Assembly: GCA_027603945.1 (NCBI GenBank)
Contig: JADIIU010000002.1
Location: 186,001-250,000, forward strand
DNA length: 64,000 bases
Reading direction: 5' to 3'
Origin: Terramyces sp. JEL0728
Taxonomy: Eukaryota; Chytridiomycota; Chytridiomycetes; Rhizophydiales; Terramycetaceae
Shown: positions 1 to 64,000 of the stretch, piece after piece
Position numbering within the stretch: position 1 is the first letter of the stretch
Layout: each line of letters begins with the position of its first letter
Made by a program: the position numbers and the translations under genes
Notes under the pieces: model-generated
The model's input: only the letters and a program-made list of their open reading frames with translations
Told to the model about the DNA's origin: nothing
Database searches by the model: none

Positions 1-9
1 AAAAAAGTA

Positions 10-1604
10 ATGGCATCCATTGGTATTAGTTTTGGTACTGTCTACTCATGCATCTCCATTCCAGACAAGGTATTCGTAATTAACGGAAGAATGGCATTCC
101 AGAGGCAATAGCAAACGAAGATGGATTCAGGCAAATTCCTTCATATGTTGCATACAATGATGTCGAAGTGTTATGCGGTACTCAAGCAAAGCAGCAAGCA
201 TTATCCAACCCAAAAGGAACCATCAACCACTTTCGTCCATTATTAGGGAAAAGGTATTTTGATCTTGACAATAGAACTGGAGATAAGGAAATTAAAGAAT
301 TTGGAAAAGCTTTTAGAGTTCCAATTGTTGCTTCTAATGAGGATCCAGCCTTACCTGTATTTGAAATCGAAACATTCCCTGAAGGAGCTGAAGAACCAGT
401 TATTTCGCAATACTCTGTCACTGATGTTACTGCAACCTACCTCAAGAAATTGAAGGATACTGCTGAATACTTCCTCAGTGCCCAAGTTGATAACTGTGTT
501 ATTTCTATCCCAGCCCACTTTGAAGAATCACAAAAGAAAGCTTTGTTGAAAGCTGCTCACGAAGCTGGATTCAAATCTGCCTATGAGTTGCATGAACCTG
601 TTGCAGCTGTCATGGCATTCAATAACCTTGGATCAACAACTCAAAACAAAATGGACAAACAGATTGTGGTTTTGGATCTTGGTGCAGAATCATTCAATAT
701 TACTTTGATTTCAAACCACGATGGATTATACACTATTGAAGACTCTGTCGAAGAACAAAACTTGGGGGGAAATGATTTTGACAAGGTTCTTGCTGAATTT
801 GCAAAGGAAGAGTTCAAACGCAAGACCAAGATGGACATATCCGACAACAAGAGATCATTAATCAAATTACAAAATGCTTGCGAGCGCACCAAAAGAGCCT
901 TGACTCGTCAAGACACTGCGCCATGCTCCGTAGAATCCTTGTATGATGGTATTGATTTTAACGGCTCCATCCCAAGGGCTAGGTTCGATATGCTTGCTGA
1001 ACCACTTTACAACAAGTGTAAAGCTGCTGTATTAAAGACCTTGAAGAAATCCAACTTGGCGGTCGAAAAGGTCGATCAAGTTGTTCTCATCGGAGGCAGC
1101 AGTAGAATGCCAAGATTCCAAGCTGCCATGAAATCCCTCTTTCCAAATGCAGATGCAGAGACTGAATTCAGATGTGATATTGAACCTGATGAAGCAATTG
1201 CTTTGGGATGTGCCGTCCAAGCTCAAATCCTTTTGGCAAACGAAATTGACTTTGATGTTAAATTTGAAAAAAAACTGATTGATGCAGAACACTTGTCTAA
1301 AACCATCACTATTGCCTCTGCTACAGGCGAACATGTACCAATTATCCCTGCAGGTACTCCTTTGCCAGTCCGTCGTCAATTTACCCTCCCCCTTGGTGCT
1401 AAACAAACCGGTATTTATCTTTCAGTGTTTGAATCTGATAGCAGCACCAATTCTTTGTTGGGCGAAGTTGTGTTGTCTGGCCTTCCAGATGATATCAAGG
1501 ACGGCAGAGTGGAAGTTGTTTTCTTGATTGAATTAGACCATGTATTACAAGTCACGATTACTGAAAAGGTCAGCGGCGAGAAAGTTCATGCTGCATTGAA
1601 ATAA
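10..1604 (+). CDS. SSZ1: Ssz1-like ribosome-associated Hsp70 (atypical Hsp70)
   Basis: Atypical cytosolic Hsp70. In fungi Ssz1 pairs with the J-protein zuotin in the ribosome-associated complex that stimulates the nascent-chain Hsp70. The start is the ATG at 10, and one 20-nt intron (70..89) restores the phosphate-1-like segment to the rest (reading NGIPEAIANEDG across the junction). The product is 524 aa, close to yeast Ssz1 (538 aa) and shorter than canonical Hsp70. The Hsp70 ATPase fold spans about residues 1-390 (IGISFG, VVLDLGAESFN, VVLIGGSSRMP). Only a short, diverged substrate-binding part follows, which is the Ssz1 hallmark. HSPA14 is the animal counterpart; truncation and overall resemblance favour Ssz1. 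An AATAAA (1600..1605) contains the stop codon. Confidence 0.85.
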
Positions 1605-1668
1605 ACCATCTTCAATAATTGAAAATTTCCGTGTCCAGATTTCTTGACATTTACTTTGGGGATCTAAA

Positions 1669-4600
1669 ATGGCCAAGAGAGTTACAGACTCTGATGAAGA
1701 ATCAGCCAACAAGAGACAGCGAAAAAAAGTACGACAATTCTGATAATAGGATTCAGGGTCAGAAGACTTTGATTCAGACAATGTGCAATCAGAAGGTGAA
1801 CTGGATGAACCGAATCGAAAAGATTTTTCAGGATTAGGAACTGTCGAATCAGTAACAATGGTCAATTTCATGTGCCATAAATACCTGGAAATTAAATTGG
1901 GCGAAAAGCTAAATTTCATAGTTGGTCATAATGGCTCAGGGAAATCTGCTATCCTTACAGCGTTGACTGTTGCATTGGGGGGAAAGGCTTCGTTCACCAA
2001 TCGCGCTACCAGCATCTCAAAGTTATTGAAAGAAGGGGAAGAGTATTATGTATTTAATTTCAGGGTCGGGGAAGTTATTGTAAGAATTAGAAATCGCGGG
2101 CCGGATGCCTACAAGCATGAAGAGTATGGCGATACTATTGTAGTCGAGAGAAAGATTGCACAAGCAGGCAGCGCTTCTGGATACAAAATGAAATCTCATT
2201 CTGGAAAGTTAATTTCCACCAGACACGATGAATTGATGGCAATCTGTGACCACTTGCAAATTGAGGTTGACAATCCAATGGCTATCCTAACTCAGGACAC
2301 TGCGAGAATGTTCTTGTCAAACAGTACGCCAAAGGACAAATACAATGTAAAAAATACTAAACCAGTTCTTTTTGAAAGGCACTCAGCTGGAAAGGTTGGA
2401 GCAGGATTACTTAAAAATGACTGAGAATATGGAAATGATTCAAAACTCTCTGATCCGAAAGGAAAATGTAGTTTAATTTTGATGCTAGGGAATTCCAGAT
2501 CTGGAAAAGGAAGTCAATGATTTAGCAAAGAAATGGAAGGTGGCTACTCTCTGACGTTTAGGATATGGAAATGGCCACCAAATTGGAAGGGAAAATCAAT
2601 GAGCTCCAGGCAGAACAAATTTGGTCGCGTGTTGCAGAAGTTGAAAAGAGAGCAGAAGATAAGCAGAAAGAGTGCAACTCCTTAAGAGGGAAAATCAGCA
2701 AGGTGGATGATTACATTCTGAACACTGAGCAGCAAGCCAAAGAATTCAGCGACTCTGTCGAAGAGCTGAAAGAGCGTGAACAGTTTGCAAAATCCCAAAC
2801 GATTCCTTTACATAGTCAAAAGCAGGAGATTATAGCAGCGCTGCAGCAAATAAAGTCAGGACTATTTAATTGTGAATCTCAAAAGAACCAGCTCCAGAAT
2901 GATATCCAAAGACAAAAAGAAGTAGTCCAGGACATCACAGACCGTATTAACAGAGAAAATAAAAAAATGTCGCAGGAATTCTTGAGTGAAAAGGAGGAAA
3001 ACGAAAGACAACTTTGCAAATTGAACAGACAAAGCGCTGAAAGCTTGGAGAAAATCGGGTTTGTAATTACTATTGATATAGACAAAGCATGAAGTTGATA
3101 GACTGGCAGGAGATATTGCTCGAGAAACTCTGCATGAAAAAAAAATTGAAGCTAATGTACAATCCTTGCGCCAAGAAATGGCATCTGTCCAAAGAAACAT
3201 TAAAGACTGCGAAGCGCAAAAGACGGACAAATTAGCTGCGTACATGAAAAATATGGCTTTTGTTGTTGGTGATGTCAATGAATGCGAACGTCTACGCAAA
3301 TGGAGCGGGTTTAAACCTGTTGGGCCAATCGGGATCCATGTGAAATTGAACCAGAAAAAGTACGCAAATCTCATCGAATCCCTATTGAATAGATCGGTCA
3401 ACGCCTTTGTAGTGCAAAACCAACAAGATTTCAGACTATTACAAGGAATATTGAAGCGTCACGCCTGGTAAATGTGAGGTAATGCTTTAGTTCTGCTCCA
3501 ATTTACAAGTACGACCCAAAAGGGGATCTAAACTATTACGATGGGCAGCCGTCAAAGAATTTGAAGACTGTCCTGGACGTATTGACCATTGACAACCAAA
3601 TAGCTTTGGAGCAATTGATTATCAACAATAACATTGAAAAAGCGGTACTGGTTGACACGATGGAAGAAGGCGATAGTTTGAATCCGTGGCCAAGAAACGT
3701 CAGCGGTGTATTTACGCCTGAAGGTCACTTAATTGGTGGGAAGCAAGGGGGATTGTCTACAGCAAGTATGTCTATGTACAGGGGCCCGCCCAGACTGTCC
3801 GAAAACGTCGATGAGGTGGTTAGGTAAATACCCATAATATCAGGGAACTCCAATATGAACTCGGCCAGTTGAAAGCAAAGTATGACGATGCCAGCTCGGA
3901 TTTGAATCAAACTAACAGAAAAAGAGTATCGATAGAGCGACAGAAGAGCAATTTGGTTGCCGAAATTAGACAAATGGAATCTGCAAGGTTAAAGATTGAA
4001 CGTGTCATTAGGGAGCGCGAAGAAAGTATTAACGTAATTAATTGCTAAATTCAGGACGCTCAGCCTGTCAATATTGACACATACATCAATCTCAAGAACG
4101 TAACTGAGACTAACTTTAGGAAGAGACAAGCAAATTGCACTTACTGGAAAAGCAGGTGCAAGACGCAAAATCTGCTGTTTCTGAAATTTCTGAAGCCCAG
4201 AAGTTGAAAAACGCCGAGCGAAGCCAGATTTTAAAGGAAATTAGTCAATGTGACACAACCATTAACAGTATACAAGCTGAGCTTTCCCAACTTGGTCCCC
4301 AGGCACATGCCTTCAACACAAAAATTACACACTACATAAACAAAAAGAATGAATACGCAGAAAAGTTGGCAGAGTTCACAGAACATTACGAGGTATTGAC
4401 TGACGCCTTGCAAAAGCAGATCGAATCTTGCAATGCCTATTGCGAAAGAGTGGAAATTACCCGTCCAAAGGAGGAAATCGACGAAGAACTAAAAAAAGTT
4501 CAAGCGTTGCTCCGAGAAAAGGAAAAACAGTATTCGCTAATTGATCTAGATTGGGATCTCGCGAAGCTCTCCACAAGAAATATACACAGAAAAAAGAAAC

Positions 4601-5228
4601 TCTTGATAATGCAATTAAGGAAATCAACGACTTTAAAACTTTGATGGACTGTCTCTTAAAGACAAAAGTCCGGCGTGAGCGGAGATTTGAAAGCTTCAGA
4701 TCATTCATCACAATTCGAGCAACCAGAATGTTTGCCGAATTAATCAGAAAGAGAGGATACCGCGGAGTGTTATCTCTTGATCATGCGGCTTGCACTCTCT
4801 CTTTGAATGTAATATTTATCTTATGGCAGGTTGATGTTGAAAATACAGGTAAAGTTGATGATCTTGAAGACGAAATTGATAACGATCCAAGAGCACTATC
4901 TGGTGGCGAAAAAAGTTATGCTACTGTATGCTTGCTACTTGCACTCTGGGAAGCTATGGCGTCTCCATTTAGAGCACTGGATGAATTTGATGTGTTCATG
5001 GACGCGGTTAACAGGAGATTGGCGATGAAGCTGATGATTGATAATGCAAGGGATGCTGACGTTCAGTCGCAATACATATTGATTACTCCACAAAACATGA
5101 GGTATAGTTATTGTTGATTTAGCAACATCAACATGAATGCTGCAGATATTCGTGTCCACCTTCTCAAGGCTCCTGAGAGGGGACAACAGACCTTGGACTT
5201 TTCAAGAGCAAGATCTAGAAATGAATAA
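1669..5228 (+). CDS. SMC6: SMC6, structural maintenance of chromosomes protein 6
   Basis: ATPase of the SMC5/6 complex, which acts in nuclear DNA repair and replication-fork stability. Twelve introns of 19-23 nt: 1729..1749, 2347..2365, 2468..2488, 2540..2561, 3063..3081, 3468..3490, 3824..3843, 4034..4054, 4100..4119, 4530..4549, 4809..4829, 5102..5122. Removing them leaves exactly 1104 codons (1103 aa). Walker A GHNGSGKS lies at residues 79-86, with an SMC6-typical NSTPKDKY stretch before the first coiled coil. A hinge follows in the middle, then the second coiled coil, then the ABC signature ALSGGEKSYATVCLLLALWE and Walker B ALDEFDVFMD. The C-terminus carries the ILITPQNMSNI-type motif. 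The 4809..4829 intron has no stop and is a multiple of three, so it is inferred from borders and alignment only. The gene converges on the ankyrin gene 29 bp downstream. Confidence 0.93.
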
Positions 5229-5257
5229 TTTGCTAGTAAACAAAAATATAGTTTTTA

Positions 5258-7171
5258 TTACAAATTCATATTTGACTTGGATGGTTTTCCAAAAATGCCT
5301 CTCTTTTGTCCTTTTCCAAGACTGTTTCTCGATACAGAGTCGACGGTTTGTATTGGTGCACCGGAATTGGTTCTGTTCAAAAAATTCAATCCAAATTTAG
5401 ATTTTTCATTCTTTGGTCTACCTGGCGAGTCTATCTGCATAGTAGTTAGAGACGAGATTTCTATGGCTGAAATAGCTTTCTCTTTTTCAAGGAATTGTGT
5501 CTTGTCAGGCGGTTGATCTAAATTAAAAAAGTATGTACTGAATAGCATGTCAATAGTGGCTTTGTCATGGCCAATTCTTCTGGCCAAATCCATCGGTGTC
5601 TCTCCTTGGTCATTTTTGATTGATGAATCTGCAGATTTATGGAGCAAATAGTGTGTGACAAGATGGTGCGAATAACTAACAGCATCATGTAGTGGAGTCC
5701 TGAAGATCAACTATGAATTACCACCCGTTGAAGCCAGCTGCATTAATATCTGCCCCATTAAGAATGAGTGCAACAACAACATCCAAATTACCCCTTCTGA
5801 CTGCAATGTGCAGGGCGGTGGAACCACTGGCATCTTTCAAATCCACTTTAACCCCAGCGTGCAAAAGCAGCTTGGTAATGTTGATTTGCTTCGACAATAG
5901 TAATCCGAATGCAGACTTTGCAATCACTGCCCTATTTGCCCTACAATTTAGACTGATTATACAACTCAATTAATTGTAATGCAATAGTTTCATGTCCACA
6001 CGCTAGTGCCAATTCGTACAACAATATTTCCTTGTCAGTAATAAACTCTGGCGGGAAATTCATTGGCCCCTTTTGTCCGTATTGTCGGAATGCGTCCTTA
6101 AATGGCGATGGACTATCTGGTGATCCGTTTTGAGGAGAACTTGGTGTAGATTTTGGGACATGGGATTTCAATCTGCTCAACAGACAAAAATCTGCCAATC
6201 CCAAGGTTTGATTAACACTTGCACCACATTGCAGCAACAATTGAATGATTTCACTGTTTCCCTGTACACACGCAATTTGCAGCGGTGTTACTTGATACCA
6301 ACTCAAATTCGCATCAGCTTTAAACTATGGTTAAGCCAAGAGTACCTTGACCATGGTTTTGCATAATTGATCGAGACCAAATGAACAGGCAAGTTGAAAA
6401 TACGATGGGAATGTGAATTTTGGAGCCTTTTGGGGACTAACAGGTTTGAAAATCGAACTATTGACATTTTGCGGAAATCCTTTTTCCATCATATGGATAC
6501 ATACTGTCTGTAATCTGTTAATCATCGCATTAAGAAATATTCTGTTTGCATCTTGCGGACGCTTTTTAATGAGTGTGGCATCGGAGAGTAAATCAAGAAG
6601 GGCACAGGCTTCAACCGCTTGCCTGTCCATCACCGCAATATTCAGAGAATGGAAAATCCCTTCTGTTAGTTCAAAATACCAGTCCTAGTTCTTTTTTGTT
6701 TCTTGTTGCGTAAGAGAGCATTTATTTTACTTCCAAACCCAAGTCTCTTTCCAGATTTATCGCCTTTTGCTACAATTAACAGCAATTACAGGTCACATCT
6801 TGTATAGTTTTATTAGCAGTTGGTTTTAGTTTGTTTGATAATATGTGTCGTTGATTTAGAGCGTACAGTATCTTTCGTTGGAATTTTGGTTCCGTGTCTG
6901 TTCTGCGGAAATAAGCGAATGAATCGTTTTCGGGTATAGATTCTATATTCGTTTCACTAGAGCTTTTCCTTTTCTCGTCCTTGTTCTCCTCTACGCCTAC
7001 GGTTCTGCTCCTCGCTCTCTGCTGAACAGGTGCTGCAAGTAGTTTGTCCTTGGATAAATTTATTGTAGATGTAGACCTAGGACGTAGTTGATTATCATTG
7101 GTGGTTTTTGGTATATCCTCGGTTACAATAATGATATTTTCTGCCGGTGGAGTCTGTCCAGTCTGCTCCAT
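5258..7171 (-). CDS. ankyrin-repeat protein, 603 aa
   Basis: Five introns: 6770..6789 (20 nt), 6663..6679 (17 nt, among the shortest here), 6325..6345, 5941..5962, 5700..5721. Their removal gives 604 codons. The N-terminal 150 residues are polar and basic (many S/T/R/K; a KRLGFGSK patch), probably disordered. Ankyrin repeats follow from about residue 190 to 520, with consensus pieces TPLQIACVQGNSEIIQLLL, TALHIAVRRGNLDVVVALI and GWTPLHDAVSYSH. The last ~60 residues are basic and polar again. Ankyrin repeats bind proteins; no catalytic domain is visible and the partner is unknown. AATAAA overlaps the stop (forward strand 5254..5259). Confidence 0.75.
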
Positions 7172-7310
7172 TAGATTGAGGAAGGCAAGGTGGAAGTGGC
7201 AACATTGTCCTTAATAAAGTGTGACATCCACATTCAGAAAGCATAAATGGTAATTAAATAATTTGGAATTTAAAACGGAAAGAGTCAGATATCAAGGAAA
7301 CATTAACTTT

Positions 7311-7601
<291 letters not shown>

Positions 7602-7755
7602 TCACAAATTTGTTTTTTGAATTGCAAAAAAATACAGGCTGGGTACTTGGATGACCAAGATCTACTATAGATTAAATTCGTAGAGCTAAATTACATGTCT
7701 TCCGTAACTGGGCCGACTTTCCCGAAATTTTGTTTCAGCTTTTTCCGATAAATAC

Positions 7756-8640
7756 ATGACAAAAGCAGTGTCAGTAATGAACAAGGTTGTGGAAATCAAT
7801 GGGATAAAGACGGAACTTGCTCACTACAGCTCTCAAGAAACTGAGCACTGCTTGATCTTTTTCCCTGGGAATCCAGGTTTGAGCAGTTTCTACGTTGATT
7901 TCTTGACAAAAATACATGAAGAATTAGACGGAAAAGTTGATATTATTTGCTGCTCTTATCCTGGGCACTCACCTGCCGATGGCTCAATGCTGAACTTAGA
8001 TGAACAAATCCAACACAAAATTGATCTTGTTGATTACTTGGCAGAATCACTTCCCGATACCCAATTCTATATCGGTGGGCATTCTATTGGTGCTCATATG
8101 GCCATCAATGTCATCAAGCGCAGACCGCATCTCAATATTGTCAAGGTATTTGCTCTCTTTCCAACGCTTCACGGAATGATAGAGACTCCGAGAGGACAGG
8201 AAGTCTCAAAGATCACCGGCCCTGTAGTGAGGTCAGTGATTGCTTGTCTAGTGGTTGTGCTGAATTTGCTTCCTTTGGCTTTGCTTGTCAAAATCTGCCA
8301 AGCAGTTACAAGCCAACCAAAACCAATGGCACAAGTTACCGTGCAGCAGCTATGCAGATACAATACCATAAAGTCTGTTTTACACTTGGCGGATTGGGAG
8401 ATGAAGCAAGTCAGAGAATTGGACAAAGAAACCATCAGCAAGTATAGCGACAAACTTATCATGTACTATTCTCAAGATGATGGCTGGGTTCCTATGGATT
8501 ATTATCATGAAATCAGATCCGAATTCCCAAATGTAGAGATGTATCTTTGTGAAGAGGGGATGGATCACGCATTTATTACCCATCACTCCAATGCAATGGG
8601 CGTCAAGATGGCAGGGTGGATCAAAAAGTTGTTGCAATAA
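7756..8640 (+). CDS. LDAH: LDAH-like lipid-droplet-associated serine hydrolase
   Basis: Alpha/beta hydrolase of 294 aa, intronless. Family signatures are FFPGNPGLSSFYVDF (oxyanion/entry region) and the nucleophile elbow GGHSIGAH (Ser about residue 113). The C-terminal EEGMDHAFITHH supplies the catalytic His, and the acid probably comes from the YYSQDDGWVP region. A hydrophobic stretch around residues 155-180 could be the lipid-droplet insertion segment. Proteins of this family sit on lipid droplets and have been linked to sterol ester or triacylglycerol turnover; the exact substrate is unknown here. Stop TAA is inside AATAAA (8636..8641). Confidence 0.82.
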   Translation: MTKAVSVMNKVVEINGIKTELAHYSSQETEHCLIFFPGNPGLSSFYVDFLTKIHEELDGKVDIICCSYPGHSPADGSMLNLDEQIQHKIDLVDYLAESLPDTQFYIGGHSIGAHMAINVIKRRPHLNIVKVFALFPTLHGMIETPRGQEVSKITGPVVRSVIACLVVVLNLLPLALLVKICQAVTSQPKPMAQVTVQQLCRYNTIKSVLHLADWEMKQVRELDKETISKYSDKLIMYYSQDDGWVPMDYYHEIRSEFPNVEMYLCEEGMDHAFITHHSNAMGVKMAGWIKKLLQ

Positions 8641-8663
8641 ATCTTTGTGAATGTTGATTTTCA

Positions 8664-8671
8664 TCACGTGA
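8664..8671. promoter_or_regulatory. TCACGTGA palindrome (bHLH E-box-like) upstream of reductase gene
   Basis: An 8-bp perfect palindrome containing CACGTG lies 70 bp upstream of the ZADH2-like start, in the 101-bp gap after LDAH. In fungi and animals bHLH factors (Cbf1, USF/MITF type) bind such sites. This is a single chance-compatible occurrence, so the role is only suggested. Confidence 0.25.
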
Positions 8672-8741
8672 CTTTCGTCCGCTCTTGTTTCAGTCGCCCG
8701 AACATTCCCACTACTTATTGCGACCAAAATCAGCGTCAAGC

Positions 8742-9857
8742 ATGTCATCTGTTAAAGAATCTCTTAAGAACCTCCCACCCACCTTTCAAAAGATTATTGT
8801 CCATACGCTCTCAAACGATTTCGATCAAGCAACAAAGATCATTTCTGTAGATTTCAAATCGTTGATTTCCCAACTAAAACCAAATCAAGTAATAGTCAGA
8901 TACAAATATGTTGGTATTAACGCTTCAGATATTAATTTTACTGCCGGCAGGTATGATCCTACCATCAAACCGCCTTTTGATGCTGGATTCGAAGCTGTTG
9001 GGGAAGTAGTCGTCACTGGAAAATCTACCAAAGTAAAGCTGCTTCAACCGGTTGCAGTTATGAACTATGGTGTGTTTTCTGAATACCAGATTGTGCCTGA
9101 ACGTGCATTGATTCCAATTCCAACATTAAACAAGGCGTTCTTATCATTGATCGTATCAGGATTAACAGCTTCTCTTGCTTTGGATTACCACGGCCATATG
9201 AAGTCAAAGGAAGTAGTTTTAGTCACTGCCGCTGCTGGTGGAGCTGGACAAATTGCTGTTCAATTGGCAAAGCTCGCTGGGAATCATGTAATTGGAACGT
9301 GCTCCACTGGAAAGGAATCATTTTTGAAATCAATCGGGTGCGACAGAGTCATTAACTACAAAACTGAAAACGTCGCTGCTGTTTTGAAGAAAGAGTATCC
9401 AAAAGGCGTCGATATCGTGTTCGAATCGGTTGGAGGGGAAATGTTCCAAACTTGCATGAAATCTTTGAACGTCAAAGGTTCAGATTTGCTAATATTAGGA
9501 CGCATGATTATTATCGGCGCTGTATCCTCATACGCGAATGAGGTTAAGGATGGTGAAAAAATGAATGTATTCAGTTGGGATACGGTAAAAACAAACACTC
9601 TTCTCAACAAGTCAACTACTATTACTGGCTTCTTTTTGAACCACTATATTGCGGATTTCCCCGTTACTATGAAGAAGCTCACGGAATTGACACTATCAGG
9701 TATTTTCTTTCTGATTCAAGGCAAACTAAAACCAGCTACTCATGATGAGGGATTCGTTGGGCTGCAAGACGTTTCAAAGGCAATCAAGTGCATGCATGCG
9801 GGTAAGAATATCGGTAAAGTCGTTGTTGAATTGAAACCGACTCTGGCAAAACTATAA
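8742..9857 (+). CDS. ZADH2/PTGR3-like medium-chain oxidoreductase
   Basis: Zinc-free medium-chain dehydrogenase/reductase of the quinone oxidoreductase group, 371 aa, intronless. The reading frame is open further upstream but the first ATG is at 8742 (MSSVKESLKN). Seen: the catalytic-domain motif YKYVGINASDINFTAGRYDP, GFEAVGEVV, and the nucleotide-binding stretch LVTAAAGGAGQIAVQLAKL (about residues 160-178). A late lobe HDEGFVGLQDVSKAIKCMHAG ends in GKVVVEL. Closest recognisable family is ZADH2/PTGR3 (prostaglandin reductase 3-like, NADPH-dependent enone reduction). The physiological substrate is unknown. AATAAA overlaps the stop (9856..9861). Confidence 0.78.
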   Translation: MSSVKESLKNLPPTFQKIIVHTLSNDFDQATKIISVDFKSLISQLKPNQVIVRYKYVGINASDINFTAGRYDPTIKPPFDAGFEAVGEVVVTGKSTKVKLLQPVAVMNYGVFSEYQIVPERALIPIPTLNKAFLSLIVSGLTASLALDYHGHMKSKEVVLVTAAAGGAGQIAVQLAKLAGNHVIGTCSTGKESFLKSIGCDRVINYKTENVAAVLKKEYPKGVDIVFESVGGEMFQTCMKSLNVKGSDLLILGRMIIIGAVSSYANEVKDGEKMNVFSWDTVKTNTLLNKSTTITGFFLNHYIADFPVTMKKLTELTLSGIFFLIQGKLKPATHDEGFVGLQDVSKAIKCMHAGKNIGKVVVELKPTLAKL

Positions 9858-9879
9858 TAAAAGTTATATTTATGCTCTA

Positions 9880-11756
9880 TTAAAAGTTCACTTTTGGACT
9901 GGCAATTTCTGGTGCTATATGAACAAGGATGAGATCAACGGCAATGTACAATAAATGTTTGTTGATCCGCTTGTTTTGGAATACATCTACCAGCGATTTG
10001 ATTTTCTCTTTTGTATCTTCTGGTTTCATTAGATATTTGTAACTTTCTAATATTAAACAGGCTTACTTGGTATAAATTCATGCAGATTTGATTCTAGCCG
10101 TTCTCTGATAGCTTTCTTTTCAGACTCGGACCGTAGAGGATTTGGCGCACATGGTATGTCGTTTGGCCAGAAAGATTCCCGTACAAGTTCCATATATAGC
10201 GTCAGTGTATCCTCTCGTATAATCTGATATATCCCTCTAATGATTCCCCTGTCGGTTAGCAACGATTACCTATTGATGACATGCCCAAAGAATGTTGCTG
10301 TTACAGGTCTAATAAAAAACTGGATATGCATTATTGACCAGTATTGATCCTTATCCAGTTCCATAACTGCATGCAAAAGGTCCAGGAATGACTCTTCTAG
10401 GTGGTGTCGGTCATATAATGTGGTATTGATTGGGCCAAGCTTCCAAGGCCCCTTTTTAGTTTCCCAATGGAGTGTCATTGCAATGTCCCATACATTCCTC
10501 AAGACTCCATAAACATCACTTTCTGTGGGAACTTTCAGCTCAATAGACTCTTCAGATTTCAATTCCGTAAATGACACCATCGGCTTCATTCTGTGATTGG
10601 CTGGTGCTAGATGTCTGTGATTTTCCGTTCCGTGATTCGACTGCCCATTTGAAATTTCAGACTGGGATTTTGTAATGACCAGTTTCGGTACTTTTGAGGG
10701 GGAGGTATCTGGCAATGATGCTTCATATAGCTCTATTTCGCTCTCTGAATCATTTCTTTGCGAGTTTGCTTCACCTTTTTCTCCGATTGATTTAATTCGT
10801 CTTCTCCTCCTTTCACCGCCAGACTCGGGATTAACAAAATCTTTGAATTTATCCATCTTGTTTGTAATTTTATCCAATCCGCCAAATGTAAATTTATTTA
10901 TTCCAGAGGCAATTGCTTGTACGGCGTTGTTTGGGTCGCTTTTTCGTCTTTTTAATCGCAAAAATCCAGATTTTGGTTTGACTTTAAACAGTGTTGGTTC
11001 CTCTCCACTTTCCTGTTTTGCAGCCAGACTTAATTCGGAAGTTAGTTCGGATGGAAGATATGTTTCTGGCGACTCGGATGTCTGTGAGAGAATATCTGAT
11101 TCAAAATCTGATTGCTCGGACCTATAAGCATCATAATATGCAGTTTCTAAAAATTCAGGCTCCAGTAACTAAGGTTAGGTAATGATTACGAATAGAATCT
11201 TTTCATTTAACCAATCTGGGTCGGACAACACATCAATAAGTAGCAACAAAACGTTGTTACATAAAATTTCCTTTACTAGTATTCGTACTGAATCACTGTT
11301 AACTTCAGATTCCGGCAGTAGTATGTCCAGCAAAATATCGGAAACTTTCTGCATGTATTCCACCTCACTCTCGCCAGAGGAAAGCGCTGTATGCGGCTGT
11401 ATACCAAAGAATAGTTCTTCAAATGATTTCCCTCCTGCATATGCGGTGCCTAACTTGTTGCAACAATTCTTGTAATCCTTGATGTGATTTGTGAGCACTT
11501 TTGGTAAATCAAACGAGATCAGCTCGACCCAATCCACTCTGCTTAACCTCCTCTCTATTTCCTGGATCAGCACTGAAATGGTCTGGATGATTTCCTTGTA
11601 GAACTCCATGTCGTCTGATAACGTTGAATACCAGTTTGAAACAAAATCATTGAGCAAGAGCGCTATAATGCGAGAAAGCTCCTTATTTACTTTTTCGGAA
11701 CTGGTCATTTTTTGTTGCTTTACCAGTTTGAGAATGTCATGTAGATTCCACGGCAT
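9880..11756 (-). CDS. PXA and nexin-C domain protein (Mdm1/SNX13-like, no PX domain seen)
   Basis: 604 aa after removing three introns (11169..11189, 10249..10269, 10047..10066). The N-terminal ~190 residues match a PXA domain (NKELSRIIALLLNDFVSNWY, then SDDMEFYKEI). A polar, serine-rich linker follows. The C-terminal ~170 residues match the nexin-C domain (MELDKDQYWSIMHIQFFIRP, RGIIRGIYQIIREDTLTLYM, and a final NKHLLYIAVDLILVH). Mdm1 and SNX13/14 proteins tether ER to other organelles and carry RGS and PX domains between these ends; neither is recognisable here. No transmembrane anchor is present, although the gene immediately upstream on the same strand is a membrane protein. Confidence 0.72.
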
Positions 11757-11815
11757 ATGAAAGCTAAAAAGAAAAGCGGGGAAATGTGCAGTAAAGCCAA
11801 CAACGTGAATTTATT

Positions 11816-12616
11816 TTAGTATAGGTCTTTAGTCAACCAAATAATTAGGGTATATCGCAATAAACAAGAGGCGGTCAAGATCGCAGCATCACGTGAAAAT
11901 ACCAGAAACCAGTACTTTAAAGTCCCCAGCGGATAGTACTTTCTTGTTCCCAGTATATTTCCAAATCCAGTGAACAGGGACCATAATTCAATATTCCGTG
12001 CCCAGATAGCCTCGCCTCTGTAATGGCATTTTGACTGCCACAGCATAGGCGAGAAAGTGACTATCTTGTATTCTTCATGATCAAACTCGCATTGTTCAAC
12101 AATCCGAAATTTCAATTCATTTGGCATGTGATTTCCAAGCTGGACAAGCAATTCTTTCATCTGCCTGTTGAATTCCATGTCTACTAGACACTCCGCAATG
12201 CGTACCTGTACTTGCCGGATCCATTTGATGTGATGTTTTATAGTGTCCAAATCTTGCATGTTATTACAGTTGTAACTTCCAAATAGGATAAACGTGGGCC
12301 AGATCATTAATCCGACTACCAAAGGGATTAAAATCAGTGTTGGGAATGTGTACAACAAGAACCAGTACAATGGGAGTTTAATGAAGGTATAAACGAAGTA
12401 CATGTGGATGTCAAACGCCTTGAAAGTCAAGTACATTAGTGCCGATAGTTGAATCAAGGCAAAGACTGCCATTATCTGCTTTGCAAGATTTCTATTCAAT
12501 GATTTGCCGTAGAATCTGATTGCCCAGGTTTCATTGACAAATGGTTGTGGTGGGAAAAAGAATCGTTTTGGTGATGAATAAACTGGGGTCTGTCCGGTTC
12601 GTTTTGTAAGTATCAT
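11816..12616 (-). CDS. multi-pass membrane protein of unknown family
   Basis: 266 aa, single exon. A hydrophilic N-terminus is followed by hydrophobic spans at about residues 46-66, 72-92, 93-115 and 240-258. The long internal hydrophilic segment (about 120-225) is rich in charged residues. I do not recognise the family. It ends 59 bp before the start of the PXA/nexin-C gene on the same strand, so an organelle-contact role is conceivable but purely contextual. An alternative is that both parts form one longer transcript; the TAA at its end and a clean ATG for the next gene argue against it. Confidence 0.5.
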   Translation of the reverse strand: MILTKRTGQTPVYSSPKRFFFPPQPFVNETWAIRFYGKSLNRNLAKQIMAVFALIQLSALMYLTFKAFDIHMYFVYTFIKLPLYWFLLYTFPTLILIPLVVGLMIWPTFILFGSYNCNNMQDLDTIKHHIKWIRQVQVRIAECLVDMEFNRQMKELLVQLGNHMPNELKFRIVEQCEFDHEEYKIVTFSPMLWQSKCHYRGEAIWARNIELWSLFTGFGNILGTRKYYPLGTLKYWFLVFSRDAAILTASCLLRYTLIIWLTKDLY

Positions 12617-12769
12617 AATGCTACAGCGCTGCAGAGTGGAATTTAAGGAGACATTTAACTCTCAGATGACCCAAAAAAGTATGAACCCATTGTTGTCACT
12701 TGGTTTTTTGACAGGTTGCCACAAGAAATAAGCAGCTGGAAACAATGAACCCCTGACTGATATTCAACA

Positions 12770-12895
12770 ATGAAGACAAAATGGGATCGAATGACTTTTG
12801 CTTTGTTGAAGGACATTGTGGTGTCCGCTAGCATTGGTGACCGGATCGTTCTACTGATTCTAATTATTTATGTGATCCGACTGCTAATTCAATAG
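12770..12895 (+). CDS. small ORF, possible 41-aa single-span membrane peptide or uORF
   Basis: ATG at 12770 opens a 41-codon frame ending in TAG at 12893..12895. The C-terminal half is strongly hydrophobic (DRIVLLILIIYVIRLLIQ), as in tail-anchored micropeptides. Its stop is immediately followed by another ATG (12896) in frame with TBCCD1, so it could equally be an upstream ORF of that gene. No homolog is recognised. Confidence 0.25.
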   Translation: MKTKWDRMTFALLKDIVVSASIGDRIVLLILIIYVIRLLIQ

Positions 12896-12925
12896 ATGAT
12901 TTTCACATTTTCGTGTTTCCACAAA

Positions 12926-14739
12926 ATGACACTACATTTGAACAAAAATTTGCATGATTTCGCATTGCTGGTGCTGCCAGATGATTCAAATTTCAACTAT
13001 ACCAACCTATTATCGCTCTGTACGGACATATCAGGGAAACAAACCATTGGATTAAACCTGTGGAGCGAGCTGGCGTCATCCCACTTTAAATTTACAGCGC
13101 AAGATGCTCGAATATTCTACGAGACCTTTTCTCTGTCGTTTTCTCAACAAAAAGGCTCGATGATGTCGGTTCCAGTGTTAAAGTTTGTTTTGTTTTTGTA
13201 TAATCAATTATATGGTGTGTCCATCAATCAAATTCCGGTTAAAGGCCAAGATGAGTATCCGAATATCAAAGAAGAGCCGCATTTCCCCTTGGAAAACTCT
13301 GTTTTGTCCAGCCAAGTACACAGTATGTCTCTCAATGAAATCGACGTGGAAACAATCGATCATCAACCATTTCCGTCTCATTTATCAGAGGGAAGAAACA
13401 AACTAACCACATATTGGCGTTCAACAACAAAGAAATGGCTGCAGCTTATTTATGTTGTTATTTACAAAAGACAGGCAGACACGAAGCACAACTCGAAAAA
13501 ACAAAATGGATTTGATTTCAGTATCAAGGATTTGTCCGGATTGGATGCGTTCTTTACTGCCATAGTCCCAACTACAAAGTCTCACGCTTTCAAAGTAAAT
13601 CACGAGAGATTTCAATCTTGGATGAATCAACGCGAATTTGACATAACTTTCAAGTTTCAAACGGACGTTCAATCAATTACTGCGGATAATAAGCTCCAAA
13701 AGGTGGACGTTTGCACCTTGCTAAAAGACTATTTCCAGTACTCCAACTTTTCTAATGGCAAAGCACCTTTGGAAGCGTTACATTATTGTTTCCAATGGAG
13801 CATCATGGAAAACCCACCATTTTACTCTACAGTTAAGCTATCAGAAAATGGAATACCTTTGGGTCTTGAAGCCAACAAAGAAATCTACCCGGGGGCTGAT
13901 GCAGAAAGTATCAATGTACTAATATAGTATTGCTATCGAGAAGGAAATACATGTCGGTCATGCTGACAGAAGAATATATTGAAAAGAAAAGCGTTGTTTT
14001 GCATAGACTGCAGGACTGCAATATATTTCTATTGGGACAAGCAAAGAGTGTCTTGGTCTCTCGTTGCAAGAACACTACCATATACGCAGGGGTGCTCCAC
14101 GATCAAATCCATGTTCAGTCTAGTTTAAATTGCAACATACACGCTATTTGTAGTAGAATTGTGGTTTCCACCGAATCATCTTTGGTCCTCACGAAGCAGG
14201 ACAATACCCATCTCTATGTAAATACCAAGTTCAACCCCCTTATAACTAGCTCCGTAAATAGTAACGTTCCTATAGTACTAGCACCTTTTGATAAGTGGTA
14301 CCCAGGAATGCTCGACAACATTAAATCTGCAAAACACGACTTGGCGATAAACAGATGGAACCTGCCGGTATCGATGCAAAAAGAATGTAAAGATGTTTCT
14401 CTATTACCACCAGCCCAATTTTACCTTACGGAATTGCCGTTTAATTTCAAAGAACCCAAATTAAAGATTTCTGTATCTTGTGAAGGAAAGAAAGGCAAGC
14501 CAATAGAATATCAAACTATACTTAAGCATTTACCAATGCCATACTCTGCCTGGCTCAAAGGGATGTCGAAAATTACCGATTTGTTGATTGAAGCCGTGAA
14601 GAATGCAACAGTATTGGATCCAAGTCTCAGCACTAGAGTTGAAGATGAATTCCAAAAGTGGTTGACAACTTCCGGTAATATTAAGCTTGTTGGCAGTATG
14701 TTGGGATTGCAAGGTGATCTCGAGAAGCTTGCAAAATAA
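12926..14739 (+). CDS. TBCCD1: TBCC domain-containing protein 1 (TBCCD1)
   Basis: 597 aa from the ATG at 12926 (an in-frame ATG at 12896 would add 10 residues). One intron, 13908..13927. The C-CAP/TBCC beta-helix lies in the second half (NIFLLGQAKSVLVSRCKNTT, then YAGVLHDQIHVQSSLNCNIH). It is followed by the family-specific APFDKWYPGMLDNI and LLPPAQFYLTELPF motifs. TBCCD1 localises to centrosomes and basal bodies and positions them; in algae its loss misplaces centrioles. Presence fits a flagellated life stage. The stop codon is embedded in AATAAA (14735..14740), and the gene converges on PEX14. Confidence 0.85.
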
Positions 14740-14759
14740 ACAGTCCGTTAACGTAATTA

Positions 14760-15674
14760 CTATTTATTAACTTTTGCTACAGTGGGGAAATTTCTTCGGG
14801 ATAAGAGTATACCTTTCAGACTGCGGATTTCACTCTTTATCGCGTTGGCTTCAGTGTGGTAGGTGCTATAAGCAGGATAGTATGTCGCTTGACGGACCTG
14901 CTGGGTAAAATTTTGAGATTCCTGGGACATTTCCTTGTATATATTTGGCATTGCCCCTACATCCTGCAGCAGACTGTTGACTTTGGAAATATTTTTTGAA
15001 ACAGAGTAAATCATTTCTTTAAAAGATTTCGATATACTGGCATCTCCTTCATCACAATCGAGAACAGACTTGTAAAGAGTGCATAACGAGAATGCATTTT
15101 GGAAATAAGCTGAAGTGCTTGCCAACCGCTTTTCCACTTGTTTTTTGTATAGTTCAATGAATGGCACATAAACCGCCTGGAGCCATTTCTGGGATCAATC
15201 TTTAAATACCTTAATTTGATACGCAACCCAGGTTCCGCCTCCAATTATAGGGAGGAGATATATTAGCAAGAAAAATCTATTTTTCTTTTTTTGAACAACT
15301 TGCTTGCTTTGTCCACCTGGTGGTATAGCGGGTGTTGTAGAGGGACCAAATTCGATTGGCGGGCCAGGTGCAACAGTATTTGAAGTTGTATTTGGCGATG
15401 ACTGCAGTTGGTCAAATGCTGTTTGGATTTCCAAATCAGTCAACCCTTTGCCTTTCAGGAATTTAATTTTTTCTTCTTTTGGCGCTGCTATCACTTTAGG
15501 ATTTGATAAAAAATCTACAGCTTTCTTGATATTTTGTTGATTTTGAATTTGCTCGACTTTTGCAACTATTTCGTCTTGTAGTTTTAAATCCTTTTCCCTT
15601 TCGGTATTTTCAACTGGCGCAACAGTTTGTTCTAATTCTGGCGTTGGCCCTTTGTCTGGTTTTACTGATGACAT
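14760..15674 (-). CDS. PEX14: PEX14, peroxisomal docking protein
   Basis: 297 aa; one intron (15189..15209). The N-terminal conserved helix bundle AVDFLSNPKVIAAPKEEKIK, then FLKGKGLTDLEIQTAF (residues ~50-87), is the PEX5/PEX19-binding domain. A Pro-rich linker and one hydrophobic segment (FFLLIYLLPIIGGGTWVAY) follow. The C-terminal half is a coiled-coil-like region. PEX14 sits in the peroxisome membrane and docks cargo-loaded PEX5. It supports functional peroxisomes, in line with isocitrate lyase and the acyl-CoA-binding protein in this window. Confidence 0.88.
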
Positions 15675-16022
15675 TTTTTTTCTTTCAAATTTAGTTCAAA
15701 TTTGTTCAAATTGTGGTCTGCAAATAGCACACCTATCATTTGAAAGCACACTCCTTAGATCCCTCTTCAGGAACTTGGTTTATCGAGTTCACCATCCTTG
15801 CGATGGGTATTGATTAGGCTTGAGTCATTGGTGTGCAACAGCAGTATACCTTCCTTCTTGTCCCATAGAGTTAGTCAGTCTTCAGACGAGTTTACACTAG
15901 CTCTAATGGACGGAAAGAGGACAATTCGATATTATTCCCATATTTGCAAGGCTGATATTAATATTGCAAGGACCATAAATTAAAAATTGAGGATTAATAT
16001 TCTGACCTCAGAAACGATAATC
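15675..16022. other. intergenic, divergent PEX14/ACBP promoter region
   Basis: 348 bp between two start codons on opposite strands. A 61-codon open frame on the plus strand (15798..15983) has no recognisable similarity and I regard it as chance. No repeat or RNA gene seen. Confidence 0.5.
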
Positions 16023-16307
16023 ATGACTATTTCCTACCAGCAAATATTCGACATGGCTGCCAACTATGTTCGCAATAGTCCTCCCAGAGGTGTTGAACTA
16101 CACGTCGCGAGCAAGCTGTACTCTTACTACAAACAGGCAACTGAAGGGGACCAACATAGAGAAGCCCCTTGGAAAATCAATGTGGAATCGTATGCCAAGT
16201 GGAGTGCCTGGAAAGAGCTCAAAGGCATGCGCAAAGACCAAGCGATGATGAAATACGTAGAGTTACTCAATCAAGTTGAACCAGGTTGGATCCACAAGCG
16301 AGTCTAA
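16023..16307 (+). CDS. acyl-CoA-binding protein (ACBP)
   Basis: 94-aa four-helix protein that binds medium/long-chain acyl-CoA esters and buffers their cytosolic pool. Seen: LYSYYKQATEGD (the conserved YxxYKQAT..GD core), then APWKINVESYAKWSAWKELK with the conserved W and K residues, and GMRKDQAMMKYVELL. The start at 16023 (MTISYQQIF) gives the standard ACBP length; the frame is open 12 codons further upstream. No intron. Confidence 0.92.
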   Translation: MTISYQQIFDMAANYVRNSPPRGVELHVASKLYSYYKQATEGDQHREAPWKINVESYAKWSAWKELKGMRKDQAMMKYVELLNQVEPGWIHKRV

Positions 16308-16467
16308 CCATTTCAAAGATACCCTTTTCTTGTATGATTTTAAATAAACAAATCTTCCCTCAAATAGTGCACACTCTGGACTTGATTGCACTGGGCAGCG
16401 TTTTGAGAGCCGCAGCCTACTTTATACTTGGGATTAACTCTATTTTTGTTTGCTGAAAAAAAATAAC

Positions 16468-19400
16468 ATGTTGAGCTCTAGATCGCCAATACCAAATAAT
16501 TCAAAGCCAGACCAATTGCGGCAAACATCTCTGTTGATTGAGGAGCAAATAAACAGAGACAAGTAACTTTGGATTGACGTAGTTTCCCGGATTTGCAAGA
16601 ATTACTTTTAGGTGAAAGAAAACGAACTTCGCAAACAACCATCAATGTCGACAATTCAGGAAAATGGAACTATCTTGTCGCCGAACCACTCAAAAACCTG
16701 CCGGAATTTATCCTGCAGAGATATGACTGTATATTTCGTTAACAATAGCATTGATGGTTTCGTCGTTTATGGGGATTTTCCCAGAGATTAATCATGTATG
16801 GATGACTATCGACAATCAATTGTACTTGTGGAATTACGAAGTACAAGAACCTATTTGTACTCACGAAGATCCGGATCAGGTTATTATCCACGTCAGTTTG
16901 GTCAAACCATTGCCTGGAATTTTCCTGGAGCAGATTGAATATTTACTGGTGATTGCAACACCATTGGAAATTACACTGCTAGGCATCGCATTTGAAGAGA
17001 AAAAGAAAGCAGGAAGGCCAAGGGGAAAAGTAAAAATATTCAGAACTGATTTGTCGTGCCATGCAGATAGCGTTAACATGTGTAGCATCATTGGGACTGA
17101 TCAAGGAAGAATCTTTATGCGTGGAAATGATGGCCAATTGTTTGAATTGGTTTATCAGGGAGAAGATGGCTGGCTCAGCAGAAAGATTAGCATGATAAAC
17201 CATTCTGGAGGCAGATTTGCAGTTTTCATTCCATCGATCTTCAATTGGGCTGGAAGTGGTAAACAAAGCTAATGTTAGATCCTATCAAGTTGATTGCCTT
17301 GGACAACGCTCGTAATACACTATATACTGTGACAAAAAACAATTACATTGAACTGGTTTACCTTGGACCAGATGGAAAAGGATTTACCAGTGTTGCAAAA
17401 TACAGAGACTTGAACAGCGAATTGAGCAAAATCAATGCATTCGATGATCAAATTGTAGCGCTCTACCCAATATCGCCAATCGAATCTAGATCATTGCATG
17501 TGGTTGTAATTACTTCGTCTGGAGTGCGTGCATATTTTTCCACCAATGAATACAGCTATGCATCCACAACCAACCCCAAATTCATAGAACCAAAAACCTT
17601 AAAGTGTCTCTTTGCATTTCCACCAAGTAACATTGCTGGCGCAATCAATCAAAGGATTAAGGTACATCAAGGGTTCTATTCCAATGGTATTACCATTACT
17701 TCACAAGCATTGGAGGATATTGATCGAATTTTAGTGTCAACTCCTCATGCTGGCACAATTGTCCAAGGAGATAGAAAGTATCTTGTAGAGTATGCCGGGT
17801 ATTGCGAGGTTGAAGGTCGCACATGGGCAATTGAAGAAATTCCATCTGAATTGCAAACTTCAATGAAAAGGAATCCCGTGGTTGGCTACTACCTAAACGA
17901 ATTGGCAACTCAGTTTGAATTCGAAGCTAGAAAGTTCTATCTGCTGACCAACGGTGGGTTACATACAATTATTAAACATCGTCCAATAGATATTCTATAT
18001 CAATTGCTTTCGTCCCAATCTCCAAGCAACATGCGCATCTTCCAAGACTTTTTCTCAAAGTAATTGGTTTTAATTGTAGTTTTGGGAACGATCAAAGTTG
18101 TGCTATGTGTTTAGCAATTGCCGCGAATCATCCGTAAGTATAACTAATGGTAGGTCTATCAATCAAGGGCTATATGCAGGTAATTTATTTTAAACAAAGT
18201 CAACAGTAATATTGTCAGTCTTGCGATTAAACTGTACTTTGAATTGGGTGGTGTGCCAGCAATGCGGACATCACCCCAAACCAATGTAGGAGGTGAATTA
18301 ATGCTAATTTTAGTATCTCCATTAGGCGTTCCATTCTCTCCAAACGATGTTGCTCATTCTGCAAAGTATAACGGGTTGGTTTTGTATATTTCAAGACTCG
18401 TGCGATCGTTATGGAAGCGCGAACTGGTTTCCAAAAGGTTTTCCAAACTAATGCCAGCGTTTCTCCAAATGGACAGGAATTACTGGTGCCAACTTTTACT
18501 TCTGAGCAGCTGGCATCTATTCAACTCAACTTGACCTCGTTGGAAGCTTTCCTAAAACTATATCCTAAACTAACAGCAGCTCCAACTCCGGATACAAGAC
18601 CGACTCAAGGAGACCACGAAGCATGGAAGATTGAACAGCAATCGTTCGCTTACATACATGAAATCATCATTCGTACGCTTGAAACTATTTCTTTCCTTTC
18701 TATCTTGATTGACTTTAAAATCCCCAATTTAGCACAGAACCTTTCAGAACATGATAGAAAAGAACTGATTGCTATCACTTTTGACGGGCTGGTAATACTG
18801 CCAAAAGGTAGAGACGTTGCCAAGGCATTAATGTCCGCGCTCGTCAACAATCAAATCAACAAGGAAATTGGTGCGGAATATGTCATTGATTCGCTTCAAA
18901 AGCGTTGCCCTGGAATTTGCGAGAGCAATGATGTAATTTTGTTCAAAGGAATGGAAAATTTACGCACCGCAAAATCAATTGCCAATCAAGGATCTTCTGC
19001 TCAATTGCTTCAAGATGCCCTAAAGTAAATTAAATTAACCTAGATTGTTCTTGTCCATTTCGAAGCATTTGGCTATGGAAAAGATGTCAGAAATTGTAGA
19101 AAACTTTCGACAATTGCGGTTTTATCCTGGAATTATTGAATTGGCTCTGCTAAAGTCATCAGAGTATGTGATTCCCGATAATCTGGCTGTTGATGTAAAC
19201 AACCCTTACAATGAAATTTTGGATTTGCGCCAACGTTGCTATGAATTGATATTTGGAACATTTTCATCAATTTCCACTTTAGGCAGCACTGGACAAATGT
19301 CAAAGGATCAAACTGAAAAATACACAAAGGTTTTGCTTGGCAAGGCACTGACGAGCGATGATAGGAATTTCCATTACTCGCTCTATACTTGGTTTATCAA

Positions 19401-20475
19401 CCAAAACTGGATCGACAAATTGTTGGAAATTCAGTCACCGTATTTTGAAGCGTTTTTGATTGAAAAAAAGAGGGATTTAACACTTGCCGACTATTTGTGC
19501 AAGTTTTATGTTCGCAACAATAGGTTCTTTGAAGCCGCCCAACTATTGAGTGAAATTGCTTATTATCCAGAATTGAAGCTTGATACCAGACTTTCCTATT
19601 TGGCCAATGCAATTGCAAACGCAAAGAGTAGTACTGGATCAAATACACAAGAACTGGTTGGACAGCTTAATGACCTCTTGGATGTTGCTCGAATCCAAGC
19701 TGACATTGCCGCTAGCCTTAGAAACATACCAGATACCGAGCTATTACTCCACGAGCTCGAAGGAGAGCTTTTAGATCTTGCTACAGTAAGTTTTATTAAC
19801 AGCAGCTATTCAGTAAATATGCTAGACCATATGAAATGAATGAAATAATGCTTCAAATTTTCTACATCTCTGAAACCAGTCCTGAAAAAGCAAAAATCAT
19901 CATCGAGAAATGCTGGGATGATATCATCAAACAAAGTACGCATAGTTAACAGTAGAATTCAGAGATGCTCAGTTCAGCAAGATATCTCCGTTTGACACCT
20001 TATCGGACAAGATTAGGGAGCTTGGACTGAAATTTTACCCCTCAGATCTTGTTTTCCCGCTATTGTTCTTGGTTAACAAACTGGAACAATCCAGTTTAGA
20101 GTTCTATTTCAAAGAAAATTCGTACTCCTATGGCTGGGTTTCGAGATCTTTGCTTGATGTCAAAATACCATTCCACTTATTGTTCCAAGTGTATCAATCC
20201 ATCTATGAATCAAAGGTAACACTAAACTGATTTAGCTTCCTCCGTGGTCCTCCAACGACGCCATCGCCTTTCTTATCAACAATATCTTGAAATTAGTTCA
20301 AATCTGGTTCGACTACATTAGATCTCCAGCAACCAGCTTTTATGAACGCGAAGAATTCCCAGCAAGGGAAATCGATGAGCTATTATCTAGGTACCTTTCA
20401 AACCTTCCTATGGACAACAAAGTACTAAGCAGAGATATTCAGAAACTGCAAAGCAGACTTCGTTCTTCATTTTAA
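16468..20475 (+). CDS. NUP155: NUP155/Nup170-type nucleoporin
   Basis: Scaffold nucleoporin of the inner ring of the nuclear pore. Eleven introns: 16563..16582, 16729..16748, 17259..17278, 18060..18079, 18134..18153, 18180..18199, 18438..18457, 19025..19043, 19786..19805, 19936..19955, 20216..20235. Joined exons give 1263 codons (1262 aa; animal NUP155 about 1390). The N-terminal beta-propeller begins with LLIEEQINRDNFPDLQELL, then FMGIFPEINHVWMTIDNQLY and LWNYE. The C-terminal alpha-solenoid carries RPYEMNEIMLQIFYI and a final FYEREEFPAREIDELLSRYL. The 19786 intron has tandem CAG acceptors three bases apart; the 20-nt choice matches the family better. Confidence 0.9.
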
Positions 20476-20488
20476 TAAATATCAAACT

Positions 20489-21090
20489 TTATTTTGCTAG
20501 AATTGTGATATAGTCTTCATAGTAGATCTTGTTTTCAGCCGGATCTGTACAAGCTGCCAGCATTTCTTCAATCTCTTCGTCGGTAAATACTTCTCCTTGC
20601 GAAATCAAAGATCTTTTCAGTTCTTCAGGCAGCAAGTATCCCTTCTTGTCTGTATCCAAAGTCAGGAATGCCCGATACAGGGTTTCCTCATCGCTCTTGA
20701 CTGGAAAACTTCCGCTAAGAATCCTCACTGCTACTTTGGAAAATCTCTCCCAAGTAATAAACCCAGACGGTTCATCCTCTTCCATCTACATTAACTTGAA
20801 TTACTTCTGTAACCCACGAATGCAATTGTTCCAGAGTAGGATATATCCCTAAAGATCTGAGTATGGTCCCAATTTCACGGACTGTATTAATTAGAATTAC
20901 CATCACAGGTGCTGTTATTTTGCTGGTCGAATGTGTCAAATGCAGTTCGAATCCGTTTCAGTAAAATTGTCTCTGGGGATTCAGCTACTTTAGGTGGGAG
21001 TGGGGGTTCCACAACTGGATTTGACGGTGGTTGCTCGATAGGGATTTCTTCTTGCACAGGTATTTCAACTGCTGGGACTTCACCGTTCAT
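20489..21090 (-). CDS. DRC8: DRC8/EFCAB2-like EF-hand protein of the dynein regulatory complex
   Basis: 187 aa after removing two 19-nt introns (20882..20900 and 20786..20804). A Pro/Glu-rich N-terminus precedes calmodulin-like EF-hands. Diagnostic pieces are AFDTFDQQNNSTCDVREIGT, then ILRSLGIYPT, SGFITWERFSKV, LTLDTDKKGYLLPEEL, and IYYEDYITIL at the end. This order and the DVREIGT/IYYEDY signatures match EFCAB2 (axonemal nexin-dynein regulatory complex subunit 8) more closely than calmodulin. Function: part of the nexin link that coordinates axonemal dyneins, so it implies a motile flagellum. The stop codon overlaps AATAAA (TTTATT on the forward strand, 20488..20493). Confidence 0.78.
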
Positions 21091-21284
21091 AAATGCTGCA
21101 ATAAATTACGCGTAAGATTTAACAAGCAGTCTATCCGAAAAAGAATCATGCAAACCAGGGGCAATTCCCAAAACAGATTGAGCCACCATAAAAACATATC
21201 ATGAGCAAAACTAAACTGTAATGAGATTGAGCATTTTTGGATAACGAAATACCAATATTAATTCGATGAATTCCGGATTCTCAT

Positions 21285-21356
21285 GGCTGTGTAGCTCAAT
21301 GGTAGAGCGTTGGACTTCGGATCCAGAGGTTGCGGGTTCGATCCCCGTCATAGTCT
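21285..21356 (+). tRNA. tRNA-Arg (anticodon TCG)
   Basis: 72-nt cloverleaf. Acceptor GGCTGTG pairs with CATAGTC (two G-U pairs). D arm GCTCAATGGTAGAGC, anticodon stem TTGGA/TCCAG, loop CTTCGGA with anticodon TCG (reads CGA, Arg). T arm GCGGG TTCGATC CCCGT contains the internal B box. No intron, and CCA is not encoded, as expected for a nuclear tRNA. Confidence 0.93.
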
Positions 21357-21357
21357 C

Positions 21358-21364
21358 TTTTTTT
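21358..21364 (+). terminator. RNA polymerase III terminator after tRNA-Arg
   Basis: Run of seven T on the sense strand two bases past the mature tRNA 3' end, the standard Pol III stop signal. Confidence 0.8.
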
Positions 21365-21625
21365 CTATTTGATGGCAGAACATGCAAGTTATTCCTGACA
21401 CTTGATTCTTCCTTCCTCCTACATGGTGTGGTTATTTCACCAGCGGAAGATATCGTTTTGCCGGTCTCGTGAAAGACACTGCAGTCCCTAATTCTATTGT
21501 AATTTCAATTAAAACCGAAAGGATGTTTGCTGATAAATAAATGGTTATCCTACCTATCAGTCCTCTTGATAAATTCCTGATGAGGTGGCGCGAGTTTTCC
21601 AAAGTGAACCCAACTATCAAACTTT

Positions 21626-22762
21626 ATGAAATTTCCGACAGCAGACACAGCATGCAGACCCTCTACGGAATGCGTCGACTATTTCCACCATGAATTTGAC
21701 TTTCTAGATCTTCACACATGTTGGAAAAGAGCAAATCTACAAGGAAAAAACGATACTATGGAAGCTAAACGAAGGGAAAATGCGACCTGGAGAAGATACT
21801 TTCAAAACAAGCACAATATCCCCAAATGCAACCCGCAGGATATTGACTGGTACAAAGACAATGATGTGCTGTGGTTTTATGGGCCATTCTTTGCCCATAA
21901 GGAATCCGAATCGCCGACACTCTCCCGAGTGCCATCTTCGAATTCATTATCAGACATCAAACTAAAACCTTCATTAAAACGAAAGATACGGCCAAAGGAG
22001 ATACTGCCAGTCATCACCACACTCAAGAAAACACTATCCGATTCATGTCTAATAGATCTAAACAGCAAAATCTACATTGAAAGGCCGCTGAAAGACATTG
22101 AAAGCCCAGTAACACCAAAGGACGTTGTGTCAGAGTTTTTTAAAATCGAAAAACCAAAGACAAAGAAGCACATTCGCTTCAGCAGCGACTCCAAACCAAA
22201 GCATGGATTTATCCTACAGAACTTTGTTAATCATCGTGATTCACTAGGACAGCAAAATGACGACGCCAATAACCAAAGAGCGAAATCAACCGTGACGACA
22301 AGACGCGATTCCAAAGGAGAACGAGAGGAGTTTTATTCCACAGAAGAGATATATGTGAATGAAAGGGTGAAAACTCTAGACATAAAGACAGCTGACCATG
22401 ATATCAAACTTCAGTCAATCGAGATATCCGAAAAAATCATTTTTACAATGGTCTGCGATTCACCCCTTCCTCTCATAAACCCCAAAGATTCGTTCGTCTA
22501 TCAGCAATCATCCCTCTTGGATCTGATAGCGAGCGATACCGAATACCAGCAAGAAAAGCGATTACCATACCCCCCTTACGAAGATGATGAATTGGAGGAG
22601 GAAGTTGATCCTGAAGTAATCAAGCAAGACCAAATCAGGGAGCAGCTCAAGAATCAAACTGCTGGATATAACGTGAAGGAATATATCTGCGATTCAATCA
22701 AGAATTCCATTGAAATTGGGGTGTTTCTCTTTCACTGTGCTAAATCTGTATCATTCTGGTAA
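21626..22762 (+). CDS. Reg1-like PP1 regulatory protein (fungal AreA/DUF1752-type domain)
   Basis: 378 aa, intronless. Residues ~23-60 (FDFLDLHTCWKRAN, then RRENATWRRYFQ) match the fungal GATA-AreA-like/DUF1752 signature found in Reg1-type proteins, where the RRxENxxWR core is diagnostic. KKHIRF at residues 180-185 fits the RVxF-type PP1 docking motif. The rest is polar and probably disordered, with a strongly acidic patch (DDELEEEVDPE) near residue 335. Reg1 directs protein phosphatase 1 in glucose repression; that role is inferred only. The domain is essentially fungal, so it matters for placing the organism. Confidence 0.6.
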   Translation: MKFPTADTACRPSTECVDYFHHEFDFLDLHTCWKRANLQGKNDTMEAKRRENATWRRYFQNKHNIPKCNPQDIDWYKDNDVLWFYGPFFAHKESESPTLSRVPSSNSLSDIKLKPSLKRKIRPKEILPVITTLKKTLSDSCLIDLNSKIYIERPLKDIESPVTPKDVVSEFFKIEKPKTKKHIRFSSDSKPKHGFILQNFVNHRDSLGQQNDDANNQRAKSTVTTRRDSKGEREEFYSTEEIYVNERVKTLDIKTADHDIKLQSIEISEKIIFTMVCDSPLPLINPKDSFVYQQSSLLDLIASDTEYQQEKRLPYPPYEDDELEEEVDPEVIKQDQIREQLKNQTAGYNVKEYICDSIKNSIEIGVFLFHCAKSVSFW

Positions 22763-22913
22763 TAAAACTAATTTTAAACTTTTATGGATTATGCAATAAA
22801 ATAAATTGACCAATGGAACGCAAAAGTTTAAATTATCTGGACCAATCGTAATCTCTGATTATTTGCAACCTAATTTTTGATTCATATAAATCTCAATAAT
22901 ATGATTCCACCGT

Positions 22914-24159
22914 ATGTCCAATTTCAAGACGCTTCTTTTCATTGCTCTGAATGGTATCACCTCTGTTTCTGCAACAACAGAATACGAATTGATCCAGACA
23001 AAGAGCTGTTCGTCAAAGAAATACAGCGACCTTCCCAAATGCAGAGCATGTCAAAAAAAGAATGGCGAATTGTGTCGATTCAAGAACTTTAGAAAATTCT
23101 TTCAGTTAAACGGGATGACATGTGGGCCAATCTATCAATCAGCAAGTCCCCCCAAATATAGAACCCCAAACCTCGAATTCATTGCGGATATCATCAATAC
23201 AAGATGGATAAACATGTTGGACAACAATGCCATCTACAGGCAAGAGGAATTCAAGTGCGATTACTGTGCTTTTCCAGTATTTATCTACAGATTTTGCAAA
23301 ATATGTGGGATAATATCTTGTCATTTTTGCCAACTGAAAAACTGCCATTCCGATTACATTACTTGCTCAATGGTTGATTTGGATTATCTTTGCCATCTGA
23401 TAAACGATTCACTACATATTCACAGAGAAATTTGTCAGTGGAACGGCGTTTTAGTGGAGCATACCGATATCTTGTTTCCATCTATTTTGAATATGCTCGA
23501 AAACAAAAGAGTCAATTTGACTGATTGCAAAACCGGATCTAAATTAAAATCGTATTTGGAAGCAGTTGCACTCAACAAACGCGTGTTAAAGTACCGAGAC
23601 TCTTTTGATGGATACAATTACTTGATTGCCAAATTGCCATTGCAAGAACTTTTGGGCTCTAGTCTAGTTAAATCCAATCCTTATGTGGAGTATAGTGGCA
23701 AGTGCGAAGGTGACAGCTGTACCAATTGCTTGACACTTTTGAAAACGGACCAAATGAGTGTTATGGTTGAAGGAGAAGGTATCGTTGAGTGGGATATTTG
23801 GGAACACAGCACTTTAAAACCGGCATTAATGGAAATTACTAGCAAAGATCCATTTATTGAATCAAGTTTGTATTTGGACGAATATTGGAAATCCCGTTTA
23901 CCACCAGCAAAAAGGATTGAGCAGAGAGTTGGAGATATTATGTACCTGCCTGCTGGTACTGTATATCAAACGGTAAACAAATGCTTGGCAAACCAGGTAA
24001 TATAAATTAACAAAGTTGAAGCTGGATTTCTGTTCCTACTACAACTTGAACCAGTGTCTGGAAATTCAAGATGAATATCCAGGAGGGATAAATTTTGATG
24101 TTGTAATGTACAAGTTCATTACTGCAAAGAAAAAGTGCTTACAATTTATTCATGCTTAA
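22914..24159 (+). CDS. KDM3/JMJD1-like zinc-finger plus JmjC protein lacking iron ligands
   Basis: 408 aa; one 19-nt intron (23997..24015). Cysteine-rich N-terminus (CRACQKKNGELCRF, residues 43-56) and a KDM3-type zinc finger CDYCAFPVFIYRFCKICGI (residues 115-133), continuing to C136 and C139. The C-terminus follows the KDM3 JmjC pattern (KDPFIESSLYLDEYW; VGDIMYLPAGTVYQ). Where active KDM3 enzymes have H-x-D before the VMV strand, this protein has T274-L-L276. Where they have His in PAGxPHQ it has Tyr351. All three Fe(II) ligands therefore appear lost. Probably a non-catalytic chromatin protein. The exact start is uncertain; another ATG lies at 22901 in a different frame. Confidence 0.62.
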
Positions 24160-27100
24160 ACAGAGTTTTGTGTTTCGATATAGTTTAATAAAGAGCCGCC
24201 TGCTTTAGTTACTTTTGGTTTCTTGGTGTCTGCTCCGTCTAGTTGTCGTTTAACGGTTGGATTTCCGTATCCTCCACCGCCAGGAGTTTCAATTCTGACT
24301 CTGTCTCCTTTTTGCATGATTGTAGAGTTCTTTCCTCCAAAATTGACTGTAAGTGGACCTTTGGCGGTATTTCGAATCAAATAGTTCATTCCAACAGCAC
24401 CAGAGTTGCCGCCATTCAAACCATACGGGTGGAAAACTCTTCTTTCCGACAGCATTGACAACTGCAGTTCTTCCAAGAATTCAATCTACGTTAGCTATAA
24501 ACCTTCCTCTCGAACTACGCCGTCCCCTCCTTTATACTGTCCCGTTCCACCACTGTTTGGTCTCAAGCTAAATTCCCTCAGAATCACTGGATATCTACGC
24601 TCAAGAATTTCAGGGTCGGTAATTCTAGTATTGGTCATGTGAGTATGAACCCCAGACCTGCCATCCCAAGTTGGGCCAGCTCCTAGCATTAAGCTTTAGT
24701 TACCAGAGCCACCAGCGATTGTTTCATAATAGCCAAATCCTTCGCCGTCTGTAGCTGCATCTTTGCCGAACGTTAGGTTATTGCAACATCCTTGAGACGC
24801 AGAACACGCTCTGAAGGCTTTAAATATCACATCACATAGCCGTTGAGAAGTCAAGACATTACCACCCACAACAGCCGCAGTCTCACTCGGATTCAGGAGA
24901 CAGCCATCTGGAATGACAATTGAAATAGGACCCAAAGCACCTTGGTTCAAAGGCATTTCAAGGTTGATCAGACAGCGCAAACAGTAAATGATAGCAGAAT
25001 AGCAAACGGATTTTGGTGCGTTAGTATTTGCATAGACCTGTGGACCTGTGCCAGTGAAATCAAAGGATGCCGTTCCATTTTCAGGATCAATCCGGACGGT
25101 TAGAGCAATCGGTGTTCCATCATCCATTTGATCAACCGCATGTAATCTATTTCCTAGGGTAGCATGGGTTCTCTTTAATAATTCAGAAACTGCATGGAAT
25201 GCGTTATCTTGAATAAATTTCATATATGCTTGGACTGTTCGTAATCCAAATTCTTTGATTAGGGATTTTACCAGTTGGATGCCACGATTATTTGCAGCTA
25301 CCTGGGCTTTCAAGTCTGATATATTATCCTTGATACATCTGCTTCCAGTACAGCCCTCATATTGCGCAGGATCGTCGACTAGCAGTTTCGTAATTCCGGC
25401 TTCGTCAAAGACACCATCTTTCACTATTTGGAATGACTTGATTGCCGCCCCTTCTTGATACAGCTCCCTTGAATTTGGAGGCATTGAACCTGCCTGCATT
25501 CCTCCAATGTCAGCGTGGTGGCCCCTGGATGCGACAAAGAAAACGATGTTTCCATTGTCGAATACTGGCGTGATAACAGTGATATCAGGAAGATGTGACC
25601 CACCTGCCATCGGATGGTTGGTTAAAAGAACCGTCCCCTCCTTTATCTTATTCTTCAAGTGCTTCATTTGCCACTTTACGGCTTCTTGCATGCTACCCAA
25701 GTGAACAGGTATGTGAGGGGCATTTGCAACCAGACCTCCATCAGGGCCAAACAACGCGCATGAGAAATCCAATCTTTCTTTAATATTAGTAGATATAGAT
25801 GTTTTTTGTAAAGTCCGTCCCATTTGTTCTGGCGTTAAATCAAACTAACCTGCGATACTCATAAACCGGTGGCCAAAGACAGACAGAAATATAGGATCAC
25901 ACACAATTTCATCATCTTGCGTTGATTTTTCCTGTTTTCCCACAAACCCAACCACATGTTCGGAGGTAACAACTGCTTTACAGTTTGGTTCTACTGCAAT
26001 TGTGGATGTATTGTCGAGTATAAGCGCAGGTCCTGATATTTCTGAACCAACAGGAACGTCTTTTAACAAGTAGACCGGGGTATCAATTCTACCCGGCACT
26101 TCCCAATACGCAGAAATGCTATGCGAAGCTGTTGAGAATGATTTTCGCGTAATCTTTTCCAATTCTTGATAAACAGCTGTCCATTTAACGTCTTTACCTG
26201 TAGCAATACTCTTACCAATGCCTCTAATGCGAATATCGTCCACCAAAACGTCTCTGTCTGGTAACGTAAATCCAAATTCTTGTTGATAATTTTCCAAAAA
26301 TATCTTTTCAAATTCCCAGCTGTCTGTAGGTTTCAAGGTCATAATAGCAGTATCAGTGCCTTGATACCGCAAATTTAGATAGATCTCGGTTTCAATTTTG
26401 GTTTCTGGGAATCCTTGTTGCTTCAACTCCTTTCTGCATAGCTTGTCCAAACGATTACAAGTCCCTTTGATATCTTTCATATCAGACTTATGTAATGTGT
26501 GCGCTGCAGGCTCCTGGTGTTCAGTTACTACATCAGCTAGTGCTTGCCCATATGCTGATAAAATTGACGAGTGTCTGTGAATCAGTATGGTGTGAATTCC
26601 CAACGATCTAGCGATTGCAAAGGCGTGCTGTCCCCCGGCACCACCAAAACAAGCCAAAACATGGTCAGAAGCCTTGAACCCCTTTCCTTCAGTTAAAGCT
26701 CTAATTGGACGGCACATTGATTCGTTTGCAACTTTGACAAAGCCATATGCAATTTCGTCCAATGACATTTGTTGAGAGCCATCTTGGTTTCCAAGAAATT
26801 CATTAATGCCAAATGCAATCTTTTCAAATCCTTTTCTAGTAGCTTCGCGATCCAAAGGTTCATTTTCTGATTTTCCAAAGATTTTAGGGAAATGGTCTGG
26901 ATCCAGTCTTCCAAGTTGCAAATTTGCATCAGTAATGGCTAGTGGGCCATTCTTTCTATAGCAAGCTGGTCCGGGATGGGCAGAGGCACTTTCCGGTCTA
27001 TAATTATTTCCTAATTACCCTACTGCAAACATCCCATTTCTAAAGAATAAACGAGAGCCTCCCCCAGCTGCAACAGTGTTAATATCTAATTGCGGAGCCT

Positions 27101-28271
27101 GGATAGGTATTCCTGCGGTAATTGTTTCGAATACGTGTTCAAACGTTCCGCCAAAACGAGAAACATCGGTAGAAGTACCACCCTAACATTAGTTGAAAGT
27201 ACCATATCAAAGCCAATGACTGCCTTTCCATTTTCCTGCCAACTTGTAGTGGCATATCCAACAACCCCTCCTGCCGGACCGCTTAAGATTGCTTTATGTC
27301 CACTGAAATTGAAAGCATCCACCAATCCGCCATCTGATTGCATGAATTCGACTTTAACTTTTTGCTTTTTGTCTGTAGATTCATGGATACCTTTATCAAA
27401 GCCTGAAAAGAACGATTCAAGATAGTTTTGGATACAGGGAGTCAGATATCCATCGGCAGTTGTAGAAGTACCTCTAGGAACCAATTTAATCATTTGAGAC
27501 ACCTTGCTAGAAATAGTAACGTGCTTAAAACCAACAGATTTGCAAAGCTCTTCCAGTTCAGTTTCGTGAGTGGTAAAAGCAAATGCATGCATCAAGCATA
27601 TCGCAACGCTGTCAATTCCAGACGACTTGATTCTTTCTAACTGCGGCCTGATTTTATCCAATTCTGCATTAGCATAGATATACTTGGAGCCTTCAATATG
27701 TGGACCCACTCTCCAGTGATTCCTTTAACGTAACTCTCATCGCCCTCTGGGATCTCTACATTCATTCCTGAAGCGACTGAAGAATAACCAACTAATGTTA
27801 CCCTTTCGTCAATTTCTAGCACACGTTTGTACAAAACATCAGGGGTTGTAATTGACAAATCAAACAAATTAGGTCTTGCTTGATTTCCAATCTTTAAAAT
27901 ATCTCTGAACCCTTTTGTTATCAATAGCGCAGTAGGCTCGCCTTTTCGTTCTAACAGCTGCTGTAAATTCTAGAAATTACCGCGTTGGTTGCGACTGTAG
28001 TCCCCATACGAATCAATTCAAGATTAGAGGTATCGACTGGCTTATCCCTTGGGTGTTTGATTCCAGTAGCTAGTTCCAAGATTCTTCTTATCCCTTCTCT
28101 TGGAGCATCCTTGTAATTGTTTGGATCCACAGATAATAATTTCACTACAATTGTCCTGAATTCCTCTTGTGGTTTTGGAGTGCCCTTTGGATAGATGTGA
28201 TTTGGTACAAACGCTATGCAATCTGTAAAAGTTCCACCTCTGTCAACACAAACCCGAATTTTTGATTGCAT
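24156..28271 (-). CDS. OPLAH: ATP-dependent 5-oxoprolinase (HyuA-HyuB fusion)
   Basis: Hydrolyses 5-oxo-L-proline to glutamate with ATP in the gamma-glutamyl (glutathione) cycle; cytosolic. About 1322 aa. Introns: 27958..27980, 27664..27683, 27183..27202, 26998..27018, 25829..25849, 24683..24703, plus an aberrant junction near 24486..24506. Seen: N-terminal [47 protein letters not shown], the HyuA part to ~residue 750, and the HyuB part ([35 protein letters not shown]) ending with [10 protein letters not shown]. The start ATG at 28271 fits the family. Its stop codon overlaps by two bases the stop of the convergent JmjC-like gene. Confidence 0.92.
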
Positions 28272-28329
28272 TTCGAAACGATAAATTAAAGACACAGCCG
28301 GAAAATAAATATGATGCAAAAGGTTTATT

Positions 28330-29911
28330 TTAAAGTTCTTCGCGCTCAACCTTTTCTTCGGAAGATTCAGAAGATTCGGCGGATTCTCCAGCTTCGGCTA
28401 ACAGCTCACCGTGAACAGCATTCTTGACCAAAAACTCCTTGAAGCTCTCAACAGTACGTTCACCATTGAAAGAAACTCTTTCGTTTGAATTAGCTTTGAA
28501 TAAAATAATTGTTGGGAACCCTTGAATGTCAACTGGGACATCATTGGCAGTAGCATCACATTTAGCAATAACAATATCTGAGGTCTTTTTGGAAATGTCA
28601 GTACCCAATTCTTCCCACTTTGGAGCTAATTGTTTACAGTGTCCACACCATGCTAAATTAAAACAATTCTTACGTGCATAGAATTCGATCAAGACATCTT
28701 TCTTTTCATCAAGGACGATGGATTTGAATGATTTTCCGACAACAACCTTGACTGACTCATCGTTAGTTTCTGGGATTTCTTCGGATTTGAGGGTTGGTTT
28801 CAATGATCCTGTGGATTAGCCAAAAAGTACCAGAAGCGAATCCATCAACAAGCTTCTTGATTTCAGAGGCTTCGAGAGCTTTGGTTTGGTCATATGGGAA
28901 CTTTTCGTTCTTGACAGTGTCGTGGAGAGCAAATGCTGGCCATTCCCCTTGTTTAAGTCCAACATTGTCAGCATGAGCCCCATACAAGTTTGCGTCCAAG
29001 TAGACAAAGTTGATTTTGCCTTTTTGGCTTTTGGCAACAGCTTCAAATGCTGGGCCATGTTCAGCCTTTTGTTCTGGAGTAGCGTAGAAGAAGTAACCCA
29101 TTGGTAATCCCATAGACATGTATTTCTCATAGTTTTGCGGACCAATATCATCCATAACTGGAGTTGCGCTGACCTTGACGAATTCGGACAAAGCTTCCTT
29201 TTCATATTTACCATCGAAAGTGTTTTTTCCTTCATCGAATTTCTTGTATAATACAACCGCTGGGGCAACAACTTCTTTAGCTTTGATTAATTTTTCAGAG
29301 GTAGTAGCTGCAAAGATGTAATCGTCTCTAAGAGCAGAAGCGACCTTGTCAAATACTTGGCGCTCTTTGCTTCCTTCAGCAAAGAAGCCAACAACGACAA
29401 CCTTGTTATCTTCAGTTAAAGCTTCAAGATCTTTCTTGGCGCTCAATTCAGATACTGCAGGCAGCAGCTGTTTCTTCATTGTTTCGACGATTGAAGTAGA
29501 AGTACGTTGGCCTTTGTAGTCAGATGTAGCACCATCTCTGAAAATTTTAAGGGTTGGGAATCCTTGAACTCCATATTCTTCACAAGTGACCTTTTCGACG
29601 GTACAATCAACTTTGGCAAGTGCGACCTTCTCAAGCAATTCAGTTGCAGCCCTTTCGTATTCCGGTTTCAATCTACGTCAACGAATGATTACTGTTTGCA
29701 ATGTCCACACCATGGGGCATAGAATTCAATCAAGGAGAGAGGGTTTTCTGTGATAAAGGTCTTGAAGCTGGAGTCGGTAAGGACAACTACGTCGCTTGGT
29801 TCATCAGAGTGATCGTGGTCATGATCGTGATCGTCATGTCCTGCATCTACATTAATCAAATCTATTACGAGCAGCGGCAAATGCAGCAAGGGCGAAGAGT
29901 GAGAACTTCAT
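28330..29911 (-). CDS. protein disulfide isomerase (two CGHC thioredoxin domains)
   Basis: ER oxidoreductase, 498 aa. Four introns: 29847..29868, 29673..29692, 28809..28830, 28653..28673. The signal peptide [14 protein letters not shown] is split by the first intron. Next comes a striking His/Asp run ([13 protein letters not shown]), then the first thioredoxin domain with APWCGHCK, two inactive middle domains, and a second active site restored to [11 protein letters not shown] when the 21-nt intron 28653..28673 is removed. That intron has no stop, so an unspliced model would wrongly insert seven residues into the active site. The C-terminal REEL is a plausible variant ER-retention signal. Confidence 0.93.
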
Positions 29912-30228
29912 GGTGAAAAAGGAGTCAGTGTTGCTGGGTTTTATGTCATTTGGTGGAGAGGTAGCAAGATTTGATTGGTCAACGTATGTGGCTGAAAACT
30001 TGAAGAATTCTGCTTTGAGGCGAATTGCATTTAGTCATTGCATGAATCTATTTGCAGCGTATTTAGCAAGGAAAGCATCTGGTATAATGATGCGCCATGA
30101 GTAATGGCGGAATGCAAGTGCAGTGCACGTGTACCGGCCAGTATGAGGTTGCATCCGCTTCCCTGACGAAATCAACAATTCCGCAACTTTGCAATGGCCA
30201 GAAATATAGCTCGAGTAATTTTCCTTCA
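29912..30228. other. divergent PDI/GPx promoter region
   Basis: 317 bp between opposite start codons. Short open frames here (29910..30104 plus; 30035..30229 minus) show no recognisable protein features. No repeats or RNA genes seen. Confidence 0.5.
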
Positions 30229-30779
30229 ATGCTGCGCAGATTTTCCTCTGCGAAAAAAATGTCTGAAATATACAACTTTAAACTCAAGGATCTATTCCAA
30301 AAAGACTATGATCTCTCGGGCATAAAGAACAAGGTAGTAGTAATCTTCAATACAGCTTCCAAATGTGGGTTCACGCCCCAGCTGGAAGATTTTGAAAAGC
30401 TGTACAAAAAGCACAAGGATAGTGGATTTGAAATCCTCGCATTCCCATGCAATCAAGTAATTCGGTCTGATACAGTTTGCCAATCAAGAACCGGGCGACG
30501 CCGAAGATATCATTGAAGTTTGCGAACGCAATTATGGTGTCACCTTTCCTGTGATGGAAAAGATTGATGTAAATGGAGACAATGCACATCCGCTATATGA
30601 ATATCTAAAAAAAGAAAAGCCTGGAATTATGGGGTTGAAGAGGATCAAGTGGAGTACGTCTAATTAATGCAGATTTTGAAAAGTTTTTGATTGACAAGCA
30701 AGGGAATGTTGTAAATCGATATTCCTCAATGGTAAAGCCATTCGATATCGAACCGGATATTTTGAAACTTTTGGAATGA
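30229..30779 (+). CDS. glutathione peroxidase-like thiol peroxidase
   Basis: Cys-type GPx (no selenocysteine): TASKCGFTPQ holds the peroxidatic Cys, FPCNQF the second Cys, and the Trp of the catalytic triad is in MGLKRIKWN. Two 19-nt introns, 30457..30475 and 30654..30672. From the ATG at 30229 the product is 170 aa and begins MLRRFSSAKKM, which resembles a short mitochondrial presequence. From the ATG at 30259 (MSEIYNF) it is 160 aa and the usual cytosolic length. Fungal enzymes of this type normally use thioredoxin to reduce peroxides. No AATAAA at the stop (TGA). Confidence 0.88.
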
Positions 30780-30845
30780 ATTATTCAGATTCTCGCCACT
30801 GATCGATTAAATTTAAAGGTCCAGGAAGATATTAATGAAACATGT

Positions 30846-32000
30846 TTATTTCTTTGATTTCTTCTTTCTGTATTCAGAGGCTAAAAGGTCAACAATTTCT
30901 TGTTCCTTTACAGAAATCTCGGAAACGATGCTTTCATCATCCCAAGTGCCAGAAAGCTTAATTGGGCCGTTTGGCATCAATAAGATGGTGAATACAACGT
31001 GCGCAACATGAGCATCTGGCTTTTCCAATACAACTTCGTATCCGTTGACAAGTCGGTGAGTATTGCATTCAATGATACCCATACGTGCCTTCTTTTCGTC
31101 TTCCAATTGTCTGAGAGAGAATGCCATAGTTCCACAGTTCTTTTGGATTTGTGAAAAGATTTGTCTGGCAGTGTTCATCTTTAATTGGTAAACAGCATCT
31201 GCATTGCGCTTGAAAACGGTAGTACGAACATTTCCTGGCTTTGGCTTACCGTCACCAGTTGAGATTAAGAGGTCAACAGAGTATACTTCTCCTTGTTCAA
31301 AGGTATGGGTTTCAATTTCCTTTCTTTGTTGTTCAGATGGGTTCAAGACAATTTGTTTTGGTCCATCAAGTACGTTTTTCAAGACCTGGTGGGTAAGGAA
31401 CCCTTGATTAATATCTGGCTACCTTCAACAGCCTTGCATCCAAATTCAGCAGCAATCTTGTCAATTACTTCGGTGACCTGGTAGTTGGTGTTTCCAGGTT
31501 TAATCAAACGGATGGCAGCTTCAGCACAAGTGGCAGCAGCTTTGATCACATCTGCTTTCTTTCCAGTAGCCGGTGCTGCCTTGGAAGCTCCAACTACCAC
31601 TGTTTGTGCGGCTTGAGATACGTATCCGTCAACATGTGCTCCCAATTCAATTCTAACAACGTCGCCAGCTTTCAAAGTGAGGGCGGCTTCTGGGTCAGAA
31701 TCTAATGGAGATAAATGGCAAACGTATTCATTTGGAGATACACATGTTGGGAATGCGATTCCCTTTTGAACTTTGTTTTTGTTGTAAACTGTCTTTGCGA
31801 TCTTTTCAATGGTTTCGTCGCCTAATTTGCATAGGTCAAGTACTTTTGATCCTGCTTTGACTGCATCAACCACTGCTTTCATTGCACCTAAGATTAATAT
31901 CAGATCTACGAGTAGTGATGTCTCCAGCAACTTGGTACTTGGTGATATTTACTGGTGAGAGCTCGTTTTCATTAACTTCAACTTCTTCCTTGTCTGTCAT
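30846..32000 (-). CDS. PA2G4: PA2G4/EBP1-like (methionine aminopeptidase-fold protein)
   Basis: 370 aa; introns 31888..31909 and 31403..31422. The first-exon start MTDKEEVEVNENELSPVNITKYQVAGDI is read up to the first intron. Conserved family blocks: VLDLCKLGDETIEKIAKTVY, KGIAFPTCVSPNEYVCHLSP, ELGAHVDGYVSQAAQT, DVIKAAATCAEAAIRLIKPG, EDEKKARMGIIEC. The C-terminus is Lys-rich (KKKSKK). The pita-bread fold is retained but the metal ligands of active MetAP are not evident, as in Ebp1/PA2G4 and fungal homologs that bind ribosomes and pre-60S particles. AATAAA overlaps the stop. Confidence 0.86.
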
Positions 32001-32159
32001 TTGGGAAAAAAATTTCTTAGGGCTAACAAAGGGCTGGTGAATTGGCATACATTGGGAGAGAAGAAATGACTCACCACACGATAGTCTACCTATCAATCGA
32101 GCCAGGAAATACGAGGAAGAATCATACACGATATATTTCTTGTCAATTATCGTTCTTTA

Positions 32160-32819
32160 TTACAAAAGTTCAACGGTCTTGATGGTGGCCCTTAGCTGGG
32201 CTTCAAATCTTTCGTAAAACGAGTGTGCTGCATAGTAAAATGGAGCATCTATATCAACACCATTTGCCTGGATTAATTCGTTTGTACCACAGAGGTCTCG
32301 AAATAAGCAAGATTGTGGTTTCTTGCAAAATCTTCCGCTTCTGCTTTAGAAACGGCCCTTCTGTGAGTTTGATCAATCTTTGTCCCAACTAGTATCCCTT
32401 TGCAGTGTTTCAATGTCTTTATGTGCTTTAGAATTGTCAACCATTTTGATAGGGACTTGAATGACTCTGCTTGAGTCGTGTCAAACACAAGGATAAACGC
32501 TGTTGCTCCCTTGCACTGCCGTTAATGTTTCTTACATATTTCGGAGCATATTCCTGAAATACGTCGTTTCCTCCAATATCATGAACATACAATTCCACAG
32601 TAACATTTGTATCTTTGTGAGTAAATAGGAACCTGGAATATTGACAGCCTTGATTGAAATTTCAGAGTGTAAAGTCATGTTGTAGGTCTGCGGAGGCTGC
32701 TGGCTACTGTGAAAAGAAGAAACAAGACAAGTCTTTCCAACCGCTGCATTTCCTTTTATTATCGGCTGAATACCTAGAATGAGAGTTTTGTTGCGCAGAA
32801 CCAATCCAGTGTTTTCCAT
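32160..32819 (-). CDS. IFT27: IFT27/RABL4-like small GTPase (intraflagellar transport)
   Basis: 192 aa; four introns (32753..32773, 32613..32632, 32516..32535, 32268..32287). After splicing: P-loop GNAAVGKTCL, switch region NIPDTNVTVELYVHDIGGND (the DTxG-like switch II, here DIGG), NKxD-type VGTKID, then ETSV. The IFT27-specific tail NGVDIDAPFYYAAHSFYE is present. IFT27 is a Rab-like subunit of IFT-B that pairs with IFT25 and links to BBSome export. It is a strong indicator that the organism builds a flagellum. AATAAA overlaps the stop. Its start is 27 bp from that of the divergent TPR gene. Confidence 0.82.
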
Positions 32820-32846
32820 CTGAACGCGTTGTTTTTGTTGACAAAA

Positions 32847-33231
32847 ATGGCTGCTGTTGACGCATCACAGACAACAGGCTGTGAAGAATGGCTATTACTG
32901 CGAGTTGGATCGGTACCAAGAAACTCTTTAGGCTGGTTTAGATGCGGAGTTGGTTTCTACAACAAAAAGGAATTTACAAAAGCAATCCAGTGTTTTGAAA
33001 AGAGTGTTCAGATGGATCCACTAAATGTTCTTGTTATTAATCCTAGTACAATGCGTATCAAATTATGGCTCGAGCCTGTATAGCTGTCAACAGTAAGTTT
33101 TACTAATGGCAGGAAAGGATGATGCCATCAACGCGCTCAAACAGTCTGTTGCCCTGGATAATCCATCAGATTGGTACCTTAATTCTCAAGATAGGCAATT
33201 ATTAATAGAACTAACTTCAAATAAGGAATAA
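32847..33231 (+). CDS. short TPR-repeat protein
   Basis: 114 aa after removal of two 20-nt introns (33027..33046, 33093..33112). It contains about two tetratricopeptide repeats: GWFRCGVGFYNKKEFTKAIQ, CFEKSVQMDPLN, then YNAYQIMARACIAVNRKDDA and INALKQSVALD. No other domain. Family not recognised; it could be a fragment-like small TPR adaptor. Head-to-head with IFT27, sharing a 27-bp intergenic region, so co-expression with cilium genes is possible. Stop TAA lies in AATAAA (33227..33232). Confidence 0.62.
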
Positions 33232-33256
33232 AACTGGTTATTTAATATGTTACAAT

Positions 33257-33996
33257 CTATCTTTTCCAAGGATTTTCTGGTTTGCGCATCACAATGTCTG
33301 GGTTGAACTGCGAATTATAATATCCCGAGTCGGCTGTGTGTCTATTATGATTTGGGTTCAGGTGTTGCCGAGTTCTTATCCGCTCTGCTTCCTCTCGTTC
33401 AAGCCGCTCTTGTCTCATTTGCTCAACAGTCTTTTTTTGTACAGATTTCTAATCAATTACAAAATACCTTTTCTTTCCGAATAATTTTGCCGAGCAACTT
33501 TATTGGATCCTCTCTTTCCTTTCTCCTTTTCTCTGATTTTTCCCTTCTTTTCCTTGAATCAGTGATAATGTACATTTTCGCAGGATCTGCAGCCTTTTCC
33601 CTCAATTCCTTTCCATAGTCCTTTTCTGCATACCAGGGGGTATCCTTCTTTCCATCTCTTGTCTCTCCCAAGAACCAGGTACTGAATGTAAGCACAAAAT
33701 TACTGTTTGTCTTCTTTTACTTTTTGATCCAGCTGCTTATCATCTATCGCTTTTTCAAAACCATGCAGCTTCTCCTCCTCCTCAAACAAATGTACTCGTT
33801 GCACCTTTTCTTCAGTTCTCAGTCCTGCATTGTCTCGAAGTAGCTTTTTCTTTGCTTCCTGGTCTGCTTTGAGAATTCTATCCTGTCTCAACTGTTCCTC
33901 TTCAGCCGCCTTCTTTTCGTCGGCCTTCACTTTGTTGATGTTATCCTTGGAATATACATGCCAGCTTTTGTGGTGTGAGATATTTAATTTTCCCAT
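33257..33996 (-). CDS. LENG1: LENG1-like protein (CIR N-terminal domain)
   Basis: 232 aa; two introns (33682..33703, 33449..33467). N-terminal CIR-N type motif HHKSWHVYSKDNINKVKADE, highly charged helical middle, then TPWYAEKDYGKELREKAADP, and a C-terminus YYNSQFNPDIVMRKPENPW typical of LENG1 proteins. These are nuclear proteins of poorly known function associated with splicing and transcription complexes. Divergent from PRP6 with only 18 bp between the two start codons, so the pair probably shares one bidirectional promoter. Confidence 0.75.
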
Positions 33997-34014
33997 ATTT
34001 TTTGATCAGTTAGA

Positions 34015-36774
34015 ATGTCGTATCAATTTCGTCAAATGGCAGTCCCAGATTTCATGAGTCGAGAAGCCCCGCCTAATTACATCGCTGGTTTAGGTAGAGG
34101 TGCAACTGGATTTACAACCCGTTCTGATTTAGGATCAGTAGCTGATGATGGAGGAGCTGCGCTTGCTGCAGCTCAGGCGGCAGCTCAAGGGAAAGGCAAA
34201 AGAGAAAGAGATGACGATGGCTTTAATCAATATGAAGATCCTGATAACGAGACGGGACTGTTTAATGGAGCTCCTTACGAACGAGAAGATGAAGAGGCTG
34301 ATAGAATTTACAAAGAAGTCGAACAGAAAATGGATGAAAGACGCAGAGCCAGAAGGGAAGCAAAAGAAAAGGAGGAATTGGAGAAATTCAGAAAAGAAAA
34401 ACCTAAAATCCAGGAACAGTTTGCAGATTTAAAGAAAGGGTTAACTACAATGTCTGAAGATGAATGGGCCAATATTCCTGAAGTTCAAGACATGGTCAGA
34501 AAAAGAGGACAAAAGAAAGTAAAAGTAGATGAAGTTTACGGAGAAAGAATGTCTTCAATGCCAGATACAATTCTATTGTCAAATATTGCACAAACTCAAT
34601 TTGCAACTACTCTTGATGCTGCAGAACAGAATTTAGGTGCGGATGGCGCCTCGACCGATTTTAATTTATTCAGGGAAGCCAGAGATCGTGTACTAGGGGT
34701 AAAGCTGGATCAGGCGGCAGATTCTGTGCAAGGACAAACGAATGTGAATACATCAGGCTATTTGTCAGATCTTGGAAGTGTCGAAATAAAATCAGATACC
34801 GAAATTAGCGATATTAAAAAGGCACGCACGCTTTTACAATCGGTAATTCAATCGAATCCAAAGCACGGACCCGGCTGGATTGCTGCTGCAAGACTGGAAG
34901 AAGTGGCAACCAAATGGGCAGCGGCTAGAGATATTATTGGCAGAGGTTGCGAAGCATGTCCAGAAAGTGAAGATGTGTGGCTCGAAGCTGCTCGACTGAA
35001 CACCCCAGATGCTGCAAAAGTGATCCTAGCGAATGCAGTAAGACATTTGCCTCGTTCAGTAAAGGTTTGGATGCGAGCAAAGGAATTAGAAACGGATCCA
35101 AAAGTACAAAAAAGAGTCTTGCGAAGAGCTTTGGAATATATACCTAATTCAGTTGCTGTTTGGAAAGCTGCAATTTCTTTAGAAGAAGACAGCGAAGACG
35201 CAAAAGTATTGCTCTCTAGAGCTGTTGAATGCGTCCCTCTTTCTGTCGAGCTATGGCTGGCACTTGCAAACTTGGAAACATACCAGAAGGCACAAACGAT
35301 TATCAACAAAGCTCTAAAAGCCAACCCTACATCTCATGAGATATGGCTAGCTGGTGCAAAGCTAGAAGAACAGAACAATACCCAGGAAAGAGTGTACAAG
35401 CTCGTTAAAGCTGCTGTAGCACGTCTTAAACAGAAGGGTGCACCTCTTGGCAGAGATCAATGGCTGAAAGAAGCCATGAAGTGTGAAATTGAAGGATTTT
35501 TAGGAGTGTGTGAAGCAATAATCAAAGAAACAGTTACTTTGGATATTGATAAAGAGGACCTGAAATCCACATTGCTAGAGGATGCTGAAAATATATCAAA
35601 GGAAGGTGCAATTGAGACTGCCAGACTGATTTTTCAACGTGCAATTTCACTTTACCCAACGGACGAAGAAGTGTGGCAAGCAGCAGCATTCTTTGAAAAA
35701 GAAAAAGGTACCAACGAAAGTTTGGAGGATTTACTTGAAAAAGCCGTAGAAGATGTTCCAGAGATTGAATTGCTGTGGTTGATGTGGGCTAAAGACAAAT
35801 GGCTTAGTGGTAATGTCGAAGGTGCTAAATCAATTCTCCAACGGGGGTATGATGCAAATCCAAATTCAGAAGAAATTTGGCTTGCTGCCATTAAGCTGGA
35901 AATCGAAACTGGAGAATTTGAAAATGCAAAGAGTTTCCTCGCTCAAGCCAGACAAAAGGTGGACAGCGATAGAGTATGGATGAAATCTGCGGTTTTGGAG
36001 AGGATCTTGAAGAATTTTGATGAAGCATTGAAAATTGTTGAGCAAGGCATCAAAAGGTTTTCCAATTTTGAAAAGCTGTGGATCATCAAAGGACAAATGC
36101 TGCAAGACGACAAAAACGAAATAGAAAAGGCACGGCTGCATTACGCTTTAGCAGTAAAAACCAAACCAAAATCAATTATTTTATGGAAATTGGCCAGCAG
36201 ATTGGAAGAAAAAATTGGAGTTTCAGTGAAAGCTCGGGCAATTCTTGAAAGAGCAAGGATATTGAATCCAAAGAACGCTGAGCTGTGGACTGAAGCTGTC
36301 TCGGTCGAACAAAGAGCTGGAAATGCAGCCATGGCAAAAGTATTGCTTGCAAAAGGTATACAAGAATGTCCTTCTTCGGGATCTCTGTGGTGCTTGTCCA
36401 TTTTGCTCGAAAACAAACCACAGCGCCGAGCTAGATCCCAAGATGCCATGCGTGCTTGCGATAACGATCCTCGGGTAATTGCAACAATCGCAAGACTGTT
36501 CTGGAGCGAAAGGAAAATCGATAAAGCAAGGAATTGGTTCCAAAGAGCAATCAAGATTAACCCAGATCTTGGTGATTCCTGGGCATGGTGGTATAAATTT
36601 GAGTGTGCTCATGGAACAAAAGAACAGCAAGACAAAGTAATCCAAATGTGCACTGCAGAGTCTCCTCACCATGGGCCAGAATGGCAAATTGAACTCAAAC
36701 GCCTCGACAATATTGGAACCCCAACCAGTGAAATACTAAGGTTGGTTAGTGCCAAACTAACAAATAACCTCTAA
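34015..36774 (+). CDS. PRP6: PRP6/PRPF6, U4/U6.U5 tri-snRNP splicing factor
   Basis: 919 aa and intronless, unusual in this intron-rich window. The N-terminal PRP1-type domain (FMSREAPPNYIAGLGRGATG, then FTTRSD) is followed by a DE-rich helix and about 19 HAT/TPR-type repeats. Repeats have the form EDVWLEAARL, KSVKVWMRAKELE and SHEIWLAGAKLEEQ. PRP6 bridges U5 and U4/U6 within the tri-snRNP. It is part of the machinery that must recognise the 20-nt introns in this genome. AATAAA overlaps the stop (36773..36778). Confidence 0.93.
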   Translation: MSYQFRQMAVPDFMSREAPPNYIAGLGRGATGFTTRSDLGSVADDGGAALAAAQAAAQGKGKRERDDDGFNQYEDPDNETGLFNGAPYEREDEEADRIYKEVEQKMDERRRARREAKEKEELEKFRKEKPKIQEQFADLKKGLTTMSEDEWANIPEVQDMVRKRGQKKVKVDEVYGERMSSMPDTILLSNIAQTQFATTLDAAEQNLGADGASTDFNLFREARDRVLGVKLDQAADSVQGQTNVNTSGYLSDLGSVEIKSDTEISDIKKARTLLQSVIQSNPKHGPGWIAAARLEEVATKWAAARDIIGRGCEACPESEDVWLEAARLNTPDAAKVILANAVRHLPRSVKVWMRAKELETDPKVQKRVLRRALEYIPNSVAVWKAAISLEEDSEDAKVLLSRAVECVPLSVELWLALANLETYQKAQTIINKALKANPTSHEIWLAGAKLEEQNNTQERVYKLVKAAVARLKQKGAPLGRDQWLKEAMKCEIEGFLGVCEAIIKETVTLDIDKEDLKSTLLEDAENISKEGAIETARLIFQRAISLYPTDEEVWQAAAFFEKEKGTNESLEDLLEKAVEDVPEIELLWLMWAKDKWLSGNVEGAKSILQRGYDANPNSEEIWLAAIKLEIETGEFENAKSFLAQARQKVDSDRVWMKSAVLERILKNFDEALKIVEQGIKRFSNFEKLWIIKGQMLQDDKNEIEKARLHYALAVKTKPKSIILWKLASRLEEKIGVSVKARAILERARILNPKNAELWTEAVSVEQRAGNAAMAKVLLAKGIQECPSSGSLWCLSILLENKPQRRARSQDAMRACDNDPRVIATIARLFWSERKIDKARNWFQRAIKINPDLGDSWAWWYKFECAHGTKEQQDKVIQMCTAESPHHGPEWQIELKRLDNIGTPTSEILRLVSAKLTNNL

Positions 36775-36798
36775 TAAACCACATCCAGTCATCAATTG

Positions 36799-38046
36799 TT
36801 AAAAAATGTATTTTCTAAAATCTTTCCAAGTCTTGCTTGATTCTATAGTTACTACGGACTTGACCATTTCCCAGTCGTTGTTGTTAAACGCTCGCTTCAG
36901 TGCAAACAATCCATCAGAGTACTGCTGGAATTTAAGTAACCAATGTGTAATTTCGACATTACCAAGATCGATTGAAACTTTTAAGCAGAAATTGTTGTCA
37001 ATTTTTGAATTCACTCTTCCGTCCTTCAAAAGCAGTTTGACTATTTCAATGTGACTGTTGATCACTGCACATTTCAATGCGCTTTCGCGTTCAGCTGTTG
37101 GATCCACTCTACCATCTAGTAGCAGCAGTTTGATGATATCCAAATGTCCAAACTCTGACGCTCTGATAATTGAATAGTTTTGATGAGCTGCCGGATCAAC
37201 GCGGTCATCTTGCAACAATAATTTTACAATATCACAATGCCCGTTTCTGCTGGCATAACATACAGCACTATTTTGATTGCCAGATGGATCTACTCGTTCG
37301 TCTTGTAATAGCAATTTACATATATCCAAGTACCCCCTTTCAGCCGCATAACTTAATCCTAACCCATCAGCATCATTTGGATCAACTCTTGGATCCGTAA
37401 GCAGCAATTTCACAATACCAAAGTGTCCGTTTTCGCATGCATGCTGAATTGCAAGATTGTTCCGGACTGAAGGATCAAGAGTAGTTTTGAACAGTAATAT
37501 CTCAACAATATCGTAAAATCCATTTAGAGAGGCAATCAGTATGGCATCGATGTGGTTTTCATTATTGATTTCCAAGTAGTCACCTTCAATCAGCAGCTTT
37601 ATCAGCTTAAAGAATCCGTTGTGTATAGATACTTTGAACAGGAGAGTGAAATCTACCGATTTTGATATTTTATGTCTATCAATTGATTTGAGGAGTGTAA
37701 TTATGATGTCTGCGTTTCCTTTTGCGTATTCAATTGCTGAAGTGAGCCCCTGGTTTACAATATCCGGATCTGCGGTAGTCCTCGCAAATATCCGGTTGAT
37801 TTGAGATTGATGCCCGGCTTTAATAAGGTATAATAGCATATCTGCGGTGACACTTTCGCAAACCAACGTCATGTATTTAGACAAGTCGTTTCTAACTATT
37901 AACCTATCAGATTCCTTGAATCCAAAGAATCCTAGTCGTGCAATACTATCCAAGCTTATGTTCTTTGACGCCATACGCAGATTGTGATAGTCGATCAAGG
38001 TTAGAAACGTGCCGATAATGCCAATCTCGTAGTTCGGGATATTCAT
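36799..38046 (-). CDS. intronless ankyrin-repeat protein (giant-virus/chytrid style repeats)
   Basis: 415 aa in a single exon. An N-terminal ~60-residue helical region (F-box-like in position, not clearly in sequence) is followed by about nine ankyrin repeats of the type DGRVDPTAERESALKCAVIN and GHCDIVKLLLQDDRVDP. The near-invariant VKLLLxDxRVDP register is typical of expanded families in chytrid-like fungi and large DNA viruses. Function unknown. Codon use looks like its neighbours, so recent transfer is not obvious. It converges on PRP6 with 24 bp between stops. Confidence 0.7.
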   Translation of the reverse strand: MNIPNYEIGIIGTFLTLIDYHNLRMASKNISLDSIARLGFFGFKESDRLIVRNDLSKYMTLVCESVTADMLLYLIKAGHQSQINRIFARTTADPDIVNQGLTSAIEYAKGNADIIITLLKSIDRHKISKSVDFTLLFKVSIHNGFFKLIKLLIEGDYLEINNENHIDAILIASLNGFYDIVEILLFKTTLDPSVRNNLAIQHACENGHFGIVKLLLTDPRVDPNDADGLGLSYAAERGYLDICKLLLQDERVDPSGNQNSAVCYASRNGHCDIVKLLLQDDRVDPAAHQNYSIIRASEFGHLDIIKLLLLDGRVDPTAERESALKCAVINSHIEIVKLLLKDGRVNSKIDNNFCLKVSIDLGNVEITHWLLKFQQYSDGLFALKRAFNNNDWEMVKSVVTIESSKTWKDFRKYIF

Positions 38047-38102
38047 GTTTGTTTTACGCGTTTAAGAAAATCAACTTTTTCATTAAATATGAAGAGAATC
38101 GT

Positions 38103-39792
38103 TTATTTGAATTGGGCTTCAGTTACACCCTTTCCAAGAGCTGCAGTTGAAGCAACACCTCCCTGTACAGTTTTGACTATCGTTAATTTAATTGCTTACT
38201 CAAATTATCATAGTATTCGGCACCAGACCATTTTTGATGGGTTAGAGTTTCAACATTGTTGACACGTTCTTGACGTTGGATTCCAGCAACATAAGCCAAC
38301 ATGCCGCGCTTAGCATAATCGCGAGCAAACAAGTCTGTGATTAAAGAGTTGGAGTGGAACTACGATCAATAAATATGTACCCCTGCAAGTGTAATGAATT
38401 GCCAAGCGAACCCAAGTTTACCAAGGTCGGCAATAAAGCTGGACATTTGAGCATCGGTCATGCCAGAAGCATCCCAGTTGAAGGATGGAGAAAGGTTGTA
38501 AGCAAGCATGATATCTGGGACAGCAGCCTTAACACCTTCTGAAAATTCTTTGGCTTGTGCGTAAATTGGTGATTTAGTTTCCATCCAGATTAAATCAGCA
38601 TATCTAGCATATGCAGCACCTCTAGCAACACAGGCTTTAGTACCACCTTGGTAACGGTAGAAGCCTTCACGGACACGAGCAGCATCCCAACAGAAGAATG
38701 GCGAGACTCCGAGGGATTTAGCAAGTGCGCGGGCATCGGCATTGGACAACTTTGAAGCCTTCTTCAAAAATCCGTCAACTTGGTCAGCCTTTCCAGCAGC
38801 CTTCAGTGCCTTGGCAACAGCTTCTGAGTAGAGGCAAAGTCCTGCTTCTTTAATCCAGCTATCTTCAACAGCAGAAAGAGCTGCACCAACTTTACCAGCT
38901 GCTTGGGCTTCAGCCATAACAGCACTCAACGGCTTGACACTTGGGTTGGAAGCACCAATAATGAATGGGTGATCGCGAGGGTCGATTGTTGAGGTAATCA
39001 AAGTTGCGGCTTCAGCATCGGTACGTGCAACAAGGACGTTTTCAACTCCCATAATATCGAATTGTAATCTACAAGCGACTAATCTGTTAATATGTTCAGA
39101 GATTGGAACAAGTACTTTTCCAGCCATGTGTCCACACTTTTTGGTTCCTGGAGCTTGATCTTCCAAGTGAATACCAGCTGCACCTCTTTGAACCATGAGT
39201 TTAGCAAGTTTCATGTTGGCAGTGATACCACCGTGGCCAGTATCAGCATCTGCGATAATTGGACGCAAAAAGTCGGTGTATGGCAAATTGGCACGTTCGG
39301 CCAATGGCTTGCTCAAACGATCTTCCTTTTGTTTGCGGTCGTGGAACAATTGGGCAAAGAACAAGTGTTCGACTTTGTTTGGGACAGTGTCCATAGGATA
39401 GTCAGCAAGATCTGGACCAGGTTCGTTGGTGGTGGACGCGGTTGAGGAACATTGCCATCCAGAAACATAAATTGTTTCCAAGTATTTGCCCATTTGAGCT
39501 ACTTGCACCGGATCCAAGGCACCATAAGTGTAGGATGCAGTCTTGTTTTGCTTGTGTTTCATTAGCAATGCCCACAATTTTTTAGCTTGTGCATCGGAGG
39601 CATGGGCTTCATGTAGAGTTCCACGTTTGCTAACAACTAAAATATTAATGCACCGTTACCATCTTCAGCAGTATATGGACGAGTAACCAAACGGAAACGA
39701 TCTTTTTTCCACCATTGTTTTACTTGTTCGACTTGTTCTCTGAAGATGCGTTCTTCTTGTTGTATTAATTCGTTGCTTAGTGGTGCAGACAT
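38103..39792 (-). CDS. ICL1: isocitrate lyase
   Basis: Glyoxylate-cycle enzyme cleaving isocitrate to succinate and glyoxylate. 540 aa; introns 39637..39659 (23 nt), 38360..38380 (21), 38177..38199 (23). Active-site signature [10 protein letters not shown] (catalytic Cys) is intact, and [29 protein letters not shown] and the C-terminal [12 protein letters not shown] are present. The C-terminus AQFK is not a canonical PTS1, so peroxisomal import cannot be assumed. Presence implies growth on fatty acids or acetate, consistent with PEX14, ACBP and LDAH nearby. AATAAA overlaps the stop (forward 38102..38107). Confidence 0.95.
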
Positions 39793-40236
39793 TTTTCTGA
39801 TGATGCAGACTATTATTTTTTGACTTTTTAAAGGGTTGCGTATGTGGCTGGTATTTTCATGTGATTTTTCAAACATAAGGCAAAGACAGTTTTAAAACAA
39901 AAAAAATGCCGGAAATGGTCAAGTGATAAAGAGTTTGCGGACTGGATTTGCAGCGATGTATTCCGGCATTCGATTTGTTGGCGTTTAATTTAGTCTAATT
40001 TTTAAGAGCGATTAAGTGGAGATTATCTTTGAAAAAATGAAACATCAGCCATGTGATGAAGAAAGGAGAAATAATTGTCTACTGCAGAGATAATAATAGA
40101 GTGAATATATCCGTGTGTATGCGGTAAAACTAAGCGTGAATTCCTGCAAAAGTCGTTCGAGAATGTGCTTTTCGCGTCAGGAGAGATATTGGCTCGAATG
40201 ACTCGAATGCGTGTTAATGCACACATGATTATATTA
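39793..40236. other. intergenic, isocitrate lyase upstream region
   Basis: 444 bp between the isocitrate lyase start and the TAF1 stop, one of the longer gene-free stretches. Open frames here are short and featureless. It is AT-rich; no tandem repeat, tRNA or convincing element found. It presumably holds the isocitrate lyase promoter and the TAF1 3' end. Confidence 0.5.
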
Positions 40237-43200
40237 TTAAGCTTTATCAACAACCATCTCACTGGATTCTGGCTTCTCGTTCAAGGTTTGTTTCGCAATT
40301 TCTTGTTCCAGAAAAGTGTATTTTTCAACATCCTACAATTAACGAAAGATTACGTCTTGCAAACCAACTTCTACCTTTGATACCATATTCTTTGCGATGG
40401 CAGTAAGGGGATGGGCCGGGCCATTGTATAAATTGCAATTGCTATAAACATGTTGAACATCTTGAAAGAACGCCTGCGCGCTTTGATATTGAAAGTTGCG
40501 GACTTTGTCTCTGATCTGTTCAAGGCAAATAGGATTCTTGACAATATCGTAATAATCTGGAACATTGAATTGAGAAACTGGACAAAGGAAAGAAGCTGCT
40601 TCAGGTATATCTATCAGATCATTAACAATCTTCTCCAGCATTTCTGCAAGGTCGCATTCTGGACTCGTCCTCCTTTTAGTAACCAATTTTGGGGGGTTAG
40701 CAAATTCGTTGGTATTCTGGCGCTTCTTTTTCTTTTCTTTCTCGTCAGAATTTACCAAAGTTGGTATTTTGAGGACAACTGGCAATGGCTTTTGAACTGC
40801 TTCCGGTGGCAATTCTGATTCAGACAAGTCTTCGTCGTCAATCGGAGGTCTTTTTCCTTGTTTAATCTGCAGTTTGACAATATGAGCGTCTGTTCTTCGC
40901 TTTATTCTTGCTTTTTCGTCAGTGTCTGCTTGCGGAATACCCTCTATTGCTGGATAAGTAGACGGGGCTTCAATAAGCTTCCTGTGCCTCAAATAGGCAA
41001 TAATCACTCTTCCGTCTGTGATAACTTCAGACTTCCAGTCACGTCCTCCCGTTTCATTCTTAATCTACATTAAAAAAAAGTACCCATCGATTAATAACTA
41101 GCATCTTGTTCTTGCTGGCCAACGCACTACCTGGAACAGACTGGCCATCTGCCTCGGTGCCCTGTTCCTCGTTTTCCGGTTCGGGTTCGATATGTGGAGG
41201 AGATGAAGGCTGAGGCAAGTTTTCAGCGTCATATCCAAATTGAATCTGCCTCTCTTTTTCTTCTTCATTTTCCAATTGCTAAGTTTAAATATAAGGTACT
41301 GATTTCTTATTCCATAAGGTTTCCATTTCTTCATCTCTCTTGTCCACTCTCGCACTTAGACTTTTTAGTTGATTGCTCCAAATACGCTCAATTTCCTGCC
41401 GGTATACCTTTTGCTGTTCAACAATCGAATATTTGTGGAACGTGGATTCCTTCTTTTTATCTATAAATGCGTTCCTAGTTTCTTGCGTTTCTCCGTGGTG
41501 GAAGAACATTTCCTTCATTGAAGCTCTAATATAGCTGAAACCCTCTCCACAGCCAGTTGGATCACCAGGTCCGAATAGCTGGACCATACCCTTTCCCGTT
41601 GCTGCAATCATAAAGTTTTTGGTCGTAATCCAAGGGGCTAGTTGCAATTCAATATCTAAATGCGATTCATTTTCTCCGTCATCATCTTCAATTTCTCTAA
41701 AATCTTCAAGGCCGTAACCAGCATCATGCAAACGTTGCTGGCCAACCAACGTACTATGTTGCAGACAGATACTTTCCGGGGTAACCATTTTTCTAATGCC
41801 TTCTTCGTCAGGGAGAATCAAGTTGTTTTTCAGTTTCCACCAACCAGTATTTTCACCTTTCTTCAAATACTGAGCAAATTCTTTCAATTTCTGTCTGATT
41901 TGTGCATCTGAAAACATTGGGAAATGCCGTCTTAGCTTTTCATACTGCAGTCTGCGGTGTGGATCTTTTAGCATTAAACGGTATCCAACTACTTGCAGCC
42001 GCATCTTTAAAGCTTGGGTAATCTTTCTGGCTTGCGGTCTAGGGACTTCTTGAACTGGATACGATTGTCCGGCAACATAAATGTTTGGGATTTCTCGCAA
42101 AAAATATTTTGTAACTCCTTGGTAGGTGTGCTTGATGGCCAAGAAATCTGTCCGCGCTACATCTTGAATAAAGATAGGAGCGCGAGACAAGTTATTGTAT
42201 AGTACTTGAATCGTCTGGCCTGGTTTGACATCTCCAAATCCAAAGAAAGGAGATACATCAACCGCTTCAAGGATAAATGCTCCGCCGTTGGCCATTTTTG
42301 GCACAAAGTTATCCTTTTCTTCCTTTTTCCTGTAGTAGTTGTATATCAAGCTAGCCATACCGGTCGCTTGTACACAAGGAGGGTATTCTTCCGAGTACTC
42401 CACCAGCACAAATTTGCAATTGTCCTTGAGGGAAACATCTTTTGGTGTTCTCATCATCTCGCCAGGGTCGATTTCTTTCAGCTTCTTTTTCTTCATTGCT
42501 TTCACTCTGGAAAAAGTAATTGGCGGGTTTGGAGTGAATTTGATTGATGGACGATGGAACGAACGCAGTTCCTTGACATGCAACAATGGCTTGAACTAGA
42601 ATAAAACAGAAAATACGTAGTGTGGATGAAGCTTGACAGCGGGAATAGAGTGTTGTAATTTAACTGGGCCATGCGTTTGTCTAATGCGGTCCAGTTTCTG
42701 TTTGGCGGTTTCGTACTTCCAATCTTCCGAGATATTGAACTTGTCAATTACCTTTCCATCAGGTGTTTTCTTGTACATTGATACTTTTGATTTTTCAGGA
42801 TCAGGTTCTTGGTTAGTTTCAATTACTTGTAACTATATCCACTTCGCTTTGCAACATCACCAGCGTTGGATCATCCATATGGAATTCAATCGGTTTGTAA
42901 GGCTCGTCATTTTCCCAGAATATGGCTTCAACCCAAGAATCATCTTCCAAGTGTTCATTTCTAAACATCTTGATTGATTTCGCAGGCAGATGGTCTCGTT
43001 GTACTTCATCCGCATCCCAAACAACCTTTTCTTCCCAGTGATCCAGCATTACGGATGATAAAGCAATAGAAGCATCTCCAAATGCTTCCTCCACTTGAGG
43101 CTTTGTTTCCACAGGCTGCTCTTCTTCCTCTATAACAACCACTGGTTCTGGCTCTTTTTGAAATCTGTAAGCCATCGGTTTCTGAAACAGTTCAAACTCA

Positions 43201-43652
43201 TTCTTCCCTAGTTCAAATCCGTCATCCACTGTTGAAACTAGCACTTTGTTTCTGTATGTCCTGGTTACTGGAGCGACGTGAGAAGCGAATATCTCTGAAA
43301 ACTTTAATCTTCCAGAATGAACAACTACAGGTTTCGGTGCAGGTGCCGTAAACACAGGCAATTGAACTGGCTTGAAAAATGCCGGTTGAAGTGGAGCAGG
43401 CGCAGGTGCAATATCCTCTGCATATTCCTGAATATCTGTATAATCAACTGCATCTTCATTTGGCTGTACTCGCTGACTGTCGTCTCCTCCCTTTGAGCTA
43501 ACTTGTTCAAACTCCACTGTCAGCAGCTGTTTATTCAGGTACTCTGCAGTCTCTTCCGAATTTAAAATCTCTCTTAAATCCTCTTCTATCTCATTCTGCT
43601 CCAGCTTTCCTGTCTTGTCTACATTCCCAAAAAGATAATTTACAGCAGACAT
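40237..43652 (-). CDS. TAF1: TAF1, largest TFIID subunit (one bromodomain)
   Basis: 1104 aa; introns 42808..42826, 42596..42616, 41279..41299, 41065..41083, 40333..40353. N-terminal VNYLFGNVDKTGKLE is the TAF1 start motif. The DUF3591 core follows (VEYSEEYPPCVQATGMASLI, then GDVKPGQTIQVLYNNLSRAP, and ATGKGMVQLFGPGDPTGCGE). One C-terminal bromodomain is present (PVSQFNVPDYYDIVKNPICL). Animal TAF1 has two bromodomains and yeast Taf1 none, its pair being in Bdf1; a single one is intermediate. TAF1 organises TFIID at core promoters. TAF3 of the same complex is encoded 2.8 kb away. Confidence 0.92.
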
Positions 43653-43934
43653 TCTCAGATTCTTTTTTGCCAGATCTTCAAATGGCAGAAATAAACAGGT
43701 TGGGTGAGAAACACTGCGATTGCAAATTAGAAAAGTTCCAGTTGCATGTCCGCTTGAATGACTTGTTTATTCAGTTGGAACTAGGAGCCGTAAATATAGT
43801 TGTTAATACTGAAATAAATTGGACAAAGTATTTGAGATGAATATTAAATATGTTTCACTAGCCTAACAAAATATCATAGTCAGTTGGTTGTGAGTCACCT
43901 TGAATATAAAACCAACGAATAAATAAAACGGTTA

Positions 43935-44324
43935 ATGAAGATTTTCAATACAGAACTAAACCCAGGCTTGACATTAACCGCTATTGGAATAGGACATTTG
44001 CACTATGGAATTATAATGCCAAGAGTAAGTAAACCCTTCTTTTCCCTGTTTAGCCTTGGGTTCTTTGGCAAAGCAATCCCAGAGAATGATGGTGGGGTTT
44101 GGTTTCAATTGGCAGGTGTATTCTTGATCACTACCGGTGAAATGATCAGGTATTACTTGCGAGATACGAAAAAGGATCTACCGCCAGCTATCGGCTACTC
44201 CATGATTGGAATTGGTCTGTTTGGTTGCATGGCTTTTGGTTTTGGAATTCCCCACGGATTCTATTTATTGATTGCTGAAGGTATTTATATGCTCCGATAT
44301 CAGAACCCCAATAATAAAGACTAA
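43935..44324 (+). CDS. small four-span membrane protein, DUF6463-like
   Basis: 129 aa, single exon. Hydrophobic spans at about 12-30, 55-72, 80-98 and 102-120. Motifs GIGHLHYGIIMP, GVWFQLAGVFLITTGEMIRY, then PPAIGYSMIGIGLFG and a terminal GFYLLIAEGIYML resemble the small DUF6463 membrane family, which is mainly bacterial with some fungal members. Function unknown. A longer intron (GTAAGT at ~44024) is conceivable but unnecessary, because the frame is open and the layout fits the family. Confidence 0.5.
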   Translation: MKIFNTELNPGLTLTAIGIGHLHYGIIMPRVSKPFFSLFSLGFFGKAIPENDGGVWFQLAGVFLITTGEMIRYYLRDTKKDLPPAIGYSMIGIGLFGCMAFGFGIPHGFYLLIAEGIYMLRYQNPNNKD

Positions 44325-44375
44325 CATTTGTTGATTACACGCACATTAATAGCAAGTTTATTACTGATTTATGCT

Positions 44376-45057
44376 CTACTGGCTGAATTTCCTCTTTCTT
44401 CCAAATAAATTGTTAAATTTGAATGTGTTTAAAGCGCTCTTTAGGGAATCCTTTTCTGCGATATATTTGTCAAGTATACTCCCACTTAACTCGAGTAATT
44501 TGTCTTTGATTTTCATTAGGGCAATTGGATTCAAGCGATCGGTAGTTCCTTCAATTAGTATCAGCTACCAATGCTATATACGGAAGGACTGGAACAAAGT
44601 TTTTCGTTCAAGGGTTGCGTTGAAGGTTGAAATATAGTACAAAAATCCCTCACCCAAGCCTTCTTTTTTTGAACAAGTATCGCTGGTTCTTGTTCGCTGG
44701 TCACCGCAAAAACATGGGTTAAAAATCTTCCTAATATTACGAGATTAAAATAAACTTACATGGATTTCCAATGATTGGATCAAGGATTGTAGATGGTATA
44801 TTGACTGTAATGAAAATGATTCCGGATACATTCATGCTTTGCAGCTCTAGTGTTTGTAGATATTCAAAAACACGAGTACTGAATTTTGCCATATCAAGGT
44901 TTTGAGCCGACTTTACTCCTATATGCACTATATAATTTCCACTTGCAGATGCTAGCGGGTCTAGTATAACAGACTGGCTATCAATTACGCCAAGGAAGGA
45001 TCCTTTACCCTTCCTTTTGATTGTTTCTATTTTTGTTTTACCACAGTTAAATTATAA
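44376..45057 (-). CDS. unresolved multi-exon gene, unknown product
   Basis: A minus-strand coding region is likely, but I could not build one clean model. The 3' part is convincing: intron 44549..44568 joins to TTDRLNPIALMKIKDKLLEL and a basic end LFGRKRKFSQ with stop at 44376..44378. Upstream, an open frame reads KGSFLGVIDSQSVILDPLAS, then GNYIVHIGVKSAQNLDMAKF and VSGIIFITVNIPSTILD. The junction near 44735-44760 and the 5' end near 45000-45057 remain ambiguous. No family recognised. Confidence 0.35.
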
Positions 45058-45246
45058 TTACAGTTCTTGAATTATGATGTATACATTATCACCTTTGGGT
45101 ATATTTGCACTGGTTAGAACAGTCCTACCTCTTGTGAATTTGAAAATGTTCGTTATGAACATATTCCATATTATTTTTTGCGAATAATTTCATAGTTAGT
45201 CTTTCCTGCAATAAGTTTTCCACTATCACTACATCTCCAGTATAAT

Positions 45247-46472
45247 CTATATTAGGATAAGAGAGCCTTCCGGAATATTGACAACTGGTGGGCTAAAGCA
45301 CCTGAAATGAGGTTGAAGGATCTCTATAATATCTTCAACCAGTTTAATTGTTTGATTTTGCGGTTTCCCCGACTTCCAAGACGGCAAGGGCAAACCAATT
45401 AATGATTTCACACACTCCAGAATCGACGAAGCGACTGTCCCAATATTGTAACCCCCTTCCAGTGCTAAAACCAATTTTCCATTTGCAAGTCCTTTTAGCA
45501 AGTGGGTAAATTGTGCAAACCCAGCTGGTGTAACGAAAGATTCGCCAATAAAATCACCTAGTCCAGCATCGAATCCAGCACATACTACTTTAGAAATATT
45601 ATTACTTATCACCAGTTGGGGGTTGAATTCGTATGCTGCTGGCATGATAATTTGCTGGAAAACATGAAGGTAATCTGCGTCTCCCACCCCTGAGCAAACC
45701 CATGGTATATTTATATTTCTGGATAAGTGAATAGTACCTCCCCAGCCCTTTCCCTTTGCCAATATGATACTTGTCGGCATCGGAAGAGAAAGGGAAGAAT
45801 GTTCCGTTTTCATATCGATGGATTGAAATAACAAGAACATTGGGATTCTCGTAGAATTGGCCCTGTGTGCCATTCCCATGATGGATATCCCAGTCTACGA
45901 TGAGAATCCTTTCCAAATTGTGCGACTTTATCTGCAGTTAATTGCGATTACCTGTATTAATTCAACTTTACCATTCGCTCAGTAGCTAAACCAACATTAT
46001 TTAATAAACAGAATCCCATTGCTTCATCCTTCGTGGCATGATGTCCAGGCGGTCTAACTAGCGCAAAAGCGTTGTTTACTTGTCCATTCCAGACATCTTC
46101 ACAACACTGGTATACTCCTGCAGCAGAAACCAAAGCCGCCTGAAGGCTATTTTTGCAAAGATATACATCGACATAGTTTTTCTGCAGATCATATAATTGC
46201 CTTGGTGTTGAGAATGGAATTTCTCTTAGTTTCCTGATATAATCCGCTGAATGTGTAAGGTGAAGATAATTCGATGCAGATTCCCTAATCTTTATGCGAT
46301 ACAAAAAAGTAAGCAAGTCCATGTTTGCCAATAATTCAAACGACTTTGAAATCCTCGATCCATCTTCGTAGTGTACATCTAACTTTGTGTTTGATGGATT
46401 GATATGCTGCAGCATATCTTCGTCATAAAAGAGTCCTGTGTTAAACCCAGACTTTGTTTGGTATCTTGACAT
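45247..46472 (-). CDS. class II (Hda1/HDAC6-type) histone deacetylase
   Basis: Zn-dependent lysine deacetylase, 382 aa. Introns: a 40-nt tandem unit 45932..45971, 45719..45737 (19), 45588..45605 (18, in frame, no stop). Conserved: VRPPGHHATKDEAMGFCLLN, NNVGLATERM, then ILIVDWDIHHGNGTQ with the Zn-binding Asp/His, the class II motif HRYENGTFFPFSSDAD, GVGDADYLHVFQQIIMP, VCAGFDAG, and LALEGGYN. Probably nuclear, acting in gene silencing. A candidate GC-AG intron could extend the C-terminus to 45058 (see findings). Divergent from the TAF3-like gene, 27 bp between starts. Confidence 0.9.
45932..45971 (-). other. two adjoining 20-nt intron-like units (zero-length exon) in HDAC gene
   Basis: Read on the minus strand, this 40-nt gap is exactly GTAAAGTTGAATTAATACAG followed directly by GTAATCGCAATTAACTGCAG. 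Each unit has GT and AG ends and an AATTAA branch-like motif. Both must be removed to join ATERM to IKSHNLERILIVDWD: removing only one leaves a stop or a frameshift. Confidence 0.7.
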
Positions 46473-46499
46473 TGTTGAAAAAAATCAATCTAACAGAAA

Positions 46500-48089
46500 A
46501 TGTCTGATTTCGCAGCACAGCTAACAAGCATAGCAATCGCTCAAATTCTGAATTTGATTGGAGTGGATAGGATACACGGATCTGCACACCAAGTGCTAGT
46601 TGAAGTGGTTCAAGCTTACATGGAGTTGATTGCAAAGAAAGCCGTGCAGTCAGCAAATTTGTGTGGAAGGACCGAACCTTGTCTCTTGGACCTCATGGGG
46701 CCTTTAAATCATTTAGAAATTCATCCTAGAGAGCTGCTAGGCTACTTGCAAGCGGTTAAACAGCAAAATCGATCACAATTCAAATTTCCCAGAACAGAGC
46801 CGGCCAATTTCCCAATAAGTGAGTAAGAATCTGACTGATTATTAGGCCTTGATGCAATAGAGTTTTGTTTGGAGGAGCAAACTATGGAGAATTCTAAAGT
46901 TTACACGAATGGCGACATGGAAAGTGATTCAGAAATGGATGTCGATGCTGTAAAGGGTGAAATTATTGACCAGAGTTTCCCCCCTTTACCAGTTGAAGAG
47001 GACTACACCTTTGTTGTAGAATCTGTTCAAGAAGTACCCGATATTGAAATTATCATTGAGGAGCCTAATCCTGAAGTAGTCAAGCCATCAGAAAATATTT
47101 ACTTTAAAACTATTAGTTTCCAGGAGGCAACTGAAAGCTACTTGAAGAATTATCACGAATTCGATGACATGCGGGTTGAAACTCCAAAAGCGATGAATGA
47201 CACTTCCGAAATAGACAGTTTGCTGTTGGAGGCTTTGGAGTGTTGTATTGTTGACGATGCAAATGCACCTTTGAACCACGAAACTACTCTAGGTCTTTTG
47301 ACAAACAGAACTAGCCTTGGTGTTGCTATTCCCGAACCGTCCAGCTGTGGATATGAAACCAAATCTATTATTGGAGATCTTTTGATTGCTAGGTTGCCAT
47401 TATGCAATACAGTTTTAGGTGGGGAAAAGCTATCGGAACGGGAAGCAAAGATGACTGAAGATTTAATTGGGCTGTCTAGAATCAAGAAGAAGGAAAAAGA
47501 AAGAGATTCTGGCCAAGGAAAAGCACCTGTTAAACTATCTGCTGCTAAATTAGCAAAAAGAGAAGCAATGCTTCTTGCCAAACTGGAAAGAGGTGCGATT
47601 ACCAGGGAAGAGTTTGAATTGACTATGAAAATGGAATCTCGATATGTTAAACAAGAGAAAAAGGATACAGCAAATATTGCCGAAGCTGAACATTCGCAAC
47701 CACAGACACCTGCAAATAGCAATCCGGCTGCGACCCCAAATATTTCTGGGATTCCGTTGGGTGATTCAGAGCGATCATACGAACCCGTTACTAAACTTCA
47801 GCCTGCTACCTTTGCCAAGTCTCCGCAGTCTTCCCCAGAGAAAACGAAAGATTCCCTGATACCTCCAAAACAATCTCCTCAAAAACTGAAGCTCAAACTT
47901 TTCAAACCGCCTAAGCTTGCTTCCCCAAAATCCCCAGAAGAAATTATTCATTGCATTTGCCAAAATCCAACTTTAGACGATGGGCTGTTTATGGTAAGTT
48001 GCGACAAGTGCCGCAAATGGTTCCATGGCCATTGCGTAAATGTAACTGCAGAAGTAGCAGAGTGGAGATGTCACCGTTGCTCTAAATAA
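46500..48089 (+). CDS. TAF3: TAF3-like TFIID subunit (histone fold + PHD finger)
   Basis: 520 aa; one intron 46819..46845 (27 nt, the longest single intron resolved). N-terminal bromodomain-associated histone fold (residues ~1-85: LTSIAIAQILNLIGVDRIHG, then LVEVVQAYMELI). A long acidic then Lys/Ser/Pro-rich linker follows. The C-terminal PHD finger is CICQNPTLDDGLFMVSCDKC with KWFHGHCVNVTAEVAEWRCH. This end-to-end layout is that of TAF3, whose PHD reads H3K4me3 and partners TAF10. A TAF8 or Bye1-type alternative lacks one of the two ends. Stop TAA lies in AATAAA (48085..48090). Confidence 0.78.
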
Positions 48090-48095
48090 ATAATA

Positions 48096-48681
48096 CTAAA
48101 TGTATTTATTCTGCGTGAGATATTCAATTGCCATCAAGTAAGTTTGAACACTCGGCAAGTTTAATTCCCCTCTTAATACCAACTGTTTCAGCTCTGGCAA
48201 AGCCATTTCATAAATTTCGATAAATTCTGGATCAAAAAGTAGTACCTTCTGCGTCTCTGTCTGCTGGATGGGTGTCAGGAACGGCATTCAAGCAAACAAA
48301 CGGAATGAACCTATTTCTCCCCCACTTTAGTTCAGGAATTCCCAAATGGTCATCATCTAATAATCGAACGAACGATCCATCTTTCAAACGCGCTTCTTCG
48401 TTCAGCTCTTTTTTTGCACAATCTAGGATCGTTGGATGTTTATCAAAAGCACCGGAAGGCAGGGTGAACCGTAAATCGTTGATCCCCTGATTGTATTCTT
48501 TGATGAGGGTTACTTTTTTTGTATTTGTGTTGAACGGAAATATTACCACGAAATGGGGTGGTTGCTTTCCTGATCCAACTGAATCCCAATCAATGATTTG
48601 GCCATTTGGATATTCTACTTTTGTATGCCAGAGACTTAGATACCGTTTGTACGCCAACTTTTCCTCTAAAACCTTAAACAT
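48096..48681 (-). CDS. Nudix hydrolase
   Basis: 188 aa; one 19-nt intron (48227..48245). Nudix box region GAFDKHPTILDCAKKELNEE, continuing ARL: the Gly and the KEL(N)EE core are present, but the first Glu of the GX5E pattern is replaced, so activity may be altered. Acts on nucleoside-diphosphate-linked substrates in general; the specific one cannot be told. The start is taken at 48681 (MFKVLEEKLAYKRYLSLW), since the upstream residues are hydrophobic and lie in the PCNA 3' region. Its stop is 6 bp from the convergent TAF3-like stop. Confidence 0.78.
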
Positions 48682-48718
48682 ATCAGAGAAAAACCAAAAA
48701 ATTATAAGCACGAATTTA

Positions 48719-49573
48719 TTATTCATCGTCATTCATCTTTGGTGCGAGATAATACCTAAAGTCAAATAATTCCATACCTAATGTATCCTAATTCACTCAC
48801 TTTAAACTCAATCATCATTGGAATATCTTCAGAGATACCCAAAATGACTTTTGGGGACAGCGGACTGGCTTTGCAAAAGTTGAGCAAGTATTTCAAGGAT
48901 AATACAACAGAAACTGGCTTATCGCAGGTGATTGTGCAGGAATCAGCTTCGTCTTTTTCGTCAATAGAACCACCACTCCCGTTCTTGATCATCACTGATC
49001 CTTGTCCGATTTCACCTTCTGCAGAGAATTGAACTCCTTCTTTGGTAATGGAGAGAGTCACTGATTCAGACAAGTTGCTGAGATCAGTACAGATTCTCTT
49101 CAATTCATTAGAGGATAATTCAATGGTGGCATCATATTCAGTGTCTGGAACACCCAAATGATCAGAATCTATGTCCATCAATTTCAGGTTATATTCTGAT
49201 ACTCTATCATTCTTGCTGTTTTCAAACAATAGAGACAAGACATCACCCTAATATTAGCAACGAATACCTTATCCTCGGCTTGCAAGGTTAGGACATCATC
49301 TGGCCCAACAGATCGTAATATTTTGCCAAGAGAGACTAGAGACATACCAAGGTTAATTGATCTGTCACATCTATAGTGCTACAATTAAATCAACTGTACT
49401 TCAAATCCAGTTTGTCTGAGGAGTAATACAATTAATGCAACATGCGCAGAATCCATAGCTTGCAGAGAGATACCAGTTGAATTGCAATCAAAGTTGACAT
49501 CGACCACCAAATCCTTGACTGCATCAAGAAGTTTCTTTAGAGTAACCGCAGGATTTAATCTGGCTTCAAGCAT
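48719..49573 (-). CDS. PCNA: PCNA, DNA sliding clamp
   Basis: 263 aa (family 258-264). Introns 49379..49399, 49248..49267, 48756..48777. Seen: [56 protein letters not shown] (restored by splicing), [17 protein letters not shown] region, the interdomain-loop [10 protein letters not shown], and the C-terminal [16 protein letters not shown]. The clamp tethers DNA polymerases delta/epsilon and repair factors. AATAAA overlaps the stop. Confidence 0.95.
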
Positions 49574-49639
49574 ATTTATTTAGATTGGTGAAAAATATCC
49601 TGATCTTGTTTCCCAAAAATCGGACTTTTGTCTGGACTA

Positions 49640-51922
49640 ATGGACTGCTCGTTCACTTGCTGGTCATACTATATCAAGGAAGAATATTCTCCCAACCATC
49701 CATTGTTTGAACTCATTAAAGAATTGATTCCGTTCTTTGATTCATACTTTGCAGAGTTCACTGAACAACAATTAACTGTTCCCTACACATATATAGATTA
49801 TTCGCAGATTCCAATTAAAATAAACTGTGAAACGATCGACGCAATGGGAGTAAGTGCGACATTCGCTGCCCATAAGCATAAATACAACCAGGGATTCACC
49901 TGCAAAGTCAAAGAGCGGATAATAAGGTTAATACGGCTAATAGTAGATTGAATTATTTTAATCCAATTAAATTAAAGGAATTGAAAGCCGAACTGGTTGG
50001 ACAATGGGTCAGTATAGTTGGGACGATAGGTAAGCACAAATTTACGAGTTCGCACCAGCTTTGTAAGACCATTCGTTAAGAGGGTTGAATGTAAATGCTT
50101 GGGATGCGAAAAGGTAACACCAGTGACTTTGTTTGATGGTAAATTTCAATACCCAGAAGAGTGCAGCACTTCGGGCTGTAGAGGTAAATAACTCTTAAAA
50201 AGGCGGGAATTATGACGTCAACAGAGTGAATCAGACTACGGTAGATTGGCAAAAGATTCGGATTCAAGAGAAATTGGCTGACGATGTTGTTGATTCTGGA
50301 CGTGTTCCAAGACAGGTAGAATGTGAATTGTCCGGAGATCTTGTGGATCGGCATGTGAGTTTTGCTTAAATTAGGTCCCTGGAGATATAGTTACTTGTTC
50401 CGGAATCGTAAAGTGTTTAGAAACTGAAAAGTCCAGAAATACCGGCCAGCTGTACTATTTATATATTGATGTTATGCATGTTAAAGGTGCTTTATACTGA
50501 CAAAGGAAAAGACGAAAAGGAAGGGAAGGATAGCATGAGATTCAACGAAAAGGATTTGCGAGGAATCAACGAAATTCACAACTACCAAGGTAGCAATCGA
50601 TTTATGTTCAGGCGACTTGTTTAAACTTTTGGTTCATTCTGTGTGTCCAACTGTGTTTGGCCACGAAATGGTGAAGGCTGGAATTCTGCTGACACTCTTT
50701 GGAGCCAGAAAACGGGAAAACAGCAGTTTGCGATCAGATCCGCATATGTTGATAGTTGGTGATCCAGGGCTAGGAAAGTCTCAACTACTGACAGCATGTA
50801 TTGATATTCTAATTTAGCTGTAAAATTGGCTCCTCGTGGAGTTTATGTCTGTGGGAACGCAACAACAACTGCTGGATTGACTGTCACTTTATGTAAGGAT
50901 TCTGAAACGGGAGACACTGCTCTTGAAGCTGGTGCTTTGGTACTTGGAGACCAAGGCATATGCTGTATCGATGAGTTTGATAAGATGAAGGAGCACCACG
51001 CGTTATTGGAGGCAATGGAGCAGCAATCTATTAGTATAGCAAAATCAGGAATAGTATGTTCATTGCCTGCTAGAACCAGCATAATTGCAGCGGCAAACCC
51101 GGTAGGTGGGCACTACAACAAGCAAAAAACAGTTTCTGAGAATTTGAAAATGAATAGTGCTTTGCTATCTAGGTTTGACTTGGTTTTCATCTTGCTGGAT
51201 GTCGCAGATGAAAACATGGACTCCTATTTATCGGATCACATCATGAAAATTCATTCTGGAAGCTTGAACACTGGTGTAAGATCTGTTGTTCAGCGCCAAA
51301 CTGCTTCGTCTTCGCTATTAGAGCGTTTGAGGATATTCAGTAATGAAGAGATTGATCCCATCCCACCTTCGCTGCTAAGAAAATATATATCGTACGCTCG
51401 CACATACTCGAAGCCCAAACTTACGAGAGAGGCTGCCGAGCTATTACAGGAATTTTATTTGCAACTTCGAAAGTAATCTTTTTTGATATAGAAAATACAA
51501 CACAACCCCAATTACTACGCGGCAATTGGAATCAATGATCAGGCTTTCGGAAGCCAGAGCTCGTTCGGAAATGAGGGATAGCGTAACTGCCCAGGATGCT
51601 CAAGATGTAATTGATCTTATGAAAACATCCTTGTAAGCTTTAATAACATAGATGGGATACATACGACGATGGAAGAATGATAGACTTCAATCGATCGCAA
51701 ATGGGAGCTGGAAACTCTCGGCAAAATGAAAAGAAACAATTCCTCATTGAATTGAACGACCTCAGTAGAAGGAATTGCACCAAGAAATTTAATTTTGACG
51801 AGATGAAGAGAGTTGCCGAAGGTATGGGGTTGAAAATCAGTGTGGTGGAGTTGATTGAATACCTGAATCTCCAGGGATATTTGATATCCAAAGGGAATCG
51901 AGTGTATGAATTGCAAATATAA
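49640..51922 (+). CDS. MCM8: MCM8 DNA helicase
   Basis: MCM-family AAA+ helicase used in homologous recombination and meiosis. Nine introns: 49927..49946, 50030..50048, 50184..50202, 50355..50374, 50487..50505, 50590..50611, 50798..50817, 51473..51491, 51633..51651, leaving 701 aa. N-terminal OB fold with a Cys4 zinc site (CKCLGC and CSTSGC). Walker [12 protein letters not shown], Walker [15 protein letters not shown]8-specific [20 protein letters not shown], and arginine finger [13 protein letters not shown]. The C-terminal winged helix ends [18 protein letters not shown]8 rather than MCM2-7 is shown by these blocks and the winged-helix tail. MCM9, its usual partner, is not in this window. 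Confidence 0.92.
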
Positions 51923-51963
51923 TCTTTGTAATAATTTTGAGCAAGAATATTTTTCAAATCTGA

Positions 51964-53368
51964 ATGCAGCGTTTCTCAATAATTAAACGCAATATAAGCA
52001 CATTTTACGATATAGCTATAGTTGGCGGTGGAATGGTCGGCACTGCGACTGCTTGTGCAATTGCTTCTTCGCCTTTCGCAAAGGAATTGAAAATTGCAAT
52101 AATTGAAAGCGGAGACTTGCTACAAAAACAATCCATCGCCGATAATAGTTATTCAAACAGAGTTTCATCGATTACACCCACTTCCGAATCATTCTTGAGA
52201 GATTTAAAAGCCTGGCAGTTGATTCCAGAAAACAGAAAGAGACCTTACACGGAAATGTATTTTTCACTGATATTAGGCATGTATGGGATGCGATTAGCGA
52301 CGGATCAATTAGCTTTACACCTGAAAATGGACATGTTGCAACAATTATTGAAAATCGTTTGATTCAGTCCAGTTTAGCAGAGATATCCAAGGAATATAGC
52401 CAGATAAAAGTCTTCAACAAAGACAAAGTACTGTCAATCACCAGGAGAGATGGTCACCGTCCTAGCTTAGCTTTAGAATCTGGTGTAAATATAGATTGCG
52501 AATTATTGGTAATCAGTTCTAATTCAGATTGGCGCTGATGGGTTCATGTCGAAAGTTAGAGATTTTGCGGATATTGATATTAATGGATACGATTATTCTC
52601 AGTTTGGATTGGTAGCAACTTTGAACGTTGAAGAAAATGACAATGTTACTGCGTGGCAAAGGTTCCTGCCAACCGGTCCTATTGCGCAGTTACCAGTATA
52701 CGTAATGTAACACTAGTTATCTAGCACAATGTCGTCCTTGGTTTGGTCCCTAAACGGCAATCTTGCACACAAGCTTGCAAAAATGGATCCTAAAGAATTT
52801 GCACAATTGGTTAACGTTGGATTTTTAAATAGGTTCCAGGATCTCCAATATATTCTGGACAATATTGACAATGATGGAAAGTGCAGTGTTGATATTTTTA
52901 ATGAAGCACAATGGGGAAGAGAAGAGTTTGCAAGTAAATTCCATCCACCAACAGTCCTTGACGTTCAAGAACATTCCCGAGGAGCATTTCCACTGAGAAT
53001 CCGCCATGCAGATACTTATGTTGCGGACCGAATTGCTCTTGTAGGGTACTCATTGTTAATATAGCGATGCAGCGCACACAATGCACCCGCTAGCTGGCCA
53101 AGGACTAAATATTGGATTTTCGGATGCCAAAGCTTTGGGTAGAGTAATATCCAACGGTCTCAGAGATGGTACAGATTTAGGCAGTGTATTGTTGTTGAAA
53201 GAGTACGAAAGCAGCAGCTACATGTCAAATGCAGGCATTATGCTTGGTGTTGATTTCATGTCGAAAATGTTTGCTACCGCAACGACGTCCCCAATTCGTG
53301 CTCTTGGAATGAATCTGTTGGACAAATCTAGATTCCTCAAAGACGCAATAATGAAAGTGGTTGGCTAA
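51964..53368 (+). CDS. COQ6: COQ6, ubiquinone biosynthesis flavin monooxygenase
   Basis: 441 aa; introns 52257..52276, 52509..52527, 52696..52716, 53046..53064. FAD motif YDIAIVGGGMVGTATACAIA near residue 15, preceded by a basic presequence (MQRFSIIKRNIS). Family block NRVSSITPTSESFL, then the COQ6-typical MHVWDAIS, LLIGADGFMSKVR, LSSTMSSLVWS, and VGDAAHTMHPLAGQGLNIGF. Catalyses C5 ring hydroxylation in coenzyme Q synthesis at the mitochondrial inner membrane, so the organism makes ubiquinone and probably respires. AATAAA overlaps the stop (53367..53372). Confidence 0.93.
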
Positions 53369-53396
53369 TAAAAGTCGTACAAATAAATTTATTGCG

Positions 53397-55058
53397 TTAT
53401 GGAGCAAGACGTTTAGGGTCTCTTGGGAACAGAGTGGACTTTCTAATGTTTCCGAGATTTAGGTAGAACATCAACACTCTTTCCAAGCCCACACCACCAC
53501 CAGCGTGAGGAGAAGCACCGTATTTAAACGCATCGATATATGGCTTAATTGTACCAACATCAATTCCGAATTCAGTTGCTCTTTTGGCTAAAAATTCAGC
53601 ATCATGAACACGTTGGGCCCCAGAGAGAATTTCTTCTCCTCTCATGAAGAAATCGTAGGAGTTACTATATCCCTATCGTTAATGCGTATTACAGGCATGT
53701 TTGGGTCTGGCATGGTGTAGAACGGACGGACAGAGAGAGGGAATTTGTCAAGGATAAAGAAATCGGTGTGGTACTTTTCTTTTACCAATTCACCCAGTTT
53801 CTTTTCGGTGGCAGTGTTAAAGTCTTCATGGTCATCAACAGTTAATCCAGCATCGCGTAAAAGCTGAATAGCTTCAGGGAACTCTAAAATAAGTGTTTTT
53901 TGCAAGTATTTGAATTCTGGGAACGGATATTGTCTGTTGACGATTTCAAGCTCGTTTGCACAGTCGTTCTTGATACCATCAAAGATAGCAACAAACATCT
54001 CACCCAACATGTAGAGCACCTCGTGGTAGTGTTCGTTGAAAGACATTTCCAAATCCAATCCGGTAAATTCAGTCATATGACGGTGGGTGAGAGAGTTTTC
54101 AGCTCTAAATACAGGTGCGATTTCGTAAACACGGTCAAAATCAGCGCAGATCATCATTTGCTTGTGAAGTTGAGGAGACTGAGCCAAAAATGCCTTTTCC
54201 TTAAAGTATGGAACTTCAAACACGTTGGCACCACCTTCACTGGCACCACCATTGATTTTTGGAGTGTGGATTTCGGTAAACCCTCTTGCATCAAGGAAAT
54301 TTCTAAAATGCTTCGTAATGGTAGCTTGAACTCTGAAGATGGCTTGGTTTGTAATTGTTCTAAGGTCAATGACCCTGTTGTTAAGACGGGTGTCCAAATG
54401 AATAGGGCTAAAGCCAGACTCTTCAGTAATTTGAGCAATTGGACGAGAAGCATCTTCCATGGTGAATGGCAAGCGTTCAGCGCTGCTAATTACATAGATC
54501 TTTGTAATTTTTAGCTCGTAATTTTGAACGGTACACGACTTGATCAATTCTGGAGATTTGGTTACAACAGCCTCCACTTTGACGAGGGATTCTGCTGAGA
54601 TACCGGTGGCAAACTTGAGCATTTGCTTGCTAACCGTATTTTCGTCAACAACCAAGATAGATTGGACAGTTTCTGTACGCTGGCGCAAAGTGACAAACAG
54701 CATTTTGGCACCAGTTGGACGAGATACTTGAACTCTGGCGTTCAGTGTAATCGCCTTGTCGACATGCTCTTCACCAATGTTCTTGATTGCAACAAAAACG
54801 GTATCGCTTTTTGCATGCGATTGGTTCATTGGCAATTTTCCATAGAAATCAACCGAGTAATCCTACTTGTTATATAAAATGTACTGGGGACGCAGCTTCT
54901 CTTGCCAATCTTTCTTGTTCCAATCTTTCCGCAACTTGGCGCTTACGCTCTTCCTTTTCTCTTTCCTTTTGCAATTTCTTCAATGCATTCTTGGTAAGTG
55001 GTTTGCCTTCAGCGTCGAGCACCAATTCTGATAATTTTTCAGCTGTTTGTTCAGTCAT
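53397..55058 (-). CDS. DPS1: aspartyl-tRNA synthetase, eukaryotic cytosolic type
   Basis: Class IIb synthetase, 539 aa from the ATG at 55058. Introns 54863..54884 and 53673..53692. Lys/Glu-rich N-terminal helix, OB-fold anticodon domain, then class II motifs: motif 2 [20 protein letters not shown] and motif 3 [20 protein letters not shown]. The QSPQLHKQM and [14 protein letters not shown] blocks are diagnostic for AspRS. The frame stays open upstream to at least an ATG at 55166, adding 36 basic residues that look like a presequence (see findings). Confidence 0.94.
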
Positions 55059-55460
55059 TTCTTTTGCAGTGTAAAAATTTTTTCTGCTATCTAAGGTCAA
55101 GTGTCTCGTAAGAGTCATAGGAATAGGGTTATAGCTAGTGAAATTTATCCTTCTAATGCGGTTCATATGATGGATGGATGTGGAATTTATTAATGTACAG
55201 TTTCCAATACGACTCGTGAAAAGTGATAAAATATTTTTTGGGGGTTTTGAGAGAATGACTCTCCGTAATTTATTGAGAGCTAGCAATTGACTACATTAGA
55301 GTGCCGGAAATGTCTGAGAATATATTGAGGATCTGAAGTGCACCTAGAGAATATATAAATCTGATTATTTCTGGCATCTCATATTGAAAAGGAGAGTGCA
55401 AGAAAGTCGCTTAATCACCGTCTCTCTTATCTTTGTGAGACAATTTTTGTTTGTTGAAAA
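55059..55460. other. divergent AspRS/Raptor region
   Basis: 402 bp between the AspRS start and the Raptor ATG. The first ~108 bp (to 55166) may code an alternative AspRS N-terminus. The remainder shows no recognised element. Confidence 0.45.
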
Positions 55461-58400
55461 ATGGACGACGAAGAATCATCACAGGACGACTTTCAATACT
55501 TTTACTTTTCAGATAGACGGCATGCAAGGACAAAACCAGCACCTGCACCACCCCAGAATACCGAATGGAGAATTAAAGAAAAGCTAAAGACAGTGTCTGT
55601 ATCACTAGTCTTGTGTTTGAACATTGGAGTGGATCCTCCAGATATCGTAAAGACAAAGCCGTGCGCAAAAATGGAATGTTGGATTGATCCATTCTTGCTT
55701 CCTGGTCAAAAAGCTTTGGAAGCTATTGGGCGGAATCTTCAATCCCAATACGAAGCATGGCAACCAAGAGCCCGGTACAGATTATCGTTGGATCCAAGCA
55801 TTGAAGAAACCAAAAAGCTGTGTTGTTCACTGAGAAGGAATGCAAAGGATGATAGAATCTTGTTCCATTACAATGGCCACGGTATTCGGATGTTAATTTA
55901 GGTGTCCCTCGACCAACAGTAGGCGGGGAAATCTGGGTTTTCAACAAAAACTACACTCAGTATATACCAGTAACGATATATGACATACAAACATGGCTGG
56001 GGTCGCCTTGCATATACGTTTATGACTGCAGCAACGCAGGACATATTTTAAACGCATTTAATCGATTTGCTGCACAACGAGATGCAGAAATGGCCAATCA
56101 CTTGAATAATACGAATTTAGACGGAATGGCGGCCCCCTATACCCCATTGTCGCAATGCATTCAACTTGCTGCCTGTCAAGCATACCAGACGTTACCAATG
56201 TCCCCAGACTTGCCCGCAGATTTATTTACGGCCTGTTTAACAACGCCGATAGAAATTGCACTACGGTGGTTTGTGTTATCCAATCCGCTAATTAAAAATG
56301 TTACATTAGACATGACAAACAAAATCCCTGGCCGAGTAACAGATCGCCGCACTCCGCTGGGTGAATTAAACTGGATTTTCACTTCAATTACAGACACTAT
56401 TGCATGGAGTGTATTGCCAACAGATTTGTTTATCAAGCTATTTAGAAATGATTTGATGGTTGCAGCTTTATTCAGAAACTTTTTGTTGGCAAATAGAATC
56501 ATGAGACACTACAACTGTATTCCAATGTCTTCGCCAGTTCTGCCTGACACTCACCAACATCCAATGTGGGAAGCATGGGATTTGGCAGCGGATCATTATC
56601 TCGCACAGCTTCCAAACTTGCTTTCAAATAATTCACAGGTGGAATACAAACTCAGCACATTCTTCTCAGACCAGTTGTCCGCATTTGAGGTTTGGATAAA
56701 GCGGGGAAGCATATCTAAAGAGCCTCCGCTCCAGTTGCCGATCGTGTTGCAAGTATTACTTAGTCAAGTTCATAGACTCAGAGCGCTTTTGCTTCTCAGC
56801 AAATTTTTGGACTTTGGCAAGTGGGCGGTGGATTTGGCACTTTCGGTTGGCATTTTCCCATACGTCCTAAAACTACTGCAATCTCCAGCTCTTGAATTGC
56901 GGCCAGTGTTGGTTTTTATTTGGGCAAAGCTTCTTGCAGTAGACTCATCTTGCAAGACAGATTTACTAAAGGACAGTGGATATACTTACTTTATCGGAAT
57001 ATTAACTAATACCAACCCGAATGCGTTCCTTGTACCAAATATTTCTGAACACCGAGCAATGTGTGTCTTTATTTTGTCGGTATTTTGTGAAGGGTATCCT
57101 CTTGGAAAGCAAGCTTGCCTTGGCAACGACCTTCTGCCTGCACTTTTACCATACCTGTCTGACCAAGATTCACTGTTGCGACAGTGGACTTGCGTTTGTC
57201 TTTGCAACTTTTGGACATCTTTTCCAGATGCAAAATGGGCTGCTTATAATGCTAATGCACAAGAACAATTATCCGCCATTCTCCTGGATTCTGTTCCCGA
57301 AGTTCGTGCTGGTGCAGTGGCAGCTCTAGGCGCTTTATTTGGTGATCTAGATAGAATTGAGCAAGTGCTAAATCTGGAGCAAAACATTGTTGTATCGATT
57401 CTCAAAACAACCACAGACTGCTCTCCTTTAGTTCGGAAAGAGCTGGCATGCGCATTATCGCGTCTTGTTGAAGAAGATGAAGTGAAATTCATTCAAACTG
57501 CATATGAGTTGTTTGATGATGAACGAAAAGCTGCTGGCTACGAAGGTGATAGGGCATCGAGTAGGATAAGCTTGGAATCCTCAAGGATAGCAGGTATACA
57601 GCAGTCGATGCATTTGATAGTCTGGAAAGCAATTCTCACAATTTCTGTTGATCCATTCCCCGAGGTTGCCGTAATTGCAATGAATATTGTGGATAAAATC
57701 AATGGCTTACTGGTAAAATCCTCAATCGTAGATCCCTCAATGAACAGCTGGATTCAGGCTCAAAAAGCATTCGTAAAACCTGTCTCGATCACCCCTAAAG
57801 TTAAAAACATTGCTCGTAAGATACAGCCTACTCCAGGATCTGTTGCGTCTGGGATTTTTGGTATTTCTATGGAATCAGAGACCCAGCCTTCCCTCAAAAG
57901 ATCTTCTTCGTTTGTTTTCAATCTGAAAGCATTAGGAAATTACATTGGCATACCTTCTGGCTCAGTTTCCAACGGCGAAGTTTTAAGCCGCCCAACACCA
58001 ACCATTTCTCGAATGCGTCCTCAAAGCATGTATCTTCCGCGAGTGAATTTAGACAACAGCCAGCAGAAAGTGAAGCCAAGCCCAAGTGAATCGAATATTA
58101 AATTTGCAACTCCCCAAACCCAGATAGCAGTTAAATCAACCTTTTTTGAATGGAGCTGTGAATACTTTATGGAGCCGCAAATGAAGGTAGTCTGTTTTTA
58201 ACTATAGCTGACGGATATTGAAGATCCTGGGAGTGAAAAATATAGCGAGAGGCAGTGGCGATCAATAAGGAATGAAAAATTGAACCAAGAAGCACAATCG
58301 CTGTATCAAACTTTGGATTCCAACAGATTCGAAAAATTCATGGGCCAAATTCCGTTCGAAAACGATAGCTTTACAGACGATCGTGTATTACTATTCCATC

Positions 58401-59423
58401 CCTATGACCCATATTTGCTCGTATCGGATAATAACAGCATTTGGTAATAATGAACTCATTGCAGTGTTATTGACTGGGAAACAAGACAGCCTTTGCATGT
58501 TATAAGCAACCAAAACCCTGCCAGAAGTAGAATTACTTCTTTGAAATTCATTAATGAAGAAGACTCTTCAATTCTGTTAGTTGGGTCAGGTATTACGCGA
58601 GCTTACGGTAGATGAAGGAGTTGTTAGATTATACAAAGATTATCACGACCCGGATAATGTCCAGTTAATTACTGCTTGGAGAGTGCTAACTGATATTACC
58701 CCTGGCCAATCTAATTCGCTAGTGTGCACTTGGAATCAAACTCAAGGAAACCTTTACACTGCTGGGAAATCATCAATTATTAAAGTTTGGGACGCAGAAG
58801 AAGAATTGTGCGTGCATGTGAGAAGATATTTAACTTTAGGATATTTCCACGAGTTCAACAAGCTCGGTAGTAACAAGCTTAGATAGCTGTTTGGCGGGGA
58901 ATACATTATTGTCCGGATTTAGTGACGGATTGGTGAAGCTGTTTGATAGAAGATCCTCTCCAGATTCGTAATGCCATTCTAATATTAGGTGCATCAACAG
59001 CCTTATTGCTGGCGCCGGCGATGCCAGCGTTCAATTCCTTAATGAAAGTTCAACGGATTTTATTACTTGTACATATAGTGGCGATATCCTTTTGTGGGAT
59101 ATTCGTCAATCTGATCCTGTGGTTAAAATTCAAACTGCTGTTCCATCGATACTTACAAACTTCCAAGCCCACCAACAAGCCTCCCTATTCACTTGGTACA
59201 TCTTACTTTACTTAGCATATCCCCACACCAAGACATCTCAATTATGAATCTAAAAGGTGCAACTTTAGGTTGTATCAAACCTCAACAATCGTTCCTCAAT
59301 CGAATGGCGCCTACCATTAATGGATTGTCCTTGCATTCCAGACGCCTAACATTAGCATATTCCTTATCATCTGGTATTTACATTTATGAATCAGAAGCAA
59401 AATCCAATATTACTGAATTTTAG
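55461..59423 (+). CDS. RPTOR: Raptor/Kog1, TORC1 scaffold
   Basis: 1271 aa (human about 1335). Seven introns: 55883..55902, 58187..58207, 58444..58464, 58590..58611, 58818..58839, 58968..58988, 59196..59215. N-terminal conserved caspase-like domain: [20 protein letters not shown], then [11 protein letters not shown] and [18 protein letters not shown] repeats occupy the middle, with a serine-rich linker around residues 780-900. Seven-blade WD40 propeller at the C-terminus, where six of the seven introns fall ([51 protein letters not shown]). Raptor recruits substrates with TOS motifs to TOR kinase in nutrient signalling. Confidence 0.94.
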
Positions 59424-59509
59424 CGAAATATAATATTTATAGTTTATTTGCCTTGAGAATGTTAGTGCTCCTGAATACCTTGGCCAACAAAATCAAGAAT
59501 CAAATCAAT

Positions 59510-60726
59510 TTATTTTGTAGCCTCGTATATTAAAGTTTTCATTTGATCAAATAGGTAGCTGTCAGTAATTAACGTCTTAATTTCAGTAATGGTTTCATTG
59601 ACACTAATTTCACCAGCATTGAAACTTCCAATGACCGAAGCAAAGTCTTCAAATTGGCCAGGCGTGAGTGCATTTTGGATTTTCTTGTACAACACTGCAG
59701 TATCCAAAGTTGCGTCTCTATTTTGAAGTGCTTTCGAGGTAATATCAAACTGTCTCAAAGTGTCCTGATCAAGGCTGTTTAAAGTGTTGCTACGTTCCAA
59801 TACTTTTGTAATTCTTTCGTTGATTTCCCACTTGTATTTGCTGGCTTCAAGAAAGTCTGTTGGCAAGACATCTTCATTTGCATTTAATCCATCTTGAGGA
59901 ATATCCTAGACTCAATAGAAACATACATAATTTTCAGCGAAACGAGATTGATCATTGTTTAGATTACCGTCTATCAAATACGATCCATCATGTGTTAGCC
60001 CTAATCCCAGGTAAATTGACTTTTCTATATCTTGAAATTCTTTCTTCTGATCGTCATAGTTCTTGTCATTACTTGACAGTGTGGTTTGAGATGGGGTTTG
60101 GGCAGCTCTTAAAGTTTCACGAGACAATTCCCTATCAGTTCTTTGAGATAAGCGCAGTGCTTCAGCCTCCAATTGCTTCACCATCGAGCTTTTCGCTGGT
60201 GCCATATTAATATCTTCGGATACCAATTCGCTACTGATCTGCGATGTAAAATCTTTCGAGGTTTCTTCAGATCCTTTATATACATTGCAATTAAGCTGTG
60301 GCTCCATATATTCACTCTGATCCAGATCCGACTGCTGGTCCGGTAGATCAATGTTTTGAAATCCCATGTTTACTGGATTGTTTTGAATCATGCTCACTAT
60401 CGACTATTGTTAACTCGAAATACTTTTCTGAAAGCCTCCAGTTGCGAAGCATTCTTCTTGAGGGTAGCAAATCGCATTGACAAATTATTATAGGAATTTG
60501 AAATATTTTGGTTATCTTGCCTGAGTGTAACGATAGCCCTCTCCATTTCAGCCAGCTTTGCAAGCAGCTTTGTATTTTGAATTTCCAAGTTCTGTTTCTG
60601 TTTGGTAATATTATCGATTGCTGCTTGCTGCTTTTTCAAATCCTTTTTGTAATTCTCCTGTTGTTCTTTGAAACTGCTGGTGATAAGCTCCAAACCAGCT
60701 TGAATTCTAGCTTCAGGATTTTGCAT
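59510..60726 (-). CDS. coiled-coil protein of unknown family
   Basis: 391 aa after two introns (60404..60423, 59906..59926). Residues ~1-105 form a long heptad-like coiled coil (QEQQENYKK-type, NLEIQNTKLLAKLAEMERAI). An acidic/polar middle follows (DLPDQQSDLDQSEYMEPQ), a second charged helix (SMVKQLEAEALRLSQRTDRE), and a helical C-terminal domain of ~120 residues (LTPGQFEDFASVIGSFNAGE). Resemblance is not strong enough to name; a kinetochore, centrosome or trafficking scaffold would fit the architecture. Head-to-head with the mARC gene, 18 bp between starts. AATAAA overlaps the stop. Confidence 0.5.
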
Positions 60727-60744
60727 TTTAGTTTTCCAAAAAAA

Positions 60745-61688
60745 ATGAATGTTCAGTCACTCTATCTCTATCCAGTAAAATCATGCTCTTCAGTGCCAGT
60801 CAGTTCTGCAGAACTGAGTCCATTTGGGTTTAAATACGATAGACTATGGGTAATAGCGGAATACAAGGAGGGCAAGTGGGTATTTATTACACAAAGGGAA
60901 CTGCCCAAAATGGTACTAATTGTCCCAAAAGTAGTGGAAGAAAACGATTCGGTTACCTTGGTATTAACTGCCCCGGGAATGAATGAAATATCTGTCCCGC
61001 TAAATTACGATACACAATCCGTCGACATCACAGTATGGAAAGACACAGTCACAGGCACTCCACAGGGTAAATTGGTTGGTGCTTGGCTCTCTGAATACAT
61101 TGGAAGGCCGGTGGAGCTGTTTGCAAAAGATCACAGAGCCGTTCGTACTTTGAATCCAAAACATACACCAAGTGAAAGCCTATTTTCGCACAAACCACAA
61201 GTAATCGCTATTAATCGTAGACGGCATTTGCTGACGGGTTTCCTTTCCTTTTGCTATCTCAAGCTAGTATAGACAAGTTTGCTGAAGGACTGCCAAACCC
61301 CTCTTTCCAAATTACTCCAAAAACATTTAGGCCAAACATTGTAATTGGAAATACGGAACCTTTCGAAGAGGACTCATTCATTAAAATCGATATTGGTGGT
61401 ATACCGTTTGTTGTTGCTGCCCGAAGTGCCCGCTGCTTGATGACAAACAACAACCCGGCAACTGGAGTGCCAGACCCAAATGTGTTCAAGCATGTCATGA
61501 GAGTTAGAAGGGTAGATCCAGGCAGACGATATGATGGCTGTATGGGTATGAATGCGATCGCCCTTGTTCCAAACGGGAAAATCTCTGTTGGTGGTGAAAT
61601 TATCGTCAGAGAAAAGGGCACACACAACCTTAAGGGAATATGGCATGGCCATGACCATCCAATCAACCCTGAATTGGTGGAAGCTTAA
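60745..61688 (+). CDS. MOSC-domain protein, mARC-like amidoxime reductase
   Basis: 307 aa; one 20-nt intron 61201..61220. N-terminal MOSC_N beta-barrel (SLYLYPVKSCSSVPVSSAEL, FKYDRLWVI) then a MOSC domain (HKPQTAFADGFPFLLLSQAS, RPNIVIGNTEPFEED, SARCLMTNNNPATG). These proteins bind molybdenum cofactor and, in mitochondria, reduce N-hydroxylated compounds with cytochrome b5. No clear N-terminal membrane anchor as in animal mARC. Implies a Moco pathway elsewhere in the genome. Confidence 0.85.
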
Positions 61689-61739
61689 ATAAATTTTGTG
61701 TTTGTTTACAAATACATTAAAAAAATCCAAAGAAATCTA

Positions 61740-63020
61740 ATGAATCCAGTCAGTTGTCATCTGTACATCATTTATTTCCAAATATTTCTTTGCTCTGCAA
61801 CTCGCGGTGTGATTTTATCAACTATGCTGTCCTATATCCAGGCAATGGGAACGAATCTGCCGCATTTAATCCTGGCCATATCGATATCTATCTTTTCGTT
61901 TGGAAGGCTTTGTGCTACATTCCCCTTTTGCCAATTAGTAGCAGCATGCAATTCTACAAGAAACGTTTTGATGATCGCAACGCTGATTTCCATACTTGGT
62001 AACCTTTTGTACGCGTATGCTGGACACATGAAACCTAGCGTAGCACCATTCATGGTAATATTATCGAGATTTGTTGTTGGGTTTGGTTCAGGGACGCTGG
62101 GAGTGACACGATCGTTTATAACAGAGATTAGTTTGGAAAAAGACAAGCTACAGAATATTAACCGCTCGGTGTTCTCGCAGTATTCTGGATTTACACTTAG
62201 CCCGTTGATTTCAGAAGCGATATTGTTTTACACCACAAATACAAGTATCAAACACAATGCAGCACTTCACGGATTAACCATGTGTGTACTATATTTGCTG
62301 GTTTTAATTCTATTATTTAAACTGCCGCCTCAAGACGATTTCTGCAAATCCAGCTGCTTCACTATTGAAACTGGGGATGAAGAAAAATTAGGGATGATTC
62401 AAGCAACACCACACAAATCAGATCCAACAGTATGCAAAGAATTTGCAATTTCAGAATACTACTGTTTCATATTATTTATTCTAATCAATTTCCTGTTGCG
62501 TGGTATTCTTGGTGCAATGGAAACCACTCTCTCATCCACATTTTTCAGTTTAAGCGGAAATGTAAAGACTGAAATCGCTGTTATGGCATGCAATCGGTTC
62601 TTTATTGGAATAGGTTTATTTGGTATGGCAATATTCTATTTCATCCCTGGAATTGTCGAATCGATATCCGCTTTCAACACTTTACTCGTTGGAATCCTGT
62701 CGTTTTCTGTTGGCTCACTTTTGACATCACCGTTGATTGACAATCAGAGCGTAGTGTTGTTTGTTGTTGCTTCAGTTTTGATATGGTCGGTCGGAAGCCC
62801 TATCGCTCAAACGCTGACCATATCCTCATTTTCCAAGATGATTGGATCTAAGCCAAGTCCATTAGCAATGGGCTGGCTAACAACTGCCGGCAGTCTTGGG
62901 AGAATTGCTCTTCCATTACTAGCCGGAGCCAATCAGACAATTTCTTCAATAGTGATATTGGTATGTTGTTTCTTGATACTGGTAGGAATAACAGTATTCA
63001 AAATGCACCACTTGAAATAA
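61740..63020 (+). CDS. major facilitator superfamily transporter (CLN7/MFSD8-like)
   Basis: 426 aa, intronless, about 12 hydrophobic spans. The ATG at 61740 is the first in frame. Motif A-like segment FGRLCATFPFCQLVAACNST and GNLLYAYAG, then ILSRFVVGFGSGTLGVTRSF and a large hydrophilic loop near the middle. The arrangement resembles the CLN7/MFSD8 lysosomal and SPX-MFS branch, but the substrate cannot be inferred. Stop TAA lies in AATAAA (63016..63021) and mirrors the downstream gene's TTTATT. Confidence 0.72.
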   Translation: MNPVSCHLYIIYFQIFLCSATRGVILSTMLSYIQAMGTNLPHLILAISISIFSFGRLCATFPFCQLVAACNSTRNVLMIATLISILGNLLYAYAGHMKPSVAPFMVILSRFVVGFGSGTLGVTRSFITEISLEKDKLQNINRSVFSQYSGFTLSPLISEAILFYTTNTSIKHNAALHGLTMCVLYLLVLILLFKLPPQDDFCKSSCFTIETGDEEKLGMIQATPHKSDPTVCKEFAISEYYCFILFILINFLLRGILGAMETTLSSTFFSLSGNVKTEIAVMACNRFFIGIGLFGMAIFYFIPGIVESISAFNTLLVGILSFSVGSLLTSPLIDNQSVVLFVVASVLIWSVGSPIAQTLTISSFSKMIGSKPSPLAMGWLTTAGSLGRIALPLLAGANQTISSIVILVCCFLILVGITVFKMHHLK

Positions 63021-63027
63021 ATACTAT

Positions 63028-63450
63028 TTATTCTTTGATGTACAAATGAGCGACTTTTGCTATGTTGTTAAAGTCCCCATCAGAAACTGGAACCATACGC
63101 TCGCCTTCATTTTTACAGAGAGAGATTTGTTCCTTCAAGGTAAGCAATCCTTCAATTTTCGCTTTAATTTCAGTTTTTGAATCTCCAGGATTAATTACGA
63201 TGGAATACGTCTGGTACTTTGTGTGGATTTTAACTTTTGGCAGCCCGTCCTTCTTTGTAAGACTTTTCCGCCGGCTATTCCTCTTGATTTTCATATTCTG
63301 TAAAGAGTCGCTTAATAAATTAACAGATGGTATATTTGTTCTCGTCGAGCCATGAATTCTTGGTTTTGGAGCTTTTGAACGAATCGCGGTGTTGTACGAA
63401 TGGCGAAACTCTTGGATTGGAGAGCTATTTGTAGTCGTATTTACATCCAT
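63028..63450 (-). CDS. small basic protein with a PB1/ubiquitin-like C-terminus (tentative)
   Basis: 140 aa from the ATG at 63450. Basic, Ser/Arg-rich N-terminus (NMKIKRNSRRKSLTKKDG). The C-terminal ~70 residues alternate strands and a helix (VKIHTKYQTYSIVINPGDSK, then KAKIEGLLTL and MVPVSDGDF), as expected of a beta-grasp domain, with a DGD in the position of a PB1 acidic loop. No family assigned. AATAAA overlaps the stop. Confidence 0.4.
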   Translation of the reverse strand: MDVNTTTNSSPIQEFRHSYNTAIRSKAPKPRIHGSTRTNIPSVNLLSDSLQNMKIKRNSRRKSLTKKDGLPKVKIHTKYQTYSIVINPGDSKTEIKAKIEGLLTLKEQISLCKNEGERMVPVSDGDFNNIAKVAHLYIKE

Positions 63451-63483
63451 TATTGTTGCGGTTGTCAAATATTTTTTCTCTTT

Positions 63484-63711
63484 TTAAGATTGTTGGCTCA
63501 TGCTTGAATCAACCTCACTCATACTCGTTTCAGATAAGAAATGCTTTTTGGCCTTTGGCTCGATTAAAAGCATTATTGCCCCAATGAGATTCCTTCTGCT
63601 GAATTCCTTTAGTGCACTTGCAAATTTACTATTCGCGCAATTCTCTGTGGAATCCACCTGCAGATATGCCTTGATTACACAAGTAGGAATAGGAAATTTA
63701 GAAAGATTCAA
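63484..63711 (-). other. open frame without ATG, possible 3' continuation of the homeobox gene
   Basis: A 75-codon frame with no initial ATG, in the same frame as the homeobox exon but separated from it by one TAA. The Ser-rich end (SMSEVDSSMSQQS) and a helix-like stretch ALKEFSRRNLIGAIMLLIEP look protein-like. No GT-AG intron of usual size removes the stop, so it is either non-coding or a separate, incompletely modelled exon. Confidence 0.2.
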
Positions 63712-63720
63712 CCCAATAAT

Positions 63721-64000
63721 TTATTTGCAGTTTCTACAGGTGCTCAAAAGTCTTTTAGACGCTACTATTAAATTCCACATACCATGCTTGAACCAACAGA
63801 GCAAGTCTTCCTTCTTTAACCCAGTAATTTCTGATAGTTCCCACAGCCTATCATCATCCTCAGTGGGCAGGGTATCATGCATATTGAGATAGGCTTTCAA
63901 TGCATGCATGGCTCCGGCGGATATCTGCTTGCGTGTATTTATTCTCCTGCCAAACACTGTTTTCCCAGGCTTTCCGTTTAATCTGCGCTGTGCTATCATC
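63721..64000 (-). CDS. homeodomain protein, 3' end only (truncated by window edge)
   Basis: The last 85 residues are visible; the 5' part runs off the window. One 21-nt intron, 63762..63782, rebuilds WFKHASKRLL. The pattern AGAMHALKAYLNMHDTLPTE, then LSEITGLKKEDLLCWFKHAS matches helices 1-3 of a homeodomain with conserved Leu16, Trp48 and Phe49. The normally invariant Asn51 is His and Arg53 is Ser. A fungal homeobox regulator is likely, but DNA recognition may be altered. Stop TAA lies in AATAAA. Confidence 0.55.
   Translation of the reverse strand, partial: MIAQRRLNGKPGKTVFGRRINTRKQISAGAMHALKAYLNMHDTLPTEDDDRLWELSEITGLKKEDLLCWFKHGMWNLIVASKRLLSTCRNCK

What the first reader, a model, noticed from the sequence alone, without database searches (positions are those of the whole stretch)
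1..64000. Genome-wide ultra-short introns (17-23 nt, mode about 20)
About 100 introns resolved across some 30 genes, nearly all 19-22 nt, with GT(A) donors, a TAAC/TAAT/TGAC/TTAC-like branch motif 2-8 nt before the AG, and almost no room for a polypyrimidine tract. Exon totals are whole codons once introns are removed (SMC6 12 introns, NUP155 11, MCM8 9, Raptor 7). Only a few systems (chlorarachniophyte nucleomorphs, Stentor, Paramecium) are known to have nuclear introns this short, and none uses this fungal-type gene set. How a spliceosome holds donor, branch and acceptor within 20 nt here is open.
Basis: partly seen in the sequence, partly recalled or inferred. Interest (0 to 1): 0.9.

Follow-up and report, generated by a model that had tools for sequence, protein, structure and literature searches.

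The report
A fungus with 20-letter introns
The window comes from a chytrid fungus whose genes appear to be interrupted by many introns of only about 20 nucleotides, close to the shortest known, which makes it a good test of how small an intron an ordinary spliceosome can remove.

Summary
Confirmed from sequence; no RNA data were available. The window's contig has the exact length of the one holding the SMC6 protein of Terramyces sp. JEL0728, a chytrid. With flat intron-length and site scores, GT-AG introns spike at 19-22 nt (132 of 17-24 nt; ten decoy pairs give 18-37). After training, 416 of 460 introns in 264 kb, and 117 of 129 in the window, are 17-24 nt. They read GTA...YTRAY-2/3 nt-AG; the branch A is at +14 to +16 in 347 of 416. 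Support: orthologues lack retained segments; removing short introns lifts U2AF65 from 251.7 to 334 bits, past its cut-off; two near-identical contigs differ by one base in two introns and by no indel in exons. U2 snRNA, Prp8, Prp6, U2AF65, Slu7, Isy1 and Cwc25 (plug intact) are present; U1, U6 and RED were not detected, which does not show absence. The 13-15 nt donor-branch spacing is too short for the reported human B-complex geometry. Deposited proteins match 10 of 18 introns checked. Genome-wide ultra-short introns are known in ciliates, mikrocytids and nucleomorphs; a fungus with such introns genome-wide did not turn up in the papers searched.

The parts
70..89 (+). 20-nt intron in an Hsp70-family gene (1-1604)
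   Evidence: deposited Terramyces protein P0121 splices it too
254..274 (+). 21-nt intron in the same Hsp70-family gene
   Evidence: retained as YFDLDNR in deposited P0121
1669..5228 (+). SMC6 gene with 13 introns of 19-23 nt: 1729-1749, 2043-2063, 2347-2365, 2468-2488, 2540-2561, 3063-3081, 3468-3490, 3824-3843, 4034-4054, 4100-4119, 4530-4549, 4809-4829, 5102-5122
   Evidence: gene model; alignment to six other chytrid proteins and the deposited model
2043..2063 (+). 21-nt SMC6 intron kept as YYVFNFR in the deposited protein
   Evidence: none of six other chytrid proteins has residues there
16023..20475 (+). NUP155 gene (model joined to an upstream ACBP gene); 14 introns of 19-21 nt plus one 150-nt call (16332-16481) that probably bridges the two genes
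24185..28271 (-). 5-oxoprolinase-like gene; 6 introns of 20-23 nt, all inside Pfam matches; also a 13-nt and a 33-nt call, both doubtful
28330..29911 (-). Thioredoxin-domain (PDI-like) gene, 4 introns of 20-22 nt
30846..32819 (-). Ras-family and M24-peptidase genes joined in one model; 6 short introns, all inside Pfam matches; the 141-nt call probably bridges two genes
33257..33996 (-). LENG1-like gene, introns 33449-33467, 33553-33573, 33682-33703 (19, 21, 22 nt)
   Evidence: 33553-33573 is retained as YIITDSR in deposited P0241
34036..36774 (+). Prp6 gene without introns; places the genome
   Evidence: 89% identical to Boothiomyces sp. JEL0838
38103..39792 (-). Isocitrate lyase, 3 introns of 21-23 nt, all inside the Pfam match
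40237..43652 (-). DUF3591 and bromodomain gene (TAF1-like, name recalled), 5 introns of 19-21 nt
49640..53368 (+). MCM8 gene joined in the model to a downstream gene; 14 introns of 18-22 nt; the 94-nt call 50030-50123 resolves to 50030-50048 (19 nt)
53397..55118 (-). Class II aminoacyl-tRNA synthetase gene, introns 53673-53692 and 54863-54884
55461..59423 (+). Raptor gene, 9 introns of 20-22 nt

Best explanation
These are ordinary U2-type spliceosomal introns of a chytrid fungus (Terramyces sp. JEL0728), shrunk almost uniformly to about 20 nt. Shown from sequence: GT-AG borders, a YTRAY branch motif anchored 6-7 nt from the intron end, segments that orthologues lack, and one-base length differences between near-identical contigs. 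Inferred: U2 pairs with the short YTRAY core, U6 holds little more than GUA at the donor, and the AG 3-4 nt beyond the branch A is taken without scanning and without a polypyrimidine tract. Also inferred: the pre-catalytic complex brings the donor and branch helices much closer together than in the human B complex, by compaction or by docking them one after the other. I hold excised spliceosomal introns at about 0.97 and compact or sequential docking at about 0.5; the number below is for the statement as a whole.
For: GT-AG-specific length spike under a flat prior, decoys without it. Motif and spacing; 28 sense versus 2 antisense motif matches. Orthologues without the retained segments. Short introns inside Pfam matches: 64 of 100 with all matches, 52 of 100 when sub-threshold matches and the gapped SMC_N stretch are left out. 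Taking the short introns out raises U2AF65 from 251.7 bits (below the cut-off of 310.3) to 334, and Slu7 from two pieces of 139 and 104 bits to one match of 289. L022/L023: both frame-changing gene-body indels are in introns. U2 snRNA with GTAGTA. Donor-branch 13-15 nt against an estimated minimum of 52 nt in the human B complex.
Against: No RNA evidence. U1 and U6 snRNAs were not detected. The intron set comes from a self-trained finder. The haplotype test rests on two indels, both in homopolymer runs. Pfam and NCBIfam matches are scored on proteins from which I had already removed the segments. Nothing here shows the geometry of the complex.
Confidence: 0.6

Rival explanations
1. Gene-finding or assembly artefact: random GT...AG pairs picked to bridge frame breaks or sequencing indels.
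For: The finder picks introns by frame; a few calls are wrong (several long ones), and the 33-nt oxoprolinase call could hide an assembly error.
Against: Decoy pairs give no comparable number; sense/antisense 28 to 2; deposited models contain many of the same introns; domain scores rise when they are removed.
Confidence: 0.02
2. The segments are real but not spliced by the spliceosome: translational bypassing, or elimination at the DNA level as with ciliate internal eliminated sequences.
For: No RNA data, and U1 and U6 were not detected.
Against: GT-AG borders, U2-complementary branch motif, U2 snRNA and core spliceosome proteins in the same genome. The DNA read here holds the segments.
Confidence: 0.01
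3. The spliceosome is wholly conventional: the normal complex is flexible enough to take a 20-nt intron without a special arrangement.
For: The factors found look ordinary, including the Cwc25 plug and U2AF65.
Against: 13-15 nt at about 0.7 nm per nucleotide spans 9-11 nm fully stretched, less than the 15 nm reported between the helices of the human B complex.
Confidence: 0.25
4. The spliceosome has lost or rebuilt early factors (U1, RED), and tiny introns follow from a changed donor-recognition step.
For: No U1 match, no RED_N candidate, little information at +4 to +6 of the donor.
Against: U6 was missed as well and cannot be absent, so the misses may come from the assembly or the searches; the tool says that its U1 and RED answers do not show absence. 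Exon context at -2 and -1 (A 57%, G 48%) fits U1 or U5 pairing.
Confidence: 0.08

Closest known systems
Stentor coeruleus introns, 15-16 nt (PMC9505925, outline and parts 1-3 of 6 read)
   Same: Uniform tiny GT-AG introns, GUA donor, branch A close to the end (5-nt tail there, 5-6 nt here).
   Different: Branch A at position 10 there, +14 to +16 here; no strong branch consensus there, YTRAY here; the Cwc25 glycine plug is lost there and kept here; 18% of genes have introns there, against 99 of 119 models with at least one short intron here.
Chlorarachniophyte nucleomorph introns, 18-21 nt (range as cited in PMC10245619, passages)
   Same: Nearly the same length range.
   Different: A relict endosymbiont nucleus rather than a fungal nuclear genome of 15 Mb.
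Mikrocytid introns, 16-17 nt (PMC10245619, passages)
   Same: Narrow size range, conserved motifs.
   Different: 224 introns and a much reduced spliceosome of 17-19 proteins in a parasite; here 416 in 264 kb, and every protein factor found is one of a fuller set.
Paramecium introns, median 24-25 nt (PMC12862383, passages)
   Same: Intron-rich genome with short uniform introns.
   Different: Longer and wider in range; ciliate.
Short introns in other fungi: Cryptococcus neoformans, average 56 nt with some of 20-40 nt (PMC11913375, passages); Yarrowia and the microsporidian Encephalitozoon (PMC2483917, passages)
   Same: Fungal or fungal kin; Yarrowia also lacks a polypyrimidine tract and anchors the branch point near the 3' end.
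   Different: None of these is described in the passages seen as having a genome-wide mode near 20 nt.

Membership tests
U2-type spliceosomal introns | GT-AG borders | tested here: met
   Length spike for GT-AG only, ten decoy pairs without
U2-type spliceosomal introns | Branch motif that can pair with U2, and a U2 snRNA with the branch box | tested here: met
   YTRAY; U2 at 140 bits with GTAGTA
U2-type spliceosomal introns | U6 and U1 snRNAs in the genome | tested here: inconclusive
   Rfam and pattern searches found no credible U6 or U1; the searches score only part of the candidates
U2-type spliceosomal introns | Excision as a lariat with exon joining in RNA | not testable with these tools
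   No RNA data
Genome-wide ultra-short-intron genomes (Stentor, mikrocytids, nucleomorph) | Narrow length distribution at or below about 25 nt across the genome | tested here: met
   416 of 460 introns 17-24 nt in the window and 20 other stretches; 264 kb of 15.0 Mb sampled
Mikrocytid-type short introns | Strongly reduced spliceosome | tested here: inconclusive
   Prp8, Prp6, U2AF65, Slu7, Isy1, Cwc25 and U2 found; no full inventory made
Stentor steric-clash model | Loss of the Cwc25 N-terminal glycine plug | tested here: not met
   Cwc25 begins MGGGDLNLKKSWHP in both copies; CWC25 domain confirmed
Stentor steric-clash model | Non-conserved Isy1 N-terminus | tested here: inconclusive
   Isy1 is present, but its first exons could not be resolved
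Smu1/RED-dependent short-intron splicing | RED present | tested here: inconclusive
   No RED_N candidate; the search had no positive control; Smu1 not tested

The most novel reading that the evidence does not exclude
Terramyces removes its 20-nt introns with a spliceosome that has dropped or rebuilt the first donor-recognition step (U1 lost or unrecognisable, RED lost): U6 and Prp8 choose a bare GUA, and the complex activates in a compact form that human B-complex geometry forbids.
Probability: 0.08. Interest if true: 0.92.

Novelty: new member of a known kind. Interest (0 to 1): 0.75.

Why it matters
If transcript data agree, genome-wide 20-nt introns exist in opisthokonts, in a fungus with close sequenced relatives and with many ordinary spliceosome proteins. 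The human B complex is estimated to need 52 nt between donor and branch site; here the spacing is 13-15 nt, so the lower limit of spliceosome activation becomes testable in a fungus. The intact Cwc25 plug argues against loss of that plug as a general requirement for tiny introns, as was conjectured for Stentor. It also warns that surveys that drop introns under 30 nt (PMC10639083, passages) cannot see such lineages, and that deposited chytrid proteins can carry retained introns and fused genes.

Tried and rejected
U6: two Rfam matches (27 bits, cut-off 44) lie in a protein-coding frame across one of the short introns, in two near-identical contigs, and were rejected. Six pattern matches with three mismatches showed no U6-like continuation by eye; a second pattern found nothing.

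I first took window gene 33257-33996 for Cwc25 and thought its plug lost as in Stentor. Its homologues name it LENG1-like, and the real Cwc25 has the plug, so the idea was dropped.

Of the 12 window introns outside 17-24 nt (one of 13 nt, eleven of 33-150 nt): 16332-16481, 32023-32163, 48615-48755 and 51904-51998 probably bridge two genes; 50030-50123 resolves to 19 nt; a 17-nt reading of the 33-nt call 24486-24518 breaks the frame; 47994-48051 reads as coding by eye; the rest were left unresolved. Isy1 has a 62-nt call between matched parts of the family profile, so rare longer introns are not excluded. The nearby call 50139-50156 in MCM8 also looks coding once 50030-50048 is taken out, so some short calls are wrong too.

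A second contig pair, L034/L035, differs inside by one 10-nt indel, which lies between two genes in the L035 model and inside a probably false joined model in L034. A third stretch, L045/L046, was identical over 5 kb and gave no information. A search for a second copy of part of the window was answered but not scored.
Full report
WHAT WAS CHECKED. I wrote a gene finder that treats both strands jointly, scores codon use and allows introns of 10-150 nt in any phase. In the first run every intron length and splice site had the same score, so nothing favoured 20 nt. On the window plus 20 stretches of 10 kb from the same genome (264 kb) GT-AG gave 288 introns, 132 of them 17-24 nt, with 29, 49, 25 and 17 at 19, 20, 21 and 22 nt. 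Ten other dinucleotide pairs gave 259-286 introns each, of which 18-37 were 17-24 nt. After self-training the finder gave 460 introns in 119 models with a CDS of 450 nt or more: 416 of 17-24 nt (mean 20.2, s.d. 1.1), 39 longer and 5 shorter. In the window it gave 134 introns in 35 models, 122 of 17-24 nt; without models under 450 nt, 117 of 129. Training pulls these later numbers towards 20 nt.

ANATOMY. Of the 416 short introns 89% have A at +3; +4 to +6 carry little information (0.15, 0.08, 0.23 bits). The last exon bases lean to A at -2 (57%) and G at -1 (48%). The acceptor is TAG, CAG, AAG or GAG (248, 105, 58, 5). A motif search without a given pattern found YTRAY; its A lies at +14, +15 or +16 in 347 of 416 and at -6 or -7 in 322 of 416. 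GTA...YTRAYNNAG of total length 18-23 occurs 28 times in the sense strand and twice in the antisense strand of the spans of the window models of 150 aa or more. Of the 416, 290 are not multiples of three; of the other 126, 76 hold an in-frame stop and 50 do not. At 416 per 264 kb, 15.0 Mb would hold roughly 24,000, an extrapolation that counts duplicated contigs twice.

WHICH ORGANISM. The intronless Prp6 of the window is 89% identical to Boothiomyces sp. JEL0838 and 65% to Globomyces pollinis-pini. My SMC6 and LENG1-like proteins find proteins of Terramyces sp. JEL0728 on a contig of 384,731 bases, the exact length of the window's contig C2. NCBI places the strain in Chytridiomycota, Rhizophydiales, Terramycetaceae.

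INDEPENDENT EVIDENCE. (a) Orthologues. At SMC6 2043-2063 the deposited Terramyces protein has YYVFNFR and none of six other chytrid proteins has residues there. At 33553-33573 in the LENG1-like gene it has YIITDSR; Boothiomyces, Globomyces, Kappamyces and B. dendrobatidis have nothing there, and Powellomyces and Spizellomyces have four unlike residues. Coiled-coil parts of SMC6 align too loosely to prove much. (b) Domain scores. Removing the predicted short introns raises the U2AF65 gene from 251.7 bits, below its cut-off of 310.3, to 334, and Slu7 from two pieces of 139 and 104 bits to one match of 289 over the whole profile. In 18 window models scanned with Pfam, 64 of 100 short introns lie three residues or more inside a match; leaving out matches below their cut-off and the heavily gapped SMC_N stretch, 52 of 100. 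(c) Contig pairs. L022 and L023 are 98.9% identical over 3.1 kb, most simply two haplotypes. Their two gene bodies differ by 16 substitutions, all in exons, and by two indels, both of one base and both in introns (21 versus 20 nt each time). Introns hold 7 of the 161 homopolymer runs of these genes, so two errors falling in introns has a chance of about 0.002. The sample is small, and both indels are in T runs. L034/L035 and L045/L046 added nothing.

DEPOSITED ANNOTATION. Judged from the proteins, the deposited models splice 7 of 13 SMC6 introns, 1 of 2 in the neighbouring Hsp70-family gene and 2 of 3 in the LENG1-like gene as I do, 10 of 18 in all; the rest are retained or placed differently, and the Hsp70-family and SMC6 genes are fused into one protein of 1,530 aa. 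So these introns are partly in the public record. In the open library held here I found no paper that describes them: listings of searches for Boothiomyces; for Terramyces, JEL0728, Boothiomyces and intron; for short-intron terms with fungi, chytrids, Rozella and Rhizophydiales; for Chytridiomycota with intron terms; and for Terramyces, Globomyces, Kappamyces, genome assembly and intron (listings are capped). Most subscription papers are not held. A survey of over 3,000 eukaryotic genomes left out introns shorter than 30 bp in all species (PMC10639083, passages).

SPLICEOSOME. Found: Prp8, U2 snRNA with the branch box GTAGTA at 140 bits, U2AF65 with four introns of 19-20 nt of its own, Slu7, Isy1 in three pieces, Cwc25 in two near-identical contigs with the plug MGGGDLNLKKSWHP, and Prp6. 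Not found: RED_N, U1, U6. U6 cannot be missing from a splicing cell (established knowledge), so these misses may be assembly gaps, introns inside the RNA genes or limits of the searches; for RED and U1 the tool says that its answer does not show absence.

HOW IT MIGHT WORK. The human B complex is reported to hold the donor and branch helices 15 nm apart, about 21 nt of RNA, with an estimated minimum of 52 nt between donor and branch site (PMC6692369, passages). Here that whole distance is 13-15 nt; at the same 0.7 nm per nucleotide it spans 9-11 nm fully stretched. If the comparison holds, human geometry is not possible on these introns. I think that both helices are short (GUA at the donor, YTRAY at the branch) and that the complex is compact, or docks the two ends in turn (about 0.5). 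With the AG 3-4 nt beyond the branch A there is no search for the 3' splice site; Slu7 is kept all the same. In human short introns with a truncated tract SPF45 replaces U2AF65 (PMC8363638, passages); U2AF65 is kept here, and SPF45 was not searched.

COMPARISON. Stentor has 15-16 nt introns with the branch A at position 10 and a 5-nt tail; its authors conjecture that changes in Cwc25 and Isy1 avoid a clash with the tight loop (PMC9505925, outline and parts 1-3 of 6). Terramyces has nearly the same tail, a loop 4-6 nt longer and an unchanged Cwc25 plug; its Isy1 N-terminus could not be resolved. Mikrocytids have 16-17 nt introns with a much reduced spliceosome, and the nucleomorph range of 18-21 nt cited there is the closest in length (PMC10245619, passages). 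A 2025 paper compares its 23-nt Trichomonas intron only with Stentor and Bigelowiella (PMC12316389, passages). Cryptococcus has an average intron of 56 nt and a class of 20-40 nt (PMC11913375, passages), so single introns of this size in fungi would not be new; a genome-wide mode of 20 is what I did not find in print.

VERDICT. In detail: a new member of a known kind, in a new branch of the tree, with an unusually ordinary set of splicing proteins among those tested. The lack of RNA evidence is the main gap.

Noticed in passing
window 15745-15925 (+): Rfam SNORA53 match (55.8 bits, cut-off 38) between two gene models: probably an H/ACA snoRNA gene in a chytrid.
   Followed up: no
window 21285-21357 (+): tRNA-Arg (TCG).
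   Followed up: no
L022/L023, L034/L035, L045/L046: Pairs of contigs 99-100% identical: the assembly seems to keep both haplotypes in places, with one 5-kb stretch showing no difference at all.
   Followed up: partly
L032 1694-1758 (-): Three intron-like units in a row at the start of the Isy1 model with 3-4 nt between them: one 65-nt intron, tandem introns or nested introns.
   Followed up: partly
whole genome G000: U2 snRNA is found at once with 140 bits, while U1 and U6 are not found; unexplained.
   Followed up: partly
window 45932-45971 (-): Two 20-nt introns called back to back with no exon between them in the histone deacetylase model: an intron duplication or a miscall.
   Followed up: no
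P0121 (deposited Terramyces protein): The Hsp70-family and SMC6 genes are fused into one deposited protein of 1,530 aa, probably through misread short introns.
   Followed up: yes
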